Of a stretch of 64,000 nt of DNA, positions 1-64,000 are shown in pieces. Made by a program: the position numbers and the translations under genes. Source of the stretch: Platanthera guangdongensis. Its lineage: Eukaryota > Streptophyta > Magnoliopsida > Asparagales > Orchidaceae. The DNA lies in the NCBI GenBank assembly GCA_039583875.1, contig CM077151.1, positions 26,589,940 to 26,653,939 on the forward strand, given 5' to 3'. Below the pieces are notes generated by a model. It was not told where the DNA came from. It did not search any database and saw nothing but the letters and a program-made list of their open reading frames with translations. Within the stretch, counting starts at the first letter, position 1. The number at the start of each line of letters is the position of its first letter.

Positions 1-903
1 GTGTTTTAAACAAAAGATCTGGGGAACCTTCGATACTTCCTTAGCCTTGAGATCGCAAGACGACCCGATGACCTTGTTCTATCTCAAAGGAAGTACTGTC
101 TCGACCTTCTTCAAGATGCTGACTATTTTGGATGAAGCCGATTAACACTCCTATGGATGCCAATCGCAAGCTGTATACACATGCTTCTGATGCAGATCTT
201 CTTCTTCCAAATCCAGAATACTATCAACGATTTGTTGGGAAATTGATTTACCTAACGGTGACGAGACCGGACATATCCTTTGTTGTTGGGGTGGCCAGCC
301 AGTTTATGCATTCTTCTCGGATGTCTCATCTTCAGGCCGTCGATCGCATCCTGAGATATCTAAAAACTGCTCCTGATCAATGGCTGATATACAAAACCTC
401 TTCTTCTACTCCAACATTGGTTGCGTATTCAGATGCAAATTATGCTGGTTCCCTGTATGATCAGCGTTCTACCAATGGATTTTGTACCTACTTTAGAGGT
501 CACCTTGTTAATTGGCGCAATAAGAAACAAGTTGTGATTGCTCTATCTTCAGCTGAAGCTGAATAACGGTCAATGACATTTGTTGTATCCGAGCTTACAT
601 GGCTTGAAAGTCTCTTAAGTGATATGAGAGTAAAACTTTTCTCATCAGTTACCTTACTCTATGAAAGTCAAGCTACTATATACATAGCTAAGAACTCATT
701 CTTTCATGAAAGAACAAAACACATTTAAGTCGACTGTCATTTTGTTCGGGAAAAAGTTCAAATGAAGAAATTGGAATTGAGACATGTTCCGGCTACAGAC
801 CAAGTGGCTGACATTCTCACTAAGGCCCTATCAAGTGCTCTATTTTATTAGTTATTGTCCAAGTTGGGTTCCTAGGACTTGTACGATCCAACTTGCGGGG
901 GAG
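1..903 (+). pseudogene. Ty1/copia pol relic, RT and RNase H end
   Basis: The translation reads as the C-terminal part of a copia polyprotein: the end of reverse transcriptase (copia-type motifs KDLG, YFLGLEIA, RPDISF, RILRYLK) and the RNase H region (SDANYAG, LSSAEAE, ERTKHI, VADILTKAL). The longest open stretch is 132-566. It is broken by a frameshift near 125-135, a stop at 564-566 just after SSAEAE, and a stop near 727 within the RNase H end. The 5-prime part lies outside the window. The protein closely resembles the complete copia at 26905-32175, so both belong to one family. A purine-rich polypurine tract at about 894-903 (cttgcgggggag) lies directly before the 3-prime LTR. The copy is dead. 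Confidence 0.9.
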
Positions 904-1106
904 TGTTAGAAAAGATAATGTAAAAGCCCATGTTTTGGCTCATTTGTGTATTTTTTTCCTTTTTGTTCGAGTCCAACATCTTGAATTTGAGATTCTTCTC
1001 TCTCTTCTCTCCCTATATATTTGTACTCATACTTGTATTTACACACTGAAGAAGGATATACAAGGTTCAACTCATTTTTCCGGCATTGCTCTTGTACTTC
1101 TCTACA
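904..1106 (+). repeat. 3-prime LTR of the copia relic
   Basis: It starts TGTTAG directly after the polypurine tract and ends CTCTACA, giving the TG...CA termini of an LTR. The layout matches the 183-bp LTR at 31993-32175, including a pyrimidine-rich ctctctcttctct stretch followed by tatat and the tail tatacaaggtt. It is about 203 bp. The matching 5-prime LTR would lie left of the window. Confidence 0.75.
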
Positions 1107-1450
1107 AAGACCAATATTGTTCCCCGCCGAATGTCACCTTTCCCGTCAAATGTCGCCGCCTCCGCTGAATGTCGCCGCTTCCGGTAAATGTAGCCCCTTC
1201 CGTTGAATGTCGTCGCCCCTACGGAATGTCTCCGCCCCCTCTGAATGCTGCCACCCTCGCCGAATGTCGCAGCCCACACCGAATATCGCCGCCCACGCTG
1301 AAAGACGCCTTCCTCATCAAATGACGCCTTTCGCGCCGAAAGGCGTCATCTCCGCCGAATGTTGTCGCCCCCGCCGAATGTTGCGCCCCCGCCGAATGTG
1401 GCCGCCCCCGCCGAATGTGGCCGCCCCCGCCGAATGTCGCCTCCCCCGAG
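1107..1450. repeat. GC-rich degenerate minisatellite, about 18-bp unit
   Basis: About 18 degenerate copies of a roughly 18-bp unit built on cgcccccgccgaatgt. Both strands are open over long distances because the period is near a multiple of three, so the arginine- and proline-rich ORFs here are not genes. The reverse complement of the same motif (ggcggcgacattgttcgg) forms the array inside the Helitron at 6320-6535, so the two arrays probably share an origin. Confidence 0.75.
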
Positions 1451-2635
1451 CTGGAGGCATGTGCCTGTCAGTCTCCTCACTCTTACCATACTTTTAATCT
1501 GAGCCACAGAATCTTTATCAAATTAAATCCTCACCCTCCAATTCATTTTCACCAATTTCATGCCCAATGTCCCCTAACCGCTAGACCACGATCTCATTCT
1601 TGACACTGCCGTAAAAAAAACCCTATTGAACTTCTTTCTACCGCTTGCCTTCCCCGCTCATTCGATTTCTCCTCGCCAATAGGTTTCCTAGCACTCCCGA
1701 AGAGAGAAGAAGCCCGCCAGGTAGAGCATTGATGTTCGGCGGCTTCCTGTGCATTCCTCTCCTCCATTCGCAAAGGACGACGGCCTCCACCATCTCCCCA
1801 AGTGCATTTTGACGACATACCTAAATATGCCGCTCATTTCAACCCTACCTCGCCAATAGACTTCTCTAGCACAGCTGAGGAGAGAAGAAGGTTGCTTGCA
1901 GGTAGGGCTTTGACATTGTCGATTTTCGATGGATTCATTTTGAATTCCCTCGCCATTCGTCTCAAATCGGATCACCCTACTACCCCATCCCTAACAACTC
2001 CCACGACACTCCTCCCTCCCGCTCTTCGTCATCTCATTTCCCTGCATGCACGCCATTTCTCCACCCTCCAAGTCTCCGCGCATGCAATTTTCCTTCCTTT
2101 GATGATTCGCATTGATGATTCCCTTCCTCTGATACCTGGCCGACTAACTGCATTCGCTCGCGCGAAGGAGGTGCAAATAAGAGATCTGGGTCGTTCATAT
2201 GCGAATAAGACCGTGTGAAGGAGGTGCGAATAAGATATCTGGGCCGTTCAAACACAAACGTGTGATATGCTACAGTGCAAACTCACGATCCTACATCCAG
2301 TTGGATTCTTCCTCCCATTTGATTCCCCGTGCGGCGGCCGGTGGCTGCGGGCTCGCAGGCCACCGGTTGTCTTAGGTTCATCGGCGACCACACCAACAAA
2401 CCCAGGGAGGCCAGTGGTCGGCGAGCCCGCAGACGTTGGCCGCCGCAGCGGGAAAAACCTGTGAAGCTTCACAGCAGCGACGGGCTCGCCAGTCCCCGGG
2501 CAGCAAGTGGGCAGCGAACCCGCCACCTCCGGTCGGCGTTGTTGGGTTCACACTGGATCACACTGCATATCGCGAGGAATAGTTGAATCACTGCAGCAAT
2601 CAAAAGGTTGTGATCCTCTATTCGCATATTCGCAC
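1451..2635. other. Unassigned sequence with two diverged local duplications
   Basis: No gene recognised. Two related stretches of about 70 bp occur at 1672-1740 and 1846-1915; both contain cctcgccaatag and agagagaagaag. A second pair, at 2164-2199 and 2217-2252, shares gaaggaggtgc followed by aataaga and atctggg. The open frames here (1802-2218 and others) have no recognisable domain. Confidence 0.4.
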
Positions 2636-2660
2636 GGGGGGGGGGGGGGGGGGGGGGGGG
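2636..2660. repeat. Poly-G tract of 25 bases
   Basis: An uninterrupted run of 25 G. The octamer tattcgca occurs on both sides (left cgcatattcgcac, right tattcgcacc), so the run sits inside a small duplicated motif. Length is likely unstable and may be affected by sequencing. Confidence 0.85.
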
Positions 2661-4280
2661 TATTCGCACCTAAATACCCCCTATATATATAGCTTCCACA
2701 GTACTCAGTCTCTACTCCAATTTGAATTTCTCCATGATCCATCCCTGCTTTACTACTTTCCTGATGATCCATCTCTGCTTCGTTACTTTCTCAAAAGCTA
2801 TTTATGGTGTCATCCAAGAAATTATTTTTGACTGCGTAGGTAAGATTGGGTCTTGTAATGTTATCAAAGAAGTTATTTCTCATTCCATTTGTGTTGTGCA
2901 AGAGATTTGGGCAGCTTTCTCCTCCCGAGCAAGTCCTACCTACGCAGTCGTGGTTCAGGTTCCAAAGTATCCCCTCCAACTTCGGCCACCACTCCGGCAA
3001 GCACACAACATCTTACTACTACAGCTGCTGCAGTGGAGGAGAAGGAAGAGCGAAATCTGATAATGATATGGGATCTGGTTTGTTCAATTAAATTTTGGTT
3101 GGCTGTTCAAGAAATCAACTTCTATTAATAAATTGATTGTGGACAATTTATGTGTTTTTATGGTCATTAATCTGTTTTATCTCCACGCATCTTCTGCTCC
3201 ATCTTCTTCATTGAGCTCAACATCTCCTCTCTGCTTTTCAGAATCGCCCGCTCAATGCTATGTTCAACACCTCTATGGGAGGGCACTTTCGTGTGTCAAT
3301 CTCATACGACTTTAGTAGCCGTGGGAATTAATCACTATTGGAACTCATTCTTTCCCTTCGATTAGACATAGCAAGTAGTATTCTTGAACTGCAATACCTT
3401 CATGCCCTGATCTATGACTATAGGGCATATATTAATAAATCTTTTGACACAATTCTTTTTTAATTTAATTCCTTCCGCCTATGTACCTGTCGTATTGTTT
3501 TTTCTTGATGGCGGTCAGAAGTCATAACTCTTGTCATCTCAAACATACATTCCACGACTGTAGCGCTTTTGTCCAAACTCACTGGAACAAAAATGTCATG
3601 CCAAACAAAGCCTTGCAGTCTTTTCAAAGCCGAGGATTATTATGATGGGTATCAAACATGGTGGACTTGTACCTTATTGATAAATCATCTTTCTCCAATT
3701 TTGTGGTTATTCCTGTGTACCAATTCGAACTATGGCATCTCTCTTCAATGGTTCATAGCGGGCATCTCTTTTACATCATCATAATCCTACCATTACTACT
3801 ACTATTTCTAGTGCACCTGTCAAATTTGTTGGTTGGCTAAACAAATTGAGCTTCCTTTCTCTTCTAATCAAACAACCATCACTTCATGTTATGATTGCCC
3901 ATTTTAATGACGGCCCCAATAAACTCCCCTTTTTATCTAATACAAGTTATTTTTGGAACAATTTTTCACGTTGTGCCTCGGTTATTTATCATGAATTTTA
4001 AAGATAAAGTTTATCGCTAACTACACAATTTTTTAATGAATTATAATCAATTTCACAAAGCCATTAAATGTATTCAATCCGCTTGCAGCAATTTTTTTTA
4101 AAAAAATCACTAATCTAACTGTTTTTTATATGCCACAAAAATGGTGTCCTAAAGTATACTTCAGGCTCTCCTACTCTTCAATTACTAACTAATAATGAGG
4201 GCGATTTCCTCCTTACATCACAGCAATCATCGATGAACCCAACGACCCTGACATGTACCTAGATACTTAAAAAATTACCA
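2661..4280. other. Unassigned AT-rich sequence
   Basis: No gene, RNA or element end that I can support. A short imperfect direct repeat is built on atgatccatc (about 2732-2795). Weak open frames such as 2722-3060 and 3569-3784 show no recognisable domain. Part of it may be an older, unreadable portion of the copia relic that becomes recognisable at about 4285. Confidence 0.3.
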
Positions 4281-4634
4281 GTATTTGCTCTCATGTCACC
4301 ATAATCTTCAAAGATTATGCTTTCGTTCTGCTCACCCAGGAATACTTACCTTGCACCAACACCACAAGGAATCCCTTAGGCCACCGTTAAGAAAGAACCT
4401 GCCAAATTTAGTGAGGCAATGCAACACAAGGAAAGAATCTATGCAAACTGGAGCTCAAGTGCTATATTGCCAAAAATACATGGTCTATTGTGCCTCTTCT
4501 GGTTGGAAAGAAACACATTATTCCAAGATGTTTATAAATTTAGTGTCACTCCGTGGGTACACCATTGAGTGTGCTACAACGTGCAGTTAGTTGTCAAAAG
4601 GCATGCTCAAATTGAAGGTGTGGCTTCTCATGAT

Positions 4635-5020
4635 ACCTAAGTTATCAAAAGCGCACCAAGGCGCAAAGGGCCTCTGGAGCCTCGGCGCAAGGTAAAAGGT
4701 GCAGGCGCGCGCCTGAGGCACGTGAGGCGCACAAATCGGGGAAAAAGGAAATTGAGCGAATTGGGCGCCCAATTCGCTCAATTTCAGCGAATTGGGAGCC
4801 TAATTTGAGCAAATTGGGTGCCCAAGTGTGCCTAGGGGTGCCTCGAGTGCGTCTGAGATCATGTTTTTGCCCATCTCAAAATTTTTTTAAAAAAACACCT
4901 TGAAAGGCCCTGAGGCGCGCCTGGGGCACATCGCCCGTCTCAGCCGTGCTGAGGTGCGGCGGGCTGCGCCCGGTGCGCCCGGCGCCTCAGGCGTGCCTAG
5001 GCGTGCGCCTTGACAAATAA
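4635..5020. mobile_element. GC-rich inverted-repeat (foldback) element
   Basis: A block rich in aaggcgc, gcctgaggcgc and tgcctagg motifs, with complementary ends (left tatcaaaagcgcacc and right ggcgtgcgccttgacaaat). It is inserted in the reading frame of the surrounding copia relic, which continues on both sides, showing that it arrived later. Candidate target duplications ctaag/ataag are imperfect. It contains a perfect 38-bp palindrome at 4748-4785. There is no coding capacity. The superfamily is not determined. Confidence 0.6.
4748..4785. repeat. Perfect 38-bp palindrome
   Basis: Two 19-base arms meet with no spacer; the centre is ttgggc/gcccaa. It lies inside the GC-rich inverted-repeat element and could extrude as a cruciform. 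Confidence 0.9.
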
Positions 5021-5610
5021 GCATGGTGCCTTCACATAAGTTGTGAAAACTAGTCCTTTTGACTACTGCACTCTACATTAGATGAATGCAAATAATTCCT
5101 CACATGTCAACCTTAATAAAGAAGTCTGTGGGTCACCTTCTCATGGAGTCATGGGAACTAAAAGAAAGAGACATACGCATGTCATATTGTACTTAAACAA
5201 ACATCACATCAATGGGACTACCTTCAAGTTTTACAATACAGGTAAAGTCTCTATAACACCAGGTAAAATCTCTATAACACCAGGTAACTCCGATTTGGTC
5301 CTTCCAGTTTATTACAACACTAATTAGGCTAATTGTCCTATTACTCAATGATCCATTACAATTTATTGCATCTTAAGAAGTTTGGCTTATCAATGGGAAA
5401 GTTTTGCTCTTCAACACATCATCTCTTGCTCTTCAAATGAAGTAGAATATCATGCAATAGCGGTTACTTGTGAATTGATATAAATGGCATATTTGTTGTG
5501 TGCCAACGGCCTCTTGTATTCATGGTTTAATTCCATTGCACTATAACAATCAAGAAACCAACATGTTGTCATTCAAGTTTTCGATGAGCAAATGAAGCAC
5601 ATTGAAATCG

Positions 5611-5809
5611 ACTTATCTTCTAGTTTTGTAAAAAACGAACAAGGACTTATTCATCCATGCAAGATCTAATCGACTCATTGGCTTGTTGAAATGTTCATCA
5701 ATGATCTAGGACTTATCTTCTAGTTTGTAAAATATGAACAAGGACTAATTCATCCACGCAAGATCTAATCGACTCATTGGCTTGCTGACATGTTCATCAA
5801 TGATCCAGG
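5611..5809 (+). repeat. 100-bp tandem duplication in the copia relic
   Basis: Two adjacent copies of about 100 bp start at 5611 and 5711, each beginning acttatcttctagttt and containing aagatctaatcgactcattg. They differ at several positions, so the duplication is not recent. It duplicates the end of the RNase H region of the relic. Confidence 0.8.
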
Positions 5810-5929
5810 TAATAATCAATTTTTGGCACCTTACAAGTTAAAAGTTCAAGAATTTCACTCGCAAAACTTAAGCATAGAATGTTATATATATATATAGTCA
5901 TTTACTGGGAGCTCCCTATAAATTTGCAC

Positions 5930-6151
5930 AATTACAGGTTGCACCCCTCTATCTTTTGAAATCACAATAACCCTCTCTGTAAGTATACATTCATAACATG
6001 CATGCACAAAAAAATCCCTTGGAGGAGAGCTTCGCGGCGAGGACACGGGACATGGGGCCGGGGTGTACTTTTGTGCATGCATGTTATGAAATGTAAACTT
6101 TGAGGGAAAATATATATAATTTCAAAAGATAGAGGGGTGCCACCAGTAATT
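5930..6151. mobile_element. 222-bp foldback/MITE-like hairpin
   Basis: Left arm 5930-6012 and right arm about 6068-6151 are inverted copies. The shared parts include gcacccctctatcttttgaa near the tips and cataacatgcatgcaca near the loop. The loop (about 6013-6067) is GC-rich. There is no ORF. No clear target site duplication was found. An inverted repeat of this length would fold into a long RNA hairpin if transcribed. Confidence 0.7.
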
Positions 6152-6187
6152 ATGCTAACTTTCAAGGAAGGTTTGGGTGATTAATAG

Positions 6188-6189
<2 letters not shown>

Positions 6190-6236
<47 letters not shown>
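6190..6236. repeat. (AT)n microsatellite
   Basis: About 23 AT dinucleotides directly abutting the Helitron 3-prime end, which fits the AT target preference of Helitrons. Confidence 0.9.
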
Positions 6237-6237
<1 letters not shown>

Positions 6238-6247
6238 TAGCATCTTC

Positions 6248-6266
6248 GAACGGGCTTCGCCCGTTC
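6248..6266 (-). repeat. Helitron 3-prime terminal hairpin
   Basis: Stem gaacgggc/gcccgttc with a 3-base loop, 7 nt from the terminal CTAG. Two more hairpins of the same design (gcgggc/gcccgc stems) follow at about 6279-6320. The terminal one is the feature expected at Helitron 3-prime ends. Confidence 0.8.
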
Positions 6267-6319
6267 TCGATGCGGCGCTGCGGGCTACGCCCGCAATCAA
6301 GCGGGCTTCGCCCGCTTGG

Positions 6320-6535
6320 CAACTACATTGGTCGTGGGCAGAAACATGTGTTATCGGCGGCGATATTGGTCGTGGACGACAATATTGTTCAGGTCGGTGA
6401 CATTATTTGTGGGCGTAAACATTGTTTATGGGCGGCGTCATTGTTCAGGGGCAGCGACAATGTTCGGAGGCAGCGACATTGTTCGGTGGCGACGACATTG
6501 TTTGGGGGCGGCGAAATTTGTCGGGAGTGTCCGTT
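6320..6535. repeat. 18-bp repeat array inside the Helitron
   Basis: About 11 degenerate copies of a unit like ggcggcgacattgttcgg. It is the reverse complement of the minisatellite at 1107-1450. The ORFs over it (6316-6630, 6177-6659) are by-products of the repeat. Confidence 0.75.
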
Positions 6536-6843
6536 CTGGATGCGGCGTTGCGGGCTGTGCCGCATTCAATTGCGCCGCATCGAGAACAGGCAAATCCTAC
6601 GGCGGGATCTGTCTTTCTCGCACCTATTAATAAGTGATGCACAAAAAAATCGCAAATAAGCCACCCAAAAGGCCAAAACCAACGCTAAAACAACACTTCC
6701 ACGCTAGAAGCAGACCAATCAAAAGCCAACTAATTAATTAATAAAAAAAAGCAGAGAGGCTGATAACAAAACAGAGAAGCTCGATCGTACTCTCATCTCC
6801 TCCTACTCCTCCTCCGCCGCCGCCTGTGACGACGGCATATTCC

Positions 6844-7326
6844 TCAACGGCGGCGGCGAGAGCCGAGCTGCTCCAGCCCTCTGCTAAGGCTAGCGTGCTT
6901 GACGGCCCACTGTTCCTGAAGCTTGAGCTCCTTAGCAATGGCGTCCCTCCACAGAAGCCGAAGCTGCTCCTTAAATTCTGCATCGATACGCTCCAAAGCG
7001 GCCGCTTGTTCCTCCCTTAGCGCTGTTACCTTCGCCTCGATCTCCTCCACTTTTTGTCTCCACCTGCAGGCCCTCTCGGCCTCCACCTGCAGCTCCACTC
7101 GCCGGAGCCGCCACGCCGCCTCCTTCCAGTGAGCGGCCCAGGGGCTGTGCCCCTGTTCAAACTCCCGACAGCAGTCGGCGAGCAGGACGTCGAACAGAGG
7201 CCGAGCTTCTTCTTCAATATTCTGAGAGCCGGCGGCGGAGGGAGAGAGGGTGAGGGTTAGAAGTGGGTTCTGGCCGGTGTTGCTGCTGGGGTTTGAAAGG
7301 CATCGGGGGAGAGCCGGAGTGGCCAT
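6844..7326 (-). pseudogene. Captured C-terminal fragment of AS1/PHANTASTICA MYB gene
   Basis: The minus-strand frame from an ATG at 7326 gives 160 residues. It starts MATPALPR, has an LTLTLSPSAA stretch, then a charged helical region (KEAAWRLRRVELQ, VEEIEAKVTALREEQ, ERIDAEFKEQLRLL, LEQLGSR). I recognise the helical part as the C-terminal coiled-coil region of ASYMMETRIC LEAVES1/ROUGH SHEATH2/PHANTASTICA, a MYB repressor of KNOX genes in leaf primordia. The N-terminal MYB repeats are absent, so DNA binding is lost. The frame is uninterrupted and extends upstream to 7725 (293 residues in total), so a fusion peptide is possible but unproven. It lies inside a Helitron, which explains its position. 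The match is from memory of the family and has not been aligned. Confidence 0.75.
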
Positions 7327-7918
7327 TGATGAATGGAAGGAAATGTGAAGATATATGGCTGGGAAAAGTGATGACTTTTCATAAAAGGCGGGTGTTTTGC
7401 ATTGGGGGCCGGCGTCGTTGTGTCTTTTCCCGGCGACCACGCCTGAGGGTCCTGTTGGGGGAGAGGGACGGGTCGACGCTGGCAGAACAGAGAAAGTAGA
7501 GCAGAGAACAAAGGTCACTGTGTGGCTGTGCCTGTTGCCGACGTTATTAATGGCTTCATCAGTGGACACCAGCAAGGATGGGCCACGGGATTTTGCTTGG
7601 GCAGAGCAGAGGAGATGCGGAGGAGCAGGCAGCTGCAGCGAGGGGGCCAGGCAGAGGCAGGCGAGCAAGACGTGCGTGAAAGCAGAGTAGAGGAGATGAG
7701 CGGGCGACCTAGAAACGAAAGGCATGGGATTTTGCTGGATTTTGCTGGGCCACGGGATTTTGCTTGGGCACGGGAGGCGAAGTGGAGCAGAGGAAGAAGG
7801 ATCCGTGGGCTATTGCATATTTGGACGATCTATAGCCGTTGATTAATGAATAATCGTGCGGCTAATATTAAAAGAATGGTGTGCTTGAAGAATGATGTAT
7901 TGTTTTATATAATAAAGA

Positions 7919-10849
7919 TATATTATTAAAAACGAAAAGTTACTTTTGGTGTTCAAAATTGCCAAATATACCCTTATTGTTTTAATCTAATGACTTAACA
8001 TATATTGTAATCTATTTAAAAAATACAACATCCACTCAAATAATTACAGCATATCCCCAAATTAAAAGTAATGATGAAAATTCATAAAATCAAAAAAGTT
8101 TTCAATAGAACTCTTAAACCTACTATGGTAGGTTGTCATAGACATGTCAAAGGTCTTTTCGAGGAAAATCATTAAGCATGATTGTAGTATTTTTGAGAAG
8201 CTACCATTAAACTCATCAACTTTATTAAAGTTCATTTGACATGATATATGCATAAGGATGAATTTTTCTTTTAACAAAAACTAAAAAATAGTCAATAACC
8301 ACTTTCCAGATTAATTAATTAATAGTGTGTTTAGTTTAAACTGCATTAATTAATTGATAGGGGCGGAGTCCCGTGTCTGTCACTCGTATATATATATATA
8401 TATATATAATTCAACTTATAATTGCAAATAAAAGGGCAAAATATCTTCACATAAAATTTTATTTTAATTATTTATTGAAGGAGAACACCAAATCAAGAAT
8501 GGCAGAGTTGAATGCTTACAGAGAACATGGTCGTAAAGAAGACTCTGATGAAGTTCACAATGGCCCAGAAGAAATCAGATATTATACTCAATCGCCATAT
8601 TGTCCTTTTAGGCTTCACAACTCCTGCAATCAAAAGCATCTATTGTTCAAGCACTGTCATAATAATTAATAGATCATAGTTACAAACTACAAAGACTTCG
8701 CCAAGTGAACTGAGAAAATTATAGGAGTAATCTTATTATTACATGGAGCGCATTAATTTTGGGAAAAAAGCACAAAACTTATCACATCATGACAATTTTG
8801 GTCCTTTCATTAATCACCGGATTAAATGTTAATGGTGCTTGGGAACTTCTTGGTTCATGATCGACTACATTTTCCCTTCACATTAGTTTAACACAAGGGC
8901 TATTTCATTGTTGGTTTTATTATACTTGGCCTACTGGAAGAAACATAATGACCACATGCATAAAGTCCTTTGACCATAGTGGAGAAAAATAATAGTTTGA
9001 TGTATGTTGCACCAAAAAGCCAATCCTGCGGAAATAAGTAGGAAAGATGACAAAATCCAGCATGCCATCTACGCTAGAATGAAAAACTATATTTCTGAGG
9101 GATTTTGATTTGAATGTAACCACTTTTAGAAAAACAAAAGAGGTCCAATCACAAAATCCAACATGCCATCTAAGCGAAAATGAAGATCTATATTTAACAT
9201 AATTTTATTAATTGCATCACCAAACACACGCATTAGGCAAGAACCATCATTCCTATCATTAGTTAATAAAGTAGGCGTAGCACCTACACTTAGTTTTTCT
9301 TTAATAATCATCAACTTATCTTTTTAATTCTGAATGTATATTAGAGTTGGCAGCAATTCATCAAGAGTTAAATATTCAAATTATTCTACACTTCTGGCTC
9401 TAGCGGACATAATTTCATTATTAATGGAAATACAAATTTATTTCTTTATTATTATCATAAAGATTCTATCTTGTCTTCTCTCTAATAAATTCAGATGGAC
9501 TTAAGAGTTGTATTTAGAGCTGTCACTTAGAACTAAAAACCGTGAATCAAATCGGAATTGAACCAGAATCGCAGAGAACCAAACCGTTTGTGAATTATTT
9601 GGTTCCGGCTTGAATTTTGGACCAGTGAACAACAATGATTTGGATGTGGTTCCTTCATTTTAATATTCGGATTGAAACCGAAAATCCAATCTGAGCCGGA
9701 CCAAAACAGAACCAAGCCACCACCCAATGATTATTATTATTTTATTACAAAACATTTAGTAATATAACATTATAATATATTTTTTATAATTTTCCTTTCA
9801 AGCCGTCCTCCAAAGTCCAAGGTTCCTAATCAAATTAAATTAATCTATAAATAATTAAATAAAAATAAACCCATTATTAATTTATTATAGCCTATAGGTA
9901 ATAGGTCATCAAATCAATCACAAGCTTCACAGGTCACAACTGCCATGCACCCCTGCCTCTGAAATTTGTCACAGACTCAACCCATCGGGGATGGAGGATG
10001 GTCGCCGACTCATCGTAGACGGCAAATGCCCATGGCCCTAGTACTAACAAACCACAATAACAAGTCGAACATTCGTTCCCTTCTGGCTTCAGCTTCAGCA
10101 GATTCAAGATTGCCCTTCGCCTTTTTGCTTCCTCCTTCCCTAAAGCCAAAATCGCCAGTTGGCAATGAACTTCTAGCTTCGGCAGAGTCCATATTACTCA
10201 CCAATTATCACTCGATTGCACTACGCCTCTTCACCTCAACCACCATCTCGGCTTCTCGAGACAACATTATGACATGGAAGTTGTGACACTCCTTTGAATC
10301 CCAGTTTAAATTTATATGTATACTTGTTATCGTTCCCGTTCTTGACTTCTTGCCTGTGGGAAACAAATCTGATTCCAATGCGATGTAATCCTGCAAGATC
10401 TTTATACTTGGTTAAAAACATTTTGTTTCTTGTATTACTTTCATTTTTTGAGATTGGAACTAGTGAATGATATTTCAAGAGAACTTAAGCGTGAGAAAAA
10501 TTTAATCCAAATGAGATTTCAAAGTATCATTTTGCACTTCTCCTTAGGTCTATAACTATATGAATATGTTCTTAAATAACTATTAACTTGAAATTTCTGT
10601 TTAATGAATGGACACTTGAACAATCGATAAGCAGTTAATTGGAGTTCTTCTGTAGCAAGTCACTGCCAGAGTGATAGTGAAGTGTAGTGCTGAGTTCACT
10701 GCCTGAACTGCAGTGTTGCAGCGCATTGCATATTTGCATATGTACTAAAGTGTGCTGAAGAACTAAATGCATTTAACTATTTGTCATTTTTGTCCTTGAA
10801 GTTAAGAATAAAAGTTCTTGTTCATTTTCATTCAGCTTTACTCTTTCTA
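7919..10849. other. Unassigned AT-rich intergenic sequence
   Basis: No gene recognised. It contains a (TA)n run at about 8388-8408. Two similar stretches containing aaaatcca and catgccatct lie at 9052-9110 and 9152-9205. An AACC/GGTT-rich stretch at about 9515-9730 resembles a small foldback element, but clear ends were not found. Short open frames (8373-8669, 9966-10286) carry no recognisable domain. Confidence 0.3.
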
Positions 10850-11685
10850 GAAAAAACTACTCTTTCCAACTTAAGCGGATCACTGTGGATCCCGCGAAAG
10901 TACGAGCGATTCGTGAGTGGCCTACCCCTCAGAATATTCACAATGTCCGTTGTTTTTATGGACTAGCCACATTTTATCGTCGATTCATTAAGAACATCAG
11001 TACAATTATGGCGCCAGCCACTGAGTGTACGAAGAATGGAAGTTTTCAGTGGACATCACCGACAGCTAAAGCCTTTGAGATTATCAAGAATAAAAAGTTC
11101 ACTGCTCCTGTTTTGAGACTCCCTGATTTCAGACAGGTGTTCGAGGTATCCTGCGATGCTTCTGGGGTTGGGATAGAAGGTGTACTTAGTCAAGAGGGTC
11201 ACCCCGTTGGATTTTTCAGGGAAAAGCTCTCAGGCCTGAAACTGAATTATTCCAACTACGAGCGGGAGTTTTATGCGATTGTGCAGACGTTACGTCACTG
11301 GAGACAATATTTGTTGCCCAAGGAGTTTGTCCTCCACTCTGATCATCAGGCGTTACATTTCATCAATTCGCAATAGAAGTTGAACCCTCGACAAGCTTCA
11401 TTCTCAAGCACCGTAAGGGAACGGAGAATAGGGTTGCTGACACCCTTAGTCGAGTCACCCCTGTACTATCACAGATGCGTACTCAGGTGATAAAATTTGA
11501 GCGTGTCAAGGATGACTATTCCAGTTGTCCTGATTATAACGATATCTATGATGCGATACGTTTGGATCCCTATCACGATAAGGGAGGAGCAAGCCAGAAG
11601 AAGAAGAGACTGATTATCTCATTCAAGATGGATATTTGTTTCATGGGACTTGTCTGTGTATTCCCCGCACTTCGTTGTGAAACTT

Positions 11686-11757
11686 TAGGCCGCCGAGCAA
11701 GAAGAGGCGGGGGCGAGATTGTAGGCCGCCGAGCAAGAAGAGGCGGGGGGCGATGAG
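11686..11757 (+). repeat. 36-bp tandem duplication in chromovirus integrase
   Basis: Two adjacent copies begin at 11686 and 11722 with taggccgccgagcaagaag. They are GC-rich and foreign to the surrounding AT-rich pol sequence, which resumes with the end of the zinc-binding segment (HFRRDKT, then VEERFYWPGMKR). They interrupt the normal coding order. Confidence 0.8.
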
Positions 11758-13037
11758 AATTACATGGCGGAAGCTTAAGTAGACACTTTAGACGTGATAA
11801 GACGATAACCTTAGTAGAGGAGCGATTCTATTGGCCCGGGATGAAGCGGGTTATCGCTCAGATTGTCAGTAGCTTCCGCACTTGTCAGGTAGCGAAGGGC
11901 AATAAACAGCCCGCTGGATTATACACATTGTTACCGGTGCCCAGTATTCCTTGGGATGATGTTAGCATGGATTTTGTACTTGAGTTGTCGAGCATTTTTA
12001 GGAATCACGATTCCATTCTTGTAGTGGTCGATCATTTTTCTAAAATGACGTATTTCATCTCCTGCAACAAAATCGATGACGTCTCTCATATAGCCCATAT
12101 TTATTATAAAGAGATTGTCGCGCACCAAGCAATACCTAAGACTATCGTTACAGATAAAGACGTTAAGTTCACCAGTTATTTTTGTAAGTCACTCTGGAGA
12201 CTATTAGTGACTAAACTTCTATTTTTGACCGCCTATCATCTACAGACCGACGGTCAAACTGAGGTTGTGAATAAGAGTTTAGGAAATTTACTGCGTTGTT
12301 TGGTAGGAGATCACCCGAGAAATTGAGATCTAATTATTGTGCATACTCAGTTGGCATATAATAATTCGAAGAAAAAATCCACGGGTTTATCACCTAATGA
12401 GGTTGTTCATGGTCACACTGCACGAGTGCCGCTAGATTAAGCACCACTACCACCCACTTTTAGGACTAGCCAATTTGCACATGAGTATGCATTGCAATTG
12501 CATGATTTGCATACAGAGATTTAGCGGAAGTTGCATAGTACTTATGATCTATACGCAACTCAAGCTAACAAGCATAAATGAGTTACTAGTTTTAAAATAG
12601 ATGACTTGATTATATTTCGGATAAATCTAAAACGGTTATCATCGGGTACCGTAAAAAATCTAGCTGACCGTAGAACTGGACCCTTTAGAGGGGTGAAGCG
12701 GATTGAGCAAAATGCGTATGAACTTGGGATGTCTTCGGTTTGGGGAGCAAAACCCGTTTTTAATATAGACGATATGACTTTATTCCACGATTTCCCGCAT
12801 GACTCTTTAGAATTTTCCTAGCCTTCTCCTCCATTTGATTCTTCTGGGTTGGTGAGTGAGAGTGAGAAGCTACATTCAGGACATGTCGACATTCATTCAG
12901 CTACTGACACATTTATTGTAGTTCCTCCTATTTCTACTGACAGTTTTCAGGTTGAGCATGAGACACGAGGATATTCTTCCATACCAGTTCCCAGAGCCGC
13001 AGACAGACTTCCGCGACAGATTTTGGTTCCCGAGCAG

Positions 13038-13200
13038 ATATTGGACGACGAGACTGTGACCACTACTGATGGTGGTTTTCAGAGATATTTGGTTCGTTGG
13101 CATGGCAGATCAGAGACCGAGACCAGTTGGGTCTTGGTCGAGGAGTTAGAACGCATGGATGCTGATCTTCTACAACACTACTGCTCGGAGCACTCACCCA
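13038..13200 (+). other. Chromodomain of the relic chromovirus
   Basis: The segment ILDDETVTTTDGG, then YLVRWHGRSETETSWV and ELERMDADLLQHY matches the C-terminal chromodomain of plant chromoviruses, which guides integration to particular chromatin. The frame is open here (12849-13304). Confidence 0.8.
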
Positions 13201-13310
13201 AGATGAATGATTCCGAGAGGGGGAGAGTTGGTGGAGACCAGCCCGGATTTGTTCATCACAAAAGTACCCGACGCCGCACCCGACCGGACAACTATCAGCC
13301 CTGAGCTCTG

Positions 13311-13659
13311 TATATTTTTTTTGTGTTATTGATGTAGGCTCGATTAGGGATTTGAAAATTAAATATTTTTTAAACCAAAATATTTTATCATTTATAACAT
13401 GAAATTCAGGAGTTTTGTGAAACAAGTGGATTTTAATTTTAAGAAGGGGCTGAGCGGCCAAATCGCAGCTTTGCGCGCGCAACCACTCACAATCGTTTGA
13501 GCTTCATGAGATCATTAATCGTTAGAAAAATATTTCGCGGCGCATAATGAATTGAACTGTCGCGAGATTTGTACGAGCACAAGCATAACCCACATGCAAC
13601 AATTTATGGAATAATGGTAATACAAGCAGAAAAAAGAAGATCGAAGGCAAGCTCTTAAT
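13311..13659. other. Possible untranslated tail of the chromovirus relic; otherwise unassigned
   Basis: AT-rich sequence after the pol stop. A purine stretch (aagaaggggctgag, about 13441-13454) could be a polypurine tract, but no LTR start was identified after it. Confidence 0.25.
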
Positions 13660-14599
13660 CATGGGCGGACCCAGGTAGAGACACGCTTGGGCATTTGCCC
13701 GGGCGTAAAAATCGCGAAAAATGTGCGAGGGTTTGATTCTTAGGTGCATTCTCCAGCTCCCTAACATTCGCATCCCGCACATCTCGTGACTTGCGAGCGC
13801 TCAGCGTCGAGGACGATGAAACCACCTATCGCAACTCCAAGGTATTTCTTTTCCTTCTCCAGCTTTAATGGAGTCCAGTGGTCGGCATGTTTTAATCAAA
13901 TCTACTGTTGTTTCCCTGATTTTATTAACTCTTATAGACTTGCTATGATCCACGTTTTTCGATGCTTGAGATCTGGCATTTTTATGTGCAGTTGCTGTCT
14001 TTTTTTATTCCATTTTTCCCTCTGTTGTTTTTATTATTTGTCCCTAAACAATGTAGTGGAAGCTGGATTATATGAGAAAGGGGGAGGGTGTGGGGGGAGG
14101 CGCTCCTATTCATCATTTTTTGTTTCTCTATTTTTTTTATTTTCCCCTTTTCTCCACCAGGTTTCTTCTTGTTTTTGATTGTTCAATTCGTAGAAACTAG
14201 TCCCCCCCCCCCCCATTTCCTATCTTGCTGATGAAATAATAAATAAATTCAATCTTGAGTGCTTAAACATATTGAGTTGATAATGTTTCTGCTGAAAATA
14301 TAATGTAATATTTATTGGTAATGTTACCCAATTGAATAGTTATTATCATTACCTACGTAAAAGTGTTTTATCGTCCTTAAAATTTCTTGGCATTCGAGTG
14401 TTTTTATCTCTTCATATGCCGTGTTTTTTATTTATCATCTATTAAATCTCTTGCTATCAAATTGTTTGTATTGCTATGAGATCAACATCATGGTATTTTG
14501 GCTTGCTAGCAACTAGTTATTAATATAATTTTTATCTTTTAGTCTACATATTAAAATTTATTGTGCCCGGGCAGCCAAAAATTCCTAGTTCCGCCACTG
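13660..14599. mobile_element. Non-autonomous hAT transposon with 8-bp target duplication
   Basis: The ends are imperfect inverted repeats (left catgggcggacccagg, right reverse complement cagtggcggaactagg). The 8-bp direct repeat ctcttaat lies immediately outside both ends (13652-13659 and 14600-14607). Eight-base duplications are characteristic of hAT elements. It is 940 bp with no transposase. The ORF at 13786-14178 has no recognisable domain. A 13-base C run lies inside at about 14202-14214. Confidence 0.85.
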
Positions 14600-14607
14600 C
14601 TCTTAAT

Positions 14608-15360
14608 TAATTAGCATACGCATAAATCTAAGACCAATTATTTGTGAGCAAGAAATCGGCAAGTTACCACAAGAGGTCGGCCCAATCACAAGTTGAGGAG
14701 CAGTTGTTATAGTTGTTGTTGGCGGGTCAAATCGGGCGAACAGGAAGAGATCCCGATTTTGACATTCCGGACTCCAGCCGGCGGGTTGAGCGACAGAGGG
14801 GGTGCCGGAATAGGGTACTGAGGTCGACGACGCCCCTTGTGCAACTTGAGTGGGCGGTTGCCGGGATTGGGAGGCGGAGTCGACGACGTCCGGCGAGGTC
14901 GTGGCTGGTGGAGGATTCGGCCGTTGGCTCGTGCGGGATGGAGTGTCGCAAAAACAGCGGGGCCGCATGAAGCTTCGTTGGACACGATGCGGCGGTTGGA
15001 TCTTCAGTTGGAGACTAGGGCACGGGCGGTTGTTCCCGGTATAACAGAGGGGAACGATTTTTTTAATCGTTCCTCTATCTTTTTCCCGGTACCTTTCCTC
15101 TTCCCGTTGATTCATTAAATAGAGCAAAGATGTATTTTATTTCATTTTTTCCCTTTTAGCAGCTCTCTAATTTTTCCAAACAGATATCTTTTTCCCAAAT
15201 TTTCTCATGAACTGATATTTTCTTGTATCCCCAAAGATTTCTTTCCAAAACTATTTTCATGTTGAATTGGAAGAATAAGATCAATAGGTATTGATTTTAA
15301 TAATAACGCTCCAATATTTTGGCTTAAGTTTATGCGTCCTTTAAATAAATTGAGCTTGTC
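14608..15360. other. Unassigned; includes a GC-rich stretch
   Basis: 14690-15060 is GC-rich and open on both strands, with a proline- and serine-rich minus-strand frame (14603-15127), but I recognise no domain. A short hairpin (gaacgatt/aatcgttc) lies at about 15051-15075. The rest is AT-rich. Confidence 0.3.
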
Positions 15361-17139
15361 TGTGACGTCCTAACCACCTAAATTATCGGACCTATTCATT
15401 CAAGGTCTCATCGGCCATTCAAACCGATGAGCCAAACAATTTTAAAAAAACGCGCGAAAGAAATACATGCTAATAAATAAATGCTAAAAAATAAAATGTA
15501 AGACTTAAGCTGCGCAGAAGGGCGCATCAGTTATTTATGCATTTGTGTCATTTGTTTTGTCGCATTTTGTTGTGTGTGAGAAAAAAATACATATATATAT
15601 ATAAAATATGTTATGAGTTAAAGCCGGTTTAACCTATTCCCCCGGCCGGGTCCGTCTTCCTCCTCCCGATCCAAAGTTGTTGAGGCGCCGGGTTCAGAAA
15701 GCATGATTTAGGGCTTCCGCGCGACATTGACGCTCCGCCGCTCGCAAGAGATACAACATGATGTCCCTGCAACGGCCCACGATCCTTCTCCAGAGCTATG
15801 ATCGTTGCCACGATTTCTCTTCCAAGCAGTTTCAGTGATGGCCACTCCCTACCAGCCAACGGTTCTGGCCTTCGGGAAGTTATTGTTATATTTTAACTTC
15901 GTTGTTGCCCTATAAAAAGGGATTCGTGTAATGTTTAGAGAGGTGATGAGGTTGATAAGAAAAAAATTGAAGATTGTTGTACTTTTTCTGTATGTGTTTT
16001 GCTTCCGTGCGAGAACTTTTGAAGAAGAAGATTTGAGTTTTGTTTCCAGATTTTTGAGTCCTGTTGCTGAGTCTTGGTTCCAGTTTGTTGCTACTGTTTT
16101 TTTTTGTTTGGAGAAGAAAAATAGTGATTTCCTGTGTAGTTGTTGAATATTAAGCTCTTTGCTGTTGCTGAGGTGTTTCTTGTAGTTAGATTGCTGTGTT
16201 TTTGCTTCCCGTCCAAGTAATAGAGGTGATGAACAGTAAACTTTAATTTACTGTGCTTGGTCATTGATTTTCTGGAGCAGTATTATGGTTTTGAGTAAAG
16301 AACAGTGATATGTGGATTTTGTTAACTGCTTTCAATAACAAAATCTTGGAGTTTGTTTAATTTTGTTTTCCCAAAATAGTGGCGTGTTTAGAGATTACGT
16401 GGAGCCTCTGTGCGTGAATAGTTGGTGAATTTTAGTTCTTGTGTTAGAGAATTACGTGAAACCACTTTCGTGTGAGTCGGTGAATTTTAGGTTGTTTAGT
16501 TTGTGACTTCCTTACTCCGTTAAGTGTTTGAGATTCCGTGAAACCACTTTCGTGCAAGAGTGAGTGAAATTTCTCCTTGGTGCCCGTGTGCGATAGTGGT
16601 TGACCTCGGAGTGGGAGATTCAAGGTGCCGAGGAGTTCCTCGTGTGATCTCCATCGACTTCAAATACGGAAAGATGTCTCTTTTCGTGAGTAACTTGTTT
16701 TTTTCTCCTTCTTTGTGTGAGTTTAAATATTTTCTCACAGAATAATTAGATTCATTGTTGGGTTTCGCCCGAATTTTGTCAGCGAACGCTACGTCAAAAA
16801 CTCCAAACGGAAGCGTATTTGGAGTTTTTGATTTCCGTTTTGCTACGACAAGGGGAACGAAACGATGTTTGGGAACGAAATGAAGTTTGGGAACGAAACG
16901 AAGTTTGCGAACTTCCTTCCCCGAATTCAGAATTGAACCTTTATTTTAAGAAAATCCATTTTTAACAAAAAAAAATTTTTGTGTGTTTTATAAAAAACAA
17001 ACGTTGTTTAATTTCATAAAGTCTACGCAACACCCGCTCAAATTATTTTTTGCAAAATCCATATTTCCTTGCACTCATTTAGGGTTTCCTAGAAAAAACC
17101 GACAGGAGCGCAAACTCTAAGCGTCGTCCTGCATCAATA
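15361..17139 (+). repeat. Probable solo LTR of a gypsy element
   Basis: It starts TGTGACGTCCTAACC and ends CCTGCA. It has a promoter-like order: a GC-rich U3-like part, a TATA box at 15910-15918 (ctataaaaaggg), then a long GT-rich leader. Internal repeats occur at about 16385-16565 (a unit built on ttacgtgaaaccacttt) and 16852-16911. No coding region adjoins it. The flanking pentamers (ttgtc/tcaat) do not match, so the exact ends are uncertain. Confidence 0.4.
16852..16911. repeat. 18-bp tandem repeat, three copies
   Basis: Three consecutive units of the form gggaacgaaacgaagttt, with one or two changes each, inside the probable LTR. Confidence 0.85.
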
Positions 17140-17370
17140 AAGGTTAATCATGATTCATTTTTTCAGCTCTGAACGTTGAATTTCATTGCAATCATTTTAA
17201 ACAACAATATCTCTAGTCATGATATTTGCATTTTACTTTAACTCATGCATATTTATTTCAAATTACTTAGAAATTCAAGATCCATTGATGTGGAGCGAAG
17301 ACACGAACTCGCAGTGGAGGATGAGTTTTAGGCCCGTTCAGGGCCGATTGACTACTTATCATATATGGCA

Positions 17371-19153
17371 TACCCAGATCAATGATCCAACTCCACGGAT
17401 GCGTCCGGCCCGTCGTTCCGACACAATTTCATATATTACATTGTCTGATTGTCATTTTTGTTTTATTTTTTATGTTTATGGGCTGCCCCATCTGCGGCCA
17501 ATCATAACCGTCGATGGTGGGATGCTCTAATATCTCTTTATTATAAATAAGTTTATATGGGCTGCTATAGGTCATTGCAGATTTTGGAGAGAAAAATCCT
17601 GAAATCTAACGATCCCTCCATGGTACCGATGCTGTGGAACCCTAGGTGACAACTCATAGATATTTTCTTCATCCCTCTTGTATCCCCCATCCATAGTCTT
17701 CATCTCCCCCCTCCCACGTATTAATTTCCCCTTGTTTTCATCCCACCGCGAAGCCCTATTTCAGGCATTGTGAATCTCAGTCAACCACTGTTAATCTCCG
17801 ATAAAAAAACAAAAAAACAAACATAACCTCATTTTTCTTTACCGTGAAATTCACTTGAAGCAGAAGAGCCATCCACCCCTCCCTCATTTACCTGTGAACC
17901 CCTTACCATGTTTTCCCGTGAGTCTCCTACTAGAAATTCAAACTTCTTCCATCTATTTTGTCGTGAGTCTCCGGCTAAAAATTCAAGCTTACATAGAATT
18001 CCTATTTCCAATGACCTTTACCCCACCAAGTAAAAGAATTGATCATTGTTTCCCCTTTTTTATTTAACCCTACCCCCAGTAACACCATAACCAGTCCATC
18101 CCGCCGCCAGAATTCTGATTCCAGCCCCTTGACTGACGCCCTTCTCCTCCCTGGACAACCACCAACCAGTGCAAAATCGCTGGATCTCCACTCGACGGCT
18201 TCCCCCTTGCTTAGTGAGTATTTACTTTGTTGTATGGAACTTTAATTCTCAATATTAATATACGACGTACCCAAATCAATGATCCAACTCCACGGATGCG
18301 TCCGGCCCGTCGTTCCGACACAATTTCATATATTACATTGTCTGATTGTCATTTTTGCTTTATTTTTGATGTTTATGGGCTACCTCATCTCCTGCCAATC
18401 ATAACCGTTGATGGTAAGATGCACTAATATCTCTTTATTATAAATAAGTTTATATGGGCTGCTATAGGTCATTGCAGATTTTGGAGAGAAAAATCCTGAA
18501 ATCTAACGATCCCTCCACGGTGCCGATTCCGTGTAACCTTAGGTGACGACTCCTAGATATTTTCCTTCATCCCTCTTGTATCCCTCATCCATAGTTTTCA
18601 TCTCCCCCTCCCACGTATTAATTTCCCCTTGTTTTCACCCCACCGCGAAGCCCTATTTCAAGCATTGTGAATCCCAGTCAACCACTGTTAATCTCCAATA
18701 AAAAAACAAAAAAAACCTCATTTTTCTTTACCGTGAAATTCACTTGGAGCAGAAGAGCCGTCCACCCCTCCCTCATTTACCTGTGAACCCCTTACCATGT
18801 TTTCCCGTGAGTCTCCTACTAGAAATTCAAACTTCCTCCATCTATTTTCCCGTGAGTCTCCGGCTAAAAATTCAAGCTTACATAGAACTCCTATTTCCAA
18901 TGACCTTTACCCCACCCAGTAAAAGAACTGATCATTGTTTCCCCTTTTTTATTTAACCCTACCCCCAGTAACACCATAACCAGTCCATCCCGCCACCAGA
19001 AATCTGATTCCAGCCCCTTGTCTGACGCCCTTCTCCTCCCCGGACAACCACCAACCAGTGCAAAATCGCTGGATCTCCACTCGACGGCTGCCCCCTTGCT
19101 TAGTGAGTATTTACTTTGTTGTATGGAACTTTAATTTTCAATATTAATATACG
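17371..19153. repeat. Tandem duplication of an approximately 890-bp sequence
   Basis: Copy 1 is 17371-18267 and copy 2 is 18268-19153. Both begin tacccaratcaatgatccaa and end near caatattaatatacg. They are collinear and strongly similar, with scattered substitutions and small indels; copy 2 is about 10 bp shorter. Each copy also contains a diverged internal pair built on cgtgagtctcc and aaattcaa (for example 17920-17990). Parallel minus-strand frames of 60 codons (17829-18011 and 18718-18900) exist, but no domain is recognised. I cannot say whether this is a gene fragment or an unknown repeat. Confidence 0.85.
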
Positions 19154-20424
19154 GTGTTATGATTTCATGTTTGCTTGGATCTCTGGAATAGTAGTTGTTT
19201 ATTTTAGATTATTTTGCGATTTACAGGAACCATTCGTCGTGCGCTCTTGCTCTGGCCCTCCACGCGAAGGAACGCCGAAGTTTGCTTTGTCATAAAGAAT
19301 TATTTGACTATTGCTAAAATTATGTGTGATGTAATTGTTTATTATCTGATTTTTGATTTCTCTATTAGGCTTTGCATTACATTAGGGTTAGGGCATCATT
19401 CATCCGCCATCTATCGATTCATTCATCCTGCGTCACCCATAATGTTGAGTTCTATGATATAAACCAAAAATAAGATCTAACATTGGATTACGATTAATGG
19501 ATTCCAAATCTATAATCAGACCTCACATAATAATCTAAATAGAGCTGAATTTAACAATATTTATCCAAACGCATATCATTTAATATATACTATTGCCATG
19601 TAACTAAAAAAGAACAGAACAGCCACCGGAATCATTCTTGCAAACCTAGACGGTATGCACAATCAAAATTAAACTCATGATTTCATGCGGATCCAGAATC
19701 ATACGTAATAACAAGATCCAAATCGTCGATACTACGAGCAATAGAGTTAAACATCGCCGGAAGAAATATCGTGATTGAGGAAACTGACACCGTCAAAGAA
19801 ATGTAAAACCATGGCAGTGATTAAAATCGAAAACCTAGAGGGAGAAACCGTATACCTTTGTCGACGTAGGCCATGATTCGAGCTTAGAAGACGACCTCGC
19901 CCGTCGTTAGAAGTTGAGGGGAAGAGAAACCGGCGATCGTCAGAAGTTTAGAGGAAGAGAAACCAGCGAATCGCGAAACTTCTAGCGTACGGCAGCCTCC
20001 AGGACCACGGGCGCCGGGTGGGTTGGATATTTAGGTAGGGAAATCATCGTGGCAGATCAAATGATGTTTTAGGTACAAAAAAATGACACTGAGATCGTGA
20101 AATGAAAACGTTTTCGAGAAAATAGGATCCTATGGTTTTAAGGGAAGATCTGAGCTGCTGAAATCACGGAATATGTCGGATTTGAACGTGCACGAAACAG
20201 TAATAAGTAAGTATATGTATCAAAAAAATAGGCTTAATTCACGTTGATCTTTGAACGGTGATCTTTGAACTTTGGTTTGTTACACAACCAGTTTTTCCTT
20301 ATAATTGGGATCAAAACGAGGGGTCATTTCACCACATCTCTTTACCCACAACCATTCTTACATAAAAAAAATAGTTTATATAGTTGGTAAATAGTGTTGT
20401 AAAATATTTTTAGTTATATTAAAG
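19154..20424. other. Unassigned sequence
   Basis: No gene recognised. A short imperfect duplication (gaagagaaaccggcgatcg and gaagagaaaccagcgaatcg) lies at about 19921-19975. Confidence 0.3.
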
Positions 20425-21050
20425 ATGTGACGAGTAGAATCCAAGCGGGTTGGTTAAAGTGAAGAGCCGCGTCAGGAATCTTATGTGATCGTATAATACC
20501 ATTAAAACTTAAAGGAAAGCTTTATCGTACTGCAATTAGACCAGTGATGTTCTATGGTTCTGAATGTTGGGCAGTGAATTGTGTGCATGAGCAAAAAATG
20601 GGAGTTGCGAAGATGAGAATGCTTAGTTGGATGTGTGGACACACTGGACTGGATAAAATCAGGAATGAATGTAGCAGGGATAACACAGGAGTAACACCAA
20701 TTGCAAAGAAGATGCGAGAAGCCCGACTAAGATGGTTTGGACACGTACAAAGGAGACCATTAGCGTTATGAGATTCTAGTCACTAGGCATGTTAAACAAG
20801 GGAGGGATAGACCAATAAAGACTTGGAATGAAACTACAAGGGAAAACATGATGTACTTAGGCATTAGTGAGATTATGATTAAAGATAGCGCACAATGGCG
20901 ACAAAGATTCATATAGCCGACCCCACAATAATGGATAAAGGCTTGACTGTTGTTGTGTATGCCTAATTAGTGAGATTATGCCAAAAGATAGGACACGACG
21001 ACGACAAAGGATCAATATATTTGACCTCACTAGAGTGTTGTTGTTGTATA
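20425..21050 (+). pseudogene. RTE-type LINE 3-prime relic
   Basis: The reading frame gives the characteristic C-terminal end of plant RTE/LINE reverse transcriptases: RIQAGWLK, then LKLKGKLYRTAIRP, YGSECWAV, VAKMRMLSWMCGHT, MREARLRWFGHVQRRP and, after a frameshift at about 20765, GRDRPIKTW. It has a stop at about 20458 in place of a conserved Trp, and the frameshift. It ends in the usual TTG-rich tail (gttgttgtgtat). A second partial copy of the final 90 bp follows at about 20962-21050, again ending gttgttgttgta. All upstream domains are missing, as in 5-prime-truncated LINE copies. Confidence 0.8.
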
Positions 21051-21216
21051 TTAAATTATCGATTTGATAATTTTATTAAAATATTTTTAAATAAATAAAA
21101 TATTTTAATTTGAAAGTAAATCTAATGAAAATGACAGACTCTAGCGCCACACTGCCACCTAATTAATTAAGTCCTCATTTTGGAGGGCAGAAACCCTATA
21201 TATACGTATGGATTTA

Positions 21217-22131
21217 GGGGATTGTTATCCTCGTATAGATTTTGATTATTCACAGATTATTACTATTTGCAGCATAAAAAAAATTTATATTTATTATTTA
21301 TTATTGTTATTCGTAACATAAAAAATATAAATAAATAAAAATATGAACTAATGCAACTAAAAACTAGAAAAATTGATTATTTATCTTCATCATTCTCTTA
21401 GTATCTCATGATTTTATCTTCCACTGCATTAATGAGTGTCTTCCATTTTTTCATATTAGAAGTTTTTAGAATACGCCAGTCAATTTTGCTTGTATCTTGT
21501 ATCATACACATGTAATATTGTTGCTCCAATTGTGATTAGGAAACAGGAAGCTGCAAAAATAACTGATTAGGAAACAGGAAGCTACAAAACAAGCTAGGGC
21601 ATCAGATGGTAGGGAGATGAAACTTGCCATTCATATTATTTACGCCTAAGAGCCCGCGACAGACACGATGGGAGGGACGAAAAGATGTGAGTCAAGCTTA
21701 GGGCTTCAATGTTTTGCAAGCTTTTCAGAAATAATCATTTTGTAGGACTTGCAGAGATCAAAAAAGCGGCAATTTGTGATGGCTTGTTAGGAAGAAGCTG
21801 TGGTTTGAGAGGTCGGAAGAGGTTGCGGCTAGCACAGTGGAAATAGATCACAAAAATGAAAATAGAAAAGCTCTCACCAGCGAAATCAGTCGAACTAAAT
21901 TGAGGTTGTCAGACTGGTTGAGGTCTCCTTCGCCGGTGACTCGGACCAAGTGGGCGAGCGGAAGACGCGGAGTGCAAGACCAGTCATGCAGCTGGGAAGG
22001 GGAAAAGAAATTAGGGCATTGCTTTGTGAATAAAGGCTTTGAAAAATTGAGGTAAATACTAAACGCCCAAAAAAATTGCTATTCTTAGTCTATGAATCAT
22101 AGCCATATTCGATCTACGGATAACAATCCCC
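21217..22131. mobile_element. Terminal-inverted-repeat element, 915 bp, non-autonomous
   Basis: The left end ggggattgttatcc matches the reverse complement of the right end (ggataacaatcccc) over 14 bases, with imperfect similarity continuing for about 70 bp inward on each side. The flanks tta (left) and tga (right) could be a decayed 3-bp target duplication, which would suggest PIF/Harbinger, but this is weak. No transposase. The open frame 21837-22055 has no recognisable domain. Confidence 0.65.
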
Positions 22132-22974
22132 TGAGCCCCAACATCCCGCATCCATGTAATGTAATAAAGAACAAAAAAGGAAGCTTGTGTTAGAAGCTAA
22201 AAACCCTACCATGAAAGAGAGCATGTCAGAAATAAAGTCTCATATTTGAAAATTCATATAATTTTGTGTACATATTAATATGGATCATTAGCCTCTCCAC
22301 CTACAACCAATTGTTTTTTTGCTTTTGTTTTAGTGCTTATTTTATAATATGATATCAAAACAAGCTAAGCCAAACAGCACCAAACCCACATAATCCAATT
22401 AAACAGAAAATAAATTCACATACTGAGGCCAAAGTCCTCAAGTTAAGAACTTGCATCACCTTGTTCACATAATATTACATCATTGGTTTATCTACATACA
22501 ATCAACTGTATTGGGATGGATGCTTATATTTAAACATGTTATCAGATCTGGCTAGCAAGCTAGACCAAGCAACCTGCTCCCATGCAATAGATTTATAAAA
22601 AAACAAACATTTTAGTCCAAAGAGACTACATGGGAGGTGAGATTTTGAGAGAATGATTAATCACACATGTTAATATTGATGTAGCCTTGTGCACTTAATA
22701 CAGATCATGAGTCTCTCCCCATACAATCAATTAGCTTTGAATTAGATGCCCATATTCTTACAAGCTATCAAGCAACCTAGGCCCCGCATCATGAAATTTC
22801 AAATATCTTTGTGCATTTAATGTAGATCGATCATGAAATTTCAAATATCTTTGTGCAATTAATTTGCTTATAATATAACAAATTAATTACAAAATGCTTT
22901 CATAAACAACCTTACATGCTCTTATATTGTCAAGCTTCATCACATACACAAGAAAATGAACAAACTTTTTCATT
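22132..22974. other. AT-rich sequence downstream of the GT51 gene
   Basis: No gene or element end recognised. A duplicated phrase (gatcatgaaatttcaaatat and flanks) occurs around 22788-22856. Confidence 0.3.
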
Positions 22975-23241
22975 TATATATAACATTAATGGCTTTTATT
23001 ATGTACACGATCAATTGTTTTGCACAAATTTATGAAGATTTGTAACCGTAACTCTTTAAGAAACAGGGTGAAGTCAGTTGCGCCTTTACCAGACAGCCCT
23101 CTTCTTTGACTGAACTTGCATATTCTGAGCTTGCCATACTGAACTTGAATCATACAGCAACGCAAGCGGTTGCAATAAAATCTGGTTGGTCTATTGGAAT
23201 GGGTACAACTTTCTCAGCTGCTTCAAAGAACAAATTCATTT
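22975..23241 (-). CDS. GT51 gene exon 5 (mostly 3-prime UTR), proposed
   Basis: A strong acceptor (pyrimidine-rich tract, then tttttgcag) at 23246-23242 would add AAA and then TGA (23238-23236), so the protein ends one residue into this exon. An AATAAA signal follows about 240 nt later. A different frame of the same exon is open for 28 codons, so another unseen exon upstream could change the ending. The join to exon 4 rests on frame and signals only. Confidence 0.4.
22995..23000 (-). terminator. Polyadenylation signal AATAAA
   Basis: Minus-strand AATAAA about 240 nt after the proposed stop codon of the GT51 gene. Confidence 0.45.
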
Positions 23242-26200
23242 CTGCAAAAATAGCGAGTAAAATAAGATAAAATTGTAGGAACAGTTGAGATAATTAATAT
23301 TAGTCTATTTGTATGTGCATGAGATTAGTCACACAATGTGAGTTAAGCTGTAAGTGTCAATGTATTTCCTATATATTATGTCCTATATGAATGAATAAGA
23401 TCACTCAAGTGTTTTCTTCCTTACTTTCAAGAACAACAGCTAAAGTAGATTGCTTGCTACATAAGCAAACACAGTTGTAGTAGAGAAGAAAGAGAGATTA
23501 ATCAAAAAAAGGAAAAAAAACTAAAAACAGAACTCATACACTGGCTTATTTTATTTAGAAACTTGATAAATTTCCCCGTTCTTCCACCAGCTTGATAGCA
23601 TAAACAAAAGTTTGATTTATAATATGAGTTCTTTTAGGGTTTAAGGTAAAAGGTTTAGAGTATAAAACTTAGGTCGTTTTCACCATTTTAGAAAGTGGAA
23701 GAGTTGTTTCTTCCCCTCCAAAAAAATAAAGACTTCACCCTTCCTTTAACAACATGAAATGCTTGTGGGCTATATAAACCTTATGTCTGTAATGGTGAAA
23801 AAGCTTCTATAAGCATAAGCAGATGTAGTGTAACAATTATCATCATCAATAGCTTTTCTCCAACACTTTAGGGCTGGATAATGCATCCTGAAATTCCATA
23901 CACTGGTCTAAACTGCATTGTGAGGTGACACTATTTTGCATGTCATTTCACATAATTATTTGACAATAATTCTACCTGATATATTGTTGCGGGCCGCGCC
24001 GCAGGAATCTGGGACTCTGGGCTTAATCCCGCACCCGCATCCTGGGTCCCCTTACCACAACATGGGCCGCGGCCCAACGCACCCAACCCCATTTTTGCGC
24101 ATGTTCTCAGCGCGGAGGGGATGTTGAGGCCAAGATTCGATCCCGCTATCTCCTTGATAAGAAGCACTTAATGCTTGCCCACATCACCAACTGGTCTGAG
24201 TTGTTATGTGCCCTAAATTGAGAGCGCGTGCACGAGGGAAGAGGGGGGAAATCCTCGAGGGAGGAGGAGGAGGAGCTCCGGCGAGCTATGGCGGCGGCGG
24301 CTTGCGAACGGCAGAGGCGGCGGGAGCGAAACACGGAAATCGCGACGGGCGGCTAGGGCTGAGGGCTTACGGGTTCCGTGAGGTGAGGAAAAGGGATTAG
24401 AGAGAGAGAGAGAAGTTAAAGAGAGGAATTAAAAAAACAAAAAAAAATGCTTTGCCTTTCCCCTTTGGTTCCCCCCATCTGGGTATTTAAGTAGTCACAC
24501 CACAATGCCCCCTCCTTGGGCTTAGACATGGAGGATCAAAAGCGCGCAGAATAATAAAATAGAAAGTAGAACTAGATAAGGGTCGACAATATAGGCGGGA
24601 ACAAAGCGGGACTGTAACATCTCCACCCTGCCCGACGACAAGCTTGCCCTCAAGCTTGTTTTGCAGTGACGGTCGGCGTCAGATCTCCCGTGTCAGTGTT
24701 ATTATCTCGTTCTGCAGCCAGGTCGTCTACCTTCAACTTGAAGAGACGTTTGCAGATGTCCACAAAATAATGGCTCATCGCAGTTGTAACAGAGGCCCTT
24801 GACACGACGATCATTCATCTCATGTTGAGACAATTGGTGAATGATATCCGGGCAGTCGACCTCTCGGTGAGTCTGACTATGGGTACGATTGGGCCCCTCA
24901 GTGTCTGGGTGATGTAGATGGGGGCGATCCAAGAGCAGACGCTTCTCGCAGATCAGAGTCAAACTCATTGTAGTCGTCAGATCTGCGGGGGCCTGAAATT
25001 CCACGTCCATGCGGAGGCGTTCATGGAGTCCTGCCGTGAAGATGGGTACCTGTTGTGCGGGAAGAACTGAGGGAGTGCGAGCCAGGCGAACTTGAAACTA
25101 TTCGAGGTACTCGTCGATCGGGCCGGTCTGCTAGAGAGAGATGAGATCCTACAAGGTATTGCTGTGGAGAGGTGATCCGAAGTGGAGGGTGCAGCTTACT
25201 TTGAAATATTCCCAATATAGGAGTGGTTTCTCCCGTTGCAGCTGGGAAACCAAACTTGGGCGGGGCCCATCAGGTGAAAGGAAGCAATATTGAGCCACTC
25301 TTCCCAAGGGGTGCGCTGGGCGAAGAACTGCTCGCAACGAGAGAGCCAGGTCAAGGGGTCTCCGTGGCCGTCAAATATTGGAAAATCTTGCCGCATGTAT
25401 CGACGTTGCCCTCATGTCTTTAGGGTAAAACTCCGACAGGGTTGGCGGAATCGGCACATCACTGGAGAAGCCCATTGTCGGTTAGGTCGTTCGGTTAGCC
25501 GCTAGTTGGGTGGTGACGGCAGCAATAAAGGCGTTGTTGTTATCCGCTAGGAGCTTGGCGAGAGACTCAAAAATTTGAGAGAGGGAGGACTGTTCGTCCA
25601 TTGCGTGAGGAGAATTTGGAGGGTGGTTGACGCCAGAGGGGAGGGAGGAAGGAAGGACCGGCGGCAGAAGCAAACCGGTGGACGCCGCAAGGAGAGAACC
25701 CCCAGCGATGGAAAAGCCGAGGATAGGCTGCGAGGGAGTGTGGCTGGATGGCGTACGATGCGGTGGAAGCTATTGGAGGGCACGACCGGGACTGAGCGTG
25801 GCTGGTTGACACGGAAAAGACGAGCGGGAGGGCTGGACGGAGGGTGATGGCGCTGGGATGGCCGGATCAACCTCAACAAGGGCGGAGATCTACGGATCTG
25901 GGGCGTCGGCAGCGGGGAGGAAGGTTCTCTCTGATACCAAGTTGTTGCGTGCCCTAAATTGAGAGCGCGTGCACGTGGGAAGAGAGGGAAAATCCTCGAG
26001 GGAGGAGGAGGAGCTCCGGCGAGCTATGGCGACGGCTTGCGGCTTGCGAACGACAGAGGCGGCGGGAGCGGATTGCGGAAATCGCAACGGGCGGCTAGGG
26101 CTGGGAGCTTGTAGGTTACGTGAGGTGAGGAAAAGGGATTAGAGAGAGAAAGAGAAGTTAGAGAGAGGAATTAGAAAAAAAATAAACTTGTTTTGCCTTC

Positions 26201-29200
26201 CCCCTTTGGTTCCCCCATCAGGGTATTTAAGTAGTCACACCACAATGCCCCTCCTTGGGCTTAGATGCAGAGGATCAAAAGCGCGCATAATAATAAAATA
26301 GAAAGTAGAACTAGATAAGGGTCGGCAATATAAGGGACCAAAGCGGGACCATAACATATATTTTGTCATCTACTATGGTTCACCCACAATAAGTATTTCT
26401 CGGGTTCTTATATTCAATATGTGCTACTTCATAACCTCTCTAATTTAATTTTATCATTGTTACCGCAGATGTATTTTAACATTCTAATTTCCAACACAAT
26501 TAGTTTTGTTGTATGTGACAAAATCATTAAACCGAATCATAAAAGCACTAATAGCATCTGATGCACAAATTGAAGTATGGTGAGACCGTAAGAATAATGA
26601 TATAACTAGTTTTCATATGTAATGCACTTTCTGTATTGGTTAACAATTGTGTTTGTGCTCTTAAGTTAAACTGGAATAGGGCACTTTGCAGTGGTTATGA
26701 CAGAATGGAAAAGTTAGAAACTGTGAATAATATAGCTAGATTCCCTTAAACTACAAGAATTACTCCCATGCTTATGCTGAACATGGATTTAATAAACTGA
26801 ACCCAAATCAGCCGAGAAATTGTTTTCCCATATGAAATTCAGAACATGCGTCGAACAAAAGTTAAAATCTTCGCAGGAAAAGAACAGTTTAAGACATTGA
26901 TTATTGTTGGAAAAGCCCACTTAAACTAGGCCCATTTGTATAGCTTTTATTGATTTCTCTCCTCTCTTTAGTCACACATTGTGTATAGGATTTTTCTCTC
27001 TCTTTCTCTCATCTATATATATGTACTCATTCTTTGTATTTGTACCAAGTGGACATATATACAAGGTTGGCTTTCTCCATTTCTACATGGTATCAGAGCC
27101 AGGTTCCGGACTCCTGCGGACTCCCTTTCCTATCCGCCCTGCGGCCTGCGGTCTCTGCGGCCTGCGTATGTGTGTCCGCAACTCCTAGTCGCACCCCCCC
27201 CTGCGGCCTCCCTTTTCCAGACCGCTTCCTCTCATCCCGTGGAACCACTCCTCTTACCTCCTCTTCCTTCCTCTTCTGGCCCCTCTTTATAGCCCTCTCT
27301 CTGATCCTGTGGGGTCCACTGCTTCCCTTAGTCCGCTGCGGCCCCTTCTTGTCCGGCGCGACCTCGGCGAACTCAATCCCTAACTCCGCGGTCTCCGTCT
27401 GTCCGCTGCGAACTCGGTATTCGCCTCCTCTTCCTGGTCTCTTTCGTCCGCCGTAAGCGCGGCGGCCTCCTGTCCGCCCTTCTCTCTTGCCTAAGGCTGC
27501 TCTCCTTTCTCTTCAGGCGGCCAAGATCTTTTTCCCTATCCGCCGCGGGCTCGCCTCTCTGCGTTCTTTCAGTCTTGCGGACTGGTCCAGCCCGCTGAAG
27601 TCTTGCGGCTTGTCCTCTCTTCTCCGCTCGCTACTGTCCGCCGTGGTTTGATCCAGTCCGCCGCGGTCTTATCCAGTCCGCCGCAGTCTCTTCAATCCGC
27701 CGCGGCCTCACCTCGCCCGCTCCTTGCTGAGTGTCTGTGTGCACACCGCGGCCTCCTCAGTCCGCCGCTGCCTTCTCCAGTCCGCCGCGACCTCCTCCAG
27801 CTCGCCGCGGCCTCCTCCAGCTCGCCGCGGCCTCCTCCAGCTCGCCGCGGCCTCATCCAGTCTGCTGTCTTTCCGCTTCCTCTCCTCCAGGTTGCCCCCC
27901 ATGTCTACATCTGCGGATTCTGTCGGCACGGCAGTTCCTCCTCCTGAACGCCCGGCCTCTCTCCAGGAAGTCCGAGACGAGCTTCAGATCACCACAATTT
28001 CTCTCACTGGCAAGAAGAACTTTGTGGAATGGGCACACTCGGTTCGCCGTGTCCTTCAGTCAAAGGGATTCCTTCATCACTTGACTCAGACCGTTATTGG
28101 TATCCCTACTGATGAATGGTTACGCAATGATGGTCGTGTGCAGACTTGGCTTCTCAACTCTCTTGATGGCGAATCTTATCGCCTGGCCATGTATCATGAG
28201 ACGGCCAAAGGCATGTGAGACGAGCTCCACACCCTCTACTCTGGCAAGGATAGTCTCCACCATCTATATGACATCATCACTGCTCTCCAGGCCCTTGATA
28301 GCAGTGGCGCAACTGACCTGACGTCCTTTGTTGCTCAGGCCCGGTCTCTGGTTGAGGCTTGGATCCACCATCAGCCTCCAACTTTGGATCTTGCTGCTCA
28401 ACGTACCCAAAAGGAAGCTGTGGGTATCGCCATGATGATGGCCCGGGTACCACCTCATCTTCACAGTGTCCGGGCTCACATCCTCTCATCTACCGTTACA
28501 CCATCTTTTTCCGATGTGTGTTCAATGCTTCTCAAAGTCTCCCCGCCTCCGGATGTGCCCGGACTTCCTTCTCCAGCCCTTGTTCAACAGGCACCAGCTC
28601 TCTTATTGTCTCTTCCCTTTTCTGCCTGTGGTGGCCGCTCTGACTCTCGCGGCCGGGGTCGCGGTGGCCGGTCTAGGCCTAAGTGCTCGTTCTGCGGTAA
28701 AGATGGACATCTTGAGGCCACATGCTATCGCAAACATGGCCGACCTCCTCGTCCACAAGCCCCTGCTGCTACTACCGACTCTGCTTCACCTCGTACTGAT
28801 CTCGACGAAGTTCGTCTTCAGCTCCAGCATCTTCATGGCCTGCTCAGCCGTCCGCCTGCCTCGGTTGTCTCTGCTGCTTCTATCTCCAATGAAGGTATCG
28901 TCTGCCTCTCCTCTGGCACGCGCTGGATCCTTGATTCTGGTGCCACTCATCATATCACCTCTGTTCGGCCACCTCAGTACTTGTCTTCACCTCACCCGAA
29001 GTACATTACTGTCGTTAATGGGGCATCGGTTCCAGTCTCTGGATGTGCTGATATTTCACTCACCTCTTCTCTCCTCCTGCGCTCGGCTCTACATGTTCCG
29101 GGCTCTCCTTTCAATTTACTGTCTGTTGTTCGCCTTACTACTGATTCTAATTACTCCGTGACATTTACTTCTTCTTCTTTTCTCATACAGGATCAGCAGA

Positions 29201-32200
29201 CGCGGACTATCATTGGTAGAGGACGGTTGCATAATGGGCTCTATCTTCTTGATGACTCTCCCACTGTCCTCGCATCTATCTCCTCTTCGGATTGGCATCG
29301 CCGTCTGGGACATGCTCCTTTTCCAGTCCTCCGGAAGGCTCTTCCTGATGTTACTCTCCCTGCTTTTCGCTGCGACACATGTATTTTGGGCAAACAGCCC
29401 CGTTCATCATTCCCTCCTCATTGTACTCGGAGCTCCGCTGCTTTTATTTTAGTACACTCCGATATACGGGGTCCGTACAAATTTACTAGTATTTCTGACT
29501 ATCGGTATTTTCTTACTTTTATTGATGATTACTCTCGCATGACGTGGTTATATCTCATTCGGGATCGCTCTGAACTTCCCCGCGTATTTCGGGCTTTCAT
29601 ACTTGAGACTCGCACTCAGTTCTCTGCGCTTATTCGCACTATTCGTACTGACAATGCGCGGGAGTACACCAGCCATACCTTTGCCACTCTCTGCTCTGAG
29701 TTCGGCATTCTTCACCAAACCTCGTGTCCGTACACTCCACAACAGAATGGTGTCGCCGAGCGCAAGAATCGTCACCTACTTGATGTCGCTCGCTCCCTTA
29801 TGCTTCAAATGCAGGTTCCCAAACCATACTGGAACTACGCGCTCTCCACGGCTTGCTTCCTCATCAACCGTCTCTCGTCTTCCGTCCTCCAGTATGCTAC
29901 TCCCTTCAGCCTCCTCTTTCCCACAACTCCGCCTTTTCTCGTTCCTCCTCGGGTGTTTGGGTGTACCTGCTATGTTCACCACCTCGGTCCCTCCACAGAC
30001 AAACTGGACCCTCGTGCCACCAAGCATATCTTTGTCGGGTACTCGCGCACTCAGAAGGGTTATGTCTGTTATTCACCTGCTACCCGCAAGGTTACTGTCT
30101 CCGCTGACGTCACTTTTCGTGAAGATATTCCATTCTTCCCTGCTCTCGATGTCGCTCTGAGTCCAGCTCCCGTCGTTCGTCCTGTCATTCCTGCTCCTCA
30201 CTCCTCATCCTCTCTGCCTTCCCTACCTCCTGTTCGTCCACCACCCCCGGTTATCCGGGTCTATTCTCGTCGCTCTCCTCATCCCGTTGCCCCTTTGCAG
30301 TCGGCTTCGCCCTCTGGTGCTCTGCTCCCTGCTGCTCCGGCTCCCGTCTCTACCGCTCATCCGATGGCGAATTACGTCTCTCTCCATCGCCTCTCTCCCT
30401 CTCTTCTTCACTTTGCCACCTCATTATCCTCTGTTTTGGTCTCTAACTCTTTGCAGGAGGCGCTTCACCATCCTGGCTGGCGGGCTGCCATGGACGAAGA
30501 AATGACGGCCCTCTGGGCCAACCAGACCTGGGTCTTGGTTCCCTTACCTCCCGGTCAGCACCCTGTTGGGTGTAAATGGGTGTTCGTCATCAAGCATGCT
30601 CCGGATGACACTATTGCCCGATTAAAGGCCCGTCTTGTGGCCCGTGGCTTCACACAACAGGAGGGCCTCGACTATGAGGAAACCTTCTCTCCGGTGGCCA
30701 AGCTCAACACTGTCCGCGTTCTTCTCTCCGTCGCGGTGCACCGCCACTGGCCCCTTCATCAGCTCGACATCAAGAACGCCTTTTTAAATGGCGACCTTCA
30801 GGAAACCGTCTACATGCGCCAACCGCCCGGGTTTGAGACCACGGGGGAGTCTCGGGTATGTCTTCTCAAAAAGTCAATTTATGGTCTCAAACAGTCCCCT
30901 CGGGCGTGGTTTGACAAGTTTAGCAAGGTTGTTCGGGCCATGGGGTTCACTCGGAGTTCTGCAGATTTCTCCCTCTTTACCCGACACCGGGCTACTGGCA
31001 CCGTCCTTCTGTTGGTTTATGTTGATGACATCCTTCTCACTTGGGATGACTCCAAGGGGATTCAAGACGTCAAACAACATCTGAGCACTGTTTTTCAAAC
31101 TAAAGACCTGGGAAACTTCGCTATTTCCTTGGTCTCGAGATCGCCCGGCGGCCGGACGGGTTGGTGCTCTCCCAATGAAAGTACTGTCTCGATCTTCTCA
31201 AAGATGCTGGTCAGTCTGGTTGCAAGCCAGCTTGTACCCCGATGGAGGCAAATCACAAATTATGCGCTCATGCTTCGGATGACGATTTGCTGCTTCCGAA
31301 CCCGGAATACTATCGACGTCTTGTGGGAAAGTTGATCTATCTAACAGACACGAGGCCGGATATATCGTTTGCAGTTGGGGTTATCAGTCGGTTCATGCAT
31401 GCCCCCCGGGCTTCTCATCTTCAAGCGGTTGAACGGATTCTTCGATACCTTAAGGGAGCTCCGGGTCAAGGGCTGGTTTACAAAACCTCCGACTCTGCTC
31501 CCGCATTGGTTGCCTATTCTGATGCCGACTATGCGGGTTCCCTGGACGATCGAAAGTCAACTAGTGGGTTCTGTACTTATCTTGGTGGTCATCTTATTAC
31601 GTGGAAGAGTAAGAAACAAGCTGTGGTAGTCCGTTCCTCTGCAGAAGCTGAATACCGATCGATGACCTCGGTTGTCTCAGAACTCACATGGCTTGAAAGT
31701 CTCCTTACTGACCTGGGAGTAAAACTCTCGTCCTCTGCTGTTCTATTTTGTGATAGTCAAGCCGCCATACACATCGCAAAGAATCTGGTATTTCATGAGC
31801 GCACAAAACATATAGAAGTTGACTGTCACTTTGTTCGTGAGAAGGTTCAATTGAAGAAACTTGAATTGAAGCATGTTCCAGGAACTGATCAAGTTGCCGA
31901 CATCCTCACAAAGGCCTTATAAAGCACCCTGTTCTACCAGTGTTTGTCCAAGCTGGGTGCATATGACCTATACGCTCCAGCTTGCGGGGGAGTGTTGGAA
32001 AAGCCCACTAAAACTAGGCCCATTTGTATAGCTTTTATTGATTTCTCTCCTCTCTTTAGTCTCACATTGTGTATAGGACTTTTCTCTCTCTTTCTCTCAT
32101 CTATATATATGTACTCATTCTTTGTATTTGTACCAAGTGGACATATATACAAGGTTGGCTTTCTCCATTTCTACAATTATATTCTATCATCTTAGCTACT

Positions 32201-35200
32201 ACATATGCAAACATAATTACCGTGATTTCCTGTCCATCATGGTTATTGTCTAAGCAAAGAGGTTGCCTCACAATCTCAAGTGCTCTCTCCAAATCGAGAA
32301 ACCCAGCAGAGACCATTCTCCTTAATGCCCGAGCTTGTGACTCCTTCCCCCTTTAGAAATCAAACAATTAGATTTCATTCACTCTATTGCCGAATAAATA
32401 AGGAATACGTTAAAAGAACAAACTAAGCAAAACTCCAAGACAAACCTAGTAAATTTCAATTGACAGTTATATTTAAAAAAAGTTGTTCTCACTTCTTTGG
32501 ATTTGTAATTGGGTTTAGGACTTCTGGGCCAGGTAAGATCCCAGCTAGCAGTGTAGATTCACTAATATTAAGCATGGAGGGAGGCTTTCCAAAGTAAAAT
32601 AGAGATGCTGCTTCAATGCCATACTTCCCATGTCCCCAATACATCTGTGCATCAAAATCACAATTAGCTTTCGACATTAAGATGAAGATTGGTGCTCATT
32701 TGGTTGCTTATTTATTGCAAAAATAATCAAAAAAAAAGTAGAAAGTTCATCTTCATATTTAAGTGTCAAAATGAACTCATTATATGGAGGAGATTTGAGG
32801 AGAAAATCTATGTTTATTTCTAAATAAATCCATCCAAATAATAAAAAAACTACTCCATTTTTTACATTTTTAGTCATTTTTTCCAATTTCAAGCTACCAG
32901 ATTGGATTGGTAGGTATATCATATTGCAAATTATATAGTTACACCTGTAGTAGTCCCTTAAGATATAAATAATAATAATAACTTACAAGAATTGAAAAAT
33001 GAGGTTCAAATGTGAATAATTGTTAACATTTTGAAAGTCTTATGCAATACAATGGACATCACTGCAAATTTTTAGGCAACGGCAACATGGTAATTAAGAA
33101 AAATGTAAGTTCCGCTAAGGAGAAGCACTCGATTTCGGAAACAAACCGACGGCATAACTTTGGGGGCGCGTGAGGGGGCGGATCGGGCTCGGGTGAAGTT
33201 GAATCTTGTTTGAGTTTAGGGTTTAGGTTGTTGTTTTTTTTTGGGTCGGGTTTTGTATGGGTTGTGCCCCAAGGGTATTTTGGGGACATCTTAGTGAGAG
33301 GCAAATATAAGGGGGAGGGTTAGGGCGTGAGGGAAAGCAACTATTTTGGAGGATTTTTTTCCGTATGCTCTCTGGGAGATTCTATTGCGGCATAATGGAG
33401 GTGTGATTCCGGCGAGCTTGGGAGCGGTGTGCGGCGATCCGGTCGGCTATCACTTGGGCTAGCGGGGAGGTGAGTAAATCCCGAGCTAGAAGGGCCTAAC
33501 TGCAGATCCGGGCGGGTGGCCGGCGGCATCGAGGTTTATGAGTTGTGGAAGTTTGGTAGTTATTTTTTTCTAGGTTCATCTGGTGTAGGAGCTGTGTGAG
33601 TTCTGCCATGGTATTTCATGCTCTGTTAATATTCTGTCTTGGACTGTGGCTATGAGCTATTTTGTTCATCTTGCTGTGCTTTCTTGATAAATGAAGATGA
33701 TTAGTGACTTCCTATAAGGGTCTGGGACTGGGCAGTGGTTTGATTGATTGTTCAAGGGGTCAAGAAGTTGGTGCGCCCCGAAGTGTTTGGTGGATTGCCT
33801 GAACCAAGTTCTGCTCCTGTGTGGGTGGATTGAGGAATTGTTGTTGAACCCGATCTGCGGGTTCTCAACAAAAGGATAACCGAGCAAAGAAAGAAAAAAA
33901 AGAGACAATTCCCAAATCAAACACTACACAAGAAATTAACTAGTTCACACAGATTGGACTACGCCTATTGGAAGTAGTGTTAGAACCAACTAAAAGACAC
34001 CGCACAAAACATATGAGGAAGAAAGTTGCTGATATTTCTTCATGCATTCAATACAAAAACTTCATTACATATAAATGAAAGAGATGACTAAAAACGGAAA
34101 AAAATAATGCCTAAAACAATTATGGCAAAATGAAAGAAACGGCAGGGGCCCAAACAAGGAAAATAATAGAAACGTCCAAATGGGACTTTATTCCCTACCA
34201 TAAACAAAATAGGAAAAAACAACTAATTATTAACATTCAACCCCGAATTAGTTTGTCATTTACGTCACGCACTCGAAGTCGCTCCCGCATTTCAACGAAC
34301 TTGTTCCTTGCGAGTGTCTTAGTGAATATGTCAGCAAACTGGTCGTTAGTATGTACATACTCGACCTCGATCATCCCACACTCCACGCAGTCCCGAATGT
34401 AGTGGTAACGAGTATCAATGTGTTTTGACCGATCATGATACACGGGATTCTTGGTTAGTGCAATCGCCGATTTGTTGTCAACAAAGAGAGTTGCTTTGCA
34501 CCTAATCCGCTTCCGAATATCATCGAGTAGGTTGAGTAACCATACTCCTTGCTGTGCCGCAATCGAAGCTGATATATATTCGGCCTCGCAAGAAGATAAG
34601 ACTACAAACCGTTGCTTCTGCGACATCCAAGTGATGATGTTCCGGCCTAGGAAGTATGCAACTCCCGTAGTGTTTTTCCTATCATCAATGCTCCCTCCAT
34701 GATCACTGTCGCAGTAGCCAACTAACTTCGTTCCTCCACGAAGATTCCTCTCATAAGAAAGACCAAACTCGCTTGTACCTTTCAGATACCGCAAAATCTG
34801 CTTCACCACCGCAAAATGCTGGGTATTGGGCTTCTCCATGAACCTGCTCGCTATCCCAACGGCATATGCAATATCCGGACGCGTATTCACCAAATATCTC
34901 AAGCATCCTATTGCGCTCCTATACTCTGTAGGATCCACCAAAGGATAATCGCCCGTCTTGCTCAATTTGAGCCTTGGTTCCATCGGAACTTGAGTGCTAT
35001 TGCAGTCTCCCATCCCAAATTTCTCAAGAATTTTTAATATGTACGAAGACTGACAAAGGGTGATTGCCTGAGGCGTTTGGGATACCTCTATCCCCAAGTA
35101 GTAGGTGAGCAATCTGAGATCGCTCATGCAGAACAACTCCTTCATCTGAGCTTTGAACTTGTTCACCTCCACGCCGCTTGATCCGATGATGATGAGATCA

Positions 35201-38200
35201 TCCACACAGACTCCAACCAATAAGTTGGAATCTCCCACAACTCGAGTGTAGACGGTGTGCTCAGTCGGACTCCTCTCAAAGCCCAATGAGGATAGGCCTT
35301 GATCCAGTTTGAAGTTCCAAGCCCGCGGGGCTTGTCGAAGGTCATACAACGCCTTCTTGAGCTTCAGCACCTTGTGCTCTTCTCCAGCAATGACAAAACC
35401 GGGGGGTTGAGAAACGTATACCTTTTCAACTAGATCCCCATTGAGAAATGCCGATTTGACATCCATGTGGTGGATGTCCCATCCTTCCTCCGCTGTCAAA
35501 GCAATGAGCAAACGGACCGTCTCCAATTTCGCCACGGGTGCAAACACCTCGTTGAAGTCAACCCCATGTCGCTGCACATACCCCTTCGCCACAAGCCGAG
35601 CTTTATGCTTTACGATGTTCCCCTTCGGATCTCGCTTCGTCTTAAAAACCCACTTGAGTCCAATGGGCTTTTGCCCATTCGGGAGGGTGGTGATCTCCCA
35701 AGTGTCATTGTCCCGGATGGAAGTTAGCTCCTCCTCCATAGCTCGTTTCCATCTTGGTTCGTCTTTGGCTTCCCAAAACGTTGTTGGCTCCCCTGCTGCG
35801 AAGAGGCAAAGTCCAGCCTCTTCCTGCTGCAATTCCATCTCTTCAGTTTTGCCATAGATCTCTTCAAGTGACCGGAATCGAATCGGTCCGCTGGAGCTCG
35901 AAGTCGCCTCGGAGGATGCGTCCGTGGTGGGGGAGGTACTGTCCGCGGGTGAGCCGCGGTGGGGCGAGATGCTGGCCGCGGGTGAGCCGCGGTGGAGAGG
36001 GGCGTTGGCCGTGGGTGAGCCGCGGTGGGGGGAGGCGTTGGTCGCGGGTGAGCCGCGGTGGGGGGAGGCCGACCCGTCGCCGGTGGGGGTTGCTGGTACG
36101 TGTGTAGCGAGAGGAGCTGCTGCTGCTCCTTCTGTTGTCAAATGCTGATCGCAGACAGAGAGCACTTCACCATTTTTCTCTTCCCAGTCCCACTTCGCCT
36201 CTTCGCGAAAGACGACATCACGGCTGATCACGAGCTTGTTTGTCTCTGGATTGAACAGCCTGTACGCCTTAGAGCCCGCCTCATAGCCAACGAGCACCAT
36301 CTTGGTGCCCCGATCCTCCAACTTTGCAAGATTTGGCTTCGTTGTCTTCGCGTACGCAAGGCAACCGAAAGTGCAAATGTGGTGTACTTTTGGTTTCCTT
36401 CCGTAGAATGCCTCATAAGGCGTCTTCCCAACAACACTATGAGTAGCCGCCCGGTTGAGAAGATGCACCGCGGTTGCTAACGCTTCTCCCCAAACCTTTG
36501 CGGGCATGTTTTTGCACTTGAGAAGACTCCGAACCATACCCATGACTGTTTGATTGTGGCGCTCCACCACGCCGTTCTGTTGCGGAGAATAAGGGGCTGT
36601 GAGGAATCGTTTGATCCTGATTTCCTCACAATAGGCATCAAACCCCTTAGAGATGAACTCCCCACCTCGATCGTTATGGAATCCCTTCACTTTGAACTCC
36701 GTTTCCATCTCCGCTCGCGCCTTTAGCCTCTTGAATGCATCCAAGGCCTCGTCCTTGGATTTCAATAACTCCACCCACATGAACCTTCTATGATCATCTA
36801 CTAGCAAGAAAAACAGTTGTTTACCTCCAGGGGTGGCCGGATTGATGGGTCCGCAAAGATCTCCATGCACCAATTGAAGAGGAGTTGATGCACGGGCCGC
36901 TGCAACGTTCGGAAATGGTAATCGCCTTTGCTTCGCCACCAAGCACCCGTCGCAGAGTTCTTGTGAGTGCTCAATGGAGGGCATCCCCTCGACCATCTCG
37001 AAACGCCCCATGTAATGAAGTGCTCGAAAGTTGAGATGTCCCCATCTAGCGTGCCATAGCCACGCCTCGTCTTTGTACTTCTCCGCTAGCAAGGCCACCG
37101 GAGCATCCGTCTTCATATTTAAGATGTAGAGACGATTCTTGGACCTCTCCACCTTCGCCAAGAGACGTCTCTCTTGATCGAATAGACACAATAATCCGTC
37201 CTCCATGACGATCTTGCATCCGTTCTCCTCCAATTGTCCCAAACTCGCAATGTTTGTGCGGAGTTTCGGGATGTAGTAGACGTTAGTGAAGACTTTGTGC
37301 TTCTCCTTTTGGTCTTTGAAGAAGACCGCTCCTCGACCACATATCTCCACCGAAGAACCATCACCAAACTTCACCTTGCCCCTTACTGTCTAATCTAGCG
37401 AGGAGAAGTAATACTTGCAACCTGTCATATGGTTCCTAGCCCCCGTATCAAGGTACCAATCCGATTTCTCCGCGTCGCTGGGAAAAATGCTTGGTTGCAC
37501 ATTCTCTTCATTAAGGAGAAGATTAGAGCATACCATTGTCGGGTGATCTTCTTCGCCCTCCGCCAATAAAAGGGCCGGTTCGAAATCCTCGAAGACTTCG
37601 GTCATGTGCGCTTTCTCCTCTTTGTCCTTCTTCTTCAAGCGGCACTCCGCGGCAAAGTGGCCCATCTTGTGGCAATAGAAGCACTTGACTTTTGACTTAT
37701 CATTAACACCGTCATTGCGATCTTGACCTTCCCGTCGATCGTTGTTGTGATGTTGTCCGCCTCGTCGTCGTCCACGGCCACGGCCTCCACGGCCGCCGGT
37801 TTGGTGTCCTCCACCATTGGATGGCTTCTTGTCACGAGCCATAAACTCCCTCATCATCAAGAGGAGTTTCTCCTCGTCTTTGTTGGTAGCTCCACCAACA
37901 CGCTCTTCATGAGTCTTGAGATGGCCGACAACCTCCTCCACGGTCATCATCGTGAAGTCGCCAAATTGCTCTATCGTCGAAGCAATCTGGAAGAACTTCG
38001 ATGGGACGGATCGCAAGAACTTCTTCACAACCGCAGCCTCCGCTACCTTTCCTCCCAACGCCCTTTGCATGTTGACGTTTGTGGTAAGCTTCATTGTGAA
38101 TCATCTATTGAATCTGTCTCATTCATGCGAAACATCTCAAACTCCGTCTGCAGAGTTTGGATATTTGCATCCTTGACGCGGTCCGCGCCTTGGTACATGA

Positions 38201-41200
38201 TTCTAAGCATGTCCCATATCTCCTTCGTAGTTTTCTTCTCCGCAACCATCTGGAGAACATCATCTGGAAGTGCTTGTTGGATGGCCAAAAAAGTTGTTTT
38301 GTTCTTTTTCTCATCCACTTTCGCCGTCGGATCGATTGGTTCCACCGCCTCCAATGCATCTTGAACATCGAAGATTCCCCTCATTATGATAGCCCAAACG
38401 CCGTAGTTGCTCCTCGTGAGCACCGGGTATTTGAAACTTCCATGGAACCCATCGTGTTTTGAAGGTGTTTCCGACATTGAAGAAAAACTTTAGAGTATCG
38501 ATCTCCTCCCGAGAACGATAGCAAAGTGGCGACGATGTCTATCCTATAGAAAGTTCAACAAAGCGCTCTGATACCATTTGTTAGAACCAACTAAAAGACA
38601 CCGCACAAAACATATGAGGAAGAAAGCTTCTGATATTTCTTCATACATTCAATACAAAAACTCCATTACATATAAATGAAAGAGATGACTAAAAACGGAA
38701 AGAAATAATGTCTAAAACAATTAAGGCAAAATGAAAGAAACGACAGGTGCACAAATAAGGAAAATAATAGAAACGTCCAAATGGAACTTTATTCCCTACC
38801 ATAAACAAAATAGGAAAAAACAACTAATTATTAACAAGTAGCAGAACATCACTATGAAGAATATGATTACCTAAAGAAACAACAAAAGCCAGTTGTGTTT
38901 GGAACACCTCAAACCCAACAGCTGCCAGACCACAATACACGTAAATTTCCCAAAACACGAGGGTTGGAATTTAGGTCGAGGTCAAATTGCACATAAGGAG
39001 CCCACCAATGCGGAGAGAAGAACATTGTATTCCAAGATATCCCACTTTGCATATTAATTTCTTCTATTAAAGGGATGCATTCTTAGAATTTGCACTTAAA
39101 AACTTTTCTTTAGCATGAACTCAAGAAGCCACCAGCATACAAGCTTGGATTTGACAAGCAACCAGAGTAAACCTAATTATCCAACATTTATAGAAGCCCA
39201 CCCGTCGCCGTGGGGGGAGGCCGACCCGACGCCGGTGGGGGTTGCTGGTACGTGTGTAGCGAGAGGAGCTGCTGCTGCTCCTGTTGTCAAATGCTGATCG
39301 CAGACAGAGAGCACTTCACCATTTTTCTCTTCCCAGTCTCACTTCGCCTCTTCGCGAAAGACGACATCACGGCTGATCACGAGCTTGCCTGTCTCTGGAT
39401 TGAACAGTCTGTACGCCTTAGAGCCCGCCTCATAGCCAATGAGCACCATCTTGGTGCCCCGATCCTCCAACTTTGCAAGATTTGGCTTCGTTGTCTTCGC
39501 GTACGCAAGGCAACCGAAAGTGCAAAGGTGGTGTACTTTTGGTTTCCTTCAGTAGAACGCCTCATAAGGCGTCTTCCCAACAACACTATGAGTAGCCGCC
39601 CGGTTGAGAAGATGCACCGCGGTTGCTAACGCTTCTCCCCAAAACTTTGCGGGCATGTTTTTGCACTTGAGAAGACTACGAACCATCCCCATGACTGTTT
39701 GATTGCGGCGCTCCACCACGCCGTTCTGTTGCGGAGAATAAGGGGCTGTGAGGAATCGTTTGATCCCGACTTTCTCACAATAGGCATCAAACCCCTTAGA
39801 GGTGAACTCCCCACCTCGATCGTTATGGAATCCCTTCAATTTGAACTCCGTTTCCATCTCCGCTCGCGCCTTTAGCCTCTTGAATGCATCCAAGGCCTCG
39901 TCCTTGGATTTCAATAACTCCACCCACATGAACCTGCTATGATCATCTACTAGCAAGAATAACAGTTGTTTACCTCCAGGGGTGGCCGGATTGATGGGTC
40001 CGCAAAGATCTCCATGCACCAATTGAAGAGGAGTTGATGCACGGGCCGCTGCAACGTTCAGAAATGGTAATCGCCTTTGCTTCGCCACCAAGCACCCGTC
40101 GCAGAGTTCTTGTGAGTGCTCAATGGAGGGCATCCCCTCGACCATCTCGAAACGCCCCATGTAATGAAGTGCCCGAAAGTTGAGATGTCCCCATCTAGCG
40201 TGCCATAGCCACGCCTCGTCTTTGTACTTCTCCGCTAGCAAGGCCACCGGAGCATCCGTCTTCATATTTAAGATGTAGAGACGATTCTTGGACCTCTCCA
40301 CCTTCGCCAAGAGACGCCTCTCTTGATCAAATAGACACAAGAATCCGTCCTCCATGACGATCTTGCATCCGTTCTCCTCCAATTGTCCCAAACTCGCAAT
40401 GTTTGTACGGAGTTTCGGGATGTAGTAGACGTTAGTGAAGACTTTGTGCTTCTCCTTTTGGTCTTTGAAGAAGACCGCTCCTCGACCACATATCTCCACC
40501 GAAGAACCATCATCAAACTTCACCTTGCCCCTTACCGTCTCATCTAGCGAGGAGAAGTAATCCTTGCAACCCGTCATCTGGTTCCTAGCCCCCGTATCAA
40601 GGTACCAATCTGATTTCTCCGCGTCGCAGGGAAAAATGCTTGGTTGCACATTCTCTTCATTAAGGAGAAGATTAGAGCATTCCATTGTCGGGTGATCTTC
40701 TTCGCCCTCCGCCAAAAAAAGGGCCGGTTCGAAATCCTCGAAGACTTCGGCCATGTGCGCTTTCTCCTCTTTGTCCTTCTTCTTCAAGCGGCACTCCGCG
40801 GCAAAGTGGCCCATCTTGTGGCAATAAAAGCACTTGACTTTTGACTTATCATTAACACCGTCATTGCGATCTTGACCTTCCCGTCGATCGTTGTTGCGAT
40901 GTTGTCCGCCTCGTCCTCGTCCACGACCACAGCCTCCACGGCCCCCGGTTTGGTGTCCTCCACCATTGGATGGCTTCTTGTCACGAGCCATAAACTCCCT
41001 CATCATCAAGAGGAGTTTCTCCTCGTCTTTGTTGGTAGCTCCACCAACACGCTCTTCATGAGTCTGACGGCCGACAACCTCCTCCACGGTCATCATCGTG
41101 AAGTCGACAAATTGCTCTATCGTCGAAGCAATCTGGAAGAACTTCGATGGGACGTATCGCAAGAACTTCTTCATAACCGCAGCCTCCGTTACCTTTCCTC

Positions 41201-44200
41201 CCAACGCCCTTTGCATGTTGACGTTTGTGGTAAGCTTCATTGTGAAATCATCTATTGAATCTGTCTCCTTCATGCGAAACATCTCAAACTCTGTCTGCAG
41301 AGTTTGGATCTTTGCATCCTTGACGCGGTCCGCGCCTTGGTACATGATCCTAAGCATGTCCCATATCTCCTTCGCAGTTTTCTTCTCCGCAACCATCTGG
41401 AGAACATCATCTGGAAGTGTTTGTTGGATGGCCAAAAAAGCAGTTTTGTTCTTTTTTCATCCACTTTCGCCGTCAGATCGATTGATTTCACCGCCTCCAA
41501 TGCATCTTGAACATCGAGGATTCCCCTCATTATGATAGCCCAAACGCCGGAGTTGCTCCTCGTGAGCACCGGTATTTGAAACTTCCATGGAACCCATCGT
41601 GTTTTGAAGGTGTCTCCGACATTGAAGAAAAACTTTAGAGTATCGATCTCCTCCCGAGAACGATAGCAAAGTGGCGGCGATGTCAATCCTATAGAAAGTT
41701 CAACAAAGCGCTCTGATACCAATTGTTAGAACCAACTAAAACACACCGCACAAAACATATGAGGAAGAAAGCTTCTGATATTTCTTCATACATTCAATAC
41801 AAAAACTATATTACATATAGATGAAAGAGATGACAAAAAACGGAAAGAAATAATGTCTAAAACAATTAAGGCAGAATGAAAGAAACGACAGGTGCCCAAA
41901 CAAGGAAAATAATAGAAACGTCCAAATGGAACTTTATTCCCTACCATAAACAAAATAGGAAAAAACAACTAATTATTAACAAGTAGCAGAACATCACTAT
42001 GAAGAATATGATTACCTAAAGAAACAACAAAAGCCAGTTGTGTTTGGAACACCTCAAACCCAACAGCTGCCAGACCACAATACACGTAAATTTCCCAAAA
42101 CACGAGGGTTGGAATTTAGGTCGAGGTCAAATTGCACATAAGGAGCCCACCAATGCGGAGAGAAGAACATTGTATTCCAAGATATCCCACTTTGCATATT
42201 AATTTCTTCTATTAAAGGGATGCATTCTTAGAATTTGCACTTAAAAACTTTTCTTTAGCATGAACTCAAGAAGCCACCAGCATACAAGCTTGGATTTGAC
42301 AAGCAACCAGAGTAAACCTAATTATCCAACATTTATAGAAGCCCACCCGTCGCCGTGGGGGAGGCCGACCCGTCGCCAGTGGGGGTTGCTGGTACGTGTG
42401 TAGCGAGAGGAGCTGCTGCTGCTCCTTCTGTTGTCAAATGCTGATCGCAGACAGAGAGCACTTCACCATTTTTCTCTTCCCAGTCCCACTTCGCCTCTTC
42501 GCGAAAGACGACATCACGGCTGATCACGAGCTTGCCTGTCTCTGGATTGAACAGCCTGTACACCTTAGAGCCCGCCTCATAGCCAATGAGCACCATCTTG
42601 GTGCCCCGATCCTCCAACTTTGCAAGATTTCGCTTCGTTGTCTTTGCGCACGCAAGGCAACCGAAAGTGCAAAGGTGGTGTACTTTTGGTTTCCTTCTGT
42701 AGAACGCCTCATAAGGCGTCTTCCCAACAACACTATGAGTAGCCGCCCGGTTGAGAAGATGCACCGCGGTTGCTAACGCTTCTCCCCAAAACTTTGCGGG
42801 CATGTTTTTGCACTTGAGAAGACTCCGAACCATACTCATGACTGTTTGATTGTGGCGCTCCACCACGCCGTTCTGTTGCGGAGAATAAGGGGCTGTGAGG
42901 AATCGTTTGATCCCGACTTCCTCACAATAGGCATCAAACCCCTTAGAGGTGAACTCCCCACCTCGATCGTTATGGAATCCCTTCACTTTGAACTCCGTTT
43001 CCATCTCCGCTCGCGCCTTTAGCCTCTTGAATGCATCCAAGGCCTCGTCCTTGGATTTCAATAACTCCACCCACATGAACCTGCTATGATCATCTACTAG
43101 CAAGAAGAACAGTTGTTTACCTCCAGGGGTGGCCGGATTGATGGGTCCGCAAAGATCTCCATGCACCAATTGAAGAGGAGTTGATGTACGGGCTGCTGCA
43201 ACGTTCAGAAATGGTAATCGCCTTTGCTTCGCCACCAAGCACCCGTCGCAGAGTTCTTGTGAGTGCTCAATGGAGGGCATCCCCTCGACCATCTCGAAAC
43301 GCCCCATGTAATGAAGTGCCCGAAAGTTGAGATGTCCCCATCTAGCGTGCCATAGCCACGCCTCGTCTTTGTACTTCTCCGCTAGCAAGGCCACCGGAGC
43401 ATCCGTCTTCATATTTAAGATGTAGAGACGATTCTTGGACCTCTCCACCTTCGCCAAGAGACGCCTCTCTTGATCGAATAGACACAAGAATCCGTCCTCC
43501 ATGACGATATTGCATCCGTTCTCCTCCAATTGTCCCGAACTCGCAATGTTTGTACGGAGTTTCGGGATGTAGTAGACGTTAGTGAAGACTTTGTGCTTCT
43601 CCTTTTGGTCTTTGAAGAAGACCGCTCCTCGACCACATATCTCCACCGAAGAACCATCATCAAACTTCACCTTGCCCCTTACCGTCTCATCTAGCGAGCA
43701 GAAGTAATCCTTGCAACCCGTCATATAGTTCCTAGCCCCCGTATCAAGGTACCAATCCGATTTCTCCCCGTCGCTGGAAAAATGCTTGGTTGCACATTCT
43801 CTTCATTAAGGAGAAGATTAGAGCATTCCATTGTCGGGTGATCTTCTTCGCCCTCCGCCAATAAAAGGGCCGGTTCGAAATCCTCGAAGACTTCGGTCAT
43901 GTGCGCTTTCTCCTCTTTGTCCTTCTTCTTCAAGCGGCACTCCGCGGCAAAGTGGCCCATCTTGTGGCAATAGAAGCACTTGACTTTTGACTTATCATTA
44001 ACACCGTCATTGCGATCTTGACCTTCCCGTCGATCGTTGTTGCGATGTTGTCCGCCTCGTCCTCGTCCACGGCCACAGCCTCCACGGCCCCCGGTTTGGT
44101 GTCCTCCACCATTGGATGGCTTCTTGTCACGAGCCATAAACTCCCTCATCATCAAGAGGAGTTTCTCCTCGTCTTTGTTGGTAGCTCCACCAACACGCTC

Positions 44201-47200
44201 TTCATGAGTCTTGAGACGGCCGACAACCTCCTCCACGGTCATCATCGTGAAGTCGCCAAATTGCTCTATCGTCGAAGCAATCTGGAAGAACTTTGATGGG
44301 ATGTATCGCAAGAACTTCTTCATAACCGCAGCCTCCGTTACCTTTCCTCCCAACGCCCTTTGCATGTTGACGTTTGTGGTAAGCTTCATTGTGAAATCAT
44401 CTATTGAATCTGTCTCCTTCATGCGAAACATCTCAAACTCCGTCTGCAGAGTTTGGATCTTTGCATTCTTGACGCGGTCCGCGCCTTGGTACATGATCCT
44501 AAGCATGTCCCATATCTCCTTCGCAGTTTTCTTCTCCGCAACCATCTGGAGAACATCATCTGGAAGTGCTTGTTGGATGGCCAAAAAAGCTGTTTTGTTC
44601 TTTTTTTCATCCACTTTCGCCGTCGGATCGATTGGTTCCACCACCGCCTCCAATGCATCTTGAACATCGAGGATTCCCCTCATTATGATAGCCCAAACGC
44701 CGAAGTTGCTCCTCGTGAGCACCGGGTATTTGAAACTTCCATGGAACCCATCGTGTTTTGAAGGTGTCTCTGGCATTGAAGAAAAACTTTAGAGTATCGA
44801 TCTCCTCCCGAGAACGATAGCAAAGTGGCGGCGATGTCTATCCTATAGAAAGTTCAACAAAGCGCTCTGATACCAATTGTTAGAACCAACTAAAACACAC
44901 CGCACAAAACATATGAGGAAGAAAGCTTCTGATATTTCTTCATACATTCAATACAAAAACTCTATTACATATTGTTGAAGCCAAAATTGACCTCTGTGGA
45001 GTTCGCGGTCCCTGAAAGGGGTGACCTCACACATACTACACTCGAGAGAACGTCACGGACCGGAGACTTAGGAGACTATGAACAGACCCTCGGCTCTAGC
45101 GCGGAGGTCCCACCTCACACCCGGAAGGCTACCTGAGCTCTTCCCCTCCCTTACCAAAGGGCTAGGCTGGGCGCCTTGGAGAGCTCTCTCTACTCTACCA
45201 AGAAGAAGCTAAGGGAGGAGGAAGCTAAGAAAAGGATCCTCTCCAAGGCACCCAAGGGGGTCTATTTATAGTTTTTCAAATCTCAGGGGCCAAAAATGAC
45301 CAAAATACCCCACGGCCAAAAGGCCTCGGGCCAATAGGAAACCGCCACGCCTGGGGGTAGAGAAGGAAAAACGCGTTACCTAAAGCAAATAGGGGACCCA
45401 CCCTGCGGGACGGGGCGAGACCCGGCCTAGGGGCCGTCTCGCCCCGGCCTACCCGCCGGGCTGGGCGAGACCCGGCCTGGGGGCCGGTCTCGCCTGGCTG
45501 CCCGCGGGACGGGGCGAGACCCGGCCTGGGGGCCGGTCTCGCCCGGCCTACCCGCCGGGCTGGGCGAGACCCGGCCTGGGGGCCGGTCTCGCCTGGATGC
45601 CCGCGGGGCGGGGCGAGACCCGGCCCGAGGGCCGGTCTCGCCCGGCCTACCCGCCGGGCTGGGCGAGACCCGGCCTGGGGGCCGGTCTCGCCTGGCTGCC
45701 CGCGGGGCAGGGCGAGACCCGGCCCGAGGGCCGGTCTCGCCCGGCCTACCCGCCGGGCTCGGCGAGACCCGGCCTGGGGGCCGGTCTCGCCTGGCTGCCC
45801 GCGGGGCGGGGCGAGACCCGGCCCGAAGGCCGGTCTCCCCCTCCCCCCGCCTACCCGCCGGGCTCGGGGCTGGTCTCGCCGGCCTGAGGGGAAAAGGGGG
45901 AGGGGGAGGGTCTGCTGATCCCGCCTCCACACCCAATTGGCCCGGGCGGGTGCCTTCCAACCTGCCACTCTCACACTCCAACTAAGGGGCCGCTGGGGGA
46001 GGCCGATTTCTCCTCCCCCTACTAGTAGATTTCCAAGCTAGAGCCAAAATTGGCCACCGAGAGTTCAAAATACTCAAAAAGCTTAAAAACTAAGCACGCC
46101 TCATTTAGGGTCCACTCTTCGCGAATACGGGGTTGTACACAATCTCCGCTCTTTTCGAGGTTGGCACAAGCTCGGAAAGAAACATCCAACCCAACGTATT
46201 CGCGGAGTGTAACTTCCCGCGGGGTCAACCTGCCATGCCAGCTATGGGAGCCTGGGTGGCGAGAGCTTCTCTGGGTAACAAACTTGGCTCCCATGAGAGA
46301 TCAACCAGCCATGTCAGCTAGTGAGAGCCTGACAGCGGAATCCATCTCGGAGCAAAGGACTTGGCTTCCACGAGAGATCAACCTGCCCTGCCAGCTAGAT
46401 GAGAGCCTGACAGCGGAATCCATCTCGGAGCAAAGGACTTGGCTTCCACGAGAGATCAACCTGCTCTGCCAGCTAGATGAGAGCCTGGCAGCGGAATCCA
46501 TCTCGGAGCTAAGGGCTTGGCTTCCACGAGAGATCAACCTGCCCTGCCAGCTAGATGAGAGCCTGGCAGCGGAATCCATCTCGGAGCTAAGGGCTTGGCT
46601 TCCACGAGAGATCAACCTGCCCTGCCAGCTAGATGAGAGCCTGGCAGCGGAATCCATCTCGGAGCTAAGGGCTTGGCTTCCACGAGAGATCAACCTGCCC
46701 TGCCAGCTAGATGAGAGCCTGACAGCGGAATCCATCTCGAGGTGAGACCTTCCCACCCTCCGAGAGATCAACCAGCCCTGTCAGCTAGGTGAGAGCCTGA
46801 CAGCGGAATCCATCCCGAGGTGAGACTTTCCCACCCTCCGAGAGATCAACCTGCCCTGCCAGCTAGGTGAGAGCCTGGCAGCGGAATCCATCCCGAGGTG
46901 AGACCTTCCCACCCTCCGAGAGATCAACCTGCCCTGCCAGCTAGGTGAGAGCCTGGCAGCGGAATCCATCTCGAGGTGAGACCTTCCCACCCTCCGAGAG
47001 ATCAACCTGCCCTGCCAGCTAGGTGAGAGTCTGCCAGCGGAATCCATCTCGAGGTGAGACCTTCACACCCTCCGAGAGATCAACCTGCCCTGCCAGCTAG
47101 GTGAGAGTCTGGCAGCGGAATCCATCCCGAGGTGAGACCTTCCCACCCTCCGAGAGATCAATCTGCCCTGCCAGCTAGGTGAGAGTCTGGCAACGGAATC

Positions 47201-50200
47201 CATCTCGAGGTGAGACCTTCCCACCCTCCGAGAGATCAACCTGCCCTGCCACCTAGGTGAGAGCCTGGCAGCGGAATCTATCTCGGAGCTAAGGGCTTGG
47301 CTTCCACGAGAGATCAACCTGCCCTGCCAGCTAGATGAGAGCCTGACATCGGAATCCATCTCGGAGCAAAGGACTTGGCTTCCACGAGAGATCAACCTGC
47401 CCTGCCAGCTAGATGAGAGCCTGGCAGCGGAATCCATCTCGGAGCGAAGGACTTGGCTTCCACGAGAGTCAACCTGCCCTGCCAGCTAGATGAGAGTCTG
47501 GCAGCGGAATCCATCTCGGAGCTAAGGACTTGGCTTCCACGAGAGATCAACCTGCCCTGCCAGCTAGATGAGAGCCTGACAGCGGAATCCATCTCAAGGT
47601 GAGACCTTCCCACCCTCCGAGAGATCAACCTGCCATGCCAGCTAGGTGAGAGCCTGACAGCGGAATCCATCCCGAGGTGAGACCTTCCCACCCTCCGAGA
47701 GATCAACCTGCCCTGCCAGCTAGGTGAGAGCCTGGCAGCGGAATCCATCTCGAGGTGAGACCTTCCCACCCTCCGAGAGATCAACCTGCCCTGCCAGCTA
47801 GGTGAGAGCCTGGCAGCGGAATCCATCTCGAGGTGAGACCTTCCCACCCTCCGAGAGATCAACCTGCCCTGCCAGCTAGGTGAGAGCCTGGCAGCGGAAT
47901 CCATCCCGAGGTGAGACCTTCCCACCCTCCGAGAGATCAACCTGCCCTGCCAGCTAGGTGAGAGTCTGGTAGCGGGAATTCATCTCGAGGTGAGACCTTC
48001 CCACCCTCCGAGAGATCAACCTGCCCTGTCAGCTAGGTGAGAGCCTGGCAGCGGAATCCATCCCGAGGTGAGACCTTCCCACCCTCCGAGAGATCAACCT
48101 GCCCTGCCAGCTAGGTGAGAGCCTGCCAGCGGAATCCATCTCGAGGTGAGACCTTCCCACCCTCCGAGAGATCAACCTGCCCTGCCAGCTAGGTGAAAGC
48201 CTGGCTGCGGAATCCATCTCGAGGTGAGACAACTAGGCATCAACGAGAGGTACCACCGGCCCTGCCCAGCTAGTGAGAGCCTGGGCAGCGGGACCGTCTC
48301 GGAGCAAAAGAACTAAGCATCTCAATCAATCCTTACCAAATCCTACATCCTCAAACGGGGAGAAATAGATGGGTTACATGATCCCTCGACTCAGCTGGTC
48401 AGGGTAGCACTTGTTACAAGACAAGAAAAATGAAAAAACTACCGCAAGGCGAGGCACCCTCATGGGGCCTGGGCATGACGGCCGTCTTCCGCTTCCTTTT
48501 CCGCGGGCACTTCCATCTTGCTCAAGCTCTTCATGACCTTCTCCATCTCCTCTGCCTGGGCCAACCAAGAGATGGTGTTGACAGCCGTGACGTAGCACTG
48601 TCTTGCCATCCTGGAGTCCCCCTTGACTCTGACCTGGATCCCTCCGGAGCTGAACTTGATGCATTGGTGGAAGGAAGATGGCACGCAACAAAAGGCGCTG
48701 ATGAGGGGCCTTTTGAAGATGGCGTTGTAGCTGCTTGGAGCGTCAACAATGACGAACCGGCAGTTCCTTGAGTCCCCTCCCAACTTTACTTGGAGTCCTA
48801 CTCCACCTTCGACCTCCTTTCTTTCTCCTGAGAATCCGAACAGGGGTCCGTCCGAGGCCAACACCCTCCTTACCTCTACCTTCATCTCATCAAACGCATT
48901 CCTGAAAACGACGTTGACGAAGCTCCCGTTGTCAACCAAGATTCGGGAGACGTTGTAGCCCTCGATGGCCGTCTGGATGACCAGCGCATCACAGAACGGA
49001 TCCTCATGATCCGGTAGGTCCTTCACCGAGAAGGTGATCTTCTCCTCCTGGGGCGGGGTCTCTGGGAGGTTGAGGCGACGCTCCTTCGGTACATGACATG
49101 CAGGCTTGCCTTCCGAGTGGCCTCGATCCCCACTCCACCATGGATCACCGCTATACCGCCTCGGGGTCCGACATCGACCGGTCCTCACAAACATCATCCC
49201 CTCCTTCTCTGGGCAGAACCTCTTCAACCCGCACTAGTGGCTGTGGCTGGGCAGGGTCTCTCGCCCCCCTCACTTCCAGGAACTCGGGGCAAGTAGCTGT
49301 GGCGTGCCCCTCCACCTGGTGGAAGTCACGGTACGGCAACTCTACCCTGACCCTTCTCCTTCCCTGGCGGTTCCTCCTCTCCATTCGACCAATCTCCATC
49401 TCTTGCTGTGGTGGGGGGAGGAGCTGCCTAGGGGCTTGCCTCTGGAAGTTGAACCTCATTTGGCCCCCATGGAAGTTTCCCCCATCTTGGGCGTAACCTC
49501 TTCCGGGCCCTGAACGGGTCCTCCCTGCTGCCTCCAACCTGGTTCCGGACCATCCTGAGCTCTCCGCTCTTCTCTTCTTCTTCCTTCCTGAGGTCTCGAG
49601 CCACCTTGCTCCTTTGCCTCCATCTCTGTTAGCTTCGCCAACTTCTTGACAAATGCCGGTTGGATGCCTCCATAGCAATCTCCTCTGCCGCTCTTTCCAT
49701 CAGCTCCTCGAAGGAAAGGGGGGCCTTCCGGGTCAAGCTCATCTTGAAGAAGCCCTCCTTCAGCCCAACGGTGAAGGCCATTTGGAGAGCATACCCTGGC
49801 ATCTCCTGGACCTCCAGGATCTCCTCTTGGAACCGGTCAACGTAACGGGCCAGTGACTCCTCGGCTCCCTGTCTTATCAGGAAGATGGATTCAGGACTCC
49901 TCTTCCGCTTCTTGGAGGTGGAGAAGCGAAGCTGAAAGCTCCGACTAAAGTCCTCGAACCCATAGATCGACCTTGGAGGGAGTTGATGGAACCAGTCTCT
50001 TGCCTTCTCCTTCAACGTGATCGCAAAGAGGCGATACTTGAAGGCGTCCGTCATCGGCCTGATGGAGACGGCGTCCTCGAACCACTGCAGTTGCTGAACG
50101 GGGTCATCTTTCCCGGTATAGTAAGCCATGTCTGACTCTCTGAACCCCTCGGGAACGGGAGCTGAGATGATCAGCTCGCTAAAGGGTGACCCCCTAAGGG

Positions 50201-53200
50201 GTGGTCTCGCCACTTCCACTCGCGCGACCTGCTCGCCTGGGAGGTTGGCACTCGCAGGGCTGGAGAATAGCTCCGGCCGGTGAGGTCTCGCTCGACCCCA
50301 TCTCACATCCTCTCCTTCCCGGCCTTCTTCCTGGTGCACTTCCTTCTCCCCCCGCTGGGGTCATCTCGCCTAGACCCCTGGGAGTCGACTCGTCGAGAGG
50401 GGGAGCTAACTCCTGGGGGGTCGGGGTGGAGCTTCCACCCTGAGGAGCAATGCTTCGCAGCATCTCCATGATGCCTTGGATGGAGGAAATGAACTCTTGC
50501 CTCCCAACAAAAGATCATGGGCTAGGGAGCTCGTCGAGATCATCACTACCTCCCTGACCACCAGTCATGACTCTCTCCGAGATCTTTTGTGCTGGTCACT
50601 CTCCACGCTCACCGCACCAAAGTGTTGAAGCCAAAATTGACCTCTGTGGAATTCGGGGTCCCTGAAAGGGGTGACCTCACACCTACTACACTCGAGAGAA
50701 CGTCACGGACCGGAGACTTAGGAGACTATGAACAGACCCTCGGCTCTAGCGCGGAGGTCTCACCTCACACCCGGAAGGCTACCTGAACTCTTCCCCTCCC
50801 TTACCAAAGGGCTAGGCTGGGCGCCTTGGAGAGCTCTCTCTACTTTACCAAGAAGAAACTAAGGGAGGAGGAAGCTAAGAAAAGGATCCTCTCCAAGGCA
50901 CCCAAGGGGTCTATTTATAGTTTTCCAAATCTCAGGGGCCAAAAATGACCAAATACCCCCACGGCCAAAAGGCCTCGGGCCAATAGGAAACCGCCACGCC
51001 GGGGGGTAGAGAAGGAAAAACGCGTTACCTAAAGCAAATAGGGGACCCACCCTGCGGGACGGGGCGAGACCCGGCCTGGGGGCCGGTCTCGCCCGGCCTC
51101 CCCCGCCGGGCTGGGCGAGACCCGGCCTGGGGGCCGGTCTCGCCCGGCCTACCGCGGGACGGGGCGAGCCGGCCTGGGGCCGGTCTCGCCCGGCCTACCC
51201 GCCGGGCTGGGCGAGACCCGGCCTGGGGGCCGGTCTCGCCCGGCCTCCCCGCGGGCTGGGCGAGACCCGGCCTGGGGGCCGGTCTCGCCCGGCCTACCCG
51301 CGGGACGGGGCGAGACCCGGCCTGGGGGCGGTCTCGCCCGGCCTACCCGCGGGCTGGGCGAGACCCGGCCTGGGGGCGGTCTCGCCTGGCTGCCCGCGGG
51401 GGGGGCGAGACCCGGCCGAGGGCCGGTCTCGCCCGGCCTACCCGCCGGGCTGGCGAGACCCGTCCTGGGGGCCGGTCTCGCCTGGCTGCCCGCGGGGGGG
51501 CGGGGCGAGACCGGCCCGAGGGCCGGTCTCGCCCGGCCTACCCGCCGGGCTCGGCGAGACCGGCCTGGGGGCCGGTCTTGCCTGGTTGCACGCGGGGCGG
51601 GGCGAGACCCGGCCCGAAGGCCGGTCTCCCCCGGCCTACCCGCCGGGCTCGGGGCTGGTCTCGCCGGCCTGAGGGGAAAAGGGGGAGGGGGAGGGCCTGC
51701 TGATCCCGCCTCCACACCCAATTGGCCCGGGCGGGTGCCTTCCAACCTGCCGCTCTCACACTCCAACTAAGGGGCCGCTGGGGAAGGCCGATTTCTCCTC
51801 CCCCTACTAGTAGATTTTCAAGCTAGAGCCAAAATTGGCCACCGAGAGTTCAAAATACTCAAAAAGCTTAAAAACTAAGCACGCCTCATTTAGTGTCCAC
51901 TCTTCGCGAATACGGGGTTGTACACATATAGATGAAAGAGATGACAAAAAAACGGAAAGAAATAATGTCTAAAACAATTAAGGCAGAATGAAAAAAACGA
52001 CAGGTGCCCAAACAAGAAAAATAATAGAAACGTCCAAATGGAACTTTTATCCCTACCATAAAACAAAATAGGAAAAAACAACTAATTATTAACAAGTAGC
52101 AGAACATCACTATGAAGAATTGATTACCTAAAGAAACAACAAAAGCCAGTTGTGTTTGGAACACCTCAAACCCAACAGCTGCCAGACCACAATACACGTA
52201 AATTTCCCAAAACACGAGGGTTGGAATTTAGGTCGAGGTCAAATTGCACATAAGGAGCCCACCAATGCGGAGAGAAGAACATTGTATTCCAAGATATCCC
52301 ACTTTCCATATTAATTTCTTCTATTAAAGGGATGCATTCTTAGAATTTGCACTTAAAAACTTTTCTTTAGCATGAACTCAAGAAGCCATCAGCATACAAG
52401 CTTGGATTTGACAAGCAACCAGAGTAAACTTAATTATCCAACAATTATAGAAGCCCACCCAAAAGATGGAATAATTTCTATATATATCCCGTGAATTCTA
52501 ACAAAAAATACACGATGTCTGATATTTTTTAGGATAAAAAGAAAAGAAAAGAAAAGATCCATGTAAAGCATTATGCCGTCACTCCCCAAAATCATGCGGT
52601 TAGGGGAGGAGTGGCTACCCCGCTTATACACTCAGGACCAAGGAGTACGCTAGTCGGTGTAGCACTAAATTGTCCCTTTAAGTGAGTTGCGACACACGCT
52701 CGGACATCACTATCCATTCCACGTGGCGCACTCAACACCCCCACGTGTCCCCCCCCCAACTCTAATATCATGTAAAGTATTGTATCGTCACTCCCCAAAA
52801 CCACGTGGTTAGGGGACGAGTGTCCACTCGCTTATACACTCAGGACCAAAGAGACGGTGTGACACTAAATCGCACCTTTCGGACATCGCCCTCCATTCCA
52901 CGCACTCAACGGTAGAGTATGCATATGCAAATTTCTCATCAAATTTCCATTGAAATTTCATCAAAACGCCAAAACCTCTTACAAGAAGTGAATTTGTAGT
53001 ATACATTACATGAATATCAGTGTAAATTACATGAATATCAGTGAGAGAGTTCAGCAGTAGAGAAATTAACAAGAACATCCCATCTCATATCAAATTAGAA
53101 TGCCACATGACAAGCATGTAAACTGATAGAAGCAGAAAAGAAATTCAGAACAAGTAAATCACAACAAACCATGCATACCTTGCTTAAATACGAGTATAAG

Positions 53201-53884
53201 ATCCCCCACTTTGAAAATTTCCTCTCCAAGATCAGCGACAGAATTCCCTCGACAAATTTCCTAGAGATCTTCCTTTCGCTTGTCAAGAAGACATTCTTCA
53301 CCAGCTACAATTCAACCTTAAAAGACGTTACAATTGGACCGAGAAAATGCAAACCAAGTAACACCCCCAATTCAGGGCTAATTTAGCAATCCCCATACCT
53401 GCTGAGTGATGGTGCTCCCGCCCCCGCCATTAGGGTAGAAAAGTACGGCGCGGCCGATGCCGTACGGATCGAAGCCGAAGTGGTAGAAAAAGCGGTGGTC
53501 CTCGGACGCCATCACCGCCTGGATTAAGTGGTAAGGAAGGGTTTTTACCTTGGATTCGGCGCCCCGCGATAGCTCAACGAGGAGATTCCACCGATCGGAG
53601 AAATCCGGTGGGAGAACTCCTAGAAAACTGCGGACGCAGATGAAACCGGCGGAGACGGTGAGGAAGGGGAAAAGGTTCGGGAAGTTGAAGGATCCATCGA
53701 AGGGTATTTGTGAGCACATTGCCGGAAGCGCCAATGACGGAGATATTTCGGGTTGGAGGATGAGGCTGCGCCGGCGTCGGCGCAGGCATGGAAAGAGTGC
53801 GGAGCATACGAGGGTATTCTGTAAGGCGACGCGAGGTCGGGAGGTGGGGAGAGTAACAGGGTGTAAGGGGAGAAGAAGAGACAT
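23236..53884 (-). CDS. GT51 peptidoglycan glycosyltransferase (transglycosylase), five exons
   Basis: The spliced minus-strand product is about 299 residues. GT51 enzymes polymerise lipid II into glycan strands; in plants a plastid role is the natural expectation. Seen here: a Ser/Pro/Arg-rich, almost acid-free N-terminus (1-45) resembling a transit peptide; a hydrophobic segment at about 71-91; then all GT51 motifs. These are SEDHRFFYHFG-D--G--RA with catalytic Glu128, GGSTITQQ-LVKN across intron 1, RKFVEGIL with the second catalytic Glu181, YWGHGKYGIEAAS-YFGK at about 206-224, and LLAGILPGP---NP. No transpeptidase (penicillin-binding) domain is visible, so it resembles the monofunctional MtgA type. 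All splice borders are GT-AG. Exons: 53884-53399, 53304-53179, 32644-32493, 32350-32221, 23241-23236. Introns 2 and 4 are packed with retrotransposons. Confidence 0.85.
23985..24201 (-). mobile_element. tRNA-derived SINE-like insertion in the LTR
   Basis: On the minus strand it begins aactcagaccagttggtgat-gtgggcaagc (A-box-like) and, about 35 nt on, has gggatcgaatcttgg (B-box-like), the arrangement of a tRNA-type polymerase III promoter. It interrupts the LTR six bases from its edge, with near-duplicate tgttgc/tgttat on its two sides. There is no clear poly-A tail. Confidence 0.4.
24202..24619 (-). repeat. 3-prime LTR of the gag-only gypsy element
   Basis: Collinear with 25943-26356: both begin (plus strand) tgtt-tgccctaaattg and end agcgggac-taaca, with several substitutions and small indels. 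Its outer terminus is separated from the tatat target duplication by the inserted segment at 23985-24201. Confidence 0.75.
24640..25680 (-). pseudogene. Gypsy gag remnant
   Basis: Minus-strand pieces in order: DEQSSLSQIFESLAKLL, then FPIFDGHGDPLTWLSRCEQ, APWEEW-like and ASFHLMGPAQVWF (capsid region), then VEFQAPADLTT and a partial CCHC knuckle (GLCYNCDEP). Frameshifts near 25200 and 25400 and a stop near 25480 break it. It is the only protein-coding remnant of the element at 23985-26356. Confidence 0.7.
25943..26356 (-). repeat. 5-prime LTR of the gag-only gypsy element
   Basis: 414 bp, TG...CA, adjoining the primer binding site at 25929-25939 and the target duplication tatat at 26357. Confidence 0.8.
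26362..26899. other. Residual intron 4 sequence of the GT51 gene
   Basis: AT-rich sequence between two LTR elements. I see no further exon and no element ends. Confidence 0.4.
26905..27087 (+). repeat. 5-prime LTR, young copia
   Basis: 183 bp, from TGTTGG to TCTACA, preceded by attat. It differs from the 3-prime LTR at three sites. Confidence 0.95.
27088..27100 (+). other. Primer binding site, initiator tRNA-Met type
   Basis: TGGTATCAGAGCC immediately after the 5-prime LTR; complementary to the 3-prime end of plant initiator tRNA-Met. Confidence 0.9.
27901..28900 (+). pseudogene. Copia gag (one internal stop)
   Basis: Starts ATG at 27901 (MSTSADSVGTAVPP). Capsid region contains KKNFVEWAHSVRR and WLLNSLDGE; a CCHC zinc knuckle (CSFCGKDGHLEATC) lies at about 28684-28730. 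A TGA at 28216-28218 interrupts the frame where a Trp codon would be expected; the frame is otherwise continuous into pol. A C-rich, 800-bp untranslated leader (27101-27900) precedes it. It packages element RNA into particles in active copies; here the stop would truncate it after about 105 residues. Confidence 0.85.
28900..31922 (+). pseudogene. Copia pol: protease, integrase, RT, RNase H (broken late)
   Basis: Copia order: protease (WILDSGATHHIT), GAG-pre-integrase zinc site (HRRLGH...CDTCILGKQ), integrase core (VHSDIRGP, IDDYSR, TDNAREY, PQQNGVAERKNR), RT (KWVFVIKHAPD, ARLVARGFTQQ, DIKNAFLNGDL, VYVDDILL), RNase H (YSDADYAGSLDDRKS, SSAEAEY, ERTKHIEVDC, VADILTKAL). The frame is open from 28384 to about 31110, then a one-base loss shifts it near 31112 and a stop lies near 31170; the last part is open from 31242 to 31922. 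The catalytic YVDD motif is intact. Confidence 0.9.
31993..32175 (+). repeat. 3-prime LTR, young copia
   Basis: 183 bp, TGTTGG to TCTACA, preceded by the polypurine tract at 31981-31992 and followed by the target duplication attat. Confidence 0.95.
32221..32350 (-). CDS. GT51 gene exon 4
   Basis: 130 nt: one base completing Lys255, then 43 codons. The acceptor is ttctaaag|GGGGAAGG and the donor ATCACG|GTAATT. It encodes the family's closing helices (KESQARALRRM-SAGFLDLERALEI). Intron 3 is only 142 bp. A copia element begins 45 bp downstream of the donor (at 32175 reading leftwards). Confidence 0.8.
32493..32644 (-). CDS. GT51 gene exon 3
   Basis: 152 nt: 50 codons plus two bases. The acceptor is gatgcacag|ATGTATTGG and the donor CAAAGAA|GTGAGA. 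It encodes the GHGKYGIEAAS and YFGKP motif and the LLAGILPGP-NP motif. It joins directly to exon 2 in family order (YLSK followed by MYWG), although 20,534 bp separate them. Confidence 0.85.
32645..33972. other. Proximal part of GT51 intron 2, unassigned
   Basis: No exon or element end that I can support. 33100-33560 is less AT-rich (gggtttaggttg, cggcgatccggtcgg) and could be an old insertion. The minus-strand frames here have no recognisable domain. Confidence 0.35.
33978..34235 (-). repeat. 3-prime LTR of intron-2 copia
   Basis: 258 bp with TG...CA ends; it adjoins agtag on the left, and the polypurine tract (cggggttgaa, minus strand) lies on its right. Confidence 0.95.
34237..37390 (-). 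pseudogene. Copia pol (protease end to RNase H)
   Basis: Open for 1,045 codons (37374-34237). It holds the GAG-pre-integrase site (HARWGH...CDGCLVAKQ), integrase core (VHGDLCGP, VDDHRRFMW, NDRGGEF, PQQNGVVERHNQ), a linker with repeated HRGSP motifs (about 36065-35925), RT (LKWVFKTKRDPKG, ARLVAKGYVQ, DVKSAFLNGDL, GVCVDDLIII) and RNase H (YCDSDHGGSIDDRKN, SSCEAEY, DRSKHIDTRYH, QFADIFTK). A TAG at about 37392-37390 separates it from the gag-protease part, just after the DTGARNHMTG protease site. Apart from that the pol frame looks intact. Confidence 0.9.
35925..36065. repeat. Coding minisatellite in the pol linker (33-36-bp unit)
   Basis: Four units built on gcgggtgagccgcggtgg, translating to repeated SPHRGSPA motifs between integrase and RT. 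The left edge of the tandem segmental duplication falls at its end (about 36056-36060). Confidence 0.8.
37390..38477 (-). pseudogene. Copia gag and protease start (frameshifted)
   Basis: Starts ATG 38477 (MSETPSKHDGFHGSFKYP). Contains a UBN2-type gag region (TKEIWDMLRIMYQGADRV, LTTNVNMQRALGG), a glycine/arginine-rich stretch, a CCHC knuckle (CFYCHKMGHFAAEC) and the start of protease (WYLDTGARNHMTG). One missing base near 38100 shifts the frame within the IDD-FTMK segment; the frame resumes at 38094 and runs to the TAG at 37390. The two tandem copies lack this particular deletion. Confidence 0.9.
38579..38836 (-). repeat. 5-prime LTR of intron-2 copia
   Basis: 258 bp, TG...CA, next to the primer binding site at 38566-38576 on one side and agtag on the other. 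Confidence 0.95.
38837..39203. repeat. Host-flank copy 1 of the segmental duplication
   Basis: 367 bp starting agtagcagaacatcac and ending tagaagcccaccc. The same sequence recurs at 41982-42348 and 52095-52460. Only the last copy continues into unique intron DNA, so that one marks the original flank. Confidence 0.9.
39549..41690 (-). pseudogene. Copia gag-protease-integrase copy in unit 2
   Basis: Open for 628 codons (41435-39549): gag from the UBN2-type region, CCHC knuckle, protease (YLDTGARNQMTG), GAG-pre-integrase and most of integrase (NDRGGEF, PQQNGVVERRNQ). The gag start is broken by a missing base in a T run near 41452, and the frame closes with TGA at 39549-39551 where the other copies read through. 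The DNA continues collinearly to the pol linker at 39204. Confidence 0.85.
41724..41981 (-). repeat. LTR of tandem unit 2
   Basis: 258 bp, very similar to 38579-38836, followed by agtag and host flank copy 2. Confidence 0.95.
41982..42348. repeat. Host-flank copy 2 of the segmental duplication
   Basis: Near-identical to 38837-39203 and 52095-52460. Confidence 0.9.
42349..44776 (-). pseudogene. Copia gag-protease-integrase copy in unit 3
   Basis: Gag starts at ATG 44776 (MPETPSKHDG) and is open to 43721, with the CCHC knuckle intact. A missing base near 43785 throws the frame before the protease site. Integrase is then open from 43724 to 42333 (HARWGH, NDRGGEF, PQQNGVVERHNQ), ending at the linker junction. 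It has one lesion, so it is the best preserved of the three copies over this region. Confidence 0.85.
44973..46139 (-). repeat. 3-prime LTR of the Tat-like element
   Basis: 1,167 bp. It contains a GC-rich array of nine units (about 45410-45860) and a minus-strand TATA box (ctataaatagacc, about 45273-45261). It is shorter than its partner by 135 bp, explained by about three fewer array units. Confidence 0.9.
45410..45860. repeat. GC-rich hairpin array in the LTR, alternating 49/50-bp units
   Basis: Nine units starting gcgagacccggcc. In each, ggcgagacc pairs with ggtctcgcc (9-bp stem), and a second gcccgg/ccgggc palindrome lies between stems. All six frames are largely open, so the Arg/Pro-rich ORFs here are artefacts. 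Confidence 0.9.
46310..48290. repeat. 78-bp tandem array, about 25 units
   Basis: Each unit starts agagatcaacctgccctgcc and contains gcggaatccat. Two variants differ in the last third: one with ctaagggcttggcttccacg, the other with gtgagaccttcccaccctcc. They occur in blocks (about 5, 7, 4, then 8 or more units). Because 78 is a multiple of three, both strands stay open for hundreds of bases. It lies between the protease region and the 3-prime LTR of the Tat-like element. Confidence 0.95.
48291..48459. other. Spacer between 78-bp array and protease region
   Basis: Short sequence where RT, RNase H and integrase would be expected in a complete element; nothing of them is left. Confidence 0.5.
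48460..49227 (-). pseudogene. Gypsy retropepsin-like protease region
   Basis: The 255-codon frame contains DALVIQTAIEGYNVSRILVD followed by NGS, then LFGFSGE, VDAPSSYNAI--RPL and VPSSFHQCIKF, the arrangement of plant Tat/Athila-type aspartic protease domains. The expected DTG/DSG-like triad is DNGS here, as is common in this group. The frame is intact but is cut off directly by the deletion that removed the rest of pol. Confidence 0.75.
49200..50570 (-). pseudogene. Tat-like gag
   Basis: Retrotrans_gag region in the frame 50339-49629: VQQLQWFEDAVSIRP, FKYRLFAITLKEKARDWFHQ, FEDFSRSFQLRFSTSKKRKR, VDRFQEEILEV and GLKEGFFKMSL. Further on (49678-49151) a degenerate knuckle (FHQVEGHATATC, with the first Cys replaced). 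Frameshifts occur near 50330 and 49650. The start is uncertain, in 50470-50570. The product would form the particle core. Confidence 0.75.
50623..51924 (-). repeat. 5-prime LTR of the Tat-like element
   Basis: 1,302 bp with about twelve GC-rich units (51060-51650) of the same hairpin design as in the partner LTR, several with single-base losses. TATA box at about 50921-50910 (minus strand). A putative primer binding site follows at about 50620-50605 (tttggtgcggtgagcg, minus strand); I cannot assign its tRNA. Confidence 0.9.
52095..52460. repeat. Host-flank copy 3 (original flank)
   Basis: Continues without a break into unique intron DNA (aaaagatggaataat), unlike copies 1 and 2, which are joined to copia pol. 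Confidence 0.85.
52562..52910 (-). mobile_element. Remnant LTR pair with about 33 bp between
   Basis: Two related stretches, 52562-52737 and 52771-52910, both begin tgtaaag and share cgtcactccccaaaa, cttatacactcaggacca and a cactcaac end. The 33 bp between has a C run next to the first (a polypurine tract on the minus strand) and ctctaatatca directly before the second, which resembles a degenerate tRNA-Met primer binding site. This would be an element with nearly all of its internal region deleted. No target duplication was found. Confidence 0.45.
52911..53178. other. Distal end of GT51 intron 2
   Basis: AT-rich intron sequence leading to the exon 2 donor; a short duplication built on acatgaatatcagtg lies at 53015-53045. 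Confidence 0.5.
53179..53304 (-). CDS. GT51 gene exon 2
   Basis: 42 codons, phase 0 on both sides, after a 94-bp intron. The acceptor is attgtag|CTGGTG and the donor AAG|GTATGC. It encodes LVKNVFL, RKFVEGILSLILERKFSK and ILYSYLSK, containing the second catalytic glutamate of GT51 enzymes (Glu181). Confidence 0.85.
53399..53884 (-). CDS. GT51 gene exon 1
   Basis: 162 codons from the ATG at 53884 (context gccgccATGt) to Gln162 in the ITQQ motif, phase 0. It encodes the transit-peptide-like N-terminus, a hydrophobic stretch and GT51 motif 1 with Glu128. The donor is CAG|GTATGG at 53398. Reading through the donor meets a stop within six codons, supporting splicing here. Confidence 0.85.
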
Positions 53885-53899
53885 GGCGGCGGCAAAGCG

Positions 53900-53930
<31 letters not shown>

Positions 53931-53945
53931 CGTGGCGGCGGTGGC
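53885..53945. repeat. (CGG)n-rich leader of the GT51 gene
   Basis: About 20 CGG/GGC-type triplets, lightly interrupted, directly before the start codon, in the predicted 5-prime UTR. Confidence 0.85.
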
Positions 53946-53983
53946 GGGAGAATCCCGTGAGTGCCGCCGGGCGATGGGCTCGT

Positions 53984-53993
53984 CTATATATAG
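53984..53993 (-). promoter_or_regulatory. TATA box of the GT51 gene
   Basis: Minus-strand CTATATATAG, 100 bp upstream of the ATG at 53884. It predicts transcription start near 53955 and a 5-prime UTR of about 70 nt that contains the CCG repeat. Confidence 0.55.
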
Positions 53994-55487
53994 CGGCCAG
54001 CCTATTTCTAGCATTGGAGTCGATCAACAGTCTGAGGGCCCACTTGCGAACACGGATTTGGAAAGATGACACGTCAGATCATCAGATGCCACAACTGAAA
54101 GGGCGTGGGACCCATTCTCAGTCTCTGACGGTCAGACCCAATCTTTGCCTGCAAGTGTACGATGAGATCGTTTTGGAATCCGGATCCGCAGGAGTTTGTG
54201 CAGAGTTCGCACAATCTCGTTCGTCCGATTGAAATCCAACAGGCGAGCGTGATTGCATTGTTTAATATTTTATATTTTCCTTTTTATGTCTTTTAGCGCG
54301 CAAGAAATCAAGAAATCCAGTCGTTGGATTGATGAAGTGGGGGGTTCTTGCGCCGTGGGATTGAACTCCACCCTGGAGTTCCCGCACGAACTCCAGAGGA
54401 TCTGGATCCACCGTTTTGGCCGCGTAAGATAATCATTTTTAAGTATTTTGGGTTGCTGATAAATAATTTCATTTCTAAAGAAAATTGTTAAAAACAAATC
54501 AAATTTGGATATAAGCAAATCATTGTTAATGACAAATCATATATTTTGAAAAATACTCTATGTAAACCAAATTGTTAACCATAAATCAAAATTATTAACA
54601 ACAAATCAACACTACAAATTACATAATCAAATGTTTTAAACAAAAAAATCATTTCATGAGAAGTACTGCACAACAGTTCGACAAAATAACATGTTTATAA
54701 CAAAACTAGATTCTCAATATGGTGAAGATAAAAGAAGAAAATTTGTATTATAGAATCCAGATGCAAAATCAAAATGAAATTGAAGAGAAGCGGCGGCGCA
54801 TCTTCAAAATCAACGAAAAAATCGTTGTCAGCGACGCGAGAGGCAACGAAAACAAATAACCAACGTGCGCACCTTCAAAATCGTCTGGTTGTTGTACATC
54901 GTACCGCTCATCAGAAGCCTCGCAACCTACCGACGACGGGAGAGACATTGACAGAGAGGCTGAGAAATGCAGCGGGAGTTGCGGCGAGAGATGCGGCGAA
55001 AGGGGCGACAGGAAAGACAACGACTGAGAGCCCGGGAGATGCAGCGGGAACGGCGGTGAATTTGGTTTGCGTATATCCAAATTGGTTAGCGTAGAAAAAA
55101 AACCACCGGAAAAAAAGAAATGATTTTAACATTTTAGCTTGCGTATATCTAAATTAGGCATGCCTTTAACAATTCCCTTCTAAAATAACAATTTCGTCTC
55201 CCTTACAATATTCTGTTTTCTAATTTGACAAGATCATAGTGATGACTGTCACCAAGAAATAAAAAATTAATTTTGAACTATGAGGGGAATATATATATAC
55301 AAAAGGAGTTGAATTTAGAATCCTAAATTAAATGTTTGCATATTTTGAACTCGCAATAAGATGCTTCTAGAGCTAAGATAGAATAAAAAAACCCTCGGCT
55401 TTGCGTGGATTTACCGGATGAGCCACAATACCTATTTACCTAGGCATTAGCCAAAAAAACAAATTGAATGGGGGTAAAATAGTAGAT
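53994..55487. other. Upstream region of the GT51 gene, otherwise unassigned
   Basis: No other gene recognised. 54430-54780 is very AT-rich. A small GC-richer stretch at 54780-55060 has open frames on both strands without recognisable domains. Regulatory elements beyond the TATA box cannot be assigned by eye. Confidence 0.35.
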
Positions 55488-55490
55488 TGA

Positions 55491-55710
55491 GGCTTCGTTT
55501 GTTTGGGTGTTTCGCTGCTCCGTTTTGGGCAAACGCCGCCGGAAGGAGGGTAAACAAATGAATCTTCGGCCGCGTTTGCTCCGTTTTCACCCGCCCGCCT
55601 TGAGAAATGTCCCAAAAAATTCTGTTTGGAGCAGCCACCTCCCCCCTCCGATTTGAACACTTTGTTTACATCCGCCGGATCGACCCGCCACCGCCAAACC
55701 AAATGAAGCC
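55491..55710. mobile_element. Tourist/PIF-like MITE
   Basis: 220 bp with inverted ends (ggcttcgtttgtttgg on the left; the right end reverse complement is ggcttcatttggtttgg) and the 3-bp direct repeat tga on both sides (55488-55490 and 55711-55713). No coding capacity. Size, ends and 3-bp duplication fit PIF/Harbinger-type MITEs. Confidence 0.7.
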
Positions 55711-55779
55711 TGAGTTAAAAAAACATTACTGATGGGTCAAGCCCCATTTTTTATTTCATCATGTGGTGCGTATAGACCA

Positions 55780-56290
55780 CTACCCCACGATCCGCGCACG
55801 TGGGGCGGCCTTCCCCGAACCGCCCAAGTACCGGTCGGCGGAGCCGACCCCTCTCTTTCGCCACTGGCAAGCCGGCGGCGAGCCAAGCCGAATCTCCGGC
55901 CAGGCAGAGGCCGCGCGCCCGTAGCCGCGAGGCGCGGCGCGTTGCCTCCCCTCCCAGGCGGCCGCTGGTGGTGTCGGGCGCCGCCGGTCGTGCCTCGCCC
56001 CTTGGCAGGGAGGTATCGGTCGGCCGCTCCCCCCTTCTTTCGACCCAGCTCCGGCCGGCCGTGTCTTGCAGTCGGCCGGTGCTTGACCTCGTGGCTGGCG
56101 CCGCGCCTGGCGGCCGGCGCCGAGCCCGGTAAGGTGGTCGGCGCCGCTCCCGGTACGGCGGTCGGCGCCGCGCCCGGCTGCGTCCAGCCGGACCTCGCGA
56201 CCGCCAGCCGTAGCTCGCGGCCGCCGACCGCCACTCTTGTCTGTCATGGACACCCTCCCCGCTGATCGATCGTTTCGCCACGATCGCGGC
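55780..56290. other. CpG-rich island, function unknown
   Basis: About 510 bp of very GC-rich sequence, open on both strands, with a short repeated phrase (ggtcggcgccg) three times at 56135-56170. Frames encode Arg/Ala/Pro-rich peptides with no domain. It differs sharply in base composition from its surroundings, so it may be a gene or element fragment. Confidence 0.4.
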
Positions 56291-57238
56291 CGTCCAATGC
56301 GTGGGTAACCGCCTGCGTAACCACCTTCAATGCAGGAGGGGCTTGATTTGAGTGAGGGGCCTGCATTTAGCAAAATGAAATATGCGATTAACATTCCCTC
56401 GAAACTATACTTATAATTATGATATTGATGGTTATGGTGTGCGGATAGTCGCGTAAGCACCGTAACCATCTCCTGCAGACTACAAAAAGGCCTTCAGTAC
56501 TCCTCGTTTCTCATCTTTTGCTCTCCTGCTTTCTTACTCCTCAGGTCAAAACTATGTCAAATTCCTCCTACAAGACACCTTCAAGCCACCGCTCCGCCAC
56601 CAGAATTCTCCTAAGTGCAGCTGCTCCACCGGAAATTCGCCTAAGTCCACAAGTGTGGGACGAGGAGAAAATCCCTGCTACGTCGAGTGTCTTTCACTCT
56701 CTCACCCCCAAAATGTAAAGAGTAGCAACATGTCGTTTTTGATTCTCCGAGAAAACTGTAACCGCAGGCAAATAGTGGATTTTAGTCAGCACAGATTCGG
56801 CCACGTGATTTTTTACCCAGTTAAGGAATTTTTCCACGGCAAAAAACATTGTGTGTACATTTTCTCTCTCATTGACTGTGTGCGCGCTCGACCGATCCAT
56901 AAGCTAAGAACATCAAAATTATTCCGATCCGACCGGAGCGTCGAGATTGTCCGTAACAATTATAATGACAGCAATGAACCTTGTGGTACAGAAATAATCA
57001 AATAGAATAATAGAAGTCTCAGTGAGTGTATGCATCCGTCTCAATCTATTCGCATGCATAATTACAAAGATTAATCATCAAATAAAGTGCAAGTTGTAAA
57101 ATGGAACAATGCAACTTCCAACTCTATGCATTTCTCCATGATAGCATAAATGATTATGAGAATTATTTATTGTGAATTCATTCATAATATTATTAACGGG
57201 AATACATTTCTCAATATATGCAGCATCTCACACAAATA
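56291..57238. other. Unassigned AT-rich sequence
   Basis: Open frames 56518-56718 and 56655-57005 have no recognisable domain. I see no RNA gene or element ends. Confidence 0.3.
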
Positions 57239-57241
57239 TTA

Positions 57242-57426
57242 CGTGTTTGACACGGTGGTGACGGTCATGAGCACAGGGGTTAAATTATCATTCGTTAACG
57301 CACACTTAAGAAACTTCATCCGCTTTTATGTTCAAACGGATGTTGTTTGTTATGTGAGATCTTTAACGACGAATGACGGTTTAACTCTTGCGTTTACGAC
57401 CGCCGCCACCGTGCCAAACGGAGCCT
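57242..57426. mobile_element. Second Tourist-like MITE
   Basis: Inverted arms: the left cgtgtttgacacggtgg and the reverse complement of the right end (ggctccgtttggcacggtgg) continue as complementary sequence for about 60 bp. The flanking triplets are tta and taa, not a clean duplication, and the left tip seems to have lost a few bases. Confidence 0.5.
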
Positions 57427-57559
57427 AATTGAGGGAAAATCAGACGAAATTAATTGGAAAAATAAATTGTCGGCACATGACGGATTATTATCATTGTAAA
57501 TATAGAAGGAGTGTTTTGTAATCTTCTTTTTTCAGTTTTATTCTTGAGAGTGATGTGCT

Positions 57560-58103
57560 AATAAATGCCAAACCAGTGAATGGAACACATCTAGCCTTCT
57601 GTATTCAAACTTGTTAGGAAATTCTATTCTTCATGCTAACATCATATCTCTCATGTGGAGAAATCTGCACTGGCATTTTTCAACCAACACCGGTTCAATG
57701 ATTTATGGCTTTCGCAAGGCCATCACCTCGTGTCATCAAGAAGGATCGAAGATTGAAGGATATTATACAAAACTCAAACAACTATGGGATGAATTAGAAG
57801 CAATTACCCACATACCAAGCTGTCAATCTAATACTCGCTGCAATGTTCTGCGAGCCTGGGAAAAACAGCAAGAAGAACAGAAGTTAATGCAGTTTCTTAT
57901 GGGTCTTAATGACATCTATAAACTAGTTGGTGGTCAAATTTTGTTAATGAAACCCTTACCCTCTATTGAAGATGCATATTTCATGGTTCAGCAAGAGAAA
58001 AGGCATATTAACACTTCTAATTTTTCAATGAACGATCTGAATGATGCCCTCCTAACCTGGCACAACAAGAAAGATCTATGGTGTGAGCATTGCCAAAAGA
58101 AAG
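57560..58103 (+). pseudogene. Copia gag relic interrupted by another copia
   Basis: The open frame 57611-58180 matches the Retrotran_gag/UBN2 type: MWRNLHWHFSTNTGS, FRKAITSCHQEG, YYTKLKQLWDELEAI, QFLMGLNDIYKLVGGQIL, then the start of a zinc knuckle (WCEHCQKK). The sequence is cut at 58103 by insertion of the copia at 58104. The remainder should lie beyond the window. No LTR of this relic was identified. Confidence 0.75.
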
Positions 58104-59077
58104 TGTTGTGCAATTGGCACCGGCCCGCGAGTACGAAACTCGTCGCGGACAATAGCAACGGAAGCAACTTGAGCAAATAATGGCGCGCACCAAACAATCA
58201 CAGAACGAAATTCCAAAACACCACAAACACAAGAGATTTACGTGGTTCGGAGTTAAGCTCATACATTCACGGGGAGAGCGCGCCGGATCCACTAAACGAA
58301 AAAATCCGATTACAACACAGCCACTCAACGATCCTCAGCGGATCGACACTAACCTAGTATAGGAAAAAAAAACAAGAACAACAAGGAAAAAAGAAAGGGC
58401 AGAAAACTCCCCTAGGCACTGCCGTCCTCCGCCTCTGATCGGTGTCGCAGCCCCCTTTTTCTCCCCTAGACGCTACCGGCAAGAGACTGCCGCAGCCTGA
58501 CGTCGCCGGAGAAGAAGGGAACGCCTCTGCCAATCTTGCCGCTGCCGAAGCCGAACCTCGCTGTCCCTGGATCTTGATCCCTGATATCGCCGGAGAAGAA
58601 ATCGCCTCTGCCCAATCTTGCCACCGCCGGATCCCAAGGATGGCCGGACCTATGTAGCCCTAGATCGGGCCGAAATCCTCACTGTCGCCGGAGAAGAAGA
58701 AGCCCTAGACCGGGCTTGCCGCTGCGTCGCTGTCGCCGGAGAAGAAGAAAGTAGATCTTGCCGCCGCTGGACCTCTGAAATCGCCGGAGAAGAAGAAGCC
58801 CCGATCGGGAATCCCGATCCTAGCTGAGGTCGCCGGAGGAGAACCACCGCTCGCTCGATCTGCTGTCGCAGGAGGAGAGGCAGCCCGATCCCGTCCCGAA
58901 TCCGCCGATCCTCTTCCGCCGCCCTGCTCCTTCGCGATTTCTCGCCGCCGCTTTCGCTTGTTAGGTTAGAATGAAGATTGATCGGGTTTTCCTGTGCAAG
59001 ACAATATATATATATAGGCATATGACTAAAAAATTGAACCGGTCCTGGACCGGGTTCAATTAAGCATCAAAATAACA
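58104..59077 (-). repeat. 3-prime LTR of the window-end copia
   Basis: 974 bp, TGTTGTGC...AATAACA. It contains a loose internal repeat, tcgccggagaagaag, about six times between 58500 and 58830. It starts at the break in the gag relic. Confidence 0.9.
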
Positions 59078-59163
59078 CTCTCCACCTTGATGCTCCACGA
59101 ACACTAATACCACCTAAAACACACAGACCCCTACTGGCGACTACAAGCCCCCTCTCCCTGGGG

Positions 59164-62100
59164 CCGGCACGATCAGCATGAGCCGATATGAGCCAAGTCC
59201 AAGCAATGCTTGAACTTGATTCCGGTTAAAAGCTTGGTCAACATATCCGCTATGTTTTCCTCTGTCGGGACTTTCAGCAACTGAATGTCCCCACCACCGA
59301 CAAACTCCCTCAACTTGTGATAACGAATGTCAATGTGCTTGGTCCTTGCGTGGTAGATCGGGTCTTTCGCAAGACAGATAGCACTCTGACTATCACAATG
59401 AAGCTTCACAGCCTCCTGAGAAACCTGCAGCTCTGTGGTGAGACCCTTGAGTCAAATGGCTTCCTTCGCGGCCTCCACCGCAGCGATATACTCTGCCTCT
59501 GTAGTGGACAAGGCGACTATATCCTGCAAAGTAGCCTTCCAACTTATGGGACCTCCACTTAAAAGGAAAATGTATCTTGTCGTGGATCTCCTTCTATCTA
59601 GGTCACCCGCGTAGTCGGAATCTACATAGCCCTCTAACACACCCGCAACGTCACTCTTCCTGAAGAGTAATCCGACGTTGGGTGTCCCGTTCAGATATCG
59701 CAAAATCCATTTGACAGCTTCCCAATGCTGTCGCCCTGGATTTGCCATATATCTGCCCACGACGCTCACTGCCTGAGCGATGTCTGGTCTAGTGCAGATC
59801 ATCGCATACATCAGGCACCCCACCGCATTCGCATACGGTACACTCAGCATCTCATGTCGTCCCTTCTCAGTGGTAGGGCACTGAATGGACGATAATCGAA
59901 AATGCTGTCCCAAGGGGGTTGAGACAGCCTTGGAGTCACTCATACTGAATTTCTCCAATACCTTCTTAATATACCCAGTTTGAGATAGCCAGAGCATGTC
60001 GCGCTCTCTGTCTCGACGAATCTCCATCCCAAGGATCTTCTGCGCATGTCCGAGATCTGTCATCTCGAACTCCGAGCGTAGTTTCTCCTTCAATAAGGAG
60101 ATCTCCTGGGCTGATTTGCACGCGATTAACATGTCATCGACGTACAACATCAGAATTAAGATATCCCCATTCGCCAGGAATCTAAAATACACACAAGTGT
60201 CGTACTGACTCCTGGTGAACCCCAATGAAGTCATGAAGACATCGAACCTCCGGTTCCACATCCTCGGTGATTGCTTCAAGCCGTAGAGAGATGCTCTAAG
60301 CTTGCACACCTTCTTTTCATTGTCGGGTTTCACAAACCCCTCAGGCTGCAATATATAGATCACCTCATCTAGGACACCGTGAAGGAATGCAGTCTTCACA
60401 TCCAATTGCTCCAACTCCATATCGTGGAGTACCACTAAGGCGAGCAAAAACCTAATGGAGCTATGCTTTACGACAGGTGAAAAAATCTCATCGAAATCTA
60501 TGCCTTTCTTTTGAGCAAAGCCTTTCGCAACGAACCTAGCCTTGTATCTCCAGGGGTCCTTCCCGGATGTAGACTCCTTCCGGAATACCCATTTGGAGCT
60601 AATCGCCTTAGCTCCTTTCGGGAGATACACCAGCTCCCAAGTTCTATTCTTGTGGAGAGACTCGATCTCTTCCTCCATGGCCGCCATCCACTGAGAGCTT
60701 TCCTTGCTCTCGATGGCTTCCTTGTAGGATCTAGGGTCGGAGGAGATAATCTGGAAAGCGTATGCTACAGAATCCTGTATCCTGAGAGGCACTCTGACCT
60801 CTCGCCTAGCCCTTCCCCTGGCAATCGTATGCGGCTCCTCCTAAGCGGGTTGTACAGTGCCTGATCCATCAGATTCGGATGAATCATCCTGATGGTCAGT
60901 CCTGCTAGTACCCTCATGCTCCATTCCCCTATCTACAGCTCTGCTACTACTCTCGAGCTCCACCTCCACTGGTGGACTCGGAGTCTCCTCCACCTCCTTC
61001 GCTTGGGGCTGAGACTTCTTCAATATAGAAGCCTCATCAAACACCACATCGCGCCTCACTTCAGTCTTTTTGGTCTCGGGATTCCACAACTTGAATCCTT
61101 TGGTGCCGGTCTTTCGACCCAAGTAAATGCACTTCCTAGACTTAGCATCAAGCTTCGTCCGCTCTGTGTCCGGCATCAGGGTGTATACAGGACAACCGAA
61201 GATATAGATGTCAGAATACGTGACTGGCGTACCTGACCATACTTCCTGTGGGGACTTTAAATCTAGTGACATCGATGGGGATAGATTCACTAGATACCGT
61301 GCAGTGCTCACCGCCTCAGCCCAGAAGGGCTTGGGTAGGTCTGCATATAGACGCATGCACCTGGCCATCTCTAGAAGCGTCCTATTCATCCTTTCGGCGA
61401 CGCCGTTCTGCTACGGCGTGCCAGGGATGGTGAAGTGCCTAGTGATACCCTCCTGATCACAATACCCATGAAACTCTGACAATGTGTATTCGCCACCGTT
61501 GTCGGATCTCAGATACTTCACCCTCTTCCCCGTCTGATTCTCTACCAGGGTCTTCCAGATCTTGAACTTCTCAAATACTTCGGATTTTTGTTTGAGGAAG
61601 TAGATCCAAACCTTCCTGGAGTAATCATCGATGAACGTCACGAAATAACTCGCGCCTCCAAGTGACGGCACCGGGGCTGGCCCCCATACATCCGAGTGAA
61701 TATACTCCAGGACGTCCTTACTGCGCCGACTCGATGTCATAAACTTGACCTTGTGCTGCTTTCCAAGAACGCAGGTCTCACAAAAGTCAAGTCTGCATGT
61801 TTTGACTCCCTTCAGGAGTCCTCTTTTATGCAGCTCTACAAGACCTCTCTCACTCATGTGGCCAAGCCTAGCATGCCACAGCGCAGAGGTATCCTCATCA
61901 GACATCGCGGCAACGGCCGCATCACCAGCTATCGTGGTGCCTATCAACCTATAAAGCGTATCAGTACGCTCCCCCTTCATGACTACTAGCGCGCCTCTCT
62001 TCACCCTGATAAATCCTCCCTCGCCGGTATAGGAATACCCGGCTGCCTCTAAGGTACCTAAGGAGATCAAGCTCTTCCTTAGGTCAGGCACAAACCTCAC

Positions 62101-62436
62101 ATCGGCGAGTGTCCGAATCGCTCCATCAATCATTCTGATCCGGATAGTCCCGATCCCCATAGTCCTGCACTCAGAGTTATTTCCCATCAGGACCCGACCG
62201 TCATCGCACTCTCTGAAAGTGGTAAACCACTCTCTACGTGGGCACATGTGATATGAACACCCAGTGTCCATGATCCAATCGTCTGTGATCTCATGACTCT
62301 GTGACACGTGCAAAACATCCGCATCGCTATCGTACCCGGCTGCTATAGCGGCCTGCTGAGGCTCAGGTGCTTTCCCCTTGAGTTTCCTCTTAGGGCATTC
62401 ACCTTCCAATGCCCCTCCTCCTTGCAGAAGTGGCAT
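59164..62436 (-). pseudogene. Copia pol with three stops
   Basis: In order: protease (WIMDTGCSYHMCP), GAG-pre-integrase (HARLGHMSERG...CETCVLGKQ), integrase (IHSDVWGP, IDDYSRKVW, SDNGGEY, NRTLLEMARCM), RT (SKWVFRKESTSGKDP, ARFVAKGFAQ, DVKTAFLHGVL, LYVDDMLIA) and RNase H (YVDSDYAGDLDRRRS, STTEAEYIA, ARTKHIDIRYH, IADMLTK). Stops interrupt it at about 61413 (in the PQQNG-type motif), 60842 (linker) and 59453 (after EAEYIAAVEAAKEAI). Catalytic residues of RT are intact; the copy is nonetheless dead without readthrough. Confidence 0.9.
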
Positions 62437-63113
62437 TTATTTTTCTTTCCTCTGGACTTCGATCTGGGTCGAGAGTCCTTCTTGCCTCGCTCCTTCGATC
62501 TCCCTCGGGATGGGTCTCTGCTCTTCACGAGCAGACCCTCGCTCGCCCTCGATCCAGAACCACTCCTCTTCTCATTTGAAAGAAGCATCGTCACTACTTC
62601 CTCCATCTTAAGGGTATCCTTTCCATACAAAATGGTGGTGACTAAATGATTGAACGGTCTCAGGAGTGAGGACAAGAGGAGAAGAGCCTGGTCTTCCTCC
62701 TCGACCTTCACATCCATACTCCGCAGCTGGGATACCAGCTTGTTGAACACATTCATATGGTCCAACAATTGCGTTCCCTCGGACATCCTCAAGCTATACA
62801 GTTGTTTCTTAACATATAGCTTATTCGTAAGCGATTTGGACATATAAAGTTCTTCGAGCTTTTTCCATAGATCCGTTGTAGTCTGCGCCTCGACTATATT
62901 GTACATGACCTCATCTGCCAAGCACAGCTGTATGGTGCTGATGGCCTTGAGATCCAGCTCATCCCACTCGTCATCGTCCTTCACCTTGGCCTTCTCCTGT
63001 CCAAGGAGTGCCTTGTGAAGTCCCTGCTGCACGAGTACGGCCTTTATGCGCTTTTGCCAAAGGCCGAAATCAATCTTGCCATCATATTTTGGAATCTCGA
63101 ATTTGGCCGTCAT
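62400..63113 (-). pseudogene. Copia gag (frameshift in the zinc knuckle)
   Basis: ATG at 63113 (MTAKFEIPKYDG). UBN2-type region (LWQKRIKAVLVQQGL, DLWKKLEELYMSKSL, NKLYVKKQLYSLRM, VTTILYGKD), then a basic stretch and the knuckle CHFCKEEGHW, after which a frameshift near 62400 loses the last Cys in this frame; the other frame continues into protease. The order and length are normal for copia. Confidence 0.88.
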
Positions 63114-63160
63114 TGAATTTGCTCACTGGTCCGAAGGACGAACCTGCCTCTGATACCAAT

Positions 63161-64000
63161 TGTTGTGCAATTGGCACCGGCCCGCGAGTACGAAACTCGT
63201 CGCGGACAATAGCAACGGAAGCAACTTGAGCAAATAATGGCGCGCACCAAACAATCACAGAACGAAATTCCAAAACACCACAAACACAAGAGATTTACGT
63301 GGTTCGGATTTAAGCTCCTACATCCACGGGGAGAGCGCGCCGGATCCACTAAACGAAAAAATCCGATTACAATACAGCCACTCAACGATCCTCAGCGGAT
63401 CGACACTAACCTAGTATAGAAAAAAAACAAGAACAACAAGGAAAAAAGAAAGGGCAGAAAACTCCTCTAGGCACTGTCGTCCTCTGCCTCTGATCGGTGT
63501 CGCAGCCCCCTTTTTCTCCCCTAGACGCTACCGGCAAGAGAATGCCGCAGCCTGACGTCGTCGGAGAAGAAGGGAACGCCTCTGTCAATCTTGCCGCTGC
63601 CGGAGTCGAACCTCGCTGTCCCTGGATCTTGATCCCTGATATCGCCGGAGAAGAAATCGCCTCTGCCCAATCTTGCCACCGCCGGATCCCAAGGATGGTC
63701 GGACCTATGTAGCCCTAGATCGGGCCGAAATCCTCACTGTCGCCGGATAAGAAGAAGCCCTAGACCGGGCTTGCCGCTGCGTCGCTGTCGCCGAAGAAGA
63801 AGAAAGTAGATCTTGCCGCCGCTGGACCTCTGAAATCGCCGGAGTAGAAGAAGCCCCGATCGGGAATCCCGATCCTAGCCGAGGTCGCCGGAGGAGAACC
63901 ACCGCTCGCTCGATCTGCTGTCGCAGGAGGAGAGGCAGCCCGATCCCGCCCCGAATCCGCGGATCCTCTTCCGCCGCCCTGCTCCTTCGCGATTTCTCGC
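63161..64000 (-). repeat. 5-prime LTR of the window-end copia (partial)
   Basis: Collinear with 58104-58943; about 134 bp more are expected beyond the window. Differences from the partner are few (for example cattcac/catccac near 63325). Confidence 0.9.

Follow-up and report, generated by a model that had tools for sequence, protein, structure and literature searches.

Whether flowering plants make peptidoglycan in their plastids, and for what purpose, is disputed. A GT51 glycosyltransferase gene of bacterial type in the orchid Platanthera guangdongensis raises this question in a specific form: what would such a polymerase act on there, and to what end? A plant without photosynthesis offers a natural test, since a pathway and a polymerase that are intact there would point to a function that is not photosynthetic.

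Structure of the gene and its protein

The gene lies in the window, by which we mean the whole 64,000-nucleotide stretch analysed (C5:26589940-26653939 in the 4.246-Gb assembly), and occupies positions 23236-53884 on the minus strand. Five exons join in frame to encode 299 amino acids followed by a stop codon; all have GT...AG borders and are separated by introns of 94, 20,534, 142, and 8,979 nt. The limits that the initial annotation had drawn for the five pieces are exact to the base. The features are as follows.

53399..53884, minus strand: exon 1 (486 nt), with the start codon, a Ser/Arg-rich, transit-peptide-like start, a membrane helix, motif 1 with Glu128 (EDHRFF), and GGSTITQQ
53179..53304, minus strand: exon 2 (126 nt), with LVKN, motif 3 with Glu181 (RKFVE), and motif 4 (KWGILYSYLS)
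32645..53178, minus strand: intron 2 (20,534 nt), largely retroelement DNA, with Copia frames (34-45 kb) and a Ty3-type gag between 45 and 52 kb
32493..32644, minus strand: exon 3 (152 nt), MYWGHGKYGIEAASLFYFGKPP ... NPK
32221..32350, minus strand: exon 4 (130 nt), from the motif 5 region (QARALRRMV) to ...QEIT, matching residues 255-298 of KSP39_PZI003429
23242..32220, minus strand: intron 4 (8,979 nt), holding a Copia element in the opposite (+) orientation
23236..23241, minus strand: exon 5 (6 nt), AAATGA, encoding Lys and the stop; the weakest piece

In the spliced protein, Glu128 and Glu181 are placed as first annotated, and so are the other GT51 motifs, including GGSTITQQ at residue 155 and KWGILYSYLS at residue 194, all of them intact. 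The transit-peptide-like start that had been noticed is present in exon 1, and this start, together with the composition of the first 60 residues, suggests that the protein may be targeted to plastids. A membrane helix is predicted at residues 72-90 in a model of the P. zijinensis orthologue, and the best hydropathy windows of the window protein begin at residues 73-74. The protein ends shortly past the GT51 domain and contains no transpeptidase domain, in agreement with the initial annotation. Exon 5 is the least secure piece, resting on the P. zijinensis gene model, which may itself be the same kind of prediction. Read by hand, an unspliced intron 4 extends exon 4 by about 38 codons to a stop, so that the GT51 catalytic domain would be unchanged by loss of exon 5 or by failure to splice intron 4.

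Family membership and conservation of the active site

Exon 1 alone matched the Pfam Transgly model (PF00912) with an E value of 1.1e-11 and 44.9 bits against a cut-off of 27, which bears out the family assignment made from the motifs. A six-frame scan of the 4.25-Gb genome with the same model gave five matches, namely exons 1, 2, and 3 of the window gene, each above the cut-off, and two exons of one other gene. The annotated P. zijinensis protein KSP39_PZI003429 is the direct orthologue, with 299 amino acids, 97% identity, and the same end (...QEITK), and on this orthologue the lysozyme-like GT51 fold was recognised. The eight differences between the two proteins are at residues 11, 34, 37, 42, 90, 101, 148, and 283. 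None of them falls at the 41 columns that are invariant across a 43-row alignment, which takes in four non-plant rows, and the window protein keeps all 41 of these residues. Both catalytic glutamates (motifs EDxxFxxHxG and RKxxE) are present together with GGSTITQQ and KxxIxxxYL, motifs whose roles are known from bacterial enzymes. Compared with the two displayed non-plant rows and Aquifex PBP1A, the displayed plant rows have in common a shortening by four residues ahead of GGSTITQQ.

The bacterial MtgA/MGT proteins (for example, S. aureus 3vmq and 3hzs) are likewise one-domain, membrane-anchored GT51 enzymes with the same fold and motifs. In contrast to them, the orchid-type protein, scanned as the P. 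zijinensis orthologue, reached 114.3 bits with the bacterial monofunctional equivalog TIGR02070, below its cut-off of 182.65, and obtained its top NCBIfam score with the PBP1A family. This suggests that the ancestor was a class A penicillin-binding protein (PBP) whose second domain was lost.

Occurrence in flowering plants

A database search with the joined exons 1-3 retrieved 1,293 proteins at E ≤ 0.001. Among the best 120 of these 1,293 matches, in a listing that gives one name per 90% cluster, at least 50 genera of plants occur, Closterium being the one alga. After KSP39_PZI003429 come other orchids, palms, yams, Typha, pineapple, banana, magnoliids, dicots, and water lilies. The presentation of the gene as an oddity for a flowering plant thus does not stand, given the genera among the matches listed and the angiosperm cases described in passages of PMC12681378 and PMC9954125. 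The GT51 gene family is already known in many flowering plants, and the window gene is a further example. A passage of PMC12681378, citing MacLeod 2024 and Dowson 2024, states that transglycosylase-only genes occur in angiosperms, and according to a passage of PMC9954125, a coding region for the transglycosylase is found in every flowering plant with a near-full set, and one for the transpeptidase in none; the same source reports that a peptidoglycan-like layer was labelled. Seed-plant PBP orthologues are reported in a passage of PMC10784329, and a near-full pathway without PBP in one of PMC4815162. As described in parts of PMC12681378, PMC9954125, and PMC10784329, the transglycosylase-only proteins of Asparagus, Citrus, and crops likewise consist of an N-terminal extension followed by one GT51 domain, with no transpeptidase. 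Unlike the proteins of several palms and dicots, the printed orchid proteins have no C-terminal tail of the WDWE...MEKW type.

Of the 50 genera in the GT51 listing, 35 recur among the 65 in the corresponding MurB listing (best 120 of 1,293 and best 120 of 998 matches, respectively), and in neither do the named rows include a grass, a crucifer, or Gastrodia. No study of plastid peptidoglycan genes in mycoheterotrophs came up in our literature searches; in PMC6872490, the mycoheterotroph term occurs only in a reference title.

A second copy and an old duplication in monocots

The other gene detected by the genome scan is a second GT51 copy at C5:8629099-8629581, 8636450-8636575, 8639269-8639420, and from 8639526, open over 305 codons and differing from its own P. 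zijinensis orthologue at 17 of the 305 residues. Its first three introns have the same positions and phases as those of the window gene. Comparison of the two copies revealed 119 identical residues out of 175 in the catalytic domain (dN 0.22) and 37 out of 104 aligned in the first 111 residues (dN 0.71); the catalytic part is far more constrained than the leader. The NG86 dS between the copies is saturated, and hence no dN/dS ratio is given. Downstream of the second copy, within C5:8644000-8653999, one run of exactly 5,000 N marks an assembly gap or a masked stretch.

In a 36-row tree, the window protein pairs with its P. zijinensis orthologue (support 100/99) within a clade of orchid proteins of the first type (100/100). 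Twelve monocot rows of the second type, with yams, Asparagus, palms, Typha, pineapple, and orchids among them, group together with support of 99/98. The first-type rows are not resolved as a clade, and Anthurium branches ahead of the other 27 monocot rows. The placement of the second type and of Anthurium indicates that the duplication followed the divergence of Anthurium but preceded that of yams from the other monocots sampled. This duplication provides a second handle on the system, with both polymerase types present together in orchids, yams, palms, Typha, and pineapple. The passages that we met on plant transglycosylases, found by searches not aimed at this history, do not mention two copies in monocots.

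Origin of the plant proteins

All 14 plant rows used in the origin tree, including the streptophyte alga Closterium, were separated from 37 bacterial rows (of 80 bacterial loci fetched) with support of 100/100. By a simple motif test, 34 of the 37 bacterial reading frames carry transpeptidase-like motifs after GT51, which suggests that the plant protein most likely goes back to a bifunctional enzyme whose second half was lost. None of the 37 bacterial rows, three cyanobacterial ones included, pairs with the plant clade, and the tree does not resolve the donor phylum.

Peptidoglycan pathway genes in the same genome

The initial annotation had asked what the substrate of a monofunctional enzyme could be and had proposed a search for pathway homologues; exons of MurA to MurG and of MraY were all found in the genome. 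MurA gave five matches on C18 over model positions 2 to 416, with no stops. MurB is represented by two exons on C5 (model positions 2-169 and 186-289); two stops counted in the second match fall upstream of a plausible splice acceptor and may belong to intron sequence. The MurC and MurD genes were recovered as separate exons over part of the model rather than as complete gene models: three exons on C17 for MurC (22-87, 151-186, and 290-357) and four on C20 for MurD (76-128, 172-214, 305-352, and 408-439), two of each being confirmed by NCBIfam. For MurE, two long reading frames lie about 97 kb apart on C6 (C6:33639367 and C6:33542050), of which only C6:33542050 was confirmed by NCBIfam. MurF has two exons on C13, both confirmed in this way, and MraY has four on C8, one of them confirmed. 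MurG matches on C11 cover model positions 5-233 and 238-281, the second containing one stop in what may be intron sequence; other matches in this search may be related glycosyltransferases. These exons make lipid II, or its plant counterpart, the most probable substrate, which narrows the question initially posed. As side observations, the MurC exons span about 148 kb (C17:56033619-56182226), so that very long introns occur elsewhere in the genome, and MurE-like pieces on C16 (two) and C11, judged by eye, point to several MurE paralogues or remnants.

A search of the 4.25-Gb genome for the transpeptidase domain PF00905 gave zero matches and zero candidates, whereas the control search matched in 10 of 14 genomes. 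Given that PF00912 was recovered from this genome one exon at a time, nothing points to a transpeptidase that escaped detection through divergence or heavy splitting, although one is conceivable. As a passage of PMC12681378 describes them, rather than by sequence comparison, the plastid class A PBP of the moss Physcomitrium and the Picea PBP have the transglycosylase domain in common with the orchid protein, as well as a presumed role in plastid peptidoglycan. Those proteins carry a transpeptidase domain, whereas the orchid protein does not and its genome lacks a PF00905 match.

Photosynthesis-related genes of the host

The host orchid is probably leafless and non-photosynthetic. A genome search with FAD_binding_7 yielded one locus (two matches from six candidates, C1:40800708-40829640), a gene of the plant cryptochrome-1 type (best solved chain 1u3c) that is interrupted by an in-frame stop within a continuous conserved stretch. 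The Platanthera genome paper (PMC9023349) states that cryptochromes are missing from P. guangdongensis; in photosynthetic orchids, P. zijinensis among them, the photoreceptor genes usually number eight to nine and include cryptochromes. The broken locus fits this published loss. The 8 and 17 residues at which the two GT51 proteins depart from their P. zijinensis orthologues also speak against P. zijinensis as the host.

The light-harvesting genes give a less uniform picture. Of 19 candidates in the PF00504 search, 11 were matches, and four or more light-harvesting loci appear to be open: two long frames resemble intact genes of what we take to be the LHCB1 and LHCB2 types, judged from the matched stretches against solved structures, and two further loci are presumably LHCB4 and LHCB5. 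Among the loci on C4, C16, and C9, three other matches contain stops, perhaps in intron sequence, and are weak evidence of decay; one further match shows an apparent frame change. The genome paper (PMC9023349) gives P. guangdongensis a single LHCB gene and six antenna proteins. Our loci exceed the former although they are near the latter, and fit the published count poorly, a point against that species as the host. The word peptidoglycan is absent from the main text of that paper.

Proposed function and alternative explanations

In bacteria, GT51 enzymes join lipid II units, with the motif 1 glutamate as the base and the motif 3 glutamate helping the pyrophosphate to leave. We propose, with a probability of about 60%, that the window protein is a lipid II polymerase of the plastid envelope, whose glycan strands are uncrosslinked or otherwise crosslinked and have a role in plastid division or biogenesis rather than in photosynthesis. 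The nuclear gene would be expressed as a monofunctional GT51 glycosyltransferase, imported into plastids, and anchored in the envelope by one helix. Lipid II would be polymerised into glycan strands by the two-glutamate mechanism, with Glu128 acting as the base and Glu181 assisting the leaving undecaprenyl-type pyrophosphate. As the genome search gave no transpeptidase, these strands would either lack crosslinks or be joined by other means, and they may serve plastid division or biogenesis, as peptidoglycan does in moss. If the host is non-photosynthetic, the purpose of the enzyme cannot be photosynthesis. A passage of PMC12681378 states that moss plastid division needs both the transglycosylase and the transpeptidase functions, and a transglycosylase by itself may therefore be unable to fill that role; the absence of the transpeptidase asks whether uncrosslinked glycan strands suffice.

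That very absence would also suit an unlikely alternative, an exapted glycosyltransferase in which the fold and catalytic residues are kept while the substrate has become another plastid lipid-linked sugar, as has been suggested for the four proteins of Mur type that angiosperms have in common. According to a passage of PMC12681378, the set of four genes present in many angiosperms may have taken on a new purpose, and the four-residue shortening in the plant rows could accompany such a change. However, the muramyl-peptide-specific genes MurA, B, C, D, and F are present in this genome, most GT51 genera among the matches listed (35 of 50) also occur in the MurB list, and the window protein retains every invariant residue in an alignment that includes non-plant rows; these points count against a new substrate.

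The retroelements raise the separate prospect of a recently silenced gene, its exons intact while insertions in introns 2 and 4 block splicing and no protein is made. These introns, of 20.5 and 9.0 kb, are full of Copia and Ty3 DNA, and the Copia element of intron 4 is flanked by 183-nt repeats (at 26905 and 31993, 98% alike), the second of which ends 45 nt from the exon-4 donor; moreover, the sole cryptochrome-type locus found in the genome is broken. We regard silencing as improbable, since all 299 codons are open with no motif change, the few changes relative to P. zijinensis fall mostly outside the catalytic domain, the second copy is open as well, and loss of exon 5 alone would spare the enzyme domain. 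Bacterial contamination or recent bacterial transfer, to which only the bacterial type of the domain lends itself, was rejected as exceedingly improbable: the gene has four introns, the first three shared with the second copy in position and phase, plant retroelements lie within its introns, the locus sits inside a 296-Mb contig, and the protein belongs to a plant-only clade with other orchids, monocots, dicots, and Closterium. Only assembly error at both loci could rescue this explanation.

To what is published on angiosperm transglycosylases, the present analysis adds the second old copy, the exons of MurA to MurG and MraY, the absence of a PF00905 match, and the probably non-photosynthetic host; two old paralogues in such a plant also distinguish this genome from the other angiosperm transglycosylase-only systems. 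A broader statement is tentative and open to doubt, namely that a non-photosynthetic orchid with a broken cryptochrome and no transpeptidase keeps a near-complete plastid peptidoglycan pathway (MurA to MurG and MraY) and two open, ancient polymerases. If it is true, the plastids of flowering plants would form peptidoglycan strands without crosslinks, and would do so for reasons unrelated to photosynthesis.

Retroelements in intron 2

Intron 2 contains tandem Copia gag-pol units with a spacing of about 3.15 kb (window 33800-45100). Repeats flanking this array at 33825, 38426, 41571, and 44725 are 60-97% alike to one reference, and the tandem arrangement suggests unequal recombination. A repeat at 52121 is in common with the array. 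The Ty3-type element occupies positions 44968-51925, with its gag at 49632-50360 and bordering repeats that are 93-98% alike and 5.6-5.8 kb apart. Within it lie about 26 tandem copies of a 78-bp unit (46295-48304), and repeats of 49 bp are present at either end.
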